A DNA stretch of 43,270 bases. Origin: a virus. A program made the position numbers and the translations under genes. Each line of letters starts with the position of its first letter. The stretch's first letter is position 1. The stretch is taken from positions 1 to 43,270 of IMG/VR virus record IMGVR_UViG_3300044846_003855. One strand, 5' to 3'. Under the pieces are notes generated by a model, which ran no database searches, was not told where the DNA came from, and saw only the letters and a program-made list of their open reading frames with translations. Below are positions 1 to 43,270 of this stretch, piece after piece.

Positions 1-70
1 CCGGAAGGCATCCCTCGTTCGGGGAGCGAGCGCAGTCTGCCCGAAACCGATTCCCGCCCGCAACCTCCAG

Positions 71-610
71 CTACACCACTCGCGAGTCGTTCGGATTGAA
101 GGGCTCGTAGGTCGTCTTTCCGTTGACGACGAACATCGACAGATTCTGCCCGCGCTTCTGCTTGTCGCGGGGGTTCAGCAGCCCGACATGGACCCACGTT
201 CGCTCAAAGATAAGCTGGTCGAGCTTCACGCCGGTCGTGATGATGTCGGTCATCAGCTTCTTGCACCCGTGCGGCGGGTGAAGGTCAGCCGCGAGGCCGT
301 AGCTGTGGGCCGAGGTGGTCGAGCCGCCGACAGCCTTGTTGACGGCGTCGGAGCGGTAGCCCGAGTTCACCTTGAGCGGCCCCACCTTGGCGCGGATGGG
401 CTCCAGCGCCTCGTTGCAGAGCTTGCGGAGGTTCTCGATGACCTCCGGCGACGGGTCGTTGCTCAACCCCTTCGACCGGCCCGTCGGCGTGTCGAGCATC
501 TCCGACAGCTTGAAATGCGGGCTCAACTGAATGTCGTCGCACTTGCCGTCGCCGCCGCAGCGGTCGCAAGCCTTGTTCTTCCCCCAGCACTTCGGGCAAT
601 CCATCTGCAT
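71..610 (-). CDS. M15-family peptidoglycan peptidase (endolysin-like) with N-terminal zinc-ribbon-like segment
   Basis: This 179-aa protein carries the M15 zinc-peptidase signatures: a Ser-Gly-Tyr-Arg stretch near 83-86, the zinc-binding S-x-H-x-x-G-x-A-x-D pattern (His102, Asp109) and a W-V-H motif (His141) with a preceding Glu136. Family members hydrolyse D-Ala-containing peptide bonds in peptidoglycan, and phage members act as endolysins or virion lysins. The first 25 residues hold five cysteines (CPKC at 5-8, C15, C18, C24) resembling a small zinc ribbon, an unusual addition. There is no signal peptide. It is the last gene of the leftward operon, 3 bp after the signal-peptide membrane protein at 614-1075, which together suggests a lysis module. 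A dispersed-motif copy lies just after its stop. Confidence 0.85.
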   Translation of the reverse strand: MQMDCPKCWGKNKACDRCGGDGKCDDIQLSPHFKLSEMLDTPTGRSKGLSNDPSPEVIENLRKLCNEALEPIRAKVGPLKVNSGYRSDAVNKAVGGSTTSAHSYGLAADLHPPHGCKKLMTDIITTGVKLDQLIFERTWVHVGLLNPRDKQKRGQNLSMFVVNGKTTYEPFNPNDSRVV

Positions 611-613
611 CTG

Positions 614-1075
614 CTACTCCAAGACGACGAGCGCGAGAGCGCCCGCCGCCGCTGTGAAGGCTGCACCGAGCAGCCCGACTGAAACCGATTCCGACTGTGG
701 CAGCGGTGCCGCCGCGAGGGCCATGCCGGAGAGGAATCCGAGCCCCACCGCGCCGATGCGCCGCCCGTAGGGGACGGGCTTCGCCTTCACCACCGCGAGG
801 TCCGCGAGCGCCTTGTCCCTCTCCGAGACGGCGAGGTTGAGCTTGCTTTTGAGTACTCCGGCGTCGGCAGTACTCACTTCTGACCGCAGTACGCAGACGT
901 CCCGTTCCTTCCGAGCGTCGAGCAGCTTGTTGACGAGGGTGTCGAACCCCGCCCGCTGGCAGACGACGGTGTCGGCCACAGCGCGGCACGGCTGCTCTTC
1001 TGCCCGCACCAGCAGCGGGGCGCAGAGCGTCATGGCGCACGCGAGGAAGATGCAGACGGCGAGCGTGCGGGTCAC
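614..1075 (-). CDS. Signal-peptide protein with coiled coil and C-terminal membrane segments (spanin/holin candidate)
   Basis: I choose a GTG start whose first four bases (GTGA) overlap the stop of the upstream gene, giving 153 aa. Residues 1-25 form a signal peptide ending VRA. A charged, heptad-like stretch follows (about 45-98), then two hydrophobic segments at about 107-124 and 132-152 separated by a short Ser-rich turn encoded by a dispersed-motif copy (ESVS). Position next to an M15 peptidase and the membrane topology suggest a lysis accessory such as a spanin or holin, but no family was recognised. The longer open frame upstream overlaps the neighbouring gene extensively and lacks a ribosome-binding site. 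Confidence 0.6.
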   Translation of the reverse strand: MTRTLAVCIFLACAMTLCAPLLVRAEEQPCRAVADTVVCQRAGFDTLVNKLLDARKERDVCVLRSEVSTADAGVLKSKLNLAVSERDKALADLAVVKAKPVPYGRRIGAVGLGFLSGMALAAAPLPQSESVSVGLLGAAFTAAAGALALVVLE

Positions 1076-1614
1076 TTCTTCCTCGACTTCGGGCCACGAT
1101 ACTGGCTGCTTTTCTTGCAGCTTCCCCAAATGCCCTTCTTCTCCGGCCCCCAGTATCCCCACTCCATCAAGTCGTCCCCTGCCCAGCGAACCGTCGATGC
1201 CGGAACCTTGAAGCCGCACACCTTGTAGGACTCCGGGTCGATGCTGTCGCGATGCTCCTTCGCGTATTCCGGCGCGAGCGCAATCCAATCACCGGGGTTC
1301 AGTTCAGCCTTCGGCCCTGCCCGGAAGACATGAACCAAGGAATCGGGCTTCCCGCGCTTCCCCCGCATCGCATCGGACACAGGCCACACATACTGCGGGA
1401 AGCCTGTGTACCAGCTAGGCGACGCCGTGTAGATGTCCTTCGGCGCAGGGCTTCCCGGCGCAAGAAGGTCGTGCAGCGGCGGGCCATCTTCCGGCGGGCG
1501 ATGGGCCATCCCGTAGTCGGCCACATTGCCGTCCAGCGAACAGGAAGCGCGACGACGGCCAGCACCACGCTTTCGGGGCACCGCGCAGAGCTTCTTCGGC
1601 TTCCTCTTGGGCAC
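1072..1614 (-). CDS. ADP-ribosyltransferase-like phage protein with basic termini
   Basis: A protein of 180 aa with a Lys/Arg-rich N terminus (MPKRKPKK) and C terminus. The central part, residues about 95-157, reads V-F-R-A-G, then P-G-D-W-I-A-L with E-Y-A-K-E-H, then a V-P-A-S strand and G-D-D-L-M-E-W-G-Y. This order (Arg, 'PGDWv.l...YA..H', and a Gly-Asp-Asp...Glu-Trp-Gly-Tyr end) resembles an ART-fold domain often found in phage proteins; Glu151 would be the catalytic Glu. The Ser-Thr-Ser of classical R-S-E enzymes is not evident, so activity is uncertain. The fold call is from pattern memory, not a search. The basic ends fit the Arg-rich tag shared with other proteins of this arm. Confidence 0.45.
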   Translation of the reverse strand: MPKRKPKKLCAVPRKRGAGRRRASCSLDGNVADYGMAHRPPEDGPPLHDLLAPGSPAPKDIYTASPSWYTGFPQYVWPVSDAMRGKRGKPDSLVHVFRAGPKAELNPGDWIALAPEYAKEHRDSIDPESYKVCGFKVPASTVRWAGDDLMEWGYWGPEKKGIWGSCKKSSQYRGPKSRKK

Positions 1615-1617
1615 GAC

Positions 1618-1848
1618 CTACTCCTCCTTCATCATCTTCACGACGGACCCGGCGACCAGCACCGAGACGAACGCCATGAAGCCCGCAATCGCCATCCGCT
1701 TCGCGGTCGTCGTCGCAGGGGTGGTCGAGTAAAACTTGCTGATGGGGAACTCAATCACCGCGATGACGCCCGCAGCGGTCAGCGCGAGCGGGAACAGGCT
1801 TTCGGGAGCGGTCGGGTTCGCAGCGAGTCGGCGCATCATCGCCTCCAT
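1618..1848 (-). CDS. Small two-TM membrane protein
   Basis: The 76-aa product has two hydrophobic helices at about 18-36 and 50-70 with a short polar Thr-rich loop and a charged C terminus (KMMKEE). Size, topology and location in the lytic cluster would fit a holin, but many phage-arm proteins here have similar helices and no family is recognised. It overlaps the end of the upstream zinc-ribbon gene by 13 bp and is followed after 3 bp by the ART-like gene. Confidence 0.6.
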   Translation of the reverse strand: MEAMMRRLAANPTAPESLFPLALTAAGVIAVIEFPISKFYSTTPATTTAKRMAIAGFMAFVSVLVAGSVVKMMKEE

Positions 1849-2033
1849 GAGTCAGCGCCCGGAAACGAGCGCGACGGCGTTGGGAACTGTCGGGTCACCT
1901 TCGCCCAGCATTCGCTGCGGGGTTCGGTGTGGTCGCTCTTCTCAATGCACCGAGTCGGTTCATCCGACAGGTCGATGCGAACGTGCGTGTCGAACGTGTG
2001 GCCCGCCTCGCAGCGGTAGGTCTGAAGGGGCAC
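1836..2033 (-). CDS. FmdB-like zinc-ribbon small protein (degenerate)
   Basis: The 65-aa protein starts MPLQTYRCEAGH, close to the M-P-x-Y-x-Y-x-C opening of FmdB-type zinc ribbons; further cysteines are at 29 and 42. The usual C-x-x-C pairs are incomplete (C8 with His12, then single C29 and C42), so metal binding is uncertain. The C-terminal 20 residues are Ser/Arg-rich. It sits between the hydrolase-like gene and a small membrane protein. Confidence 0.55.
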   Translation of the reverse strand: MPLQTYRCEAGHTFDTHVRIDLSDEPTRCIEKSDHTEPRSECWAKVTRQFPTPSRSFPGADSWRR

Positions 2034-2042
2034 GGGAATCTC

Positions 2043-2723
2043 CTAGTTGCCGACGGGCGCGGCGAGCGCCTCTTCGTACATCGCGAAGAACTTCGGGACC
2101 ATGTCGCGGTGCGACACGGGCACAACCTGCGCCTCGCCTCCGGCCTTGTTGATGGCGGCGGCAATCTGCGGCATGGCTTGCTTGATGGACTCGTACTTCG
2201 CCGCCCAGTTCGCCACGTTGTAAATCATGCGAACCCCTGCATTCCAAGGCAGATTGAGGTAGCGCACGTTGGTTGATGGGTCGATGAGCCCGACGAACGA
2301 GAACTCCGGCGAGAACCCGTTCTGAACGTCTGCACCGCCCGCCGAGAAGCCGAGAGCCTTCACTCCGGCGACGGTGAGCCCCTCGCGAGCGGCGATGGCC
2401 CGGCCCTGCTGAACGTAGGACGCGAGCGAGCCCGAGCCCGTGTCCACGAACAGCATCAGCGCCCGCCGCTTGAGCGAGTCCGGGGCGACCTTCGCGATGG
2501 CCCGCTTGGTCGCGTAGGACACGCTGGGCGTGCCTCCGAAGAAGACGATGAGCGGAGCGGTCGAGAGCCCCGTGGGGACGGAGACGACAGCCTTTCCGTC
2601 CTCGTAGCTCTTCACGCCGGAACCGATTTTCGGACTCGACGCCGTCGGGGTCTGCCCCATGAAGAGAACCGCTCCGACACCAAGCGCCGCGAGGGCTGCG
2701 ACGAAGAGAGCCTTCCGGTTCAT
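2043..2723 (-). CDS. Membrane-anchored alpha/beta-hydrolase-like protein
   Basis: The ATG overlaps the stop of the upstream M15 gene (ATGA), giving 226 aa. Residues 5-23 form a signal anchor. The mature part shows an early beta strand with P-L-I-V-F-F-G-G (57-64, the oxyanion-type loop), a nucleophile elbow G-F-S-A-G (Ser127) and a late His205, with Asp148 as a possible acid. This is the order of an alpha/beta hydrolase, so a lipase, esterase or amidase acting at the envelope is plausible. A weak dispersed-motif copy lies within codons 32-35. Sitting between two peptidoglycan peptidases, it may be part of envelope breaching. Confidence 0.6.
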   Translation of the reverse strand: MNRKALFVAALAALGVGAVLFMGQTPTASSPKIGSGVKSYEDGKAVVSVPTGLSTAPLIVFFGGTPSVSYATKRAIAKVAPDSLKRRALMLFVDTGSGSLASYVQQGRAIAAREGLTVAGVKALGFSAGGADVQNGFSPEFSFVGLIDPSTNVRYLNLPWNAGVRMIYNVANWAAKYESIKQAMPQIAAAINKAGGEAQVVPVSHRDMVPKFFAMYEEALAAPVGN

Positions 2724-3433
2724 CACGCCACTCCCGTCTGCTCGTACTGGTCGCGGTCCCGCTGATAGGCCCAATGCCACGGCTCGTACCCCGGACGCCC
2801 GAAGGTGCCCCCGTTGTCCACGAAGCCGTAGCGGCCAGCATTCTCGCGGAGCCAGTTCCACACGGGCGAGCCCTGCGGGCCGACTTGAATGTCGAACGCG
2901 GTGCCCTCTTGGTGATTGCTGAAGCCCGCCTGTGCCGTGAAAGGCTTGCAGGGAACATATCGACCCGTCGCAGCACCGCCGACGCAGTTCTCCTTCCGCA
3001 GCTTCACCTGCTTCGCCATCGTGCGGAACGAACTGTTGAGCCGCAGGGTGAATCCGGCGCGATTCGCCGCAGCGTAGAGCCGCTGGAACGCCGCCCATGC
3101 GTTCGTCGGGTAGGACTGCGCGTAGAAGCCCGGCTGCGACGGAAGCTCCGAGATTTGGATGGGGTACGCCAAGCCCTTGGCGTAGCCGGTGACCTTCACC
3201 GTGCCGCAGCCCTTCGGAGTCGAGAGCAGCTTGTCGATGTTCCCGCAGTCGCCGGACGGCGGGGGAACTTCGGGCTCGTTCTCACCGGCACCACCGCCCT
3301 CGCCGCCGGAGAGGAAGAGCCAGTAGAAGAGGGCCGCGCCGCCCGCAAGCACAGCGAACAGCGGCACCGCGACGCGGCCCACGGTCACCCGTCGCTTGAG
3401 GTCGAGTTCTCCGAGCTTTCGTCGCCGTGCCAT
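2723..3433 (-). CDS. VanY-type M15 D,D-carboxypeptidase, membrane-anchored, Arg-tagged N terminus
   Basis: This 236-aa protein has an N-terminal basic tag (MARRRKLGEL), a TM helix at about 21-41, a Gly/Pro-rich linker and an M15B catalytic domain. Zinc motif S-N-H-Q-E-G-T-A-F-D gives His174 and Asp181; the downstream E-P-W-H-W gives catalytic Glu217 and zinc ligand His220. Four cysteines (63, 76, 150, 162) could form disulphides, consistent with an exported domain. The family cleaves the terminal D-Ala of peptidoglycan stems. With the second M15 enzyme at 71-610 the window encodes two distinct cell-wall peptidases. The membrane anchor suggests a virion-membrane or periplasmic role rather than a soluble endolysin. 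Confidence 0.85.
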   Translation of the reverse strand: MARRRKLGELDLKRRVTVGRVAVPLFAVLAGGAALFYWLFLSGGEGGGAGENEPEVPPPSGDCGNIDKLLSTPKGCGTVKVTGYAKGLAYPIQISELPSQPGFYAQSYPTNAWAAFQRLYAAANRAGFTLRLNSSFRTMAKQVKLRKENCVGGAATGRYVPCKPFTAQAGFSNHQEGTAFDIQVGPQGSPVWNWLRENAGRYGFVDNGGTFGRPGYEPWHWAYQRDRDQYEQTGVA

Positions 3434-3570
3434 CAGTTCCTGCCACCCTTCCTGCCCCGTGCCCGCTGTTCGTTTCGGCCCAGCGCCCGCCCGTAGAAGA
3501 ACGCAGCCGCGACGAAGAGGACCGGCCCGAGGAGAGACTTCACCGTGTAGGCGACGGGTCCGTTAGTCAC
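3433..3570 (-). CDS. 45-aa one-TM protein
   Basis: A GTG codon overlaps the upstream stop (GTGACTAAC) and the frame ends in TGATG with the VanY start, so it is tightly coupled at both ends. The product has a hydrophobic helix at about 13-27 and a basic tail rich in Arg/Gly (RNEQRARGRKGGRN). It is short but fills the otherwise empty 130 bp and has the same layout (one TM plus basic tail) as its neighbours. No function is recognised. Confidence 0.6.
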   Translation of the reverse strand: MTNGPVAYTVKSLLGPVLFVAAAFFYGRALGRNEQRARGRKGGRN

Positions 3571-3748
3571 GGGTCACCTTCTTGGACCGGGCGTCGGCCC
3601 GGAGAGCGAGAACGAGGGCCACCGCACCGGCGACGAGGACGCCAGTTTTCAGGCGGTCCCACCATTGAAAGTAGGCCGCGCCGTTCTGCATGGCGGTCGT
3701 CGCATCGTCGGCCCAGCCGTGAAGCACGCCCCTGCTGGCAAACGGCAT
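3563..3748 (-). CDS. 61-aa one-TM protein
   Basis: The protein has an amphipathic N-terminal half, a TM helix at about 34-50 and a basic C terminus. Its ATG overlaps the stop of the upstream gene at 3748 and its TAA overlaps the next GTG start, so translation is coupled. No family is recognised; it belongs to the run of small membrane proteins between 3.4 and 5.2 kb. Confidence 0.6.
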   Translation of the reverse strand: MPFASRGVLHGWADDATTAMQNGAAYFQWWDRLKTGVLVAGAVALVLALRADARSKKVTRD

Positions 3749-4035
3749 CAGTTCCTCCGAATCACTTCGTTCGCGATGTCCACCGAGTCCTGCTCCCGAA
3801 CGGTGGCATCGTCCTGTTCCAGCTTGGCGAGCCGCGCCGAAACCGATTCCTTCACCTCTGCGGCGTGCGTCTCAGCAGCGACGGCGATGGCTTGGTTCTT
3901 CTCGACGGACGCCGCAGCAGCCTTCGCTTTGGCTTCCAGCGCGTCGAGCAGGGCGGTGTGCTTGGCGGTCTTCTTCAGCCACGCGAAGACGAACGTGGCG
4001 AGCCCGGCGACGAACAGCAGGAACGCGGTCATCAC
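3748..4035 (-). CDS. Membrane protein with long coiled coil
   Basis: Of 95 aa, residues 3-20 are a TM helix and about 25-90 are an Ala/Glu/Lys-rich coiled coil. The topology (N-terminal anchor, long helix) is that of i-spanin-like or tail-chaperone-like proteins, but sequence gives no family. A full dispersed-motif copy is read as ESVS at about residue 64. It overlaps both neighbours by 1-4 bp. Confidence 0.65.
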   Translation of the reverse strand: MMTAFLLFVAGLATFVFAWLKKTAKHTALLDALEAKAKAAAASVEKNQAIAVAAETHAAEVKESVSARLAKLEQDDATVREQDSVDIANEVIRRN

Positions 4036-4820
4036 TTCTTCCCCTTGGCCTTGACGGCAGCTTCCATCTTGCTGATGCGCTTGCTGAAGGTGTCGAGACG
4101 CTCGTCGATTTCTTCATTGGAGCCGCTGGCGCGTGCAGACAGGCTGGACGCCTTCTCGACGGCGCTGTCGGCTTTGGCCGACACAGCGGCAAGCTGGTCG
4201 CGCAGGGACGACAGGGCGCTCTCCGCGAGCCGAAGCTGGGACTCCGCGCTCTCGACCTTCGCCGCGAGGGCCGCACGCTTGGACTCGCACTCGCCGTGCT
4301 TGTCGTCGTCGCGCTTCTGATTGTCGGCCTGTAGCTCCAGTTCCTTCATCCGCTGCTCATGGGCGAGTTCGTCCTTCTTCGCCGCAGCCTTCTGCTTCGA
4401 CTGAAGGTACTTCCACACGGCACCGCCACCGCCGACGACGGCGATGAGGGCCATGACGATGCCGGTGGCACCGCCGCCAGCATTCGCGGCGATGCGGGAG
4501 AGGTCGTCGGCGCTGGGAACGGCGGGGACTCCGACGGTCGCGGTGACGGGCGCGGGTACTTCCTGTGCGGGCTCAACAACGACGTCGGGGGTCAGTCTTG
4601 GCAGGGACATGGTCTTCTCCTTGTGAAGACGCAGTTTCGCACGCGGGGGCTGTTCCTGCCACGCGGTGGTCGTTTCCGAGGGTGACTCCGGGGGTGACTC
4701 ATAGAACACCCAGCCCTTGAAGCCGGGTGGGAGACGACAACCTCCCGGCGGCTCGCCGACGTCAGAGGTGAAGCCGTTGGCGTTGAGCTTCCACGGGCAT
4801 ACGGGGCGTGTGTCTTCCAT
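4032..4820 (-). CDS. Membrane protein with C-terminal coiled coil; possible dual start
   Basis: From the ATG at 4820, preceded by AAAGGAG, the product is 262 aa. The first 70 residues are Pro/Cys-containing and hydrophilic; a TM helix at about 125-142 is followed by a long charged coiled coil to a Lys-rich end (KAKGKK). An in-frame ATG at 4610 also has a strong ribosome-binding site (AAGGAG, 6 bp ahead) and would give a 192-aa form starting MSLPRLTPD. Two products from one frame are therefore plausible. No family is recognised. The gap upstream (4821-4890) contains a dispersed-motif copy. Confidence 0.65.
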   Translation of the reverse strand: MEDTRPVCPWKLNANGFTSDVGEPPGGCRLPPGFKGWVFYESPPESPSETTTAWQEQPPRAKLRLHKEKTMSLPRLTPDVVVEPAQEVPAPVTATVGVPAVPSADDLSRIAANAGGGATGIVMALIAVVGGGGAVWKYLQSKQKAAAKKDELAHEQRMKELELQADNQKRDDDKHGECESKRAALAAKVESAESQLRLAESALSSLRDQLAAVSAKADSAVEKASSLSARASGSNEEIDERLDTFSKRISKMEAAVKAKGKK

Positions 4821-4890
4821 CGGAGACTCCTTTGTCCCCGAGGCGACTGTACCCGAGCCGGAATCGGTTTCGCTACGGGACCGGCACGCT

Positions 4891-5178
4891 CTACGCCCGC
4901 CGCCACGTTGCCTGTTCCTTGAGCATTTCGATGAACTGGTCACGCTGCGACATGAGGTACTTCTCGCGTTCGATGGTGCGGTCGCGCTCGCGCTCCATGA
5001 CGTTGTCGATGCGGGCTTGCAGCGCGGTGATGCGCGAGAGGAACTGCTCGCGGTCGGTCTGCCACATTGAATGCTGGTAGTACAGCACGCCCACCATGAT
5101 GAGGATGGTGAAGGACTGCTCCTTCAGCTTCCCGAGGAACGTGTCGGTTGCGCTGGGAGCGGGCGTCTGCTCGTCCAT
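4891..5178 (-). CDS. One-TM coiled-coil protein
   Basis: The ATG chosen is coupled to the upstream stop (TGATG) and preceded by GGAGG, giving 95 aa. A TM helix at about 23-37 is followed by a charged coiled coil (42-90) rich in Arg/Glu. The layout matches 3748-4035 and 9190-9507, so the arm contains a set of similarly built membrane coiled-coil proteins. The function is unknown. Confidence 0.65.
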   Translation of the reverse strand: MDEQTPAPSATDTFLGKLKEQSFTILIMVGVLYYQHSMWQTDREQFLSRITALQARIDNVMERERDRTIEREKYLMSQRDQFIEMLKEQATWRRA

Positions 5179-6269
5179 CACTTCCTCCGTTTCAGCTTCT
5201 TTTCGAGCTTCTTGAGAGCCGGGTAGTACCCGCCGCCCTTGAACTCGCACAGGTGCGCGGCGGCAATCTTCGCCGTCTTCAGCACGCCGCCCCGCGTGAC
5301 GTCGCGGTGTTCGCGCTCAGTCTCCATGCCCTCGCGAAGCTGGGCGATGGTGAAGCCGCACTTGCGGGTCCACTTCGGGAGGCGGGCGGCGGCACGCTTC
5401 ACGGTGGCGAGCGGGATGCGCCCGGTCTTCGGGAGGCCCGAGAGCAGGAACGTGTCACCGTCGTCGCTCCACGGGTTCTTCACGACTTTCACGCGGGGCT
5501 CACGCCTTGCGAACCCCTCCCACGACTTGGTGGACGAGGAATCTACGCGGCCACCCGAATAACTGGCGACTCCCGCGCATCCGCGAGCCTTCACTTCGTC
5601 CCGCAGGAACTTGAGCAGTTCGGGGTAGAGCCCCTTTTTCTGCCAAGGGGCGGGTATCTCTCCGACTTCGACGGATGCCCACCCCGAGTTCCATGAGCAG
5701 TCCGCAGCCTTCACATGGCCCGCCCACTTGCCGTCGGCAGTTCTCGCTTCGACCGTGTACCGATGCTCATCTTCGTCGTCACCGCTGTCTGTGAAGCGCA
5801 GCTTGAGGCCAAGGTCTTCCGCGACACCCGCGAGCGGGATGCGCCCCTTCTTCGGCAGTCCCGCGAGTCCCTCAAAGTAGTAGTTCCCCGAAGACATCCC
5901 GTCGTTTTCAAACTGCACGCGGGCCTCCCGCTTGGCGAACTTCTTCCACGAATCCGACGACTGATTTCGGATGCGACCCGCGCCGTAGCTCGCGATGCCC
6001 TTGCAGCCTTCGCGCTGGGCAAAGTCACGAAGCTCCGTCAGCATCACAGGGTAGAGCCCCTTGCCCTGCATCCACAGCGCAACGGTTGTGCCGAGGATGG
6101 GCGCATACCCACCCTTTTCGCAAAGCTCCGCAGTAACCCACCCCGCTTCTGTGCCCGATTCGGGATGCTTTGCGGTCACCCGAAAGTTCCCCGACTGCGT
6201 GAAGCCGGGCGTGAGCGTCAGTTCGGGGAACGTCGGGAGCGGAGCGTTCTTCTTCCGGCGCGGCTTCAT
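5178..6269 (-). CDS. Tandem GNAT-like acetyltransferase-fold protein with C-terminal DUF5661-like domain
   Basis: This protein of 363 aa is built of two homologous halves. Residues about 60-110 and 202-252 both contain the GNAT acetyl-CoA loop-like Q-x-K-G-L-Y-P followed by a helix and a G-(C)-x-G-(I/V)-A-S-Y-x-(A/G)-G-R strand. Each half ends with F-A-(K/R)-R-E-x-R-V and then a G-L-P-K-x-G-R-I-P-L-A linker. Residues about 305-357 (G-M-E-T-E-R-E-H, K-I-A-A-A-H-L, Y-Y-P-A-L) match the pattern of DUF5661, a small helical domain common in phage proteins. Both termini are basic (MKPRRKK, KKLKRRK). Acetylation or a fold used structurally are both possible; no substrate can be assigned. Confidence 0.65.
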   Translation of the reverse strand: MKPRRKKNAPLPTFPELTLTPGFTQSGNFRVTAKHPESGTEAGWVTAELCEKGGYAPILGTTVALWMQGKGLYPVMLTELRDFAQREGCKGIASYGAGRIRNQSSDSWKKFAKREARVQFENDGMSSGNYYFEGLAGLPKKGRIPLAGVAEDLGLKLRFTDSGDDEDEHRYTVEARTADGKWAGHVKAADCSWNSGWASVEVGEIPAPWQKKGLYPELLKFLRDEVKARGCAGVASYSGGRVDSSSTKSWEGFARREPRVKVVKNPWSDDGDTFLLSGLPKTGRIPLATVKRAAARLPKWTRKCGFTIAQLREGMETEREHRDVTRGGVLKTAKIAAAHLCEFKGGGYYPALKKLEKKLKRRK

Positions 6270-6574
6270 CGGAACACCTCCCCCACCACGCGGCCCGAAA
6301 CCGATTCCCGGCGCTCACCGAGCCGGTCTTGAGCGACGACGCGAAGACGACAGAGCCCGCCGGGCTGCACCGCACCCTTCACGATGGAGCAGCCCGACGG
6401 AGCCCGCCAAAACGCGCAGTTGGAACACTTCATGCCCGTGCCGCGATGCGGGTTCTGCGGCTCATCGACGTAGCAAGCGCCCTCTGTGTCATGTGCTTTC
6501 GACCACGCGCCGACTTTCGACGCGATGGCAAGCTGCGTTCGGATGACGAGGTTCTGCCGTGCCGAGTAAGCCAT
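6266..6574 (-). CDS. Four-cysteine HiPIP-like small protein
   Basis: The 102-aa protein contains C50-x-x-C53, C62 and C75 in a K-C-S-N-C-A-F-W ... G-C-S-I-V-K-G-A-V-Q-P-G-G-L-C layout. This spacing resembles a small family of phage proteins compared with high-potential iron-sulphur proteins (CxxC, C, C with aromatic residues). Cluster or zinc binding is inferred, not shown. The start overlaps nothing upstream (9-bp gap) and its end overlaps the GNAT-like gene by 4 bp. A dispersed-motif copy is read as ESVS near the C terminus. Confidence 0.6.
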   Translation of the reverse strand: MAYSARQNLVIRTQLAIASKVGAWSKAHDTEGACYVDEPQNPHRGTGMKCSNCAFWRAPSGCSIVKGAVQPGGLCRLRVVAQDRLGERRESVSGRVVGEVFR

Positions 6575-6583
6575 GCCCGTCCT

Positions 6584-7171
6584 CTACCGGCGACGGTTGC
6601 GCCGTCGCAAGCCCTGCATCGCGCCACCCACCGCCGCGCCCTTGAAGGCTCCAGCGGCCCACGCCACACCACCCACAACGACGACGGCGATGAGCCCCTT
6701 CTGCCACATGGGGAGGTTCCGCAGCTTGTTGATGAAGCCACCGCCGACGGAGCCGCCGGGCGTGTCAGCGCCGGGGGCCGAGGCGTCGTTCGCGGTCTTT
6801 GCGAGCTTCTCTTCCTGCTTCACGGTGGCGGGCGGCTTCGATGTCGCCGCGTCCTGCTTCAGAATCTCCTCTCGCTTGGCGAGCAGTTCCTTCTGAAGCG
6901 CCGTGTAGAGCGCCGCAATCTCGACGCCGCGAGTGACGATGGTCTGATACTCGCTGGAGCCCGTCGTGAGGTTCGCCCAAAAGCCGTCAGTCTTCTCAGA
7001 CCACGCCTTCCATTCGGCGGCGAAGACATTCGACAAGTCCTGCCACCGCTTCGCGGCGTCGATAGCCTTCGTGGAGCGCGGGTACTTGTCGATGAGAACC
7101 TTCGTATCATCCGCGACCTTCTTGGCGTAGTTCCAAGCGTTCGTGGCTTCCTGCCGGAGTTCCTGTGACAT
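6584..7171 (-). CDS. Helical virion-type protein with C-terminal TM and Arg-rich tag
   Basis: The N-terminal 110 residues of this 195-aa protein are helical with many aromatic positions, a flexible Ser/Gly/Pro segment follows, then a TM helix at 158-175 and the tail G-L-R-R-R-N-R-R-R. The same plan (soluble helical domain, linker, one TM, Gly-hydrophobic-Arg-rich tail) is repeated in the next two genes, so the three appear to be related by architecture if not sequence. A membrane-inserted virion component is likely; there is no recognised family. Confidence 0.65.
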   Translation of the reverse strand: MSQELRQEATNAWNYAKKVADDTKVLIDKYPRSTKAIDAAKRWQDLSNVFAAEWKAWSEKTDGFWANLTTGSSEYQTIVTRGVEIAALYTALQKELLAKREEILKQDAATSKPPATVKQEEKLAKTANDASAPGADTPGGSVGGGFINKLRNLPMWQKGLIAVVVVGGVAWAAGAFKGAAVGGAMQGLRRRNRRR

Positions 7172-7180
7172 GGTCGATTC

Positions 7181-7696
7181 CTAGCGCCGACGGCGGCGAA
7201 GCCCAGCGACTGCACCAGCAGCCTTCGGGCGGTTGAGGTAGATGGAGAGTCCGATGATGGCGACGACGGCGACACCCGCTCCGACATAGAGAAGAGTGTT
7301 GTCCTCCTCCCCGAGTTGCTCCGGCGTCGGAGGAACGTAGTTCGCGGAAGCTGAAGGCTCGTTCGTCTCCGTCGCCTTCGCAATCACCTTCCGAATGAAT
7401 CCGCGAAACTTGTCGGCGTATTCGTTCGCCTTCTTCACATAGTCACCCCAAAGGGTGATTCCACGGGAAGACTCCGAAACGTAGTCGCGGTCCTTGTAGT
7501 ACTGGGCCTCGACGGGCATGAACTCCGCCCAAAAGTTCGCCGCGCCAGCCGCTTGCTTGTAGTTCAGCGCCGCAGCCTTCGCCTCGTCAATGAGGAGTCC
7601 GGCTTCCGCGAACGCCTTGACGGCGTCGTCCTTGCTCTTCCCGAAGCCGAGGAATCCAAGCTCCGGCTTCTTCTTCTCGCAGTACGCGATGTCCAT
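7181..7696 (-). CDS. Helical virion-type protein with C-terminal TM and Arg-rich tag
   Basis: The product is 171 aa: a helical domain with conserved-looking Trp/Tyr positions (residues 20-110), a Pro-rich linker, a TM helix at about 135-154 and the tail V-A-G-L-R-R-R-R-R. It is the second member of a three-gene set with the same plan. The start ATG follows GGAGGC by a short distance. The function is unknown. Confidence 0.65.
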   Translation of the reverse strand: MDIAYCEKKKPELGFLGFGKSKDDAVKAFAEAGLLIDEAKAAALNYKQAAGAANFWAEFMPVEAQYYKDRDYVSESSRGITLWGDYVKKANEYADKFRGFIRKVIAKATETNEPSASANYVPPTPEQLGEEDNTLLYVGAGVAVVAIIGLSIYLNRPKAAGAVAGLRRRRR

Positions 7697-7705
7697 GAGA
7701 GCCTC

Positions 7706-8401
7706 CTATCGTGACCGGCGGCGAGCCCGCCGACGGAATCCCGAAACCGATTGCGCGGCCTTTCGGGCCACTTCCGACGTCCCACCGCTCGCGTAGGCCG
7801 CAGCCCCGCGAGCCGTGAGTTCTGCCGCCTTCCGGCCCGCCGACGTCACGTTCTGCTGGCCGCGCTCCAGCGAGTCCGCAGCCGCGTCCGCAGCGGCCCG
7901 CGAACCGCCCCGCTTGTAGGCCGAGAAGGTGCGGAGCAGCGGCGGGAGCAGGAAGACTGCGGCGACGCCGACGGTGCCCCAAATGAGGACGTTCTTGATG
8001 AACCGCGCCGGAGCCGTGACAACGCCGAGAACCTCCGTCGCGAGCCCGAGAGCGCCCTCTGCGAGGCTTCCCAGCGTCGCGGATGGAGAGCGGGCGTTCC
8101 ACGCCTCCAGCGCCTGTCCGTAGCTCTTCAGCGCGTTCGCGAGGCGGGTCACCTGCGACTTGAAGGCTGCGTCGGTGAGCCGCGTGCCACCGATGGCCCC
8201 GGTGTTCAGCGCCGTCGTCAACTGGGCGAACTCCTGCCCGGCGACGAGCCGCGCCGTCTCCACACCGCCGGAGTCCGCGAGGGAGAAGGACGACTTGGAG
8301 GAATCCAGCATCGAAAGCTGCTGCTGGAACCGCTGAAAGTACTTGCCGAAGGTGGCTCGCAGAGTCTGAAGCTCCGCGTCGTTCAAGGGCTTGTCGGCCA
8401 T
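7706..8401 (-). CDS. Helical virion-type protein with TM and Arg-rich tag
   Basis: This 231-aa protein has an N-terminal helical domain, hydrophobic segments from about 117 to 157 (TM most likely 136-155), an Ala-rich helix and the tail S-G-F-R-R-R-A-R-R-R-S-R. It is third of the set with 6584-7171 and 7181-7696. A dispersed-motif copy is read as QSVS directly before the Arg tail. A membrane-associated virion role is inferred. Confidence 0.65.
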   Translation of the reverse strand: MADKPLNDAELQTLRATFGKYFQRFQQQLSMLDSSKSSFSLADSGGVETARLVAGQEFAQLTTALNTGAIGGTRLTDAAFKSQVTRLANALKSYGQALEAWNARSPSATLGSLAEGALGLATEVLGVVTAPARFIKNVLIWGTVGVAAVFLLPPLLRTFSAYKRGGSRAAADAAADSLERGQQNVTSAGRKAAELTARGAAAYASGGTSEVARKAAQSVSGFRRRARRRSR

Positions 8402-8404
8402 GTC

Positions 8405-8731
8405 CTACCTCTTCGGGATGTCGCAGCGCGGCGGCTGGCGTCCCCAGTTGCGAAGGCTGATGACCGCCTTGGTCGTGCAGCCCCACTTGTCCACCATGCC
8501 CTGCATCCGGGCGTTGAAGCTGTTCACCCGCTGGGCGTACTGGCAGTCCTCCGGCTTCCAAGCGGCGTTCGTCTTGGCGACGAGCTTCGCGAGCTTGGGG
8601 AGGCGACGCCGGGTGTCTTCAAACGACGCCCACTTCGCACGGGGGTCAGACGCCCATGCCCGAATCTCCGACGGACTCATCGTGATGAGTTCGCGGAATC
8701 GGTTTTGGACGATGCGGCAAGGGGACGGCAT
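8405..8731 (-). CDS. Hypothetical protein, SPSEIRAW-type
   Basis: At 108 aa with two or three cysteines in the body and a Trp-rich C-terminal third (V-I-S-L-R-N-W-G-R-Q-P-P). The segment M-S-P-S-E-I-R-A-W after residue 17 may be the true start, but it lacks a clear ribosome-binding site; the longer form is kept because it fills the gap to the upstream gene. The extra N-terminal residues include Q-N-R-F, encoded by a dispersed-motif copy. The type looks familiar from phage-like operons, but no function is known to me. Confidence 0.5.
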   Translation of the reverse strand: MPSPCRIVQNRFRELITMSPSEIRAWASDPRAKWASFEDTRRRLPKLAKLVAKTNAAWKPEDCQYAQRVNSFNARMQGMVDKWGCTTKAVISLRNWGRQPPRCDIPKR

Positions 8732-8740
8732 CCCCGCAGC

Positions 8741-9190
8741 TTACCCTGCGGCGCGTCGCTTCGACCACCTGCCCAGCATGAACGCGGTGCCGAGGAGGAG
8801 GGTCACCATGCCGACGACGCCCCACTTGAGCGTGGACTGCTTGGTCTTCCAGCCGTCCACCGACGCCTGTCCGTAGGGGGCGATGATGTAAGGCTGCGCG
8901 ATGAGGGGGGACTCGATGATGAGGGTCGGCTTGACGAGCCGTCCCCACAGCTTCATTGGGGCGTTCGGGTCGGGCTTGGCAGCGGCAGCGGCCTTGATTT
9001 GAGCCGCCGACAGTTCGATGGGGGCGGTGTACTCCGAGAGGAGCCGGACACGCTTGATGGTGCCCCCGATGAGGTCGCCCTTCGCAATGGCGCTCGTCGC
9101 GTTGATGACAGCGTCGGTGTTCTCGCCGCCACCACCGAAGATGGTCGTCGCAGCGTTCGCAATGTCGGTCAGAGAGACGCCGAGAGCCAT
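8741..9190 (-). CDS. Virion-type protein with C-terminal TM and basic end
   Basis: The ATG at 9190 is coupled to the upstream stop (GTGATGG); a GTG one codon earlier is possible. The 149-aa product has a Gly-rich N-terminal segment, a mixed domain with a proline-rich strand region (about 75-110), a TM helix near 122-139 and the basic end W-S-K-R-R-A. It repeats the 'domain plus TM plus basic tail' plan. No family is recognised. Confidence 0.6.
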   Translation of the reverse strand: MALGVSLTDIANAATTIFGGGGENTDAVINATSAIAKGDLIGGTIKRVRLLSEYTAPIELSAAQIKAAAAAKPDPNAPMKLWGRLVKPTLIIESPLIAQPYIIAPYGQASVDGWKTKQSTLKWGVVGMVTLLLGTAFMLGRWSKRRAAG

Positions 9191-9507
9191 CACTTCACCT
9201 TGGTCGCTGCGTCGGAGCCTTCGATGCGCGAGCGCAGCACTCGCACATCAGCCCGTATTTCCGCGAGAGTGTCTCGCATGAGGAGGAACTGCTCTTCCAT
9301 CCTTTTGAGCTTGTCTCCTTGCTCGTCGGCCTTCTCGCGTTGGGTGGCGAGCTTCATCTCGACCCGCCCGTCCACAAAGTCTTCGGCCTTCGACAGGCCC
9401 ATGATGACGACCCCGACGCTGACGACGACTGCCACGATGAGCGAGAACGGTCGGCGCAGCGTGGGGTCGAGGACGGAGGCTATGCGGGAATCGGTTTCGT
9501 CCGGCAT
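9190..9507 (-). CDS. One-TM coiled-coil protein
   Basis: The 105-aa protein has a TM helix at about 20-38 and a charged coiled coil (43-100). The N terminus M-P-D-E-T-D-S-R contains a dispersed-motif copy. The layout resembles 3748-4035 and 4891-5178. Its TGA overlaps the next start. The function is unknown; spanin-like or virion-membrane roles are possible. Confidence 0.6.
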   Translation of the reverse strand: MPDETDSRIASVLDPTLRRPFSLIVAVVVSVGVVIMGLSKAEDFVDGRVEMKLATQREKADEQGDKLKRMEEQFLLMRDTLAEIRADVRVLRSRIEGSDAATKVK

Positions 9508-9514
9508 GGCTGGC

Positions 9515-10333
9515 CTACGGAGCGACGAGGTTGAGCGTGCCGTTCACCGTGAGGGCGTTCGGAATGGCGGGCTCTCCGTCGATGTTCACAACACCGCCAG
9601 CGTCCACCGTGATGGGGTTGGTGCCCGTCGAGCCGGGGCCGGAGTAGGTCACCGTCGAGCCCGACGGCACCTCCGTCCCGCCGCCAAAGCTGTTTGCGTT
9701 GGTGAACTCGCCAGCGGCGGTGCGGGTGTAGATGAGCGAGGTTGCTCCCGCATTCGCGACCGCGCCGAAGGTCATGTCCCCGGCGTTGCTCATCACGACG
9801 GTGAAGTTTGCCGTGCTGTTCGTGTTGAGGGTCCACCCCGGCAGATTGACGTTGCCGACGAACGAAAACTCCAGCGTCGGGTCCGTCGTGTTCACATTGA
9901 TGGCGCTGCCACCGCCGAAGGAAGCGGCGTCCAAAAGAATCAAGTACGGATTGCCGGAGAACAGAGAAATGTCCCCCGCGAAGGTGTTTGTGGCGAACAG
10001 CGAAACCTTGCCGGGGCCGGAGATGGACAAGCCCTGCAAGCCGCTGATAACCGCCGTAACAGAGAGCGTTGTCCCGAGTTGACCGGCGTCAATAATGAGA
10101 AACGAATCAGTCGAAAGTCCGCCCGCGCCGGAGGCAAGCTGATAGCTGCGCGTTCCCGTCGTTGACACGATGACGGGCTGTGCAAGGACGTCCATCGTGA
10201 TGGTGATGACACCGACGCCAGCAAGCGTCGGAAGCTGCACTTGGTCACCAAGCACCGGGGCGATGCCGCCGAGCCAGTTCGCGCCGACGCTCCAGTTGCC
10301 ACCCGCCGGGTTATTCCAAACGACGATAGCCAT
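9515..10333 (-). CDS. Beta-solenoid surface protein with autotransporter-type W-rich N-terminal repeat
   Basis: This protein of 272 aa is rich in Gly, Ser, Thr, Asn and beta-branched residues with no charged helices. The N terminus has N-W-S-V-G-A-N-W and G-G-I-A-P-V-L-G-D, the pattern seen in passenger-associated beta-helix repeats of autotransporters and some phage fibres. The remainder shows strand-turn periodicity typical of a right-handed beta-solenoid. A fibre, spike or capsid decoration is likely. The protein encoded at 27314-28381 has the same kind of N-terminal W-rich module, linking the two arms. Confidence 0.6.
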   Translation of the reverse strand: MAIVVWNNPAGGNWSVGANWLGGIAPVLGDQVQLPTLAGVGVITITMDVLAQPVIVSTTGTRSYQLASGAGGLSTDSFLIIDAGQLGTTLSVTAVISGLQGLSISGPGKVSLFATNTFAGDISLFSGNPYLILLDAASFGGGSAINVNTTDPTLEFSFVGNVNLPGWTLNTNSTANFTVVMSNAGDMTFGAVANAGATSLIYTRTAAGEFTNANSFGGGTEVPSGSTVTYSGPGSTGTNPITVDAGGVVNIDGEPAIPNALTVNGTLNLVAP

Positions 10334-10341
10334 GTTTCACC

Positions 10342-10677
10342 TCAGTTGTCGCGGAAGACCATCAGTTGGGGAAGGCTCGCACCGACGGTGGTCTGAAGGA
10401 CCGGCTGCTGGTTGGCCGAGAGGACGGGAGCGCCGATGAGGTTCGTCGGCGTGAAGGTGCCTGTGACGAGCGGACCCGTCTGTCCGTTGAGCGAGATGCC
10501 ACCCGCAGAAGCCTCCACAACGGAGACGGCGGTGAACGCCGGGACGGCGGTCTTGAGGTTGTCGTTGTAGTTGACGTCGGCCCCGGTGCCGGGGTTGCCG
10601 ACGTTGAGGCCACCGCCGGTCGAAATCTTCGGTGACCCGACAAAGTTGTAGCGGAAGGCTTGGACCGTAACGTGCAT
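10342..10677 (-). CDS. Beta-rich virion-type protein
   Basis: The protein is 111 aa, Gly/Thr/Val-rich, with a Y-N-F-V-G-S-P start region and no TM helix. It sits between two larger beta-rich proteins and the spacing (8 bp and 13 bp gaps) suggests co-translation as a surface or capsid set. No family is recognised; a small decoration protein is a fair guess only. Confidence 0.55.
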   Translation of the reverse strand: MHVTVQAFRYNFVGSPKISTGGGLNVGNPGTGADVNYNDNLKTAVPAFTAVSVVEASAGGISLNGQTGPLVTGTFTPTNLIGAPVLSANQQPVLQTTVGASLPQLMVFRDN

Positions 10678-10690
10678 GGCGCACCTCCTC

Positions 10691-11485
10691 TTACAGCGGG
10701 ACCGACACCTTGAGCGTGATGCCGACGCTGGCGAGCGTGGCGTCGGAAGCGGCGGGAGTCAGAAGGATGATGGACGTTCCCGGCTGGAACGTCGCCGTCG
10801 TCAGCGCGGTGGTCGCGGTGCGCGCGCCCGCCGCAAAGTCGATGGTGCCGATGTTCGTCACCACGCCCGTCGCGTTGGCATAGCTTCCGACGACGAGAGT
10901 CTTCGCCAGCGTGCTGGGCGTGCCCGCGACACCGACGGAGGCGGCGAAATCGACCACGGTGTCGGCCCGCGTGACCGGCGTGAAGATGAGCGGCAGGGCG
11001 GGCGGCAGGACGCCGTAGGCGAAGCCCGAGAGGTCGAAGGCTTGCAGGGCCGGGACGACGGTCGAGTCCGCGTCCGCGCCGAAGCCGGTGAACGGGCCAG
11101 CGGCCACGCTGCTGGGAATGTAGACGAGGAACTCGCCCGCGCCGGACGCCGTGGCGGTGAGCCGCCACACGTTCCCGACGGTGTTCGCCACCGACAGGGT
11201 GACCTTCGCGCCGTTCGTCAGCGAGACGACACCGACGAGCTTGCGGAGGTAGGACAGGGCGTTGCCACCGACAGCCGCCGCGTCGATGAGTGCGGACAGG
11301 AGCGTGGAGAGCGCGTCGCGCTCCAGCGCCGACAGGGCGACCGCCGACGGGACGGCGGTGACCGCGCCCGTGACGACGTCGGCGTCGAGAATGGCGATGG
11401 CGTCCGCGCCGGTCGTGGAGATGGGGAAGATTGCGAACGCCCCGTTCGCGCTGCTGCCGATGTTGCTTCCGTAGGTCGCTGCCAT
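10691..11485 (-). CDS. Probable virion structural protein, Ala/Thr/Val-rich
   Basis: Uncharged, Ala/Thr/Val-rich composition over 264 aa, beta-strand rich at the ends with a helical middle (about 50-85). Such composition is typical of abundant phage structural proteins. The upstream gap contains a dispersed-motif copy and a strong hairpin, so its expression may be separated from the basic protein gene upstream. It could be a capsid or tail-like protein, but no family was recognised. Confidence 0.55.
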   Translation of the reverse strand: MAATYGSNIGSSANGAFAIFPISTTGADAIAILDADVVTGAVTAVPSAVALSALERDALSTLLSALIDAAAVGGNALSYLRKLVGVVSLTNGAKVTLSVANTVGNVWRLTATASGAGEFLVYIPSSVAAGPFTGFGADADSTVVPALQAFDLSGFAYGVLPPALPLIFTPVTRADTVVDFAASVGVAGTPSTLAKTLVVGSYANATGVVTNIGTIDFAAGARTATTALTTATFQPGTSIILLTPAASDATLASVGITLKVSVPL

Positions 11486-11538
11486 GTGAGTGTGCCTCCG
11501 AGAGGGGTGAGCCGGAATCGGTTCTAGCAGATACAGCG

Positions 11539-11572
11539 ACGGCCCGCCGCTCCGGGGGAGTCAGCGGGCCGT
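11539..11572 (-). terminator. Hairpin between virion genes (attenuator or terminator)
   Basis: ACGGCCCGC at 11539-11547 pairs perfectly with GCGGGCCGT at 11564-11572 around a 16-nt loop. It lies just downstream of the 11597-11959 gene in the direction of leftward transcription. There is no T-run on the minus strand, so attenuation, RNA processing or mRNA 3' protection is as likely as intrinsic termination. Confidence 0.6.
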
Positions 11573-11596
11573 CCGTCGAGCCTCACCGTGCGCGAG

Positions 11597-11959
11597 CTAC
11601 GCGGCGCGGCGAGCGGCGCGAGTCGTGCGGGGGAGCGGCTTGCGGTACTTGTAGTTGGCTTGGAAAGCGTTGCGGAAGCGCGGACGCCCGCCCTTCTTCA
11701 GCCACTTGTTGTAGTCGGAGTTGTACTTGGACTTGTACGTCGGGTCCACGACGACAATCTTGACGGCACCCTTGCGGTACTTGCCCTTGACGTCCTTCAC
11801 GACGACGCAAAGCTGCTCGTACTTGCGGTTGAGGACGCGGGTGCATTGGAAAATCTTCTTCTCCTTCAGCACTTCGCGGCCACGCGGGCCGGTCCCGATG
11901 CGGGAGGACCGCTTGAACGGCTGATGCGAATCGTCAAGCGGGGGGTTGCGGTAGGCCAT
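11597..11959 (-). CDS. Small highly basic protein, possible DNA-binding virion protein
   Basis: The 120-aa protein is rich in Lys, Arg and Tyr throughout and ends R-T-T-R-A-A-R-R-A-A. A K-E-K-K-I-F-Q-C-T-R-V-L stretch and a V-V-V-K-D-V-K-G-K-Y strand region suggest a compact folded basic domain. It has its own leader (11960-12034) with two hairpins and a hairpin after its stop, hinting at separate or strong expression. DNA condensation in the virion is an inference from charge only. Confidence 0.5.
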   Translation of the reverse strand: MAYRNPPLDDSHQPFKRSSRIGTGPRGREVLKEKKIFQCTRVLNRKYEQLCVVVKDVKGKYRKGAVKIVVVDPTYKSKYNSDYNKWLKKGGRPRFRNAFQANYKYRKPLPRTTRAARRAA

Positions 11960-11972
11960 CTCAGTCTCCGAT

Positions 11973-12018
11973 GCGCCTTCGGGCGCGGGTGCGGGTGATA
12001 GTCTGCCCCAAGCAGACT
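11973..12018 (-). promoter_or_regulatory. Two small hairpins in the leader of the basic protein gene
   Basis: AGTCTGC at 12000-12006 pairs with GCAGACT at 12012-12018 (loop CCCAA). GCGCC at 11973-11977 pairs with GGCGC at 11982-11986 around a TTCG tetraloop, close to the ribosome-binding region of the gene starting at 11959. The first could end the transcript of the gene stopping at 12035; the second could mask or stabilise the leader. Confidence 0.5.
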
Positions 12019-12034
12019 GGGTTTCGCCACTTGG

Positions 12035-12220
12035 TCAGCCGATGTGAACCTTGCCGGGCTTGATGGGACAGCCGCGAGCAAGGCTCTTCTCGCAGTTCGC
12101 GATGATGGTCTTCTTCAGTCGCCGCGCAGCCTTCTGCGCGGCGGCGAGAGTCTTGTGCTGACTCATCATCATTCGGCCATTCGGACCGCTGATGTAGACC
12201 TTGTGCATGATTCCAGCCAT
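12035..12220 (-). CDS. Small basic protein with N-terminal strand region
   Basis: The ATG at 12220 is preceded by GGAGG at a normal distance, giving 61 aa that start M-A-G-I-M-H-K-V-Y-I-S-G. Most of the rest is a basic helix (A-A-Q-K-A-A-R-R-L-K-K) followed by two cysteines. A longer frame without a good ribosome-binding site is not used. The function is unknown. Confidence 0.55.
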   Translation of the reverse strand: MAGIMHKVYISGPNGRMMMSQHKTLAAAQKAARRLKKTIIANCEKSLARGCPIKPGKVHIG

Positions 12221-12239
12221 GAGAGCCTCCGAGAAATGG

Positions 12240-12707
12240 TCAGATGCCAGCGCCAAGACGCTGCGAGAACGAGAGCGGGTCGAACAGGAGGGGTCGGAAG
12301 GTTGACGCGCCGAGCGGGTTCGCCCCGATGCTGCGGATGTAGAGCGTCGAGTCCGGCTTCAGCCAAATGACATCGCTGGTGAGCTTGCCGCCCGACGAGA
12401 GGATATCGACGCGCCCGAGGTTCGACGGGTCGTTGGTGAGCGAGAGTGAGATGCTCTGCCCAGCGCCCGTGAACTCAGCGTTCACCTTCAGCGCGAGGAG
12501 TTGCAGGTAGTTGTTCGTGTAGAGGTTGGCGTAGGCGTTTGGGCTTATGGGGTCGATGGCCGCGCCCGTGACGCTGGTCGCGACGCCCGTGACAGGCAGC
12601 GAGCCGTGGGCCGAGAGGAGCAGGAGCCGCAGCAGCGTCTCGACGTTGTTGAGGCGCTCATTGACGGTGAGTTCAGCCGTCGAGATGAGGTACGGGGTCT
12701 GTGCCAT
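12240..12707 (-). CDS. Virion-type protein, beta-rich
   Basis: The 155-aa product has a short N-terminal helix (N-E-R-L-N-N-V-E-T-L-L-R-L-L-L-L) and a beta-rich body with Asn/Ser/Thr turns. The ATG is 3 bp beyond the stop of the LysM gene. No TM helix or known family is seen. Composition and context suggest a capsid decoration or spike protein. Confidence 0.5.
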   Translation of the reverse strand: MAQTPYLISTAELTVNERLNNVETLLRLLLLSAHGSLPVTGVATSVTGAAIDPISPNAYANLYTNNYLQLLALKVNAEFTGAGQSISLSLTNDPSNLGRVDILSSGGKLTSDVIWLKPDSTLYIRSIGANPLGASTFRPLLFDPLSFSQRLGAGI

Positions 12708-12710
12708 TGA

Positions 12711-13277
12711 CTACGCTCCGACGGGGGAAGCCGCCGACGCGGCGACGGGTGGAATCGGTTCTGCGACGGTCTGCGTCGGGACCGGCGTGCGGTCGGTCAC
12801 TTCGGGCGGGAGAGCGCCACGGGACCGCTTGCGGAAGGCAACGTAAGCTGCCGAGCGCGCGAAGATGGCCTTCTTGAACGCCTCGCCCGGTGGGAGGGCC
12901 GGAATCTTGATGGTGGTGCCCTTGTCGAGACGGTCGGCGTCCTCAAACTGCGTCGAGGCGGTGCGGTTGTAGTCCCACAGGAACGGGAACCAGCGCCAAT
13001 CGCCGTAGGTGTCGCGGGCGATGGACGACCACGATTGGTCGCGCTGCACGGTGAGCAGCTTGTCGGCAGCGCCGGGGGCGGGCGGCGCGACCGTCGTCCC
13101 GGCGGTGACAGCCGACGCCGTCGGAAGCTCCATGACGCCCTCCTTGCGGAGGATGGGCTCTGCGGCAGCTTCCCGCTTCTCTGCCTTGGCCCGGCGGGAC
13201 CACAGGAAGATGCCAGCGACGGCGAGGAGCCCGCCGCCGAGGATGAGGTTCTTCTTCGCGCTTTCGCTGAGAGCCAT
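12711..13277 (-). CDS. Membrane-anchored LysM-domain protein
   Basis: In this 188-aa protein residues 10-26 are a TM helix followed by a Lys/Arg stretch. A Thr/Pro-rich linker leads to a LysM-like domain at about 75-127, with T-V-Q-R-D-Q-S-W-S-S-I-A, Y-G-D-W-R-W and G-T-T-I-K-I-P landmarks. LysM domains bind GlcNAc-containing glycans such as peptidoglycan; phage baseplate LysM proteins also use it structurally. The anchor points to a virion-membrane or envelope location. A dispersed-motif copy is read as EPI near the C terminus. Confidence 0.75.
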   Translation of the reverse strand: MALSESAKKNLILGGGLLAVAGIFLWSRRAKAEKREAAAEPILRKEGVMELPTASAVTAGTTVAPPAPGAADKLLTVQRDQSWSSIARDTYGDWRWFPFLWDYNRTASTQFEDADRLDKGTTIKIPALPPGEAFKKAIFARSAAYVAFRKRSRGALPPEVTDRTPVPTQTVAEPIPPVAASAASPVGA

Positions 13278-13286
13278 TGCAATCTC

Positions 13287-13706
13287 CTATCGGGTCATTG
13301 AGTCGAGTTCGGCCAGCGCCTTGTCGGCGCGGCAGTCGAGCCCCGCCTGTCCCGTCAGCCCGAAGCATGGGTCAGCCTGTGCCACCGAGTCCGAGGGTGA
13401 CACGGTGGCGGTCGCGCCGCCAGCGGTCACGGCGACGGAGTCACCGACACCGGGCTGCGAGGTCATCACCGCCGGAGCGGGCTGTCCGCGACGGAGAAGC
13501 TCCGGCGGGAGCCGGAGTCGGGGGATGAAGACCTTCGGCAGCACCGGGGACTCGCCTCGCCGCAGCGGGAGAGCCTCCGCAGCCTTCGGGCGCAGCAGGA
13601 TGAAGGCGAGGGCCACGACACCGCCGGTCGCGAGGGCGACGGTCGGGAGCGAGACGGTGTCGAGGAGTCCCCCGAGGGCACGGCGGGAACGACGGGAACG
13701 CTTCAT
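13287..13706 (-). CDS. One-TM protein with Arg-rich N terminus and Pro-rich tail
   Basis: I chose the ATG at 13706 because GGAG lies 9 bp upstream; an ATG three codons earlier is also open. The product starts M-K-R-S-R-R-S-R-R-A-L-G-G-L-L, has a TM helix at about 21-38, and a Pro/Ser-rich extramembrane part with two cysteines near the end. The N terminus carries the shared Arg tag followed by G-G-L. A dispersed-motif copy (13720-13731) lies directly upstream. Confidence 0.6.
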   Translation of the reverse strand: MKRSRRSRRALGGLLDTVSLPTVALATGGVVALAFILLRPKAAEALPLRRGESPVLPKVFIPRLRLPPELLRRGQPAPAVMTSQPGVGDSVAVTAGGATATVSPSDSVAQADPCFGLTGQAGLDCRADKALAELDSMTR

Positions 13707-13729
13707 GGTGTTCATCTCCGAAATCGGTT

Positions 13730-14569
13730 CTACCGCACCCGGCGACGTCTCGCCATGCGCGGAACCCGTGCGAGGGAAGGAACGGGCTGGCGGGCAGCGG
13801 GGTCGGTTTTGGAAATACCAAAGTCGAGGATGGCAATCTGCCCGTTTTTCCGCACGCCCCAGTTCCCACCGTGGAGGTCTTGCGTGAAGATGCCGCCCTT
13901 CTTGCCAGCTTGCACCATCGCCCGCGTCATCTTCGGAATCGCCGTGTTGCAGAGGGCGGGGTCTGACTGTCCCCACCCTTTGGCGAGGTCAGTTTTGCAT
14001 CGGGCGAGTGCATCGCGCTGAAAGTTTCGCGGGAGGACGAATGAGGGGCCGGGAACGAACGGGCCAGTACCGTAGGGGTTGAACCCCAAGGGGTAGCTCT
14101 GAACGCTGTCGCTGAACGAGTTCGCGGCCTTAAAGAACGGGACCATCGAAGGGTCAGTATGGTCGTTCGTTGGCGTCAGCCTTTCGGTAACGATGCCGTA
14201 GATGGGGGTCATGCCGGTGTTGTAGCGACCCGCAACGTCTCGCCCTTCCAGCTTCGCCACATCGTAGACGCGAACCGTACCCGAGAGCTTCTTGCCCTTG
14301 AGGATGGCGGCTGCGGCTGCGTCGTTCGCGTCGCTGGTGAACTTGACAACGCGGTTCGGGTACTTGGCAGACTCATAGACGGTTGCGAACGCCCCGGCAC
14401 CGAGCCGCTTGCCCACCTTGAAGACCTTGCATTGGGTCGAAGAGAGGTTGAGCCGCACGCCGCTCTGCTCATATTCGGGCGTGCATCCGGGCTGGGGAGC
14501 GGAGCCGACTCCGGCGAGCTTGCGGATGCGGGGCTCGCGGACCCGCCGGACCACCTGCTTCGACCTCAT
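13730..14569 (-). CDS. Protein kinase-like protein (copy A), Arg-rich C terminus
   Basis: The 279-aa protein contains the core eukaryotic-like kinase landmarks in order: Gly-rich loop L-G-A-G-A-F-A-T-V-Y (56-65), V-V-K-F with the ATP-binding Lys76, a catalytic loop D-L-H-G-G-N (Asp231, Asn236) and D-F-G (249-251). The catalytic loop is of the 'DLHxGN' type seen in ABC1/Bud32/HipA-like atypical kinases rather than HRD. A segment K-L-S-G-T-V-R-V-Y-D-V-A-K-L is shared with the adjacent copy B. The C terminus is R-M-A-R-R-R-R-V-R. All key residues are present, so activity on protein or small molecules is plausible. The ATG overlaps the copy B stop by 4 bp (ATGA). Confidence 0.8.
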   Translation of the reverse strand: MRSKQVVRRVREPRIRKLAGVGSAPQPGCTPEYEQSGVRLNLSSTQCKVFKVGKRLGAGAFATVYESAKYPNRVVKFTSDANDAAAAAILKGKKLSGTVRVYDVAKLEGRDVAGRYNTGMTPIYGIVTERLTPTNDHTDPSMVPFFKAANSFSDSVQSYPLGFNPYGTGPFVPGPSFVLPRNFQRDALARCKTDLAKGWGQSDPALCNTAIPKMTRAMVQAGKKGGIFTQDLHGGNWGVRKNGQIAILDFGISKTDPAARQPVPSLARVPRMARRRRVR

Positions 14570-15360
14570 CGCTTCCTCCGAAACCGATTCTTGGGCACCT
14601 TCGCGAGGGCAATCTTCGGCCCCTTGCCGGGTGCGCTCGACACGCCGAAATCGAGGATGACCGGCGAGCCGTCGGCCCGCTGTCCCCAGTTGCCGGTGTG
14701 GAGGTCGAGCGGGATGACGCCGTTCTCAGCTTGCTCATCGACGGCGTCGAAGACCTTCTGCGCGGCGACCTCGCACGCCGTGCGGTCACCGACGGACATC
14801 GTGCATTCCTTCTCCACCCAGTACTGGTCAATCCAATCTGCGATGCGGAACTGCGCGGGGTCCATCTGTGAGATGCCCGCACGCTTGTCGCGGTACTGCT
14901 TCCACATCTCCATGATGGCGTTCGCGTTCGCACGGGAGAGCCGGGTGCTGACCTTCTCCGTGACGAGTCCGAAGACAGGCTGTCCCTTCTTCTCCGCGAA
15001 GGACGAAATGTCCTTCTTCGGAATCGGGACGGTCGCCTTCTTCCCCTTGAGCTTGGCGACGTCGAAGATGGTCACCGAGCCCTTGAGCTTCTTGCCGAGG
15101 AAGCGGGCAGCGACAGCGGCCTCGCGGGCGTCCCCGGTGAACTTGACCACCAGCTTGTCGGGGTCGCTCGCATGGGTGTAGGCCGACGCGAACGAGCCCT
15201 GCCCGAGCCACTCGTCCACAGGGAAGCGGGCGCATTGGTTCGGCGTCAGCTTCATCTTGTCGTAGTCGAGGTCGTTCTCAAACTCGACGCTGCCACCCGC
15301 GCTCACATCACAGGTGCGGGCGAGCCCGTGGAACCGATTCTGCTTCTTCCGACGAGCCAT
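14566..15360 (-). CDS. Protein kinase-like protein (copy B), basic at both ends
   Basis: The 264-aa product is a paralogue of the next gene. Landmarks: Gly-rich loop L-G-Q-G-S-F-A-S-A-Y (52-61), V-V-K-F (Lys73), D-L-H-T-G-N (Asp219, Asn224), D-F-G (237-239). It starts M-A-R-R-K-K-Q-N-R-F and ends K-N-R-F-R-R-K-R; both N-R-F triplets are encoded by dispersed-motif copies in the same frame at opposite ends of the gene. The activation-loop region is very short (DFG is about 25 residues from the C terminus), so the C-lobe is circularly compact or reduced compared with typical kinases. Presence in the virion arm suggests an injected enzyme. Confidence 0.8.
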   Translation of the reverse strand: MARRKKQNRFHGLARTCDVSAGGSVEFENDLDYDKMKLTPNQCARFPVDEWLGQGSFASAYTHASDPDKLVVKFTGDAREAAVAARFLGKKLKGSVTIFDVAKLKGKKATVPIPKKDISSFAEKKGQPVFGLVTEKVSTRLSRANANAIMEMWKQYRDKRAGISQMDPAQFRIADWIDQYWVEKECTMSVGDRTACEVAAQKVFDAVDEQAENGVIPLDLHTGNWGQRADGSPVILDFGVSSAPGKGPKIALAKVPKNRFRRKR

Positions 15361-15368
15361 GCAGCACC

Positions 15369-16115
15369 TCAGACGGGGAAGTCACGCTTGGACGAGATGA
15401 GGCGGTCGGGCACCTCCCAGAAAGCACCGTTCTGGGGCTCCGTCGGGTCGATGGCGTACCACTTGGAAGCTGTCTCGTTGCCGGGCTCGTCTCCGACGGC
15501 GAGGTAGATATGCGCCCATTGGCCCGGCTGTCCGGCGGGGGCGACGACGCGGCACTTGACGGGGTAGCCGACGGCCATGAGCAGAGCGCCGAGCCGAATC
15601 ACCATGTCGTCGCAGTCGCCAGCGGGGAGCCTTCGGTGCAGCGCCGACGAGCCGAAGGCGTCGTACTTGACCGGGTCGCGGGTGTACCGCATCCCGAGCT
15701 TGCTATTCGGGTTCGTCACCGCATTGAAGAGTTGGAGAATCTCTTCCTTCCAATGCTTGGGCTGGATGCACCAATCGACGCCCCCACGTTCGACAGGACA
15801 CTTGCCGGAGAGAAGCCCGCGAGCTTCTGTCACGACGTCCTTGTCCTCCGCGTCCTTCCGCATCTGCGCGGCGATGTAACCGACGCGCTGCGCGATGTCG
15901 CCCGCCGGGTAGAAGCGGATGGCCCGCACCCCGTCCTTGACGACAAGCGGCTCACCGCGTCCGCGAGCGTACCCAAGCGCACCCCGGTTGCCGTTCATGG
16001 GAGCGGCGGCGGGCGTCGAGTTTCCGTTCGTGTGCTTCCATGCCTCGTAGAGGTAGCCGACGCCGAGCGCCGTGAAACCGATTCCGATGAGTGGATTCCA
16101 GCCTTGCCGCGCCAT
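15369..16115 (-). CDS. Transglutaminase-like cysteine protease fold protein
   Basis: Near the N terminus of this 248-aa protein is a weak hydrophobic segment (about 8-24). The C-terminal half shows the papain-like transglutaminase triad in order: L-P-A-G-D-C-D-D (Cys168), Q-W-A-H-I-Y (His202) and Y-A-I-D-P-T (Asp223). Such domains in phages are seen in virion proteins and can act as proteases or amidases. A Cys106/Cys116 pair upstream could be structural. A dispersed-motif copy is read as GIGF in the N-terminal segment. The gene is 8 bp upstream of kinase copy B. Confidence 0.75.
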   Translation of the reverse strand: MARQGWNPLIGIGFTALGVGYLYEAWKHTNGNSTPAAAPMNGNRGALGYARGRGEPLVVKDGVRAIRFYPAGDIAQRVGYIAAQMRKDAEDKDVVTEARGLLSGKCPVERGGVDWCIQPKHWKEEILQLFNAVTNPNSKLGMRYTRDPVKYDAFGSSALHRRLPAGDCDDMVIRLGALLMAVGYPVKCRVVAPAGQPGQWAHIYLAVGDEPGNETASKWYAIDPTEPQNGAFWEVPDRLISSKRDFPV

Positions 16116-16141
16116 GAGGATGCCTCCGATGAGGCTTCACT

Positions 16142-16921
16142 CTACCCTGCGCGAGCGAGAGGGTGCCACCGCGAGCCATAGAGCCCCGCGAGCCCCCCGC
16201 GACGAACGGTCTGCGACAGCAGGGTGGTGAGGTCTTCCAAGCTGTCGAACTCCGTCGGGCCGCTCTTCAGATGGGCGATGCCGCCGATGGTGTCGCGACC
16301 GAGCCTGTCGTTCCACACCGAGCCGACGTCCGTCAGCATCACGGCGTTGAACTCGCTGCACCCGAGGACGAGAGCGTGTTCCTCGTTGCTGTGGCCGTAG
16401 TGCTTTCCGACGACGACGTCGCTGGCTTGGAAGAGGACCGCGTTCGTTCCGTAGCCCGGCCCGCTGTGCGTGATGCGCGGATGCAGCACACGGCTGCGGC
16501 CCGACGGGAAGACCTCAAAGGCATGAATCCACAGCGCCTTGATGGGGTCAGCGGTGAGGTTTGCCGGGCACTCGATGAAGCGGTCAGTCCGTTGCTGGTA
16601 GCTGTCCCCGAGGTAGTAGCGGTTCACGCCGGTCCCGAAGGAGGTGAACCTGCCGTGCGTGAAGTGGATGAACCAGCTTCCCGCCCGTGGAACGCGGATG
16701 TCGGAATAGGTCGCAGAACCAGCACCGTGGACGTCGAAGTAGTTTCGGTACTCGTCGCGGTACTGCTTGCGTACCACGCGCATCAAGTCTTCATCGGACA
16801 ACCCGGCGGTTCCGCGCTTCGTGATGAATCCGCGCTCAATGGCGTGCCGAATGTGGTCGATGGTGTAGTGGAACCGCTCACCATGCAGGTATTCGTAGAG
16901 AGCTTGTGCTTGCTGGCCCAT
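16142..16921 (-). CDS. Hypothetical protein, possible ART-like fold
   Basis: With the ATG at 16921 the product is 259 aa; a GTG at 16990 would add 23 residues but neither has a clear ribosome-binding site. The N-terminal 70 residues are helical. The core contains G-S-W-F-I-H-F-T, then F-G-T-G-V-N-R-Y-Y-L-G, then G-K-H-Y-G-H-S-N-E-E-H-A-L-V-L. His, aromatic and Glu spacing recalls H-Y-E ADP-ribosyltransferases, but the match is weak and not decisive. It sits beside the transglutaminase-like and kinase genes in what looks like an enzyme-rich virion cluster. Confidence 0.45.
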   Translation of the reverse strand: MGQQAQALYEYLHGERFHYTIDHIRHAIERGFITKRGTAGLSDEDLMRVVRKQYRDEYRNYFDVHGAGSATYSDIRVPRAGSWFIHFTHGRFTSFGTGVNRYYLGDSYQQRTDRFIECPANLTADPIKALWIHAFEVFPSGRSRVLHPRITHSGPGYGTNAVLFQASDVVVGKHYGHSNEEHALVLGCSEFNAVMLTDVGSVWNDRLGRDTIGGIAHLKSGPTEFDSLEDLTTLLSQTVRRGGLAGLYGSRWHPLARAG

Positions 16922-17007
16922 GCCCCGCACAGTAGCCCGAAAAGCCGAAGGCCCACCAACGCTGGCGAGCCTTCGGGACGAGCCTCTCACGCTACCCTGT
17001 CACACCA

Positions 17008-17232
17008 CTACACCGCCGGGGGCTCCGAGCCGTAGAGGTTCGGGGAATCGGTTTCCACCGCACCACCCACACCCGCTGCACCAAGCTGCTCCACCATCTT
17101 CCTCATGCTGCCGAGCGTCGCCGCGTCCGTCTTGACCTTCGCCTGTAGCTGCTTGCGGACCGTGGCCTTGGCGGCACGCTTGGCCCGCTTCTCATGGCCC
17201 TGCTTCTGATGTTTCATGTGGTGAGCCTTCAT
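17008..17232 (-). CDS. Small basic protein
   Basis: The ATG at 17232 follows GGAGG by 6 bp and gives 74 aa. The N-terminal 40 residues are extremely Lys/Arg/His-rich (M-K-A-H-H-M-K-H-Q-K-Q), then a short amphipathic helix and an acidic tail. A dispersed-motif copy is read as ETDS near the C terminus. The gene is immediately downstream of tRNA-Asn. A nucleic-acid-binding role is possible on charge alone. Confidence 0.6.
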   Translation of the reverse strand: MKAHHMKHQKQGHEKRAKRAAKATVRKQLQAKVKTDAATLGSMRKMVEQLGAAGVGGAVETDSPNLYGSEPPAV

Positions 17233-17249
17233 CGTGTTCCTCCGAGAAG

Positions 17250-17324
17250 TGGCTGGCGGGGCAGGAATCGAACCTGCGATGGGGTGGTTAACAGCCACCT
17301 GCCTTACCGCTTGGCTACCCGCCA
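17250..17324 (-). tRNA. tRNA-Asn (anticodon GTT), CCA encoded
   Basis: On the minus strand TGGCGGG (17324-17318) pairs with CCCGCCA (17260-17254), followed by a discriminator G and CCA. The anticodon stem is GGTGG/CCACC around loop CTGTTAA, giving anticodon GTT, and the T-arm reads GGTTCGATTCC. All arms are intact and CCA is encoded. It lies between two leftward genes with short spacers, so it must be processed from the operon transcript. AAC codons are frequent in the fibre and spike genes, so the tRNA may help late expression (inference). Confidence 0.95.
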
Positions 17325-17331
17325 GCGAGCT

Positions 17332-17619
17332 TTACGCTCTCGCGTCCGTGTTGGGTCCGTTCAAGTCCGGGCTCTGCTCCAGCATCTCCTGCGCCGTGCG
17401 GAGAGCCGCGCCGAGGACGCCCTTCCGAAGAGACGGAGGAACGCTCGACTCCATCCCGAAGGTCGTGTGGACGTCGGGGGGCGCGTCAGCGGAGAGCTTC
17501 ACCGCCGAGAAGACGAAGGCGTCGAAACCGATTTGCTTCGCGATGGCCGCGACCATCTTCACCGCGAGGGCAATCTCCGGGGCGGCTTCCTCGACGGGGA
17601 TGAACTGGGAGTTGCTCAC
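17332..17619 (-). CDS. Hypothetical protein, tandem paralogue A
   Basis: The 95-aa protein contains the segment A-I-A-K-Q-I-G-F-D-A-F-V-F-S-A-V followed by a D-x-H strand and a T-F-G-M turn. The next gene upstream, 17616-17942, has A-L-A-K-L-A-G-F-D-G-V-A-F-A-A-F at the matching position, so the two are tandem duplicates. A dispersed-motif copy is read as QIGF within that conserved segment. Function unknown. Confidence 0.55.
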   Translation of the reverse strand: MSNSQFIPVEEAAPEIALAVKMVAAIAKQIGFDAFVFSAVKLSADAPPDVHTTFGMESSVPPSLRKGVLGAALRTAQEMLEQSPDLNGPNTDARA

Positions 17620-17942
17620 GCTTCCCCCTGCGTCTCACCGATGGTGTCCTCGTCTTCGTCGTCCTCGTCGTGCGAGTGGGCGCGGATTTCGATGCCCGTG
17701 ACCTCCTCGCCCGCGATGTCGCGGATAGAGGCAAGCTCATGCGTGCAGAAGACCGGCGCGTTGGTCATCGTGGCGCTGATGTGCAGCACCTCGTCCGGCG
17801 TCCGCTGGAACGCAGCGAACGCGACACCGTCAAAGCCCGCGAGCTTGGCGAGCGCACCGACGGCGGCTGCGAAGTCCTCCCACCGTTCCCCGGACGCGAC
17901 GCAGTCGTGCGCCTTGTCCCCTTCGTTTCCGTAGCAGCCCAT
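17616..17942 (-). CDS. Hypothetical protein, tandem paralogue B with acidic tail
   Basis: Its 108-aa product has a core alignable with its downstream neighbour (helix, G-F-D strand, then H-I-S-A-T-M); the C-terminal 25 residues are very acidic (D-E-D-D-E-D-E-D) as in the end of the 816-aa protein. The start has AGGGG as ribosome-binding site and lies just after a strong hairpin, so this gene may begin a separately controlled segment. The end overlaps paralogue A by 4 bp. Confidence 0.55.
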   Translation of the reverse strand: MGCYGNEGDKAHDCVASGERWEDFAAAVGALAKLAGFDGVAFAAFQRTPDEVLHISATMTNAPVFCTHELASIRDIAGEEVTGIEIRAHSHDEDDEDEDTIGETQGEA

Positions 17943-17955
17943 GCAGTTGTCCCCT

Positions 17956-17993
17956 GCGAACTGCCGCCGGAGAGCTTTCCGACGGCAGTTCGC
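17956..17993 (-). terminator. Strong hairpin, likely terminator or processing site
   Basis: GCGAACTGCCG at 17956-17966 pairs perfectly (11 bp) with CGGCAGTTCGC at 17983-17993 around a 16-nt loop. It lies 10 bp after the stop of 18003-18197 in leftward transcription and 14 bp before the next start. No T-run follows on the minus strand, so partial read-through or RNA stability control is possible. Confidence 0.65.
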
Positions 17994-18002
17994 GGTTTAT
18001 CA

Positions 18003-18196
18003 CTAGTGACCCTTGGTGGCAAGTTTGAAGAGCGCGTCCTCCAGCGCCTTCTTGAGGTTCCGCGACTCCTCTTCCGAGAGTCGGAGTTCAGCGGGCCGGG
18101 TGCCGATTGCCGCGTCGATGATGACCTCGCGGGCCTCCAAGTGCCAGCCCGTGAGCTTGGTTTCCTTGTCGATGAACGGCGAGTAGACGATACGCA

Positions 18197-18197
<1 letters not shown>
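18003..18197 (-). CDS. Hypothetical small protein
   Basis: A 64-aa product starting M-R-I-V-Y-S-P-F-I-D-K-E-T with a central acidic and helical part (L-S-E-E-E-S-R-N-L-K-K-A-L). The ATG overlaps the TAA of the 816-aa protein by one base, indicating coupling. No TM helix or family is seen. Confidence 0.55.
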
Positions 18198-20646
<2,449 letters not shown>

Positions 20647-20647
<1 letters not shown>

Positions 20648-21054
20648 CAGTTCGGCTCCTTGACGGTGCCCGTGGGGGCGGCTGCATTGCCGAAGAGGTC
20701 CGCAGCCTTATCGCTACCGCCACGGATGATAAAGTTCTTCTCCTCGTTGAAGTCCACCATCGCCCGGTCGCCCTGCGCGAGAGCGTCCACCTGCGCCGTG
20801 CGGACGAGCGAGATGCCGCCCGGCCAGTTCACGATGGAGTACTGTCGGTCTTCGCAAATCTCCTTCAGAACAAGCACGATGGTGATGGACTCCGGGGTCG
20901 GGTCGTTGAGGGTGATGCCCTCAAACTGGAGCCCGTTTTCGATGCCCGGAGCCCGCCTCGCCATGAGGGCGAGAAGCTCGTTGCGGAGGTTGCGTCGCTT
21001 CTTGAAGTCAGCGAACGCGGCGAGGGGGTTGCGGAAGAAGTTTGGGCTGCTCAT
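20647..21054 (-). CDS. Hypothetical protein, first gene of leftward operon
   Basis: The 135-aa product starts M-S-S-P-N-F-F-R-N-P-L and has a basic helix (F-K-K-R-R-N-L-R-N-E-L-L) and an alternating beta-rich body. No Shine-Dalgarno sequence precedes the ATG, while a TTGACT -35 and weak -10 place the probable transcript start within a few bases of it, so a leaderless message is possible. Its TGA shares one base with the start of the 816-aa protein, implying the two work together. No family recognised. Confidence 0.6.
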
Positions 21055-21061
21055 GGGGCGG

Positions 21062-21090
21062 TAGTTTCACCATCTTCTCAAGGAAGTCAA
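21062..21090 (-). promoter_or_regulatory. Putative promoter of the leftward virion operon
   Basis: On the minus strand TTGACT (21090-21085), a 17-bp spacer and AAACTA (21067-21062) precede the ATG at 21054 by 7 bp. The -35 is good and the -10 is poor, which would fit a phage-activated or sigma-like-regulator-dependent promoter. Confidence 0.45.
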
Positions 21091-21193
21091 CTGTGGAGAG
21101 TCGGATACGGAAAAACTCCTGTGATGCTGGGGGGTGGCAGAATCGGTTTCGGGCGGTGTAGGCTCGCTGGGAACCTACTCCAAGGAGCCCATC

Positions 21194-21433
21194 GTGAAGT
21201 CTGCCCCCAAGTTCCACCTGCCGACAGCCAAGTGCGAGCGGGTCGTTGTCCCGAAGGACAAGTTCGACCCGAAGAGCTTCCGCTGGATTCAGACGGTGAG
21301 GGGCGCGGTTCTCATCGGATGCCCGAAGGGTAGCTGGTCGGGTTCGTCCTGCAAGGTCGGTACGATGGCCCACAGCATCGTCCTGCGGGCGCGAGCGAAC
21401 GGAACCTGCAAGGCTGCGTACAAGAGGGCGTGA
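21194..21433 (+). CDS. Small basic protein with C-terminal Cys pattern
   Basis: A GTG start with AAGGAG six bases upstream gives 79 aa, beginning M-K-S-A-P-K-F-H-L-P. It contains a strand-rich middle (F-R-W-I-Q-T-V-R-G-A-V-L-I-G-C-P-K-G) and four cysteines. Its stop overlaps the ART-like gene (GTGATG). A dispersed-motif copy at 21139-21150 sits 44 bp upstream, where a promoter is expected. Function unknown. Confidence 0.6.
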   Translation: MKSAPKFHLPTAKCERVVVPKDKFDPKSFRWIQTVRGAVLIGCPKGSWSGSSCKVGTMAHSIVLRARANGTCKAAYKRA

Positions 21434-21900
21434 TGCGAGCCCCGACGAGTGAAGCCTTCCGACGGTGGTTCGGGAACAGCGTCGTCGTGGACAGTCGCGG
21501 AGAGCCGCTGGTCACCTACCACGCCTCGCCGCGTTCCGACATTCGGGCCTTTGAGCCCAGCGCCGACGGTGAGCTTGGCCCCGGCGTCTATTTCACGGCT
21601 TCGCAGAGCTACCTTGACGCCTATCGGGCCTACCTGTCTTCGTACTCGGAGCAGGACGGGCACGACGAACGACAGGCTTTCGTCTACGCTGCCTACCTGT
21701 CGATTCAGAACCCGCTCAAGCTGTACGGCGAAAGCGCCCAGCAGAAGTTCAAAGTCGAGACGAAAGGCAAGTCGAAGAACCTCATGCGCGTCCTCAAGGC
21801 GCGGGGTTTCGACGGCATCATGCGGTTCGACTATGACGGGCGGGAACTGGAGCAGATTGTGGTGTTCTCGCCCAAGCAGGTTCTGCTCATCGAAGACTAG
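21433..21900 (+). CDS. ADP-ribosyltransferase-like protein (H-Y-E type, polyvalent-protein ART)
   Basis: The 155-aa protein begins with F-R-R-W-F-G-N-S-V-V-V-D and L-V-T-Y-H-A-S (His30), followed by L-G-P-G-V-Y-F-T (Tyr53), an A-A-Y-L-S-I-Q-N-P-L strand, G-F-D-G-I-M and E-L-E-Q-I-V-V-F-S-P-K-Q-V. This is the characteristic order of the ART domain found in phage polyvalent proteins (H...Y...E with 'VVF.P.QI' at the end); Glu140 would be the catalytic Glu. Such enzymes modify host or phage proteins using NAD+, often as early or injected factors. It abuts the convergent sigma-like gene with no bases between the stops. Confidence 0.75.
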   Translation: MRAPTSEAFRRWFGNSVVVDSRGEPLVTYHASPRSDIRAFEPSADGELGPGVYFTASQSYLDAYRAYLSSYSEQDGHDERQAFVYAAYLSIQNPLKLYGESAQQKFKVETKGKSKNLMRVLKARGFDGIMRFDYDGRELEQIVVFSPKQVLLIED

Positions 21901-22350
21901 CTACAAGTCCAAGTCGGAATCGGTTTCGTCGCCCAGCAAGTCCTGCGGGTAAAAGTCCCGCCGAATCTGCGACATGGCGCGGTCTTCAATCTGACGCGCC
22001 CTCTCGCGGCTCATCCCCATCAGCACAGCGACAGCGTCCAGCGTCCTTGGCCCATCGTCCGCGAGGTCGAGGGCGCACGATGTCGTCATTTCGTCGGGCT
22101 CGCGACCCGGAAAGTTCAGCTTGATGACACCGTCGGCCCGGACGTCGAGGAAGAGGTTGTAGCGGCACGACACCCAAGGGCACGGGCGCACAGCGTTCAC
22201 ACACTCCGTCCGGCACGCCGGGCGTGTGGCCGGAACCTCGTCCGTCGGAACGTCGAGGAAAGAGAGAATGTCGTCGTCGGCGGTTACCGCAGCAATCTCT
22301 TCGGCGTCCGACAAGCGGAGCGCGAATGTTCCCAGCGGGCGGTGTGCCAT
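21901..22350 (-). CDS. Sigma-70 region 4-like transcriptional regulator with Cys-rich N-terminal part
   Basis: The C-terminal third of this 149-aa protein (103-130: T-L-D-A-V-A-V-L-M-G-M-S-R-E-R-A-R-Q-I-E) matches the -35-binding helix-turn-helix of sigma factors. Four cysteines (46, 50, 57, 62) in C-R-T-E-C and R-P-C-P-W-V-S-C-R-Y precede a strand pair; this Cys-rich sigma-like type I associate with Myxococcota and relatives. It probably redirects or regulates RNA polymerase. The gene lies on the minus strand next to the control region, whose repeats may be its targets. The ATG lacks a Shine-Dalgarno, is 8 bp from a -10-like CAGAAA, and could be leaderless. Confidence 0.75.
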   Translation of the reverse strand: MAHRPLGTFALRLSDAEEIAAVTADDDILSFLDVPTDEVPATRPACRTECVNAVRPCPWVSCRYNLFLDVRADGVIKLNFPGREPDEMTTSCALDLADDGPRTLDAVAVLMGMSRERARQIEDRAMSQIRRDFYPQDLLGDETDSDLDL

Positions 22351-22358
22351 GCGGACGG

Positions 22359-22387
22359 TTTCTGCTCTCCCCCGGTCACGGTGTCAA
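22359..22387 (-). promoter_or_regulatory. Putative promoter of the sigma-like gene
   Basis: Minus strand: TTGACA (22387-22382), 17-bp spacer, CAGAAA (22364-22359), with the ATG at 22350. The -10 resembles the TAGAAA and TAGAAC hexamers of two right-arm promoters (34747, 38868). Confidence 0.45.
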
Positions 22388-22416
22388 GCGAGCCGTCAGA
22401 AGACTTGGATTCGTTG

Positions 22417-22642
22417 TAATAGACCCCCCCTCGATTTGTAGTTTTCGTTCATACACCCCGTGCATCGTGTTTTCGCCTTATAGACACCCCCCCGATTTGT
22501 AGCTGAAGATGATATTCATGGGGGAAGACTAATAGGCGTTTCACCCCCATAGGGGGATGCGGTAATGGGTTGTGTATGTGAGGTAGATAAAGCGTGTAGC
22601 ACCGATATCACTCTTGACGACAGATTGGGGGGGTGTCTATAA
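22417..22642. repeat. Three 25-bp C-tract repeats in the control region (operator or iteron set)
   Basis: Copies R1 (22417-22441) and R2 (22478-22502) are direct repeats, identical at 22 of 25 bases; R3 (22618-22642) is inverted. The core is TATAGACACCCCCCC followed by a (G/A)ATTTGT-like end. R3 covers the -35/-10 spacer of the rightward promoter, so read in that direction the core becomes GGGGGGGTGTCTATAAGG. R2 reads the same way leftwards, with GGCGAAAACA following against GGAGAAAACA after R3. The interval is clearly A+T-richer than its surroundings and also holds CCCCCATAGGGGG (22544-22556). Roles as operator, activator site or replication iteron fit. Confidence 0.8.
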
Positions 22643-22643
22643 G
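22614..22643 (+). promoter_or_regulatory. Rightward promoter P_R within repeat R3
   Basis: TTGACG (22614-22619), 18-bp spacer consisting of the G-tract repeat, TATAAG (22638-22643). It would start transcription near 22650, ahead of the gene at 22690. The -10 is among the best matches to consensus in the window. The overlap with R3 implies control by the protein binding the repeats. Confidence 0.7.
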
Positions 22644-22689
22644 GAGAAAACAGAGCTTCCTTTTCGGGGGCTCTCAAGGGGACACCACC

Positions 22690-23502
22690 ATGACCACCAT
22701 CGACCAGCCACTCGACCCCGTGGAAGCCTTCCGGGCTCACCTCAAGACCGTCACCCCGACACTCCAGCCTGTGACCGTCAAGGCATACACCTCGGGCTTC
22801 CGGCGCATCTCCCGCGACCTTGGGACGGCTGGCATCCTCGACCTCTCGACTGTCGCCCAGTACCGGGATTCGATGAAGCAAGGAACGCTCAACGTCTTCG
22901 ACGCCACATGGAAGCAGCTTCGGCCCTACCTTTTGAAGACTGACGCCATCGACATCGGGGAAGCTCCTCTGCGGTCCCGCGTTCGGATGTGCCACCCGCT
23001 GATGCCCGACGTCACCACACTCACAGGCTTCTTCGGGAACGGGCTGGAGGGGCTGCGCTGGGCTGAGATGCGCCAAGGTGACGAGCCCCAAGCCATACGG
23101 GCTGCGAACCGCATCTACGAGTTCCAGCTTGGCGTCGGTGCCTTCGGGGTGCAGGACAACGTCTTCGTCGTCCCGATGCGCGGCAACCCCGCTGCGTGCA
23201 TGGCAAACTGGCACATCGAACACATCGTCAACAGCGGACAGGACGTCACCGACGGAGCGCCGGACCTCACCTCCGTCGAGTTCATGGAGCTTCTCTGCGT
23301 CGGCGGCGTCACCGGCATCGCCCTGCGGCAGTTCGCCCTCCTCCTGTGGCAAGCGAGGCCCAAGCTCATGCGCCACAAGACCGCGAAGGCGACCCTGCGT
23401 GAGTGGCTCGACGCCGCGCAGAGGAAGGACTTTGGAAGGCTGCAAGCCCTCATGCGGACGTTTGTCGGGGAGGAACCGACTGTGGACTTGCCCCTGTGGT
23501 GA
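22690..23502 (+). CDS. Integrase-N-like DNA-binding regulator lacking recombinase catalytic residues
   Basis: The 270-aa protein, with ATG after AAGGGGACACCACC, begins with a helical domain resembling the core-binding region of tyrosine recombinases (P-V-T-V-K-A-Y-T-S-G-F-R-R-I-S-R-D-L-G). No catalytic R..HxxR..H..Y set is visible, so it is not a standard integrase. The middle and C-terminal parts, including F-G-V-Q-D-N-V-F-V-V-P-M-R-G, belong to no family I recognise. As the first gene from P_R it may be a replication initiator or a regulator of the repeats. Its stop codon TGA overlaps a dispersed-motif copy. Confidence 0.55.
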   Translation: MTTIDQPLDPVEAFRAHLKTVTPTLQPVTVKAYTSGFRRISRDLGTAGILDLSTVAQYRDSMKQGTLNVFDATWKQLRPYLLKTDAIDIGEAPLRSRVRMCHPLMPDVTTLTGFFGNGLEGLRWAEMRQGDEPQAIRAANRIYEFQLGVGAFGVQDNVFVVPMRGNPAACMANWHIEHIVNSGQDVTDGAPDLTSVEFMELLCVGGVTGIALRQFALLLWQARPKLMRHKTAKATLREWLDAAQRKDFGRLQALMRTFVGEEPTVDLPLW

Positions 23503-23551
23503 AACCGATTCCGTGTGGTAGGGTCGCCGCGACTCTCGGAGGCTCCACCAC

Positions 23552-26245
23552 ATGGCTCTGACACCTACCCCTCTCGACGGCAACAATGTTTCGGTCGAGA
23601 TTACCGCTCCCGACACCACATTCGACGTTCTCACCCTCGACATGGCGACGGGGGCAGCATCGGGTCCGTTCCTTCCCGATTTGTGGATTCGGATTATCGA
23701 GGAGCGGGCAAAGCTCTTCTTTACCGCCATCTCCTTGGCGGAGCGGTCGCTGGGTGCGCTGAACTTTCTCCAGCGCCTCGTGAACGTCTCCCCGTTTGAT
23801 GACAGCACGCTCTCCCTGTCAGCCGTTCCCCAAGGCGGGGACGTCTACACCCTTCGCGTCGGCATCACGGCGGGCCTCCCAACCGCCAACCTCAACGTCA
23901 ACCTCCCCCACAGCATCAGCGGCGCGGTCGCCATCGTCGGCGGCGTGACCGGCGGTTCGGGTGGCGCAGTTGTCCTGTCGGGCGATGTCGGTGGTCCGTC
24001 GAACGCGAACAGCATCGCGGCGGGCGTCGTCACCGATGTGAAGGTCGCGGCGGCGAACAAGGACGGCCTCGCGGCGACCCCGTCGATGCGGACGCTCGGC
24101 ACGGGAGCGCAACAGGCGTGCGCGGGCAATGACCCGCGCCTCTCCGACTCCCGCGCCCCGACCGGCGCATCGGGTGGCATCCTCGGCTATCCAAGCTCGA
24201 CCTACCCCAACCCCACCGGCCTCGCCGCCATCGCGAACGTCATCCCCATCGCCTCCCCCGGCGCAGGGACGACCGTCACCGTGCGCCCCGATGCCGTGTC
24301 GCCGGGAGCGGGCGTCACGCTTGCATTCGCTGGCGGGCAGGGAAGCACGACCGGCGGCGCAGCCAGCGTTCTTGGCGGCGCTGGTTCCACCACGGGCGGC
24401 GCGGTCAGCATGACCGGCGGTGCCGGAACCGCCACGGGTGGCGGGGCCGCGACCGTTCGCGGCGGCAACGGCCTCGCGAGCAACGCTGCCGGTGGCGGCG
24501 TCAGCATCCTAGGCGGCACCAGCAGCGGCTTCGGCGCGGGTGGTGGCATCACCATCTCTGGCGGAAACGCGAACTCAACCGGCAGCGGCGGTGGCGTCAG
24601 CATCACCACGGGCAACAGCGCGTCGAGTGGCAGTTCGGGAGCCGTCACCGTCACGACTCCCACTTCCAACTCGACCGGCGGCTTCAGCGTCACGGTCGGC
24701 AGCGCGACGGGGGCGGGTGGAGTCGGCGGAGCCATCGGAATCACGGCTGGCGATGCGGTCAACGCGAACGGCACAGGAGGGAACGTCACGCTCCGGGCTG
24801 GCGCGGCGGCTGGCGTGGCTGGCACGAACGGTGCCGTCACCATCACCGCTGGCGGGTCGAACAGCAGCCCGAATACCGGCGGCAACGCCACCATCTCGGC
24901 GGGCGATTCGGCAACCACGGGCGGCGCAGCGTTCCTTATCGGCGGCTCTACTGTGGGTCCGACCGGCGGCAACGCGACCGTAGGCGGCGGCGTCGGTGGC
25001 ACGACGAGCGGCTCGGCCAACCTCAACGGCGGCAACAATACCGGCGGCACTTCGGGTGCGGCGAACGTCCTCGGCGGTTCCAACATTCTCGGCGCGGCGG
25101 GCGCTGCCACGCTGAAGGGCGGGCCGTCCACGTTCGATGCGGGTGGTGCGGTTGACGTTGCGGGCGGCGCGGGCGCCACCACGGGCGGCGATGTGGCCGT
25201 GACCGGCGGCGCATCGACAGGGACCGGTGTGATGGGCAATGTCACCATCACGGGCGGCGGGAACAACGTCAGCAGCGTCATCAACGGTGGCGTAGTAACG
25301 CTGCGTGGCGGCGCAACTCGCGACGCGCTCGGCGGCAGCGCGAACGTCAGCGGCGGCGGTAGCTCCAACGGGACCGGCGGTCCAATCACACTCACCGCAG
25401 GTGATGCGACCAACGCGGCTGGCAACGGAGTTGGCGGACCGGCCACGTTCCGCGCCGGTAACGGTCGCGGGACCGGGGCTGGCGGTGCGTTGGACATCAC
25501 GGGCGGCGGGGCTGTCACCGGCATCGCTGGCACGGTCACGGTGCGCGGCGGTACCGCGAGCGGCGCGGGGACGAACGGCGCGGTAGCTGTCGTCGGCGGC
25601 GGCTCGACCTCGCAAGCTGCGCTCGGTGGTGCGGCCAGCGTCACAGGCGGCGGCTCCAACGGCGCAGCGGGTGGCGCGGCAAGCCTCGTCGGCGGAGGGA
25701 CTGTCTTCGCAACCGGCGTGGGCGGTGCAGCAAACGTCACGGGCGGCGCATCCAACAACGGGACCGGCGGTGCAGCAAACGTCACGGGCGGCGCGGCAAC
25801 GACAGGCGCGGGCGGCGATGTCGTCATCAACTCGGGTGCTGGCTCGCTCGCAACCAGCGCGGTCCGCATCGGAGCCGCATCGGGTACATCTTTCGTTCTC
25901 CTCGGTCGAACGTCGGCGAACGTGGACACCAAGGGCAAGACCGTCCACTCGCCCACCGACATCATTCCGACCAACGGCGGGACCATAACGCCCATCGCCA
26001 GCACGCACACGCTCACACCCGCAAGCAACGTCACGATTTTGGATATGGCGGCAGGAACTAACGGTCAGCGTGTCACGTTCATCGGCAACGGCGCGTTCAC
26101 AACCACGTTCGTGCGGTCAATCGGGGCGAAGCTTGCGCTGGCAAACGCCTCGCACGCCATCAGCCAGTACGATGTCCTTGAACTCATCTATTCCACAACG
26201 CTCGGCGTCTGGTGCGAGATTGCCGAATCGCAGAACGCGGTCTAG
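23552..26245 (+). CDS. 897-aa Gly-rich repetitive fibre protein
   Basis: Residues 1-120 form a non-repetitive attachment-like domain (helix E-R-A-K-L-F-F-T-A-I-S-L-A-E-R). From about 245 to 770 the chain consists of strand-turn repeats of the type G-G-x-V-x-V-x-G-G with 15-20-residue periodicity, a pattern expected to form a glycine-rich beta-roll or polyglycine-helix sandwich like some phage fibres. The last 130 residues are a non-repetitive C-terminal domain containing one Trp, likely for trimerisation or receptor binding. A 29-bp perfect direct repeat at 25721-25749 and 25766-25794 (45 bp or 15 codons apart) shows the gene can grow or shrink by recombination. No dispersed-motif copy occurs in this gene, the longest gap in the window. 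Confidence 0.8.
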   Translation: MALTPTPLDGNNVSVEITAPDTTFDVLTLDMATGAASGPFLPDLWIRIIEERAKLFFTAISLAERSLGALNFLQRLVNVSPFDDSTLSLSAVPQGGDVYTLRVGITAGLPTANLNVNLPHSISGAVAIVGGVTGGSGGAVVLSGDVGGPSNANSIAAGVVTDVKVAAANKDGLAATPSMRTLGTGAQQACAGNDPRLSDSRAPTGASGGILGYPSSTYPNPTGLAAIANVIPIASPGAGTTVTVRPDAVSPGAGVTLAFAGGQGSTTGGAASVLGGAGSTTGGAVSMTGGAGTATGGGAATVRGGNGLASNAAGGGVSILGGTSSGFGAGGGITISGGNANSTGSGGGVSITTGNSASSGSSGAVTVTTPTSNSTGGFSVTVGSATGAGGVGGAIGITAGDAVNANGTGGNVTLRAGAAAGVAGTNGAVTITAGGSNSSPNTGGNATISAGDSATTGGAAFLIGGSTVGPTGGNATVGGGVGGTTSGSANLNGGNNTGGTSGAANVLGGSNILGAAGAATLKGGPSTFDAGGAVDVAGGAGATTGGDVAVTGGASTGTGVMGNVTITGGGNNVSSVINGGVVTLRGGATRDALGGSANVSGGGSSNGTGGPITLTAGDATNAAGNGVGGPATFRAGNGRGTGAGGALDITGGGAVTGIAGTVTVRGGTASGAGTNGAVAVVGGGSTSQAALGGAASVTGGGSNGAAGGAASLVGGGTVFATGVGGAANVTGGASNNGTGGAANVTGGAATTGAGGDVVINSGAGSLATSAVRIGAASGTSFVLLGRTSANVDTKGKTVHSPTDIIPTNGGTITPIASTHTLTPASNVTILDMAAGTNGQRVTFIGNGAFTTTFVRSIGAKLALANASHAISQYDVLELIYSTTLGVWCEIAESQNAV

Positions 26246-26265
26246 AACCGATTCTGAGGTAAGCG

Positions 26266-27036
26266 ATGGCAACCCAGCTTCTCGTCAACGTCCTCGCGGT
26301 CGGACCACTCGCTGGCGGCGCGTCGGTCACGCTCCCGCACGGCTTGAAAGCAGCGGGCGTGGGCATTGTTCCCACGCAGGTCTTGCCAAACTACGCGGTG
26401 AACATCGTCGTCAGCGCAGTCAACACGACGACCGTGACGTTCACGAACGCCGACGCAGGGACGTTGTCTGCTGTGTTCCGCTGCGAGTACGACCACAGCA
26501 TTCATGCGGTCGATGCCGACCCGCTCTACTGGCAGGGCGCACAAACTGGCGGCGGTACGGGTGTCATTCTCGCGGGCGACACGACCGGCCCCAGCGCAGC
26601 GAACACCGTCGAACGGATTCGCAACCTGCTAATCGACCCAGCCCTCGCACCCGCGACGAACGACAAGCTCGGCTGGAACGGCTCTCAATGGACGCAGCAG
26701 AGTCCCGCGCTCGGCAACGCCTACGATGTCTCGTCCTTCATCACCGGCTTCCCCGGCGCGGGCGCGACTCTCATGCAGGTTCGGGGCGTGCGGAACTCGC
26801 GCATCACCCGCATCAAGCTTTGGGTCGCAGTCGCGCCTGTCGCGGACGCCGACTTCCTCTTGTCGAACAGTAGTGGCGGCTCCATCTCCATCACGCTCCC
26901 CGCCGGTTCGACGCAGGTGACGGCTACCGGCAGCTTCACTTGGTTCGACAACGGCTTCTTGACGCTCACCGCACCGCTGGTGCAGGACGTTCAGATGCAA
27001 GGCATCAACTGGACCGTCGAAGGGACCGTCCTGTGA
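26266..27036 (+). CDS. Spike protein with shared N-terminal attachment module (copy A)
   Basis: Residues 1-95 of this 256-aa protein (M-A-T-Q-L-L-V-N-V-L-A-V-G-P ... V-E/C-E-Y-D-H-S-I ... D-A-D-P-L-Y-W-Q-G) match those of the 252-aa protein at 28404-29162, while the C-terminal parts differ. The C-terminal half here is beta-rich (V-A-D-A-D-F-L-L-S-N-S-S-G-G). A conserved virion-attachment module with exchangeable receptor-binding heads is a typical phage arrangement. Near-identical DNA in the module (28 of 29 bases at its start) suggests recent exchange. Confidence 0.7.
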   Translation: MATQLLVNVLAVGPLAGGASVTLPHGLKAAGVGIVPTQVLPNYAVNIVVSAVNTTTVTFTNADAGTLSAVFRCEYDHSIHAVDADPLYWQGAQTGGGTGVILAGDTTGPSAANTVERIRNLLIDPALAPATNDKLGWNGSQWTQQSPALGNAYDVSSFITGFPGAGATLMQVRGVRNSRITRIKLWVAVAPVADADFLLSNSSGGSISITLPAGSTQVTATGSFTWFDNGFLTLTAPLVQDVQMQGINWTVEGTVL

Positions 27037-27305
27037 GCCACATGAGGCTCGGTGGTACGACCGGCGCGGCCTCGCCAGCGTCCCTCATCCTTCACGGCAC
27101 CGTGGACTTCTCGGGCAACGTGTCGGACCTCTCGACCAACACCGCGTTCAATCTCGCGGGAACCTACGCGCTCTACGACATTCAAGACTGCACCAGCGTG
27201 ACGAACATCGCGAGCATCACGGTCATCCCGCGCCCCGGTCGCACGCTTGTCGGCACCGCATTTCTGTCCGCTGACGGCAAGTATGTCTGCGTGACGTTCA
27301 CTTGA
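27033..27305 (+). CDS. Small beta-rich protein linked to spike A
   Basis: A GTG overlapping the upstream TGA (GTGAGC) with AAGGGA ahead gives 90 aa; an ATG four codons later is an alternative. The product is Thr/Ala/Ser-rich with strands (A-S-L-I-L-H-G-T-V-D-F-S-G-N) and two cysteines. Translation coupling suggests a chaperone or partner of the spike. No family recognised. Confidence 0.6.
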   Translation: MSHMRLGGTTGAASPASLILHGTVDFSGNVSDLSTNTAFNLAGTYALYDIQDCTSVTNIASITVIPRPGRTLVGTAFLSADGKYVCVTFT

Positions 27306-27313
27306 GGTGAAAC

Positions 27314-28381
27314 GTGTCGGGTTACGCATGGAGTGGGCCGAATCCAAGCATCGGCTGGGCAGGAAGCCTCGATTGGAACGAGCCGCGTAACTGGAACTTT
27401 CAGAACCCTGCGCTCGGCCCCGTTTCGTTTCCGCAGAACGGTGACGACGCAGGTTTCGGCTTCACACCGGCTGGAACCATCAGCGGCACCATCGCCTTTC
27501 AGAACTGCTCGGCGGGCAGTTCCAGCGGCTCGGTCGAGGTCAAGCTCTCGGGTGTGAACTGCATCAGCGGGTTCCTCAACGCCTCGCCAAGTGCGGAAAT
27601 CGATGTCGTGAACGGCGGCGGGACGCTCACCGCGAATATGCAGGGAGGGAACACCGGCTCGTCGGGCCTTCTGCAAGGCTGCGTCTACAACGTCGAGTCG
27701 GCCATCCTCGGCGGCGCACCCGGCAGTAACCTGTTTCAGAACTTCAGCGCCGTCGTCTTCAAGCACACGAACCCCGGCGGCATCGCTGCCATCATGGGCA
27801 ACGTCACCGGCTTCTCGCCGTTGCAGGTGGGGCAGAAGAATCCCCCCATCGGAGGCGACACGGGGCTGAACGCGCAGCTTGACGTTTTCGGCGGCGGTTC
27901 CTTCACGGGGGGCGTGACGGCTGAATACCCGTTCGGCGCAGTCACCCAACTGCCCAGCCTCAACCTCAAGTCGCTGAACGCAGCGGGTGCAGCGGGACAG
28001 CCCATCAACCTGTACGGCGGCGCGGTCACGTTCACGGTTGCAACATGGAGCGGCCACCCGCTCGTTCTCAACCCCGCGTTCGGGCAGGTGAATCAGTCCA
28101 CCGCGCTCGTTGCCGACACGACTGAGTTTGGCATCCCTCTCGCCATCTACCTCCCCGACGCAAGAGCCGTAGGCATCAAAAACTCGGGTGCAGATTGGCG
28201 CGTCTACTGCACGGTGGACGTCAACCAGTTCAGCGGCGGCTTCGGCAACGTCAACGGCTTCGTCGGCATCCTCGATGACGTTCGCGTGACGACCGCCGCC
28301 GCCCTCACCACGCTCAAAGCCAAGGGCAAGCACTTCTACGGCAAGCTGTCCTTCGACGCGGGCGGCAAGGTCATCTTCTAA
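27314..28381 (+). CDS. Beta-solenoid fibre/surface protein with W-rich N-terminal module
   Basis: This protein of 355 aa starts with a GTG after AGGTG. The N-terminal segment D-W-N-E-P-R-N-W-N-F ... G-P-V-S-F-P-Q-N-G-D-D is of the same kind as the N terminus of the 272-aa protein at 9515-10333. The rest is Gly/Asn/Ser-rich with strand periodicity and few charges, suggesting a beta-solenoid. The stop codon overlaps a dispersed-motif copy. Confidence 0.6.
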   Translation: MSGYAWSGPNPSIGWAGSLDWNEPRNWNFQNPALGPVSFPQNGDDAGFGFTPAGTISGTIAFQNCSAGSSSGSVEVKLSGVNCISGFLNASPSAEIDVVNGGGTLTANMQGGNTGSSGLLQGCVYNVESAILGGAPGSNLFQNFSAVVFKHTNPGGIAAIMGNVTGFSPLQVGQKNPPIGGDTGLNAQLDVFGGGSFTGGVTAEYPFGAVTQLPSLNLKSLNAAGAAGQPINLYGGAVTFTVATWSGHPLVLNPAFGQVNQSTALVADTTEFGIPLAIYLPDARAVGIKNSGADWRVYCTVDVNQFSGGFGNVNGFVGILDDVRVTTAAALTTLKAKGKHFYGKLSFDAGGKVIF

Positions 28382-28403
28382 AACCGATTCCAGCGGAGCC
28401 ACC

Positions 28404-29162
28404 ATGTCCACGCAGCTTCTCGTCAACGTCCTCGCCGTCGGCCCCATCGCCCCGCTGGGCTCGGTCATCGTCCCCCACGGGCTCAAGGTCGCCGGGCAGG
28501 GCGTCGTTCCCCGACAGGCTTACCCCGACCGGGCCTCGCCGCTCATCGTGTCCGCGATGACCGACACGACCATCTCCATCATCAACCCCGATGCGGTGAA
28601 CGCACAGAGCGCGAACTTCCGCGTCGAGTACGACCACAGCATCGTCGCGGTCGATGCCACGCCGCTCAAGTGGCAGGGGACTGCGGCGGGCGGTTTCACC
28701 CCCGTCTACGGCTCGTTTTCGGACTCGACGGCGCAGACCATCCCTGCTTTGCCGGGAACACTCTCGGTTCAGTACAACACCGTGGAGCTTGCGGGAGGCG
28801 TCACCGTCGCGAACAACGGGCTAGGAAATCCGACGCGCCTCACGGTCCCGGTGGATGGAATCTATGCCTTCGACATCAGCGCACAGATGAACCACACGGG
28901 CGGCGGCTCCGAAAACATCACCTTTTGGGCGCAGGTCAATGGGACAGCGGTTCCGCGTTCGGGGTCAACCTTTGAAATCGGGGGCAGCATCAATCGAATG
29001 CTTCCCTTCGTTCGTCTCTGCGTCAGCATGACGGCGGGTCAATACTTGGAGTGGCTCTTCGGCGCTCAAGCGGGGACAGGAACCGTGCTGGCCCAGTTTG
29101 CGGCGGCTGGCGGCGTCCCGGCCATCCCCAGCGTCATCGCGAACGTGAATCGCATCGCGTAA
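28404..29162 (+). CDS. Spike protein with shared N-terminal module (copy B), C1q/TNF-like head
   Basis: The N-terminal ~95 residues repeat the module of 26266-27036 (Q-L-L-V-N-V-L-A-V-G-P, P-H-G-L-K, Y-D-H-S-I, W-Q-G). The C-terminal 150 residues show the jelly-roll signature seen in C1q/TNF-like phage heads: Y-N-T-V-E-L, P-V-D-G-I-Y-A-F-D-I-S-A, F-W-A-Q-V-N-G and M-T-A-G-Q-Y-L-E-W. Such heads bind receptors on host cells. The motif copy and terminator after the gene close the spike operon. Confidence 0.7.
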   Translation: MSTQLLVNVLAVGPIAPLGSVIVPHGLKVAGQGVVPRQAYPDRASPLIVSAMTDTTISIINPDAVNAQSANFRVEYDHSIVAVDATPLKWQGTAAGGFTPVYGSFSDSTAQTIPALPGTLSVQYNTVELAGGVTVANNGLGNPTRLTVPVDGIYAFDISAQMNHTGGGSENITFWAQVNGTAVPRSGSTFEIGGSINRMLPFVRLCVSMTAGQYLEWLFGAQAGTGTVLAQFAAAGGVPAIPSVIANVNRIA

Positions 29163-29241
29163 GGCTTGCGGAATCGGTTCTGCTGGTGCATCTTGCTCGG
29201 GCTTTCCCTGCGGCGTCCCCCCGTGGCGAAAGTCCCTCGGA

Positions 29242-29279
29242 GGGCGGTAGACTGCAAAGTCTGCCGCCCTTCGTCTTTT
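29242..29279 (+). terminator. Intrinsic terminator after the spike operon
   Basis: GGGCGGTAGACT (29242-29253) pairs with AGTCTGCCGCCC (29258-29269) with one G-T pair and a GCAA tetraloop, followed by TTCGTCTTTT. This is a classic Rho-independent terminator. It is preceded by a dispersed-motif copy at 29171. Confidence 0.85.
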
Positions 29280-29300
29280 CGGGGGGGCTTGGAGTTCACG

Positions 29301-29708
29301 ATGGCCCGAAGGAAGCGAAGCAGGAAGCTAGGCGGCTGGTCGCGGATGACCCCCAGCCTCGATTGGAACGCGGTGAAGGAGCGTGCGGAACGCATGAGCC
29401 CCGCCGCCCTTCGGCACGCGCTGGAGGACATCCGAAAGACCAAGCCCGCTTCACGGTCCCTTGACCGCGAAGACGGCGGTGACCGCGAAGGCTGGTACAA
29501 CGACGAGGCATCCGTCTACCGCGCAGAACTGAAGAGCCGGGGGCTCGCGGGGATGCGCCGACGGAAGACCAAGCTCAACGGACTCAGCCCCGACCTCGCG
29601 TGGACCCTCGTCTTCGGGGCAGCGGCTGTCGGGCTCGGCATCTATCTGTGGAAGACGAACACCCCCAAGCTCAATGGGCTCGGGGCCGGTTGTGGGTGCG
29701 GTGGATAG
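29301..29708 (+). CDS. Arg-tagged one-TM protein
   Basis: The ATG at 29301 with GGAG upstream gives 135 aa. It begins M-A-R-R-K-R-S-R-K-L-G-G, has a charged helical region, an internal L-A-G-M-R-R-R-K-T, a TM helix at about 101-119 and a Gly/Cys-rich end (G-A-G-C-G-C-G-G). It carries the same Arg-plus-G-L tags as the virion arm but lies in the rightward operon. Function unknown. Confidence 0.6.
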   Translation: MARRKRSRKLGGWSRMTPSLDWNAVKERAERMSPAALRHALEDIRKTKPASRSLDREDGGDREGWYNDEASVYRAELKSRGLAGMRRRKTKLNGLSPDLAWTLVFGAAAVGLGIYLWKTNTPKLNGLGAGCGCGG

Positions 29709-29752
29709 GATTTTTGCAGGACTGTCCGTCGATAGTCCTAAAGGAGAGACAC

Positions 29753-30301
29753 ATGGCGAAGCGAAGGATGAGAAGGAAGCTGGGCGGGCTCGGGGACGCA
29801 CCCCGTGGACACGCGGACAAGGCGCACAACGAGGCGAACCACGCCATCCGGGCCTTCCTGCAAGTGAAGAAGAGCAAGTCTTGCCCCGTTCGTCTTCAGA
29901 ACTTGGAGGCGGGCCTCGTCTCGATGGGAATGTCACAGGCCCATCAGCTTGAGGCGCACGGGCTGGTCAGCAAGGCGGGCAACCGCGCCCCGGCCCTCCA
30001 GCGGGCTGCGGAGGCGGCGTACCTCGCGGTGGATGAGTGCCTCGCGGACCGCAACCTCGCCGGGCTCCGTCGCCGGAAGACCTCGCGCCGCCTCGGCAGC
30101 GCCGCCGTTCTCGACAAGCCGGAGCAGATTTCCCACTACCGCAACCTCGTCCTGCTCAAGTCGCTGGAGACGGAGGTCAAGTTCCCCGGCATGAAGATGA
30201 CGCGGGGGCCGACGGCCTACTCCATCATCAAGGCTGAGTTTGGGCTCAAGGGAACCAAGGCCAAGGTGCTGGAGCAGTTCCACCGAATGGTCAAGGGCTA
30301 G
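29753..30301 (+). CDS. Arg-tagged helical protein
   Basis: A protein of 182 aa with ATG after AAAGGAG. It starts M-A-K-R-R-M-R-R-K-L-G-G-L-G and has a second tag in the middle, L-A-G-L-R-R-R-K-T-S-R-R-L-G, separating two helical halves. No TM helix is seen. The internal tag suggests two fused modules or a processing site. The stop codon overlaps a dispersed-motif copy. Confidence 0.6.
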   Translation: MAKRRMRRKLGGLGDAPRGHADKAHNEANHAIRAFLQVKKSKSCPVRLQNLEAGLVSMGMSQAHQLEAHGLVSKAGNRAPALQRAAEAAYLAVDECLADRNLAGLRRRKTSRRLGSAAVLDKPEQISHYRNLVLLKSLETEVKFPGMKMTRGPTAYSIIKAEFGLKGTKAKVLEQFHRMVKG

Positions 30302-30327
30302 AACCGATTTCAGCCGGAGAAAGAGAC

Positions 30328-30360
30328 GAGGCCCGCAGCGCCACCAACGCTGCGGGCCTC
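30328..30360. terminator. Strong bidirectional terminator between convergent operons
   Basis: GAGGCCCGCAGCG (30328-30340) and CGCTGCGGGCCTC (30348-30360) form a perfect 13-bp stem with loop CCACCAA. It lies between the plus-strand gene ending at 30301 and the minus-strand gene ending at 30410, so it can act in both directions; the leftward side is followed by a T/C-rich tract. Confidence 0.85.
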
Positions 30361-30409
30361 ACTTCTGTCCACGCCGCCCGAACGCCACCAACGTCGAGCG
30401 GGAAAGACT

Positions 30410-31750
30410 TTATCCGTCGAAGGTAGACCAGTCAATATCGTCCTCGTCCAAAGCGTCCGCTTCCGGCACAAGCGGCACCGACGGGACCGGGGGAGGCGGG
30501 GCTCGGAGAGGAATGACCGCCCCCATCGCAGAGGAATCGGTTTCGGCGTAGACCATGTTCGCGAGGGCCGCATGAGCGTGCGGGGTGAGGGAGTAGCACT
30601 CCTCCTTCCCGATGGTGTGTCGCCCGATGGTCCGCTCTTCCAGCAGCGATTCGATGATGTCCTTGACCCGCCGCTTGAGAAGCTCGCTCTCCTTGATGAT
30701 GACGCCCAGCGGCGTCGGGACTGACGAGATGGCGCGGAGGACCGCCCTGCGGTCCCTCATGTCGCGGGAGCCTGTGACGCGCTCGCCCAGTTCGATGACG
30801 CTCGACAGGTGCAGCGAGGCAATCTTCAGCGCCGACTCCAGTTCCGTCGCCCCGACGTACCAATCCTGTCCCGTGCGGGCCGCTCCGATGTCCCACGCGA
30901 GCAACAGCGTGACCTTCGCGGCGATGCTCGTCGCACGGCTGCACGCGGCGGCGACCCGGCGGTTCGCGCCCTCGCGCATCGGGCGCATCGACTCGTACCA
31001 ATCGGTCCACATTTTCTGACCGGCGGCGTCGAGCCACAGGCAGACCCCCGGCGGCGTCGGCGGGTTCGCGAGATTGACGACCCATTGGACGAGGTTCCGG
31101 CGGGCCACCGGGTCATCCGTCGGCGGGGTGGCGAACTCGCGCTCGGGCTCACCGAAGAAGGTGAGGAAGCGGGCGAGGAAGCCTCCCGTCCAATCGGCCT
31201 GTTCCGTATGCCGCTCCAGCAAGTCCGTCGCGACGCCGCAGCACAGGGAGAGGCGCGGGTCTTGGACGGCACCCTTCCGGCTGTTCGCCAATGCGCGACC
31301 AATCGGGATTCCGTCCCAAAGATTGGTGTATGCGGTCTTGAGGGCCATCATGTAGCCCTCTTCCGCTTTCGCGAGGAACTCACCGAACTCGCCGTAGATG
31401 ACAAGCTGCCGCTGCTGGCTGCGGAGCGACTCGTAGAGCCCCTCCTGCGAGCCCGGCACCTCTCCGACAGCCTCCGGCGACGCCTCGCGGAGGATGCGCT
31501 GGGCGATGTTGATGGACGCCGTCTTCCGGCTCTTCGATGAGTCGCCTACGATGAGCGTGAAGAGGTTGCCCCACAGCGGGCTCGCGTAGGGCACGCAGTA
31601 GTCCAGCGGCACGGTCTGCGTGAGGATGGAGAGCGCCCCGCCAAGGTGGTAGGCGATGTTCGCGTCGGTCCTCTGTGCGGCGTATTCAACGTAGTTGCGG
31701 ACGAAACCTGTCGGCGGGAGTGCGGCCCAAACGTCTGCTTCCGTAATCAT
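30410..31750 (-). CDS. DUF3987-like P-loop ATPase (replication-associated)
   Basis: The N-terminal half of the 446-aa protein carries a variant P-loop, L-I-V-G-D-S-S-K-S-R-K-T-A-S (67-79), of the 'VGxxxxxRKxTS' kind I associate with DUF3987 proteins, and a V-I-Y-G-E-F-G-E-F segment (about 115-123) in the position of Walker B. Such proteins often sit with primases or helicases in plasmids and phages. The C-terminal third resembles a winged-helix (T-P-L-G-V-I-I-K-E-S-E-L-L-K-R-R) plus an acidic tail. It runs opposite to the helicase gene with which it shares a divergent promoter region. Motif copy at 30533 encodes ETDS. Confidence 0.65.
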   Translation of the reverse strand: MITEADVWAALPPTGFVRNYVEYAAQRTDANIAYHLGGALSILTQTVPLDYCVPYASPLWGNLFTLIVGDSSKSRKTASINIAQRILREASPEAVGEVPGSQEGLYESLRSQQRQLVIYGEFGEFLAKAEEGYMMALKTAYTNLWDGIPIGRALANSRKGAVQDPRLSLCCGVATDLLERHTEQADWTGGFLARFLTFFGEPEREFATPPTDDPVARRNLVQWVVNLANPPTPPGVCLWLDAAGQKMWTDWYESMRPMREGANRRVAAACSRATSIAAKVTLLLAWDIGAARTGQDWYVGATELESALKIASLHLSSVIELGERVTGSRDMRDRRAVLRAISSVPTPLGVIIKESELLKRRVKDIIESLLEERTIGRHTIGKEECYSLTPHAHAALANMVYAETDSSAMGAVIPLRAPPPPVPSVPLVPEADALDEDDIDWSTFDG

Positions 31751-31798
31751 CTCGACCCCTTGGTGGTGGGTGGGTGGTGGTGTGCGGCGTGAGCGTGC

Positions 31799-31827
31799 AG
31801 CCTAGCGCATCTCTGCCCCCTTGACAA
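31799..31827 (-). promoter_or_regulatory. Leftward promoter of the DUF3987-like gene
   Basis: Minus strand: TTGTCA (31827-31822), exactly 17 bp, TAGGCT (31804-31799). The -35 overlaps that of the rightward promoter by 5 bp. A G/T-rich stretch (GGTGG repeats, 31761-31781) lies in the leader. Confidence 0.6.
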
Positions 31828-31849
31828 GTGTCCAAGATGTAGTTATGCA
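31821..31849 (+). promoter_or_regulatory. Rightward promoter of the helicase operon with operator-like half-site
   Basis: TTGACA (31821-31826), 17-bp spacer, TATGCA (31844-31849). TATGCAGC at 31844-31851 matches eight bases of the inverted-repeat operator next to the XRE gene (39648), and overlaps the -10, so the same repressor could act here. Confidence 0.6.
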
Positions 31850-31886
31850 GCGAAATCTGCAAGTCTCCCCCAGCACAGGAGTTCCC

Positions 31887-33539
31887 GTGGCATGGTTTCG
31901 CTTTGAGTTTTCGCATCTGACGTCAGAGGCGGCGCGAGCAGTCGCGGCCATCCCCGGCGTGAAGCTGGCTGACAGGACCGCCATCGCCCATGAGAATGCG
32001 GCGTGGCTGGTCGAGAGGGCGGTGAAGCTGTACTCCATCCGCTTCCGGGTCGAGGTGCTGACGCCCGACCGCACCCCCCTCGCCTCCATCGACGACCTCG
32101 TCCCCAACGGGCTGAGAGATTGGGTGCCCGCGTTCCTCACGCCATACCAGCGGGAGGGCATCCTGTCGATGGCACACAAGGACGGGCACCTCCATTGGGC
32201 TGCGGGCAGCGGGAAAACTGCCGGTGCCATCTGCTGGGCGCTCGCCCATCCCGGCGCGACTGTCGTCGTCACCCGTGCCGGTGTCCGGCGGTCGCACGCC
32301 CGCGAAATCGAGCGCCTCACCACGCACCGGGCGCTGGTGCTGGAGAGCAAGGACGACGCTGCCAAGCTGGAGGACACCGAAGCCGTCTTCGTCGTCGTCG
32401 GGTGGGAGGGGCTCCCCGACTTGATAGAACCGATTCTGAACTGGCGACCGACGAACGTCGTCTTCGATGAGGTTCACAAGGCGAAGAGCCACAAGCGATG
32501 GGGCGCGACGCAGCAAGCCGACGGCAAGCTCAAGTTCGACCTCCACGACAACATCGCCGCCGCAGCCTACCGGCTCTCGCGCAAGGTGAAGCGGCGGCTG
32601 GGGACGACCGCGACGCCCATCAAGGACCGCACCCGCGACCTGTGGGCGCAGCTTGACCTCGTCCACCCCGATGCGTGGGGACCGTTCTTCAAGGAGGACC
32701 GCGCCTCGTTCACCGTCCGCTACTGCGCGGCCCGGAAGGGAATGTACGGGGGCATCGACACGACGGGCGAGAGCAACACGACGGAGCTTGAGCAGCGCGT
32801 CTCCATCGTGCGTGACCTCGTCCCGCACTCCGTCACGCACCGGCACCTCCCGCCCCGGCGGCGGCTCGTCACCTACGTCACCTTGGAGGAGCAGAACGCC
32901 GCGACAGGCTTCACGCAGGGCTTCTTCAAGAAAGCGGCGAAGGGCGGGAAGAACGGGCTCCTTGAAGCGAAGCTGATGGAAGCCGCCGCAAAGAAGCGAA
33001 AGCTGCTTTTGGAACTGGTGGAAGAAGCGGTCGCTGCGAAGCAGAAGATTGTCATCTTCACCGGGCGTCGCGAGGACTGCGACAAGCTCGCGGAATCGGT
33101 GTCGAAGCTGGGCACGCCCGCCCGCGTCTTCTCCGGCCACGGTGGGACGCCGCCCAGCGTGCGCGACCAAATGCAGCAGGACTACATGAGCCAGCAGGGA
33201 CCGTGCATCCTCGTCGGGACCGGCGATGCGTGGGGCGAAGGCGTCAACCTGCAAGACACCGACGTCGCCTTCATCGCGATGCTGCCCTACACGCCGGGGC
33301 AGGTGGTGCAATGGGAAGGCCGGTTCTGCCGTCACGGTCAGAAGCGTCCCGTCCTCATCCAGTACCTCGTCGCGGAGGGCACCGTGGACGAACACGTTGC
33401 GGGCATCCTGCTCAACAAGCTGCCCGCCGTGGAATCGGTTTCAAAGGACGACTCCATCACCGGCTTCGCGGACCAGTTGGCTGGGTCCGACGACGAAGAA
33501 GCCATCATCGCTTCCATCATGGGCAAGCTGGGCATCTAG
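31887..33539 (+). CDS. SNF2/DEAD-type superfamily 2 helicase
   Basis: A GTG at 31887 with AGGAG six bases ahead is the best start; earlier ATG and TTG codons overlap the promoter. The 550-aa product has motif I A-A-G-S-G-K-T (105-111), motif II D-E-V-H (194-197), motif III G-T-T-A-T-P near 230, motif V G-T-G-D-A-W-G-E-G-V-N-L-Q and motif VI Q-W-E-G-R-F-C-R-H-G-Q. A Q-like motif P-Y-Q-R-E-G lies near 85. These are typical of SNF2-like ATPases and phage UvsW-like helicases, which remodel DNA or branch-migrate forks. Three motif copies fall within the gene (IEPI, AESVS, VESVS). It heads the early rightward operon. Confidence 0.85.
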   Translation: MAWFRFEFSHLTSEAARAVAAIPGVKLADRTAIAHENAAWLVERAVKLYSIRFRVEVLTPDRTPLASIDDLVPNGLRDWVPAFLTPYQREGILSMAHKDGHLHWAAGSGKTAGAICWALAHPGATVVVTRAGVRRSHAREIERLTTHRALVLESKDDAAKLEDTEAVFVVVGWEGLPDLIEPILNWRPTNVVFDEVHKAKSHKRWGATQQADGKLKFDLHDNIAAAAYRLSRKVKRRLGTTATPIKDRTRDLWAQLDLVHPDAWGPFFKEDRASFTVRYCAARKGMYGGIDTTGESNTTELEQRVSIVRDLVPHSVTHRHLPPRRRLVTYVTLEEQNAATGFTQGFFKKAAKGGKNGLLEAKLMEAAAKKRKLLLELVEEAVAAKQKIVIFTGRREDCDKLAESVSKLGTPARVFSGHGGTPPSVRDQMQQDYMSQQGPCILVGTGDAWGEGVNLQDTDVAFIAMLPYTPGQVVQWEGRFCRHGQKRPVLIQYLVAEGTVDEHVAGILLNKLPAVESVSKDDSITGFADQLAGSDDEEAIIASIMGKLGI

Positions 33540-33562
33540 CCCAGCGGCGAAGGGGACACGCC

Positions 33563-34726
33563 GTGGAACTTCTGAAGAGAGCTTTCGCAGTCAAGGGACC
33601 GGCCCGTAAGCAGCGGGACATCATCAAGTCGCATTTCGCGGACGACCTCACCGTGTTTTGGCGGGACATTTACGGGCAGGTGGAGAGCGGGCTCGTTGAC
33701 GCGAGCAAGGCCGCAGATTGGTCTTCGCTCTACATGGGCATCGCCGCCTCGTTCGTCTACGACCGCAACATTCTCTCGCCGGAGCGGATGGGGCGAATCG
33801 CGGACGATATGCAGCAGCCGACGTTTTGGATGTTCGCCGCGCTGGACGCTGCGGGCGCGACGCCCGACATGGGGCAGACGGCGGTCGCGGAGGCGCGGGC
33901 CATCTCGCATTTCAGCGAGGACGGCGAGAAGGTCTACGAAATCTCACCCGCGCTCGCCCAGCGGCTCGCCCACACCGACGTCCGGGGCGTGGACTGCGCG
34001 AACGTGAGGCTTCCGTTCCCGACCATCGCCTTCAAGGTGCCACCGGAGTCGGGCTTCGATATCCATGAGGTCATCATCATGGAGACGCCCGCCGTCCCGG
34101 CGCTGGATGAGTCGATGCGGCGGGCGTTCAACAAGTTTCTCGACAAGCACAACACCCTCCGGCGGCTGAACGTGCCGGAGAACACCGTCCCGCGCTGCTT
34201 CACGTTCTTCGGAGCCCGCAGCAGCACGCTGGACGACATCATCGTCAGCACGTTTTGGCTCGTTGACGGGATGCCGATTGACGAGGCGAACAGGCTTCAG
34301 ATGAGCGACCCGGCGCATCACACCGACGTCGCCCAGTTCACGACGTTCTGCATGAACGCGGTCCTCTATCTCACATGGCCCGACGCGAACGAGGAGTTTG
34401 AGGAGCGGGTGAATGCCGATTGGGCTACGGCGAAGAAGAAGGTCGCTCAGTTGAATGGCTACAAGAAGGAGCGGGCGAAGGAAAAGCTGAAGACGATGTA
34501 CGCGAACCGGCGCATCTACGTCGGCGCGAAGGTTCCATTCCTCTCGACGCCCGAAACCGATTCCGGCGGGGGCTCACCGCTGCTCGTCCGCACCCTCGTC
34601 TCCGGCCATTGGAAGATGCAGCCGTGTGGCCCAAAGCAGAGCGAACGAAAGCTCATTCGCATCGAACCGTTTTGGCGGGGGCCGCTCGATTCCCCCGTCA
34701 CAAATGCTGTGCGAAAAGTGTCTTGA
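33563..34726 (+). CDS. AcrVA2-like phage protein
   Basis: A GTG after AAGGGGACACGCC gives 387 aa. The middle has V-R-L-P-F-P-T-I-A-F-K-V-P and the C terminus V-S-G-H-W-K-M-Q-P-C-G-P ... R-I-E-P-F-W-R-G, patterns shared by the broad family containing the anti-CRISPR AcrVA2. Family members are widespread in phages, and AcrVA2 itself reduces Cas12a biogenesis by acting on its nascent mRNA; most homologues have no tested function. Location directly behind the helicase in the early operon would fit a counter-defence gene, but this is not proof. A motif copy is read as ETDS. Its stop codon lies inside the -35 of the next promoter. Confidence 0.5.
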   Translation: MELLKRAFAVKGPARKQRDIIKSHFADDLTVFWRDIYGQVESGLVDASKAADWSSLYMGIAASFVYDRNILSPERMGRIADDMQQPTFWMFAALDAAGATPDMGQTAVAEARAISHFSEDGEKVYEISPALAQRLAHTDVRGVDCANVRLPFPTIAFKVPPESGFDIHEVIIMETPAVPALDESMRRAFNKFLDKHNTLRRLNVPENTVPRCFTFFGARSSTLDDIIVSTFWLVDGMPIDEANRLQMSDPAHHTDVAQFTTFCMNAVLYLTWPDANEEFEERVNADWATAKKKVAQLNGYKKERAKEKLKTMYANRRIYVGAKVPFLSTPETDSGGGSPLLVRTLVSGHWKMQPCGPKQSERKLIRIEPFWRGPLDSPVTNAVRKVS

Positions 34727-34752
34727 CACCTGTCCGAAAACAGCAGTAGAAA
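34723..34752 (+). promoter_or_regulatory. Promoter ahead of the ParB-like gene
   Basis: TTGACA (34723-34728), 18-bp spacer, TAGAAA (34747-34752). The upstream gene's TGA stop (34724-34726) lies within the -35. The leader ends with the conserved block AAGGGGACACCACC directly before ATG. Confidence 0.65.
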
Positions 34753-34791
34753 TCTCTTCGTCCACCGCCACCGAAAAAAGGGGACACCACC

Positions 34792-35646
34792 ATGAAGTTC
34801 ACGCAGACTACCGTCTCACCTGCGCTTGCAGCCGATTACCTCAAGCGCAACATCGACACGAATCGGCCCATCAACAAAGCCCATGTCGAAAGGCTCACGC
34901 GGGAAATACGCGAGGGCCGCTGGCAGATACTGCCGCACGGCATCGTCTTCGACGTCAATGGTCGCCTCATCGACGGGCAACACCGGCTCCACGCCATCAT
35001 CGCTGCGAACAAGGCTGTCGGGCTCGTCCTCATCACCGAGGTCAAGTCGAAGACCTTGGACGCCATCGACACGGGCTCCATGCGAGGCATCCACGACCTC
35101 GCCACCATCACCGGGCGCATCGACGGTGGGAACGCTGCTCGCTTCGCTGCCCGAGCCCGCGTGGTGAAGGTCATCCTCTCCGGCTCATCGACGGGGTTCG
35201 ACGCGAGAGCCTTCTCGCTGGCGACTTTTGACGAGGTCATGGAGTCGCACCGGGCGAGCATGGAGTGGTCCGTCCGCGAGTACAACAGCCCCGTCGGAAA
35301 CTCCGGCAACATCACCCGGCGTCTTCGGTCAGCCCTCGTCATGGGGGCGATGGTGGTCGCCCACCAAAAGGCTTCCGAGTCCGTCGAACGGTTTGCGAAG
35401 AAGGTGGACACGGGCATCAGCTTGGCGGGAGACGACCCCGCCTACGCTCTGCGGAAGTACTTGGACACGACTGACACCATCGGCGGGCCGGGAGCGAAGA
35501 GGCTCCCTGCGGTGTATGCAACGCTCCGAGCCGCATACGCCGCCATCCACGGGCACAAGCTCTCCATCATCCGTCCGTCAACTCTCACCCGTGAGAACGG
35601 GGAGTTCGCGAAAGTGCTGAAGTTCTTCAACGTCGAGGAGAAGTGA
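34792..35646 (+). CDS. ParB/sulfiredoxin-fold N-terminal-like protein
   Basis: Residues 57-68 of the 284-aa protein, G-R-L-I-D-G-Q-H-R-L-H-A, are the ParB N-terminal box (G-x-x-x-x-D-G-x-H-R-x-x-A), following I-N-K-A-H-V-E-R-L-T-R-E-I. In chromosomal ParB this box binds CTP; in phages such proteins serve partition, nuclease or regulatory roles. No classical ParB HTH is obvious further on, where the protein is helical with a D-T-I-G-G-P-G-A-K turn. As a candidate DNA-binding factor it could recognise the dispersed 12-bp motif, but nothing in the sequence proves this. Confidence 0.7.
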   Translation: MKFTQTTVSPALAADYLKRNIDTNRPINKAHVERLTREIREGRWQILPHGIVFDVNGRLIDGQHRLHAIIAANKAVGLVLITEVKSKTLDAIDTGSMRGIHDLATITGRIDGGNAARFAARARVVKVILSGSSTGFDARAFSLATFDEVMESHRASMEWSVREYNSPVGNSGNITRRLRSALVMGAMVVAHQKASESVERFAKKVDTGISLAGDDPAYALRKYLDTTDTIGGPGAKRLPAVYATLRAAYAAIHGHKLSIIRPSTLTRENGEFAKVLKFFNVEEK

Positions 35647-36477
35647 ATGACCGAACCCAAGCTCATCAACGCGGGCTCATCCGGCGAGTGGGGCTGGCAC
35701 GCCACCGAACTCGCGATGCGCTGCCCGCAGCTTTTCGCCTACCACCATCGAATCAAGGGCGCGGGAATCGGGGGCGACCGCGACCCGCTGATGAAGGGCT
35801 CGCTCGTCCACCAAGGGCTCGCGCACTACTACGCCCGCGTGAAGAACATGAACGACGACCTCGACCCCGAGCTTTGGGCCACGCCGGACAGGGCGATTGA
35901 GGCGTGCGCGGAGGAGCTTGGCACCGCGTCGTTCAAGTTCATCGACCTCGCGAAGGCCACGGTGAAGAACTACGCGAGCCACTACGCGACGGAGACGCTC
36001 GCGCCGATGCACATCGAAGAGGTCTTCTCCGGCGAGGTGGGAGGCTTCAAGTTCACGCAGCGGTTCGACCTCGTCGCCCGCAACAGCGCCGGGAAGGTGG
36101 TCATCGTTGACCACAAGACGACGGGGCGGCTCTCGCCGGACTCCGCTCGCCGGTACACGCTGTCGGGGCAGTTCCTTGGGATGCAGACCTTCGGGCGTGC
36201 GATTTGGGGAACCGATTTCGGAGGCGTGACCATCAACCTCATTGAGCTTCCCAAGTGGGGCGGCGAGTTCAAGTTCTCTCGCGTGGAGGCCGACCCGGCC
36301 CCGAACGCCCTGCGCGGATTCCCGCTCACCGTCCTCACCGCCCGTCAGCGCATCGCGGACCTCGACGCGGCGGGGACCAACCCGTGGAACTGGCCGAAGG
36401 CTCTCAGCGAGCAGACCTGCGTGACGCCCTACGGGTTCTGCGACGGCTTCGACCTGTGCCGCTGGGGGAAGGACTGA
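35647..36477 (+). CDS. Cas4/RecB-like PD-(D/E)XK nuclease with Fe-S cluster cysteines
   Basis: The 276-aa protein has the RecB-like nuclease order: G-S-L-V-H-Q-G (His55), a first acidic residue in F-D-L-V (Asp141), V-D-H-K-T-T-G (Asp155, Lys157) and Q-F-L-G-M (Gln175). Four cysteines, C26 near the N terminus and C258, C265, C271 near the C terminus (P-Y-G-F-C-D-G-F-D-L-C), match the 4Fe-4S arrangement of Cas4 and AddB. Such phage enzymes act as 5' exonucleases in recombination with an annealase or Sak4-type ATPase, which is encoded at 40492. A motif copy is read as GTDF. It starts one base after the ParB-like gene's stop. Confidence 0.85.
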   Translation: MTEPKLINAGSSGEWGWHATELAMRCPQLFAYHHRIKGAGIGGDRDPLMKGSLVHQGLAHYYARVKNMNDDLDPELWATPDRAIEACAEELGTASFKFIDLAKATVKNYASHYATETLAPMHIEEVFSGEVGGFKFTQRFDLVARNSAGKVVIVDHKTTGRLSPDSARRYTLSGQFLGMQTFGRAIWGTDFGGVTINLIELPKWGGEFKFSRVEADPAPNALRGFPLTVLTARQRIADLDAAGTNPWNWPKALSEQTCVTPYGFCDGFDLCRWGKD

Positions 36478-36683
36478 TGGACGTCGATTCGATGCTGCCG
36501 GACGAACTCCGGCGAAGGCTGCGGGATACCCTCCGAGAGAACGAGGAGCTTCGGAGGCGGCTGGGTCCGCGCCCGTCGGCGTTCGCCCGTGCCGTGGAAG
36601 CTGCGCTCGACGGGCTTGACCCGAAAGAGAAGTCGCTCATGCGCGACGTCTTCGACATCGTCCGACCCGAGGCGACCCCGTGA
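36477..36683 (+). CDS. Small helical coiled-coil protein
   Basis: A 68-aa product with ATG overlapping the nuclease stop (TGATG). Residues 8-30 form a Leu/Arg/Glu heptad helix (L-R-R-R-L-R-D-T-L). No family recognised; tight coupling suggests an accessory of the nuclease. Confidence 0.6.
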   Translation: MDVDSMLPDELRRRLRDTLRENEELRRRLGPRPSAFARAVEAALDGLDPKEKSLMRDVFDIVRPEATP

Positions 36684-37042
36684 ACTGGTGGCTCCGCAAG
36701 CTGCTCAAGGAGTACCGCGACACGGCGGGCTGCGACCCCGTGAAGGGGGAGTGGTGCTACGAGTGGCCGGAAGACAAGCAGTACACGAAGTGCAGACTGT
36801 GCCGCTGCGTCGATGCCGTCTTCGGGGAGGCGTGGAGGCCGCTGGAGTGGGTCACCGACGAGAGCGGACTCTCCGCTGAAGTGGACGATGACACGCTTGT
36901 CGTCATCCACCGGGCCGACAACAAGTGGAAGTGGCGCATCGAACAGTTGCAGGGGTGGGAATCGGTTTCGACGTCGTCCGGCGAGGACACGAATCTGATG
37001 GACGCGATGTACGCCGCCGAACGTGCGGCAAGGGGACTCTGA
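36680..37042 (+). CDS. Hypothetical protein with Cys cluster
   Basis: The product of 120 aa starts with a GTG overlapping the previous stop. An early W-C-Y-E-W and C-R-L-C-R-C-V-D cluster (C18, C26, C38, C41, C43) could bind zinc or a cluster; the C-terminal half is acidic with a motif copy read as WESVS. No family recognised. Confidence 0.55.
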   Translation: MNWWLRKLLKEYRDTAGCDPVKGEWCYEWPEDKQYTKCRLCRCVDAVFGEAWRPLEWVTDESGLSAEVDDDTLVVIHRADNKWKWRIEQLQGWESVSTSSGEDTNLMDAMYAAERAARGL

Positions 37043-37278
37043 TGCTGCGAAGGAACGAGGGGCTGGTGGGTGGAATCATCCTTGCCGTCGTCACGCTGCT
37101 CGCGCTGATGCTGGCGGGATGCGACGACAGCTACGAGCGGACGCTCAAGCTGCGCCGGAGCGCCGCCTTCACCGAGTGCGAGGGCTTCTGTCGGGCGACG
37201 CCGCTCGCGGTGAAGTTTGACGAGCATGGCCGGTTGAGCGAGTGCCGGTGCGACGTCGTCTTCTCCGAGGTGGAGTGA
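37042..37278 (+). CDS. Putative lipoprotein
   Basis: The 78-aa product has a signal segment (10-25) ending in lipobox L-A-G-C (Cys27), so the mature part would be lipid-anchored. The mature 50 residues include three more Cys in C-E-G-F-C-R and C-R-C. Small lipoproteins in this arm could modify the host envelope, e.g. exclusion, but this is inference. Confidence 0.65.
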   Translation: MLRRNEGLVGGIILAVVTLLALMLAGCDDSYERTLKLRRSAAFTECEGFCRATPLAVKFDEHGRLSECRCDVVFSEVE

Positions 37279-37703
37279 TGACTGCACTTGAGACGGTCGC
37301 GCTCTTCTTCTTCCGGCGTCGGCAGTCTGTTCAGCAGGTGGTTCTGCCGATGCCGGAGGGCAACCGCCCGGCGCTGCTGGTGGACGGAAAGGTGACGGTT
37401 GTCGTTCACCCGAAGACCTACGTCGCCGTGTACCGAAAGACCGGCGAGCGGAAGCACGGTCTACGGGAAAGGCTGCTGCGGCACTACGCCGCGAACGACT
37501 ACACGGTCGCGATGCTGGAAACCGATTCCGGCACCGTCGCATTCGCGGACGCCGTCACCATGCTGGCCGCGTCAATGGGCGGGGTCACTCCGGGGGCCAT
37601 TGAGGGCTCCGCTGAGAAGACGAGCTTTACGCCCCGCCGCGTGTTCCAACTCTTCGACGTCACGACGGGGGCGGCGCTGGTGAATCCCGAGGTGGCACCT
37701 TGA
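37278..37703 (+). CDS. Hypothetical protein
   Basis: The 141-aa product, coupled by TGATG to the upstream gene, begins with a short hydrophobic helix and an R-R-R stretch, followed by a beta-rich body. A motif copy is read as LETDS. No family recognised. Confidence 0.55.
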   Translation: MTALETVALFFFRRRQSVQQVVLPMPEGNRPALLVDGKVTVVVHPKTYVAVYRKTGERKHGLRERLLRHYAANDYTVAMLETDSGTVAFADAVTMLAASMGGVTPGAIEGSAEKTSFTPRRVFQLFDVTTGAALVNPEVAP

Positions 37704-37933
37704 CGAAGCCGAAGCCCAGCTACAGCACGACGAACATGAAGACGCCCATCTGCACGAAGCAGCTTGCGTGTGACGGCGAGAACCTCGCCATCGCCTCGCG
37801 TGAGCGGGGCTACTGCGGCAAGTGCGCCGACGCCATGAAGAAGCGTGCGGACAAGACGCCGAAGCCGCTCCGGGGAGAGAACACCGCGCTCTACGAGGTG
37901 CAGCGGCGCACGATTCAGAAGAAGGAAGACTGA
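37700..37933 (+). CDS. Small Cys-containing basic protein
   Basis: A TTG start overlapping the preceding TGA (TTGA) with GAGG upstream gives 77 aa. Cysteines at C18, C24, C39, C42 (C-T-K-Q-L-A-C, C-G-K-C) suggest a zinc-binding knuckle. No family recognised. Confidence 0.55.
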   Translation: MTKPKPSYSTTNMKTPICTKQLACDGENLAIASRERGYCGKCADAMKKRADKTPKPLRGENTALYEVQRRTIQKKED

Positions 37934-37974
37934 CCAACCCGTGGCCGAGGGGCCACATCACCAAGGAGTACACC

Positions 37975-38307
37975 ATGAACAACGAACTGCACCTTTCCGC
38001 ACCGCACGCGAACCTGCTCATCACCGCGAAGTTTGGCTTCGCGAACGACAACGGCGAGGCGTGCCTCCGGCTGATGGTCATCGACACCGCCGCCGGAAAG
38101 ACCGTCGAGACGCTCATCCCCGTCGCGCACGCCCTCCACGCCGCGAACTGGCTGCAAGGGCGACAGGCTGAGATTGAGGCCGAGTTCGCCGCCGCCAACC
38201 CGCCCGCCGAGGAGGTCGCGAAGGAGGAGTTCGCGGAGAAGGTCGCGGAGGAAATCATCAAGGAGGTGCAGAAGTTCGACGCCTCCAAGAAGAAGGCGAA
38301 GAAGTAG
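37975..38307 (+). CDS. Hypothetical acidic protein with Lys-rich end
   Basis: The ATG with AAGGAG ahead gives 110 aa. The first 60 residues form a beta-alpha domain (F-G-F-A-N-D-N-G-E-A-C-L-R-L-M-V), then an acidic helix (P-A-E-E-V-A-K-E-E) ending in S-K-K-K-A-K-K. The small hairpin GTGGCC/GGCCAC (37941-37956) in the leader may control it. No family recognised. Confidence 0.6.
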   Translation: MNNELHLSAPHANLLITAKFGFANDNGEACLRLMVIDTAAGKTVETLIPVAHALHAANWLQGRQAEIEAEFAAANPPAEEVAKEEFAEKVAEEIIKEVQKFDASKKKAKK

Positions 38308-38586
38308 ATGGGAGAGTTCACACACGCCATGCGGAACCCGGTGCGCGAGCGGGACGACCGCATCCACGAACTGGAATCGGTTTTGGCTCGCGCCTACGAG
38401 TTCATCAACAACGCCACAGCGTTCGACCCGCCGGGCTCACCGAGCCTCGACGTCGCCCTCATGGTGGCGAAGGCGCTGGGCAAGCACCTGCCCGTCGAGC
38501 CGAAGATTGAGCAGGGCACCCCCAAGTGCCGGAACCTCGACTGCGTCCTCTGCCACGGGATGCCGCCGAACGCGGGGCCGCGATGA
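38308..38586 (+). CDS. Hypothetical protein
   Basis: A 92-aa product directly after the previous stop. It has an acidic helical start (R-D-D-R-I-H-E-L-E) with a motif copy read as ESVL, a Pro-rich middle and a C-terminal C-R-N-L-D-C-V-L-C-H pattern that could bind zinc. The end overlaps the next ATG (ATGA). Confidence 0.55.
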   Translation: MGEFTHAMRNPVRERDDRIHELESVLARAYEFINNATAFDPPGSPSLDVALMVAKALGKHLPVEPKIEQGTPKCRNLDCVLCHGMPPNAGPR

Positions 38587-38762
38587 ACGAGGAGAAGCTG
38601 AAGGAACTGGAGAGCGGGCTCGACCGCTGGCACAGTTGCTCACCGCAACTCGCAAAACTGCTCATCGCGGAAGTCCGGCGTCTCCGAGTCGCGCTGAACG
38701 ATGCGTGGGCGAAGCTGGACGACGCACAGGACATCATCGAAAAGGCGCAGGGCAAGCCGTGA
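38583..38762 (+). CDS. Small helical protein
   Basis: The 59-aa product, with ATGA overlap, is one amphipathic helix pair (E-E-K-L-K-E-L-E, V-R-R-L-R-V-A-L). No family recognised. Confidence 0.55.
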   Translation: MNEEKLKELESGLDRWHSCSPQLAKLLIAEVRRLRVALNDAWAKLDDAQDIIEKAQGKP

Positions 38763-38836
38763 TGGTCGCGATGTTCCTCTTCGGCGTCGTCGTCGGAGTC
38801 GCGCTCGCAGCGGCGGTCATCAACGGCGACTTGTGA
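38762..38836 (+). CDS. 24-aa membrane microprotein
   Basis: ATG coupled to the preceding TGA (TGATGG), encoding M-V-A-M-F-L-F-G-V-V-V-G and one TM helix. It fills the space before a promoter-containing gap and continues the start/stop coupling pattern. Too short for a firm call. Confidence 0.45.
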   Translation: MVAMFLFGVVVGVALAAAVINGDL

Positions 38837-38843
38837 GATTCGC

Positions 38844-38873
38844 TTGCAGAAAGTGTCTGCCCGGACGTAGAAC
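38844..38873 (+). promoter_or_regulatory. Putative promoter
   Basis: TTGCAG (38844-38849), 18-bp spacer, TAGAAC (38868-38873). The -10 type and the 18-bp spacing resemble the promoter at 34723-34752. The leader continues to AAAGGGGACGCGAG before ATG 38897. Confidence 0.5.
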
Positions 38874-38896
38874 TCGCGCCCGAAAGGGGACGCGAG

Positions 38897-39097
38897 ATGC
38901 TGAGATTCACGATTGAGATGGACCGCGTCGGCCACGGCATCGTGGCCGTTCGCGTTCGTGAGACAGAAGACAACGGGCTCATGTACGAAGTGACGGTCGC
39001 GCTGGACAGCACCCGCGAGGCTCAGAAGCAAGCCTTGCAGGACGTCTTCCGTCATCTGAACCGCTTCACGGATTTGTCCCACGGTGGGACGAAGTAG
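38897..39097 (+). CDS. Hypothetical 66-aa protein
   Basis: The 66-aa product is a short beta-beta-alpha-like chain (F-T-I-E-M-D-R-V-G-H-G, V-A-V-R-V-R-E-T). It has its own promoter and precedes the Lys-rich protein gene with a GGAGG ribosome-binding site between them. Unknown function. Confidence 0.55.
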   Translation: MLRFTIEMDRVGHGIVAVRVRETEDNGLMYEVTVALDSTREAQKQALQDVFRHLNRFTDLSHGGTK

Positions 39098-39105
39098 GAG
39101 GACAC

Positions 39106-39624
39106 ATGGCTGCGAAGAAGAAGGCTGCGAAGAAGAAGAAGGTGGACGTCGTCGCGAAGAAGCGGAGGCCGTCGAAGAAGAAGCTGCGCGTCGTGAAAAA
39201 GACGAGGCGAGCCGCCGCAGAGAAGAAGACCTACAAGCCCCGCAACGGAGCTTTCGTCGTCGTGAAGGGGACGAAGGGCATCGCGGGCATCCTCGACTCC
39301 GTCGTCGGGCACCTCGCGAACGTCATCGTCGGCGGCTCGCCGGAAATCGAAATCGTCCCGCTGAAGAGCGTGCGCCGGGCGACGAAGGACGAGGAGCGCA
39401 TCGTCCGATTCTTCATGGACCGCGCCGGAGAGGCGCAGGTGAAGCTCACGCTGGCCGAGGCACAGCCGGAGCGCGACGAGGACAACGAAATCGCCACCGA
39501 GAATCTCAAGAAGGCCGAGGCGGCGCTGGGTGGTGACGACCTGTCGCTGATGTACGCCGCGTTCGCCAAGCGGCCCGAGTCGCAGCAGGTGACCGAGCGG
39601 GCCGAGGACGTCGTCGCGAACTGA
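39106..39624 (+). CDS. Lys-rich-tailed DNA-binding candidate
   Basis: The first 45 residues of this 172-aa protein are almost all Lys, Arg and Ala (A-A-K-K-K-A-A-K-K-K-K), resembling histone H1-like tails. A compact domain follows with strand V-V-V-K-G-T-K-G-I-A-G-I-L and V-I-V-G-G-S-P-E-I-E-I-V. The C-terminal half is helical and acidic. A nucleoid-associated role is inferred from charge only. Confidence 0.55.
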   Translation: MAAKKKAAKKKKVDVVAKKRRPSKKKLRVVKKTRRAAAEKKTYKPRNGAFVVVKGTKGIAGILDSVVGHLANVIVGGSPEIEIVPLKSVRRATKDEERIVRFFMDRAGEAQVKLTLAEAQPERDEDNEIATENLKKAEAALGGDDLSLMYAAFAKRPESQQVTERAEDVVAN

Positions 39625-39647
39625 AAACTCCCGTCGCGACAGGGGAT

Positions 39648-39709
39648 TATGCAGCTTGGAAAAAAAAGTGCGTAAGGTGCTTGACAAGAGCCTCCTCAAG
39701 CTGCATAGT
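39648..39709 (+). promoter_or_regulatory. XRE-gene promoter flanked by perfect 10-bp inverted repeat (operator)
   Basis: TTGACA (39681-39686), 17-bp spacer, CATAGT (39704-39709). TATGCAGCTT (39648-39657) and its exact complement AAGCTGCATA (39698-39707) lie 50 bp apart (about five helical turns), the second overlapping the -10. The first lies upstream of the -35. This is expected of an autoregulated repressor operator with possible looping. The first eight bases recur at the helicase promoter. Confidence 0.8.
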
Positions 39710-39741
39710 CCGCTCACCCTCAAGGGGGCAGGAGAGTGAAT

Positions 39742-40146
39742 ATGAAGTGGTTCAAGGCGACAGAGGAACTCCGGGCGCTGGCCCCCAAGCTCGCGGAAGC
39801 CCGCATGGCGCTGGGCCTTTCGCAGGAAGAGGCCGGAGCCCGCATCGGCACCCATCAGACCGTTATTAGCAAGATTGATAGCGGCAAGTTCCCCGACACC
39901 TTCGGGGAGGTGCTGGCGAAGGCGCTGGTCGAGTACGCTCTCCTTCTGAACATGAAGGTGCCGGAGATGGTCGAGTCGGCCCGAGCCCGCGTCGTCGTGA
40001 AGCGGACCCGTGCGGCGCACGCCCGCCGGTTCACCCCGGCCCCGGCCCGCGTCCCGAACGAGGCGGCGCAGCTTGGCGTGCTGAACCTCGTCGCCTCCGG
40101 CTCGCTGAAGCCACAGGACGCTCTCGCCCTGCTCAAGAGCCTCTGA
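39742..40146 (+). CDS. XRE-family repressor-like regulator
   Basis: The ATG at 39742 is eight bases behind AGGAG, giving 134 aa. Residues 17-70 form an HTH_XRE domain (L-A-E-A-R-M-A-L-G-L-S-Q-E-E-A-G-A-R-I-G-T-H-Q-T-V-I is the helix-turn-helix region, split here for clarity: A-L-G-L-S-Q-E-E and H-Q-T-V-I-S-K-I). The C-terminal part is basic then helical, without a recognisable cleavage domain. Together with the flanking operator it is the best candidate for a lifestyle or early-arm repressor. The stop overlaps a dispersed-motif copy. Confidence 0.8.
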   Translation: MKWFKATEELRALAPKLAEARMALGLSQEEAGARIGTHQTVISKIDSGKFPDTFGEVLAKALVEYALLLNMKVPEMVESARARVVVKRTRAAHARRFTPAPARVPNEAAQLGVLNLVASGSLKPQDALALLKSL

Positions 40147-40168
40147 AACCGATTCCACGGGGGACGCC

Positions 40169-40456
40169 GTGACGACTTACGAGAAGCAGGAACTGCACAG
40201 CATCCTCGCCCGACTCCCGCCCGGACCGTGGCACGCGAAGGGCGACACAATCTACGCGGGCGACCGAATCGTCTGCGTCGTGATGGAGTGGCAGAACGAC
40301 AACCACATCGCGGAGCAGCTTGCCCGGCTCCCCGACCTCATCGCGGCGACGGTGTCGAGGACGTCGTTTGAGGAACTGGAAGAGAAGCTCGCAACCGCAG
40401 AAGCGAAGGTCGAAGAACTGGAAGACGCCCTGTCCGACCCATTGGACGGCGAGTAA
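40169..40456 (+). CDS. Small phage protein with coiled-coil end
   Basis: A GTG after CGGGGGACGCC gives 95 aa. It shows L-P-P-G-P-W, V-C-V-V and A-R-L-P-D-L-I-A, then a charged coiled coil (E-E-L-E-E-K-L-A). This resembles Ea22-like or similar phage regulators, but a firm family is not assigned. Confidence 0.55.
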   Translation: MTTYEKQELHSILARLPPGPWHAKGDTIYAGDRIVCVVMEWQNDNHIAEQLARLPDLIAATVSRTSFEELEEKLATAEAKVEELEDALSDPLDGE

Positions 40457-40491
40457 CTGACCGAACCACCCTCCACCAAAGGGCCACCACC

Positions 40492-41379
40492 ATGTCAGAG
40501 ATTTACGGCGGCGCGAAAGCCGTCATCGCGAACTACGGACCTTCGGGCTCCGGCAAGACCACCGACCAGCTTTACAGCTTCCCGAACGGGCTCTTCATCG
40601 CCCCGCCGGGAGCCATCAAGCCCGCCCACAACGTCGTCGGATTCGTGCCGGACACCGTCGAGGCGTCCAGCATCATGGAGGCGACGAAGCTCCTCAAGGA
40701 GGCCGCGAAGGTTGGCAAGTACGATGCCGTCATCGTGGACGATTTCTCGCTCCTGTCAGAGTCCACGGTCAACGCGCTGGAGAAGAAGCTGACCGGCTTC
40801 AAGCTGTGGGGCGCGATTCGCGACTACGTCTTGGAGTTCCGTGACACGGCCCGGCACGTTGGGATGCACGTTGTCCTCACCGCGCACGAATCGACGCCGC
40901 GCACCGTCAACGGCACGTTCGTTCGCGGCGGTCCCCGCCTCCCCGGTCGTCTGCCGGAGGACGTCCCGACAGCTTGTGACCTCGTCCTCCGCGCTGCCTT
41001 TGAGCAGAGCAAGCGTGGCTGGCACGCGGTCTACCGCTGCACCGTGGACGACCCCAACTGGGTCACGAAGGACAGGCACGGCGTCACGCCGGACCGCGCC
41101 CCCATGAACACCGCCGAGATTCTTCGCATGGCGGGCTATGAGATTCGCCGTGCGCCGGGGCTGGAGTGGCAGGAGGGCATCGTGGACGCGCTCTCCAAGC
41201 TCCTTGTCGCGGAGCCCGACAGCGAGGCGGGGCTGATGCAAGAGGCCATCTCAATCTGCAACGAGAAGACCGACAACCCGCTGCACGTTCGCTGGGTCAT
41301 GCGCGACTCGCTCGACCGCGCCGCGCTCATCCGGGCGAAGCAGAACGTCCTCGCGATGTTCCTCGACAATCCGCAGTAG
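40492..41379 (+). CDS. Sak4-like RecA-fold recombination ATPase
   Basis: The 295-aa protein has Walker A G-P-S-G-S-G-K-T (16-23), Walker B D-A-V-I-V-D-D-F (78-85), and a V-L-T-A-H-E-S strand near 125-131. The compact RecA-like core with this N-terminal P-loop is typical of phage Sak4-type single-strand annealing ATPases. It lies near a Cas4-like nuclease and directly ahead of an SSB-like gene, a common phage recombination set. The leader has the conserved pattern GGGCCACCACC before ATG. Confidence 0.75.
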   Translation: MSEIYGGAKAVIANYGPSGSGKTTDQLYSFPNGLFIAPPGAIKPAHNVVGFVPDTVEASSIMEATKLLKEAAKVGKYDAVIVDDFSLLSESTVNALEKKLTGFKLWGAIRDYVLEFRDTARHVGMHVVLTAHESTPRTVNGTFVRGGPRLPGRLPEDVPTACDLVLRAAFEQSKRGWHAVYRCTVDDPNWVTKDRHGVTPDRAPMNTAEILRMAGYEIRRAPGLEWQEGIVDALSKLLVAEPDSEAGLMQEAISICNEKTDNPLHVRWVMRDSLDRAALIRAKQNVLAMFLDNPQ

Positions 41380-41382
41380 GTC

Positions 41383-41400
41383 GAAACCGATTCCGAATCG
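41383..41400 (+). repeat. Doubled dispersed-motif site upstream of the SSB-like gene
   Basis: The copy GAAACCGATTCC runs directly into GAATCGG, so CCGATTC-C-GAATCGG forms a 7-bp palindrome around one base. It starts 4 bp after the ATPase stop. This is the only copy with an adjoining opposed half in the window. Confidence 0.75.
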
Positions 41401-41469
41401 GGGCACCACCCATCGTTCCCACGCCCCGCGAACCTTCCGAGTCAGCAGGAAGCAAAACTGGCTGGCACC

Positions 41470-41504
41470 GCCACAGAACGCACGGGAACGCGACACCCTG
41501 TGGC
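41470..41504 (+). promoter_or_regulatory. Leader hairpin before the SSB-like gene
   Basis: GCCACAG (41470-41476) pairs with CTGTGGC (41498-41504) around a 21-nt loop. It lies 14 bp before ATG 41519, just ahead of CGGAG, so it could govern translation. The rest of the 139-bp gap has no recognisable promoter. Confidence 0.4.
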
Positions 41505-41518
41505 AAACGGAGAGCAAG

Positions 41519-42064
41519 ATGGCAACGCAGCATGAGGTGGTCGTCAACCTGTCGGGCGACACGGCCCGCAACCCCGGCGCGGACTTCAGCAAGATGCCGA
41601 CCGGCGCGTACAAGGTCACCATCACCGAGGTCGTGACCCACAAGGACGGCAACAGCAAGCAGGTGCAGACGGTCGTCTCCGACGGCGAGTTCTCCGGGGC
41701 GCAGCAGCGTGTGTTCTTGGGCCTCGACTTCACCAAGACCGGCAACCGACGCTCGCTGCGCGGTGCGCTCCTCTCCGTCGGCGTCCCCGCCACCAAGCTC
41801 GACGCGGGCGACTACGGATTCTCGTGGGACGCGCAGTTCGTCAACAAGACCGGCTACATCTACTTCACCGCGAAGGACGAGAACGACAGCAACTCGCAGC
41901 CCAAGCGTGAGTTCATCACGCCCGAGGCGTACCAGCAGTTCATCAAGGGCGCGGCGGCGGCGTCGAAGAGCGAGGACACGGCCAGCGAGGCCGGTCCGTC
42001 CCTCAACGTCGGCTCCGTCCCCCAGCCGTCGTCCACGGGCAAGCTGCGCGGCATGATTGGCTAG
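41519..42064 (+). CDS. SSB-like / DUF669-type single-strand DNA-binding protein
   Basis: The 181-aa protein is beta-rich in the first 135 residues (Y-K-V-T-I-T-E-V, Q-V-Q-T-V-V-S-D-G, F-L-G-L-D-F, Y-I-Y-F-T-A) followed by a Ser/Ala-rich flexible tail ending G-K-L-R-G-M-I-G. The fold and position after a Sak4-like ATPase suit a phage single-stranded DNA-binding protein of the DUF669/DUF2815 kind. The C terminus lacks the usual acidic tip. Two hairpins terminate the transcript after it. Confidence 0.6.
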   Translation: MATQHEVVVNLSGDTARNPGADFSKMPTGAYKVTITEVVTHKDGNSKQVQTVVSDGEFSGAQQRVFLGLDFTKTGNRRSLRGALLSVGVPATKLDAGDYGFSWDAQFVNKTGYIYFTAKDENDSNSQPKREFITPEAYQQFIKGAAAASKSEDTASEAGPSLNVGSVPQPSSTGKLRGMIG

Positions 42065-42096
42065 GCCAGCTAATGCCCGCGCTTCCATGCGGTGGG

Positions 42097-42117
42097 GTCA
42101 GAGACTGATGCTCTGAC
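42097..42117 (+). terminator. Hairpin preceding the main terminator
   Basis: GTCAGAG (42097-42103) pairs with CTCTGAC (42111-42117) around ACTGATG. It immediately precedes the stronger hairpin, making a tandem structure. Confidence 0.6.
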
Positions 42118-42118
42118 A

Positions 42119-42154
42119 GGGCGAGCGGAGGTGGTCCGCTCGCCCGCTTTCTTT
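42119..42154 (+). terminator. Intrinsic terminator after the SSB-like gene
   Basis: GGGCGAGCGGA (42119-42129) and TCCGCTCGCCC (42135-42145) form an 11-bp perfect stem with loop GGTGG followed by GCTTTCTTT. It would end the early recombination operon. Confidence 0.85.
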
Positions 42155-42168
42155 CAAAGGGGTGACAC

Positions 42169-42402
42169 ATGGAAGCAGAGGTCGTTCAGAACGCCATCGT
42201 CGGAATGCTCATGGGGCTGGTCTGCGGGATGATTCCCATGATTCTCGCCATCAAGAAGGGGCGGGAAGGTTTCGCCATCGCGTCGGTTGTCGTCTGCGGC
42301 ATCGCGGGTGCGGTGCTGGGCCTCATCCTCGCTGCGCCCGCTGCGGGCATCCTCGCGGCGCTCGTCGGCACGATGGAGACGACGAAGAAGGACGGCAAGT
42401 AG
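42169..42402 (+). CDS. Small membrane protein
   Basis: The 77-aa product has helices at about 7-25, 37-55 and perhaps 58-68, with short Lys ends. The ATG follows AAAGGGGTGACAC. Gly-rich helices suggest a holin-like or superinfection protein; no family recognised. Confidence 0.55.
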   Translation: MEAEVVQNAIVGMLMGLVCGMIPMILAIKKGREGFAIASVVVCGIAGAVLGLILAAPAAGILAALVGTMETTKKDGK

Positions 42403-42639
42403 ATGCGCCGCTTCCTCATCGGCGCAGCCCTCGCGCTGCTCACTCAAGCCTGTGAGAAGACCTGCAAGTCGGAGTGCGCGGACTACGCACGACAGCAGCT
42501 TCGCGAGGTTGGCTTTGAGCCCGTGAAAGCAAACAAAGCGATGTTCGACGCGCAGGTCGAGTTCTGTATGCCCATTTGCGAGCGCCAGCACCAGCGTGCG
42601 AAGGCGCTCAAGGCCAGCGGCGGCGACGAGCCGCTCTAG
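42403..42639 (+). CDS. Putative secreted or lipoprotein-like Cys-rich protein
   Basis: The 78-aa product begins M-R-R-F-L-I-G-A-A-L-A-L-L-T-Q-A-C, a signal peptide with a weak lipobox-like end (Cys17). Further cysteines at 21, 25, 55, 59 lie in C-K-S-E-C and C-M-P-I-C, a CxxxC repeated pattern that could form two disulphides in a helical hairpin. It begins one base after the membrane-protein stop. Confidence 0.55.
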   Translation: MRRFLIGAALALLTQACEKTCKSECADYARQQLREVGFEPVKANKAMFDAQVEFCMPICERQHQRAKALKASGGDEPL

Positions 42640-42648
42640 GAGACTCAC

Positions 42649-43122
42649 ATGAGCCACGTTCGACAGATGATTCCCGCCCCGGCGGGCTACTACGCAACCT
42701 TCGCAGAGGTGACCGGCGAGACGTACACCCGCCCCGTCGTCGCCATCGTCATCATGCAGGACGACGCCGACAAGACGGAACGCTGGACCGAGTACCGCGT
42801 CACGAATCATCACGGTGACCTCTTCAACCCCGTTGACGAGACAAACTTCGTCGCGCTCCGTTGGGCGAACGACGGGCTCTCGCCGGAGGACGAGGCGCGA
42901 GAGACCAAACGCGCCATCGAAAGCGTCAAGCGGGAGCATGAAGAGATGCTTTTCCGAATCGAGGAGGGCAAGGAGAGGAAGCGTCTCGCGGAAGAGCGCG
43001 AGCAGCAGAACCGAAAGGCGATGGAGGAGTTCAACGAGCGGAACCGAAAGGCTCGCGAGGAAGCGGGCCTCACCACGCCGACGCTCGCTGACCGGCTCTC
43101 CGGCACGGGCACCCAGCAGTAG
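42649..43122 (+). CDS. Hypothetical protein with C-terminal coiled coil
   Basis: The first 75 residues of the 157-aa product are mixed beta (V-V-A-I-V-I-M-Q-D-D-A-D), followed by a long charged coiled coil (K-R-E-H-E-E-M-L-F-R-I-E-E-G-K-E-R) to the C terminus. Ribosome-binding site AGGAG precedes. No family recognised. Confidence 0.55.
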   Translation: MSHVRQMIPAPAGYYATFAEVTGETYTRPVVAIVIMQDDADKTERWTEYRVTNHHGDLFNPVDETNFVALRWANDGLSPEDEARETKRAIESVKREHEEMLFRIEEGKERKRLAEEREQQNRKAMEEFNERNRKAREEAGLTTPTLADRLSGTGTQQ

Positions 43123-43193
43123 GACGACACGGGCTCGCTCCGTCGGAATCGGTTCCGGCGGGGCGGGCCTTTCACATTGTGCGGGGACACGCG

Positions 43194-43270
43194 ATGGGCA
43201 TCGGTGGAAGGAATCTCGTTCTGCTCAACGGCTTCGACGCCGAGAAGATGGGCGCTCGCTGCGACCTCTG
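43194..43270 (+). CDS. Partial gene truncated by the window end
   Basis: ATG after GCGGGGACACGCG opens a frame running off the end, encoding M-G-I-G-G-R-N-L-V-L-L-N-G-F-D and then G-A-R-C-D-L. The G-A-R-C-D-L end resembles the N terminus of phage uracil-DNA glycosylase-like proteins (Gly-Ala-Arg-Cys-Asp-x-Cys), but only 25 residues are visible. A dispersed-motif copy lies 38 bp upstream. Confidence 0.45.
   Translation, partial: MGIGGRNLVLLNGFDAEKMGARCDL

What the first reader, a model, noticed from the sequence alone, without database searches (positions are those of the whole stretch)
43..43156. A 12-bp near-palindrome recurs 38 times across the whole window
The 8-bp core AACCGATT/AATCGGTT is expected about 1.3 times in 43 kb at even base use and less in G+C-rich DNA, yet I count 37 sites with it plus one with a core mismatch (33092). 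It occurs on both arms and both orientations (22:16), so it is not a promoter or one gene family. Dispersed sites of this density are known as repressor stoperators (L5-like phages), uptake sequences, or partition/packaging/condensation sites. The near-palindrome fits a dimeric protein. This may be an undescribed genome-wide recognition system.
Basis: partly seen in the sequence, partly recalled or inferred. Interest (0 to 1): 0.96.

Follow-up and report, generated by a model that had tools for sequence, protein, structure and literature searches.

The report
Lineage-specific DNA sites tiling a virus genome
An uncultivated bacterial virus carries the same short DNA address about once per kilobase along its genome, and its relatives carry their own versions, sometimes at the very same spots, so a virus protein most likely binds all along the genome to control or organise it.

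Summary
AACCGATT/AATCGGTT occurs 37 times in 43 kb (0.8 expected; 1.1 when proteins and codon usage are fixed), in a 14-bp near-palindrome YRRAACCGATTYYR. One-mismatch cores are not enriched, spacing is even (CV 0.49 vs 0.97), and intergenic placement is enriched about fourfold. None of 26 bacterial genomes checked is enriched. Relatives with 58-75% identical replication proteins carry lineage-specific versions at similar density: AACCGATT in six more contigs, CGAATCGATTCG (61 sites on a complete 85.7-kb circular genome, plus two other contigs), GRATCGATYC, CATCGATG. At homologous places, such as just after the Sak4 stop codon, each lineage carries its own version. This fits cognate sites of a fast-switching virus DNA-binding protein, most likely a genome-wide silencing/organising system resembling stoperators or KorB/Noc. 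The ParB-like 34792 is absent from the 61-site genome and can be excluded; XRE and sigma-like are disfavoured. The best candidates, a ParB/Noc-family protein and a neighbouring HTH protein, lie in the genome half missing from this window, occur in motif-bearing genomes that cover the locus, and are absent from a motif-less close relative. The binder is unproven.

The parts
43..54 (+). site GAAACCGATTCC
681..692 (+). site GAAACCGATTCC
2619..2630 (+). site GGAACCGATTTT
3839..3850 (+). site GAAACCGATTCC
4860..4871 (-). site GAAACCGATTCC, intergenic
6297..6308 (+). site GAAACCGATTCC, intergenic
7743..7754 (+). site GAAACCGATTGC
8695..8706 (-). site AAAACCGATTCC, intergenic, about 20 bp upstream of a gene start
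9487..9498 (-). site GAAACCGATTCC
11514..11525 (-). site AGAACCGATTCC, intergenic
12751..12762 (-). site AGAACCGATTCC
13720..13731 (-). site AGAACCGATTTC between a stop codon and the next start
14580..14591 (+). site GAAACCGATTCT
15330..15341 (+). site GGAACCGATTCT
16074..16085 (+). site GAAACCGATTCC
17044..17055 (-). site GAAACCGATTCC
17524..17535 (+). site GAAACCGATTTG
18588..18599 (+). site AGAACCGATTCC
20592..20603 (+). site GAAACCGATTCC
21139..21150 (-). site GAAACCGATTCT
21916..21927 (-). site GAAACCGATTCC
23501..23512 (+). site abutting the stop codon of 22690-23502
26244..26255 (+). site abutting the stop codon of 23552-26245
28380..28391 (+). site abutting the stop codon of 27314-28381
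29170..29181 (-). site AGAACCGATTCC, intergenic
30300..30311 (+). site abutting the stop codon of 29768-30301
30533..30544 (-). site GAAACCGATTCC
32426..32437 (+). site AGAACCGATTCT
33092..33103 (-). possible degenerate site, GGAATCGGTGTC on the + strand
   Evidence: chance not excluded
33431..33442 (-). site GAAACCGATTCC
34553..34564 (+). site GAAACCGATTCC
36208..36219 (+). site GGAACCGATTTC
36958..36969 (-). site GAAACCGATTCC
37518..37529 (+). site GAAACCGATTCC
38373..38384 (-). site inside 38308-38586; relative G067 has a site at the same offset (67 nt into the gene)
40145..40156 (+). site abutting the stop codon of the XRE gene
41383..41394 (+). site just after the Sak4 stop codon; the homologous spot holds each lineage's own motif in relatives
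43145..43156 (.). site GGAACCGATTCC, palindromic in the outer bases
39742..40146 (+). XRE (HTH_3) regulator; candidate binder, disfavoured because motif-less G052 has a homologue
34792..35646 (+). ParB-like protein of PHROG 5931; excluded as the binder (absent from the complete 61-site genome G045)
21901..22350 (-). sigma-70 region 4-like protein; disfavoured (conserved across lineages with different motifs)

Best explanation
The sites are cognate binding sites of a sequence-specific DNA-binding protein encoded by the virus itself, tiled across the genome (about one per 1.0-1.4 kb) and placed preferentially at gene junctions. Shown: the sites exist, are selected at the DNA level, are evenly spaced, and their sequence switches between close relatives, sometimes at homologous positions. 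Inferred: the binder acts as a dimer (symmetric flanks; perfect palindromes in sister lineages), and bound sites silence or roadblock the viral genome and/or organise it in the dormant/prophage state. The best candidate binders are the ParB/Noc-family protein and/or the HTH protein encoded next to it in relatives (a KorB-KorA-like pair); the corresponding locus is not covered by this window. A KorB-like sliding clamp reaches promoters up to about 1.5 kb away (PMC11790492), which would match the observed spacing: 98-100% of gene starts lie within 1.5 kb of a site.
For: 37 vs 1.1 expected with proteins fixed; 61 vs 0.7, 47 vs 0.5 and 32 vs 0.3 in three relatives' records. Even spacing, intergenic enrichment in five records, position after stop codons. 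Sequence switched in place after Sak4: window GAAACCGATTCC, G069 CAACCGATTG, G046/47 CGAATCGATTCG, G049 ATCGATCC. Orthologous gene starts share sites across lineages (odds ratio 6, P 3e-4, pooled and not independent). ParB family: Pfam ParB_N above cut-off in P0001, profile match to solved ParB, Spo0J and Noc across CTPase and HTH regions, a site at its own gene start in G045, G046/47 and G054. ParB and HTH genes present in the motif-bearing records that cover the locus, absent in motif-less G052. HTH domain 54% identical in the same-motif pair, 34-36% in different-motif pairs. A tyrosine recombinase is encoded, so a dormant state is plausible.
Against: No binding data. The window does not contain the ParB/HTH locus. 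The ParB DNA-binding domain does not track the motif (32% in the same-motif pair, 33-36% otherwise). Presence/absence rests on three independent motif-bearing genomes and one close motif-less one. The strict asymmetry of the window core (37 of 37) is unexpected for a simple homodimer. The ParB N-domain motif deviates from canonical GERR. No ParA was noticed. AlphaFold gave a poor ParB model (pLDDT 51).
Confidence: 0.5

Rival explanations
1. Classical stoperators: a temperate-phage repressor of the XRE type (39742-40146 here) binds all sites and blocks transcription during lysogeny.
For: XRE homologues in window, G045, G067, G073 and G068; a positional XRE homologue in G054; a recombinase in the clade; sites at gene junctions; cluster A stoperator motifs diverge along with their repressors (PMC6550527). 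Recognition helices in the AAYCGATT lineages read Q...S(K/R)(I/L)(D/E); in G052 and G068 they differ.
Against: G052/G051 carry the XRE but no dispersed motif. No orientation bias (19:18). No site just upstream of the XRE gene in the window. No XRE found in G046/47, G049 or G069 as far as these partial contigs go.
Confidence: 0.22
2. Genome condensation, partition or packaging sites: the grid loads a ParB/Noc-like clamp (or an SMC-like partner also encoded) to compact, segregate or package the viral DNA rather than to silence it.
For: Even, whole-genome tiling, independent of gene direction; SMC/RecN-like ATPase next to the HTH/ParB genes; Noc binds about 70 dispersed palindromes in B. subtilis (PMC4331003).
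Against: Enrichment at gene junctions and shared sites at gene starts suggest regulation, although avoidance of conserved coding sequence could also give the intergenic bias; no ParA noticed.
Confidence: 0.2
3. Host-type repeats (uptake sequence or HIP1-like motif) that the virus shares with its host chromosome.
For: Density near one per kb and strict cores resemble uptake sequences and HIP1 (own knowledge).
Against: Host unknown.
Confidence: 0.05
4. Sites for a replication, recombination or modification enzyme (Chi-like, primase or methylase sites).
For: Sak4-like annealing protein, PD-DExK nuclease, SNF2 helicase and DNA polymerase are conserved throughout the clade.
Against: These enzymes are well conserved between lineages with different motifs (Sak4 about 71-73%), so they do not track the motif; palindromic unoriented sites are unlike Chi.
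Confidence: 0.05

Closest known systems
Stoperators of cluster A (L5-like) mycobacteriophages
   Same: Many copies of one short site across the phage genome; motif differs between relatives; a site near the regulator gene.
   Different: Stoperators have a 13-bp core, are asymmetric, predominantly in one orientation, up to 30 per genome, bound by a monomeric repressor (PMC6550527, PMC9283540). Here sites are near- or fully palindromic, unoriented, 37 in 43 kb or 61 in 85.7 kb.
KorB (with KorA) of plasmid RK2
   Same: ParB-family protein; in relatives one is encoded beside another DNA-binding protein; KorB slides to silence promoters up to 1.5 kb away (PMC11790492), comparable to the spacing here.
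   Different: Sites are dense and evenly tiled here; no homology to KorA shown; binding and CTP use untested.
Noc and its binding sites (NBS) in Bacillus
   Same: ParB-family protein; about 70 dispersed palindromic sites with central CG (PMC4331003, PMC7383237).
   Different: Chromosomal, far sparser; membrane-linked control of division; site sequence different.
HIP1 / DNA uptake sequences
   Same: Strict core at about one copy per kb (own knowledge).
   Different: Those are host-chromosomal; here virus-specific as far as tested, with motif switching between close relatives.

Membership tests
L5-like stoperators | Many dispersed copies of one site in a phage genome | tested here: met
L5-like stoperators | Predominantly one orientation relative to transcription | tested here: not met
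   19:18 in the window; perfect palindromes in G045-47
L5-like stoperators | Motif diverges together with the repressor | tested here: inconclusive
   Motif diverges; binder not identified; HTH domain tracks the motif in three genomes only
L5-like stoperators | Bound site terminates transcription | not testable with these tools
   needs experiment
KorB/Noc-type ParB systems | ParB_N plus HTH protein encoded | tested here: met
   In G045, G046/47 and G054; locus not covered in the window
KorB/Noc-type ParB systems | Multiple dispersed palindromic sites with central CG | tested here: met
KorB/Noc-type ParB systems | The ParB-family protein binds these sites | not testable with these tools
   needs ChIP/EMSA; its DNA-binding domain does not track the motif
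KorB/Noc-type ParB systems | Canonical CTP-binding motif | tested here: inconclusive
   NGKxRxRAAL or DGRRRTLHAI in place of GERRxRA
Uptake sequence / HIP1 | Over-represented in the host chromosome | tested here: inconclusive
   Not enriched in 26 genomes and only single hits in a truncated 84,980-genome scan; host unknown

The most novel reading that the evidence does not exclude
An uncultivated virus clade tiles its whole genome with loading sites for a KorB/Noc-like sliding clamp working with a locking HTH partner, silencing every promoter within clamp reach, and rewrites the entire site set whenever the binder changes specificity.
Probability: 0.28. Interest if true: 0.88.

Novelty: new variant of a known kind. 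Interest (0 to 1): 0.76.

Why it matters
Dispersed repressor sites are known in a few phage groups. Here at least four distinct site sequences occur among close relatives at similar spacing, sometimes at the same positions, giving a natural experiment in how a protein and tens of its sites change together. It suggests a genome-wide silencing or chromatin-like system in a virus clade whose virion proteins matched no described family in the scans made here, and it makes clamp-based silencing by a virus directly testable.

Tried and rejected
Amino-acid or codon origin: rejected (several frames). Promoters or terminators: many sites sit inside genes, in both orientations. RNA hairpin: not supported; outer-pair variants often break rather than keep the pairing (read from the site list, not run through a covariation tool). 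ParB-like 34792 and sigma-like 21901 as binder: excluded and disfavoured respectively. The 816-aa SAM-like protein 18197-20647: its DNA-binding-like domain is 61-73% conserved between lineages with different motifs. Weak words in G052 (CACCGGCG) and G057/G059 were neither evenly spaced nor enriched in intergenic DNA, so they were not counted as motifs; the enriched CTCGAG in G066 (L309) and GCTATCG in G068 (L314) are unresolved. Single-protein searches found no relatives; motif-guided alignments did. A 297-genome sample of the phylum of a 'Deltaproteobacteria' genome held no Sak4 relative, so the host stays unknown. No L5 record was available as a positive control. The AlphaFold model of the ParB-like protein was too poor to use.
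Full report
THE OBSERVATION. The window is a whole IMG/VR virus record of 43,270 bases, 64.8% G+C. The core AACCGATT/AATCGGTT occurs 37 times where shuffles give 0.77, plus one mismatched site at 33092. The full element is a 14-bp near-palindrome, Y-R-R-AACCGATT-Y-Y-R. The core is exact: no one-mismatch core exceeds chance, and neither symmetric core (AACCGGTT, AATCGATT) occurs at all. Sites are evenly spaced (mean 1165 bp, CV 0.49; random 0.97). With proteins and codon usage held fixed by synonymous shuffling the expectation is 1.1. Sites are four times enriched between genes and eightfold just after stop codons (13 vs 1.6), but many lie inside genes in several frames, with no bias of orientation (19:18).

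NOT A HOST REPEAT, AS FAR AS TESTED. In 26 bacterial genomes from several phyla RRAACCGATTYY occurs at about 1-10 per Mb, against about 810 per Mb here. The host is unknown, so this is strong but not final.

RELATIVES. Single-protein searches found nothing, but alignments steered to conserved helicase and Sak4 motifs found two dozen or more related contigs. The motif is a trait of a clade. AACCGATT recurs in G067 (9 sites in 11 kb, same RR/YY flanks), G073, and G069-G072, where the flanks are C...G instead. G045, G046 and G047 have CGAATCGATTCG: 61, 32 and 47 sites in 85.8, 33.6 and 57.3 kb; G046 and G047 are near-identical where they overlap. G048-G050 have GRATCGATYC, and G054 has CATCGATG with a CATCGAAG variant. 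G045 is a complete circle (127-bp terminal overlap). Spacing is even in G045, G046, G047, G049, G067 and G069; in G054 it is less so (two patterns even at P 0.005-0.016, another not). G052/G051, nested in the same clade, show no evenly spaced or intergenic-enriched word. The clear motifs share a central CG.

SAME PLACE, NEW SEQUENCE. Directly after the Sak4 stop codon the window has TAGGTCGAAACCGATTCCG, G067 TAAACCGATTTC, G069 TAGTCAACCGATTG, G046/47 TAACGGCCGAATCGATTCG, G048 TAATCGATTAG, G049 TAAATCGATCC, and G045 a decayed CGAATCCATTCG. Orthologous gene starts in different-motif genomes share sites more often than expected (odds ratio 6.0, P 3e-4; pairs pooled and not independent, and G045-G047 share a motif); gene ends show only a trend (P 0.09). 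This is what one expects if the sites are selected and their sequence follows a binder whose specificity changes.

WHO BINDS? If the binder is viral, it must be encoded in the complete genome G045. The ParB-like 34792 family is absent there and present in motif-less G052: excluded. Sigma-like 21901 and the SAM-like domain of 18197-20647 are conserved across lineages with different motifs: disfavoured. XRE 39742 has homologues in G045, G067, G073 and G068, but also in motif-less G052/G051: disfavoured, not excluded. A ParB/Noc-family protein (G045 46739-47836, G047 24992-26182, G054 46703-47746) and an adjacent HTH protein occur in every motif-bearing record that covers the locus and are missing from G052, where the neighbouring genes are present. 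A site lies at or near the start of the parB gene in each of these lineages. The HTH domain is most alike in the pair with the same motif (54% against 34-36%), while the ParB DNA-binding domain is not (32% against 33-36%). Either, or both as a pair, may be the binder; this rests on three independent genomes.

HOW IT MAY WORK. A dimer bound at each site could act as a roadblock (stoperator-like), or, if the ParB-family protein is a CTP clamp like KorB, could slide up to about 1.5 kb and silence promoters with a locking partner (PMC11790492). In the four records tested 98-100% of gene starts lie within 1.5 kb of a site, and the mean distance is about half of random. A recombinase is encoded, so silencing of a dormant state is plausible. 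Compaction or partition by a Noc/ParB-like scheme is the main alternative. None of these steps has been shown experimentally.

NOVELTY. Dispersed repressor or ParB-family sites are known kinds. What is new is the density and evenness, the palindromic unoriented sites, and the replacement of whole site sets among close relatives in a virus clade whose structural proteins matched no described family in the scans made. No paper listed by a search for the exact words concerned phage binding sites, judging by title, and that library is limited.

Noticed in passing
window 1-21054; L276:887-2889: No terminase, tail or capsid family recognised in the proteins scanned. Structural-cluster proteins are small, often with one transmembrane-like stretch and arginine-rich ends. 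In relatives a paralogous pair (G045_26/27) gives a weak, low-confidence jelly-roll-like fold match (picornavirus capsids, SPV1, FLiP), hinting at an undescribed tailless virus group.
   Followed up: partly
window 13730-16115, 29346-30301 and others: Recurring L-x-G-[LV]-[GAS] motifs near protein ends (LNGLG, LGGLG, LAGVG), resembling processing sites of a viral protease; a transglutaminase-like protein lies at 15369-16115.
   Followed up: no
L277:6669-6731 (-): Type-P5 twister ribozyme directly downstream of the parB-like gene in G045.
   Followed up: no
G045 47837-49267, G047 23051-24991, G054 47747-49209: Largely noncoding stretches of about 1.4-1.9 kb between the HTH and parB genes in three lineages, no Rfam match there: possible origin or large RNA.
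   Followed up: partly
window about 41395-41430 and the homologous place in relatives: Conserved stretch after the Sak4 stop (GGGGCACCAMCCATCGTYCCCACGCCCC-like) that could form a stem-loop RNA upstream of the next gene.
   Followed up: no
G054 (L288-L291): CATCGATG sites often overlap the ATG start codon of genes.
   Followed up: no
window 13730-14569 and 14566-15360: Two tandem paralogous kinase-like proteins (35% identical).
   Followed up: partly
L124-L126 (55-kb contig): Distant relative by its transglutaminase-like gene; nine GTATTGCA words, four of them clustered within about 160 bp, like local operators.
   Followed up: partly
window 17250-17324 (-): tRNA-Asn(GUU) without encoded CCA inside the structural cluster.
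   Followed up: no
window 21487-21900: ADP-ribosyltransferase of the ART-PolyVal family (Pfam match above cut-off).
   Followed up: no
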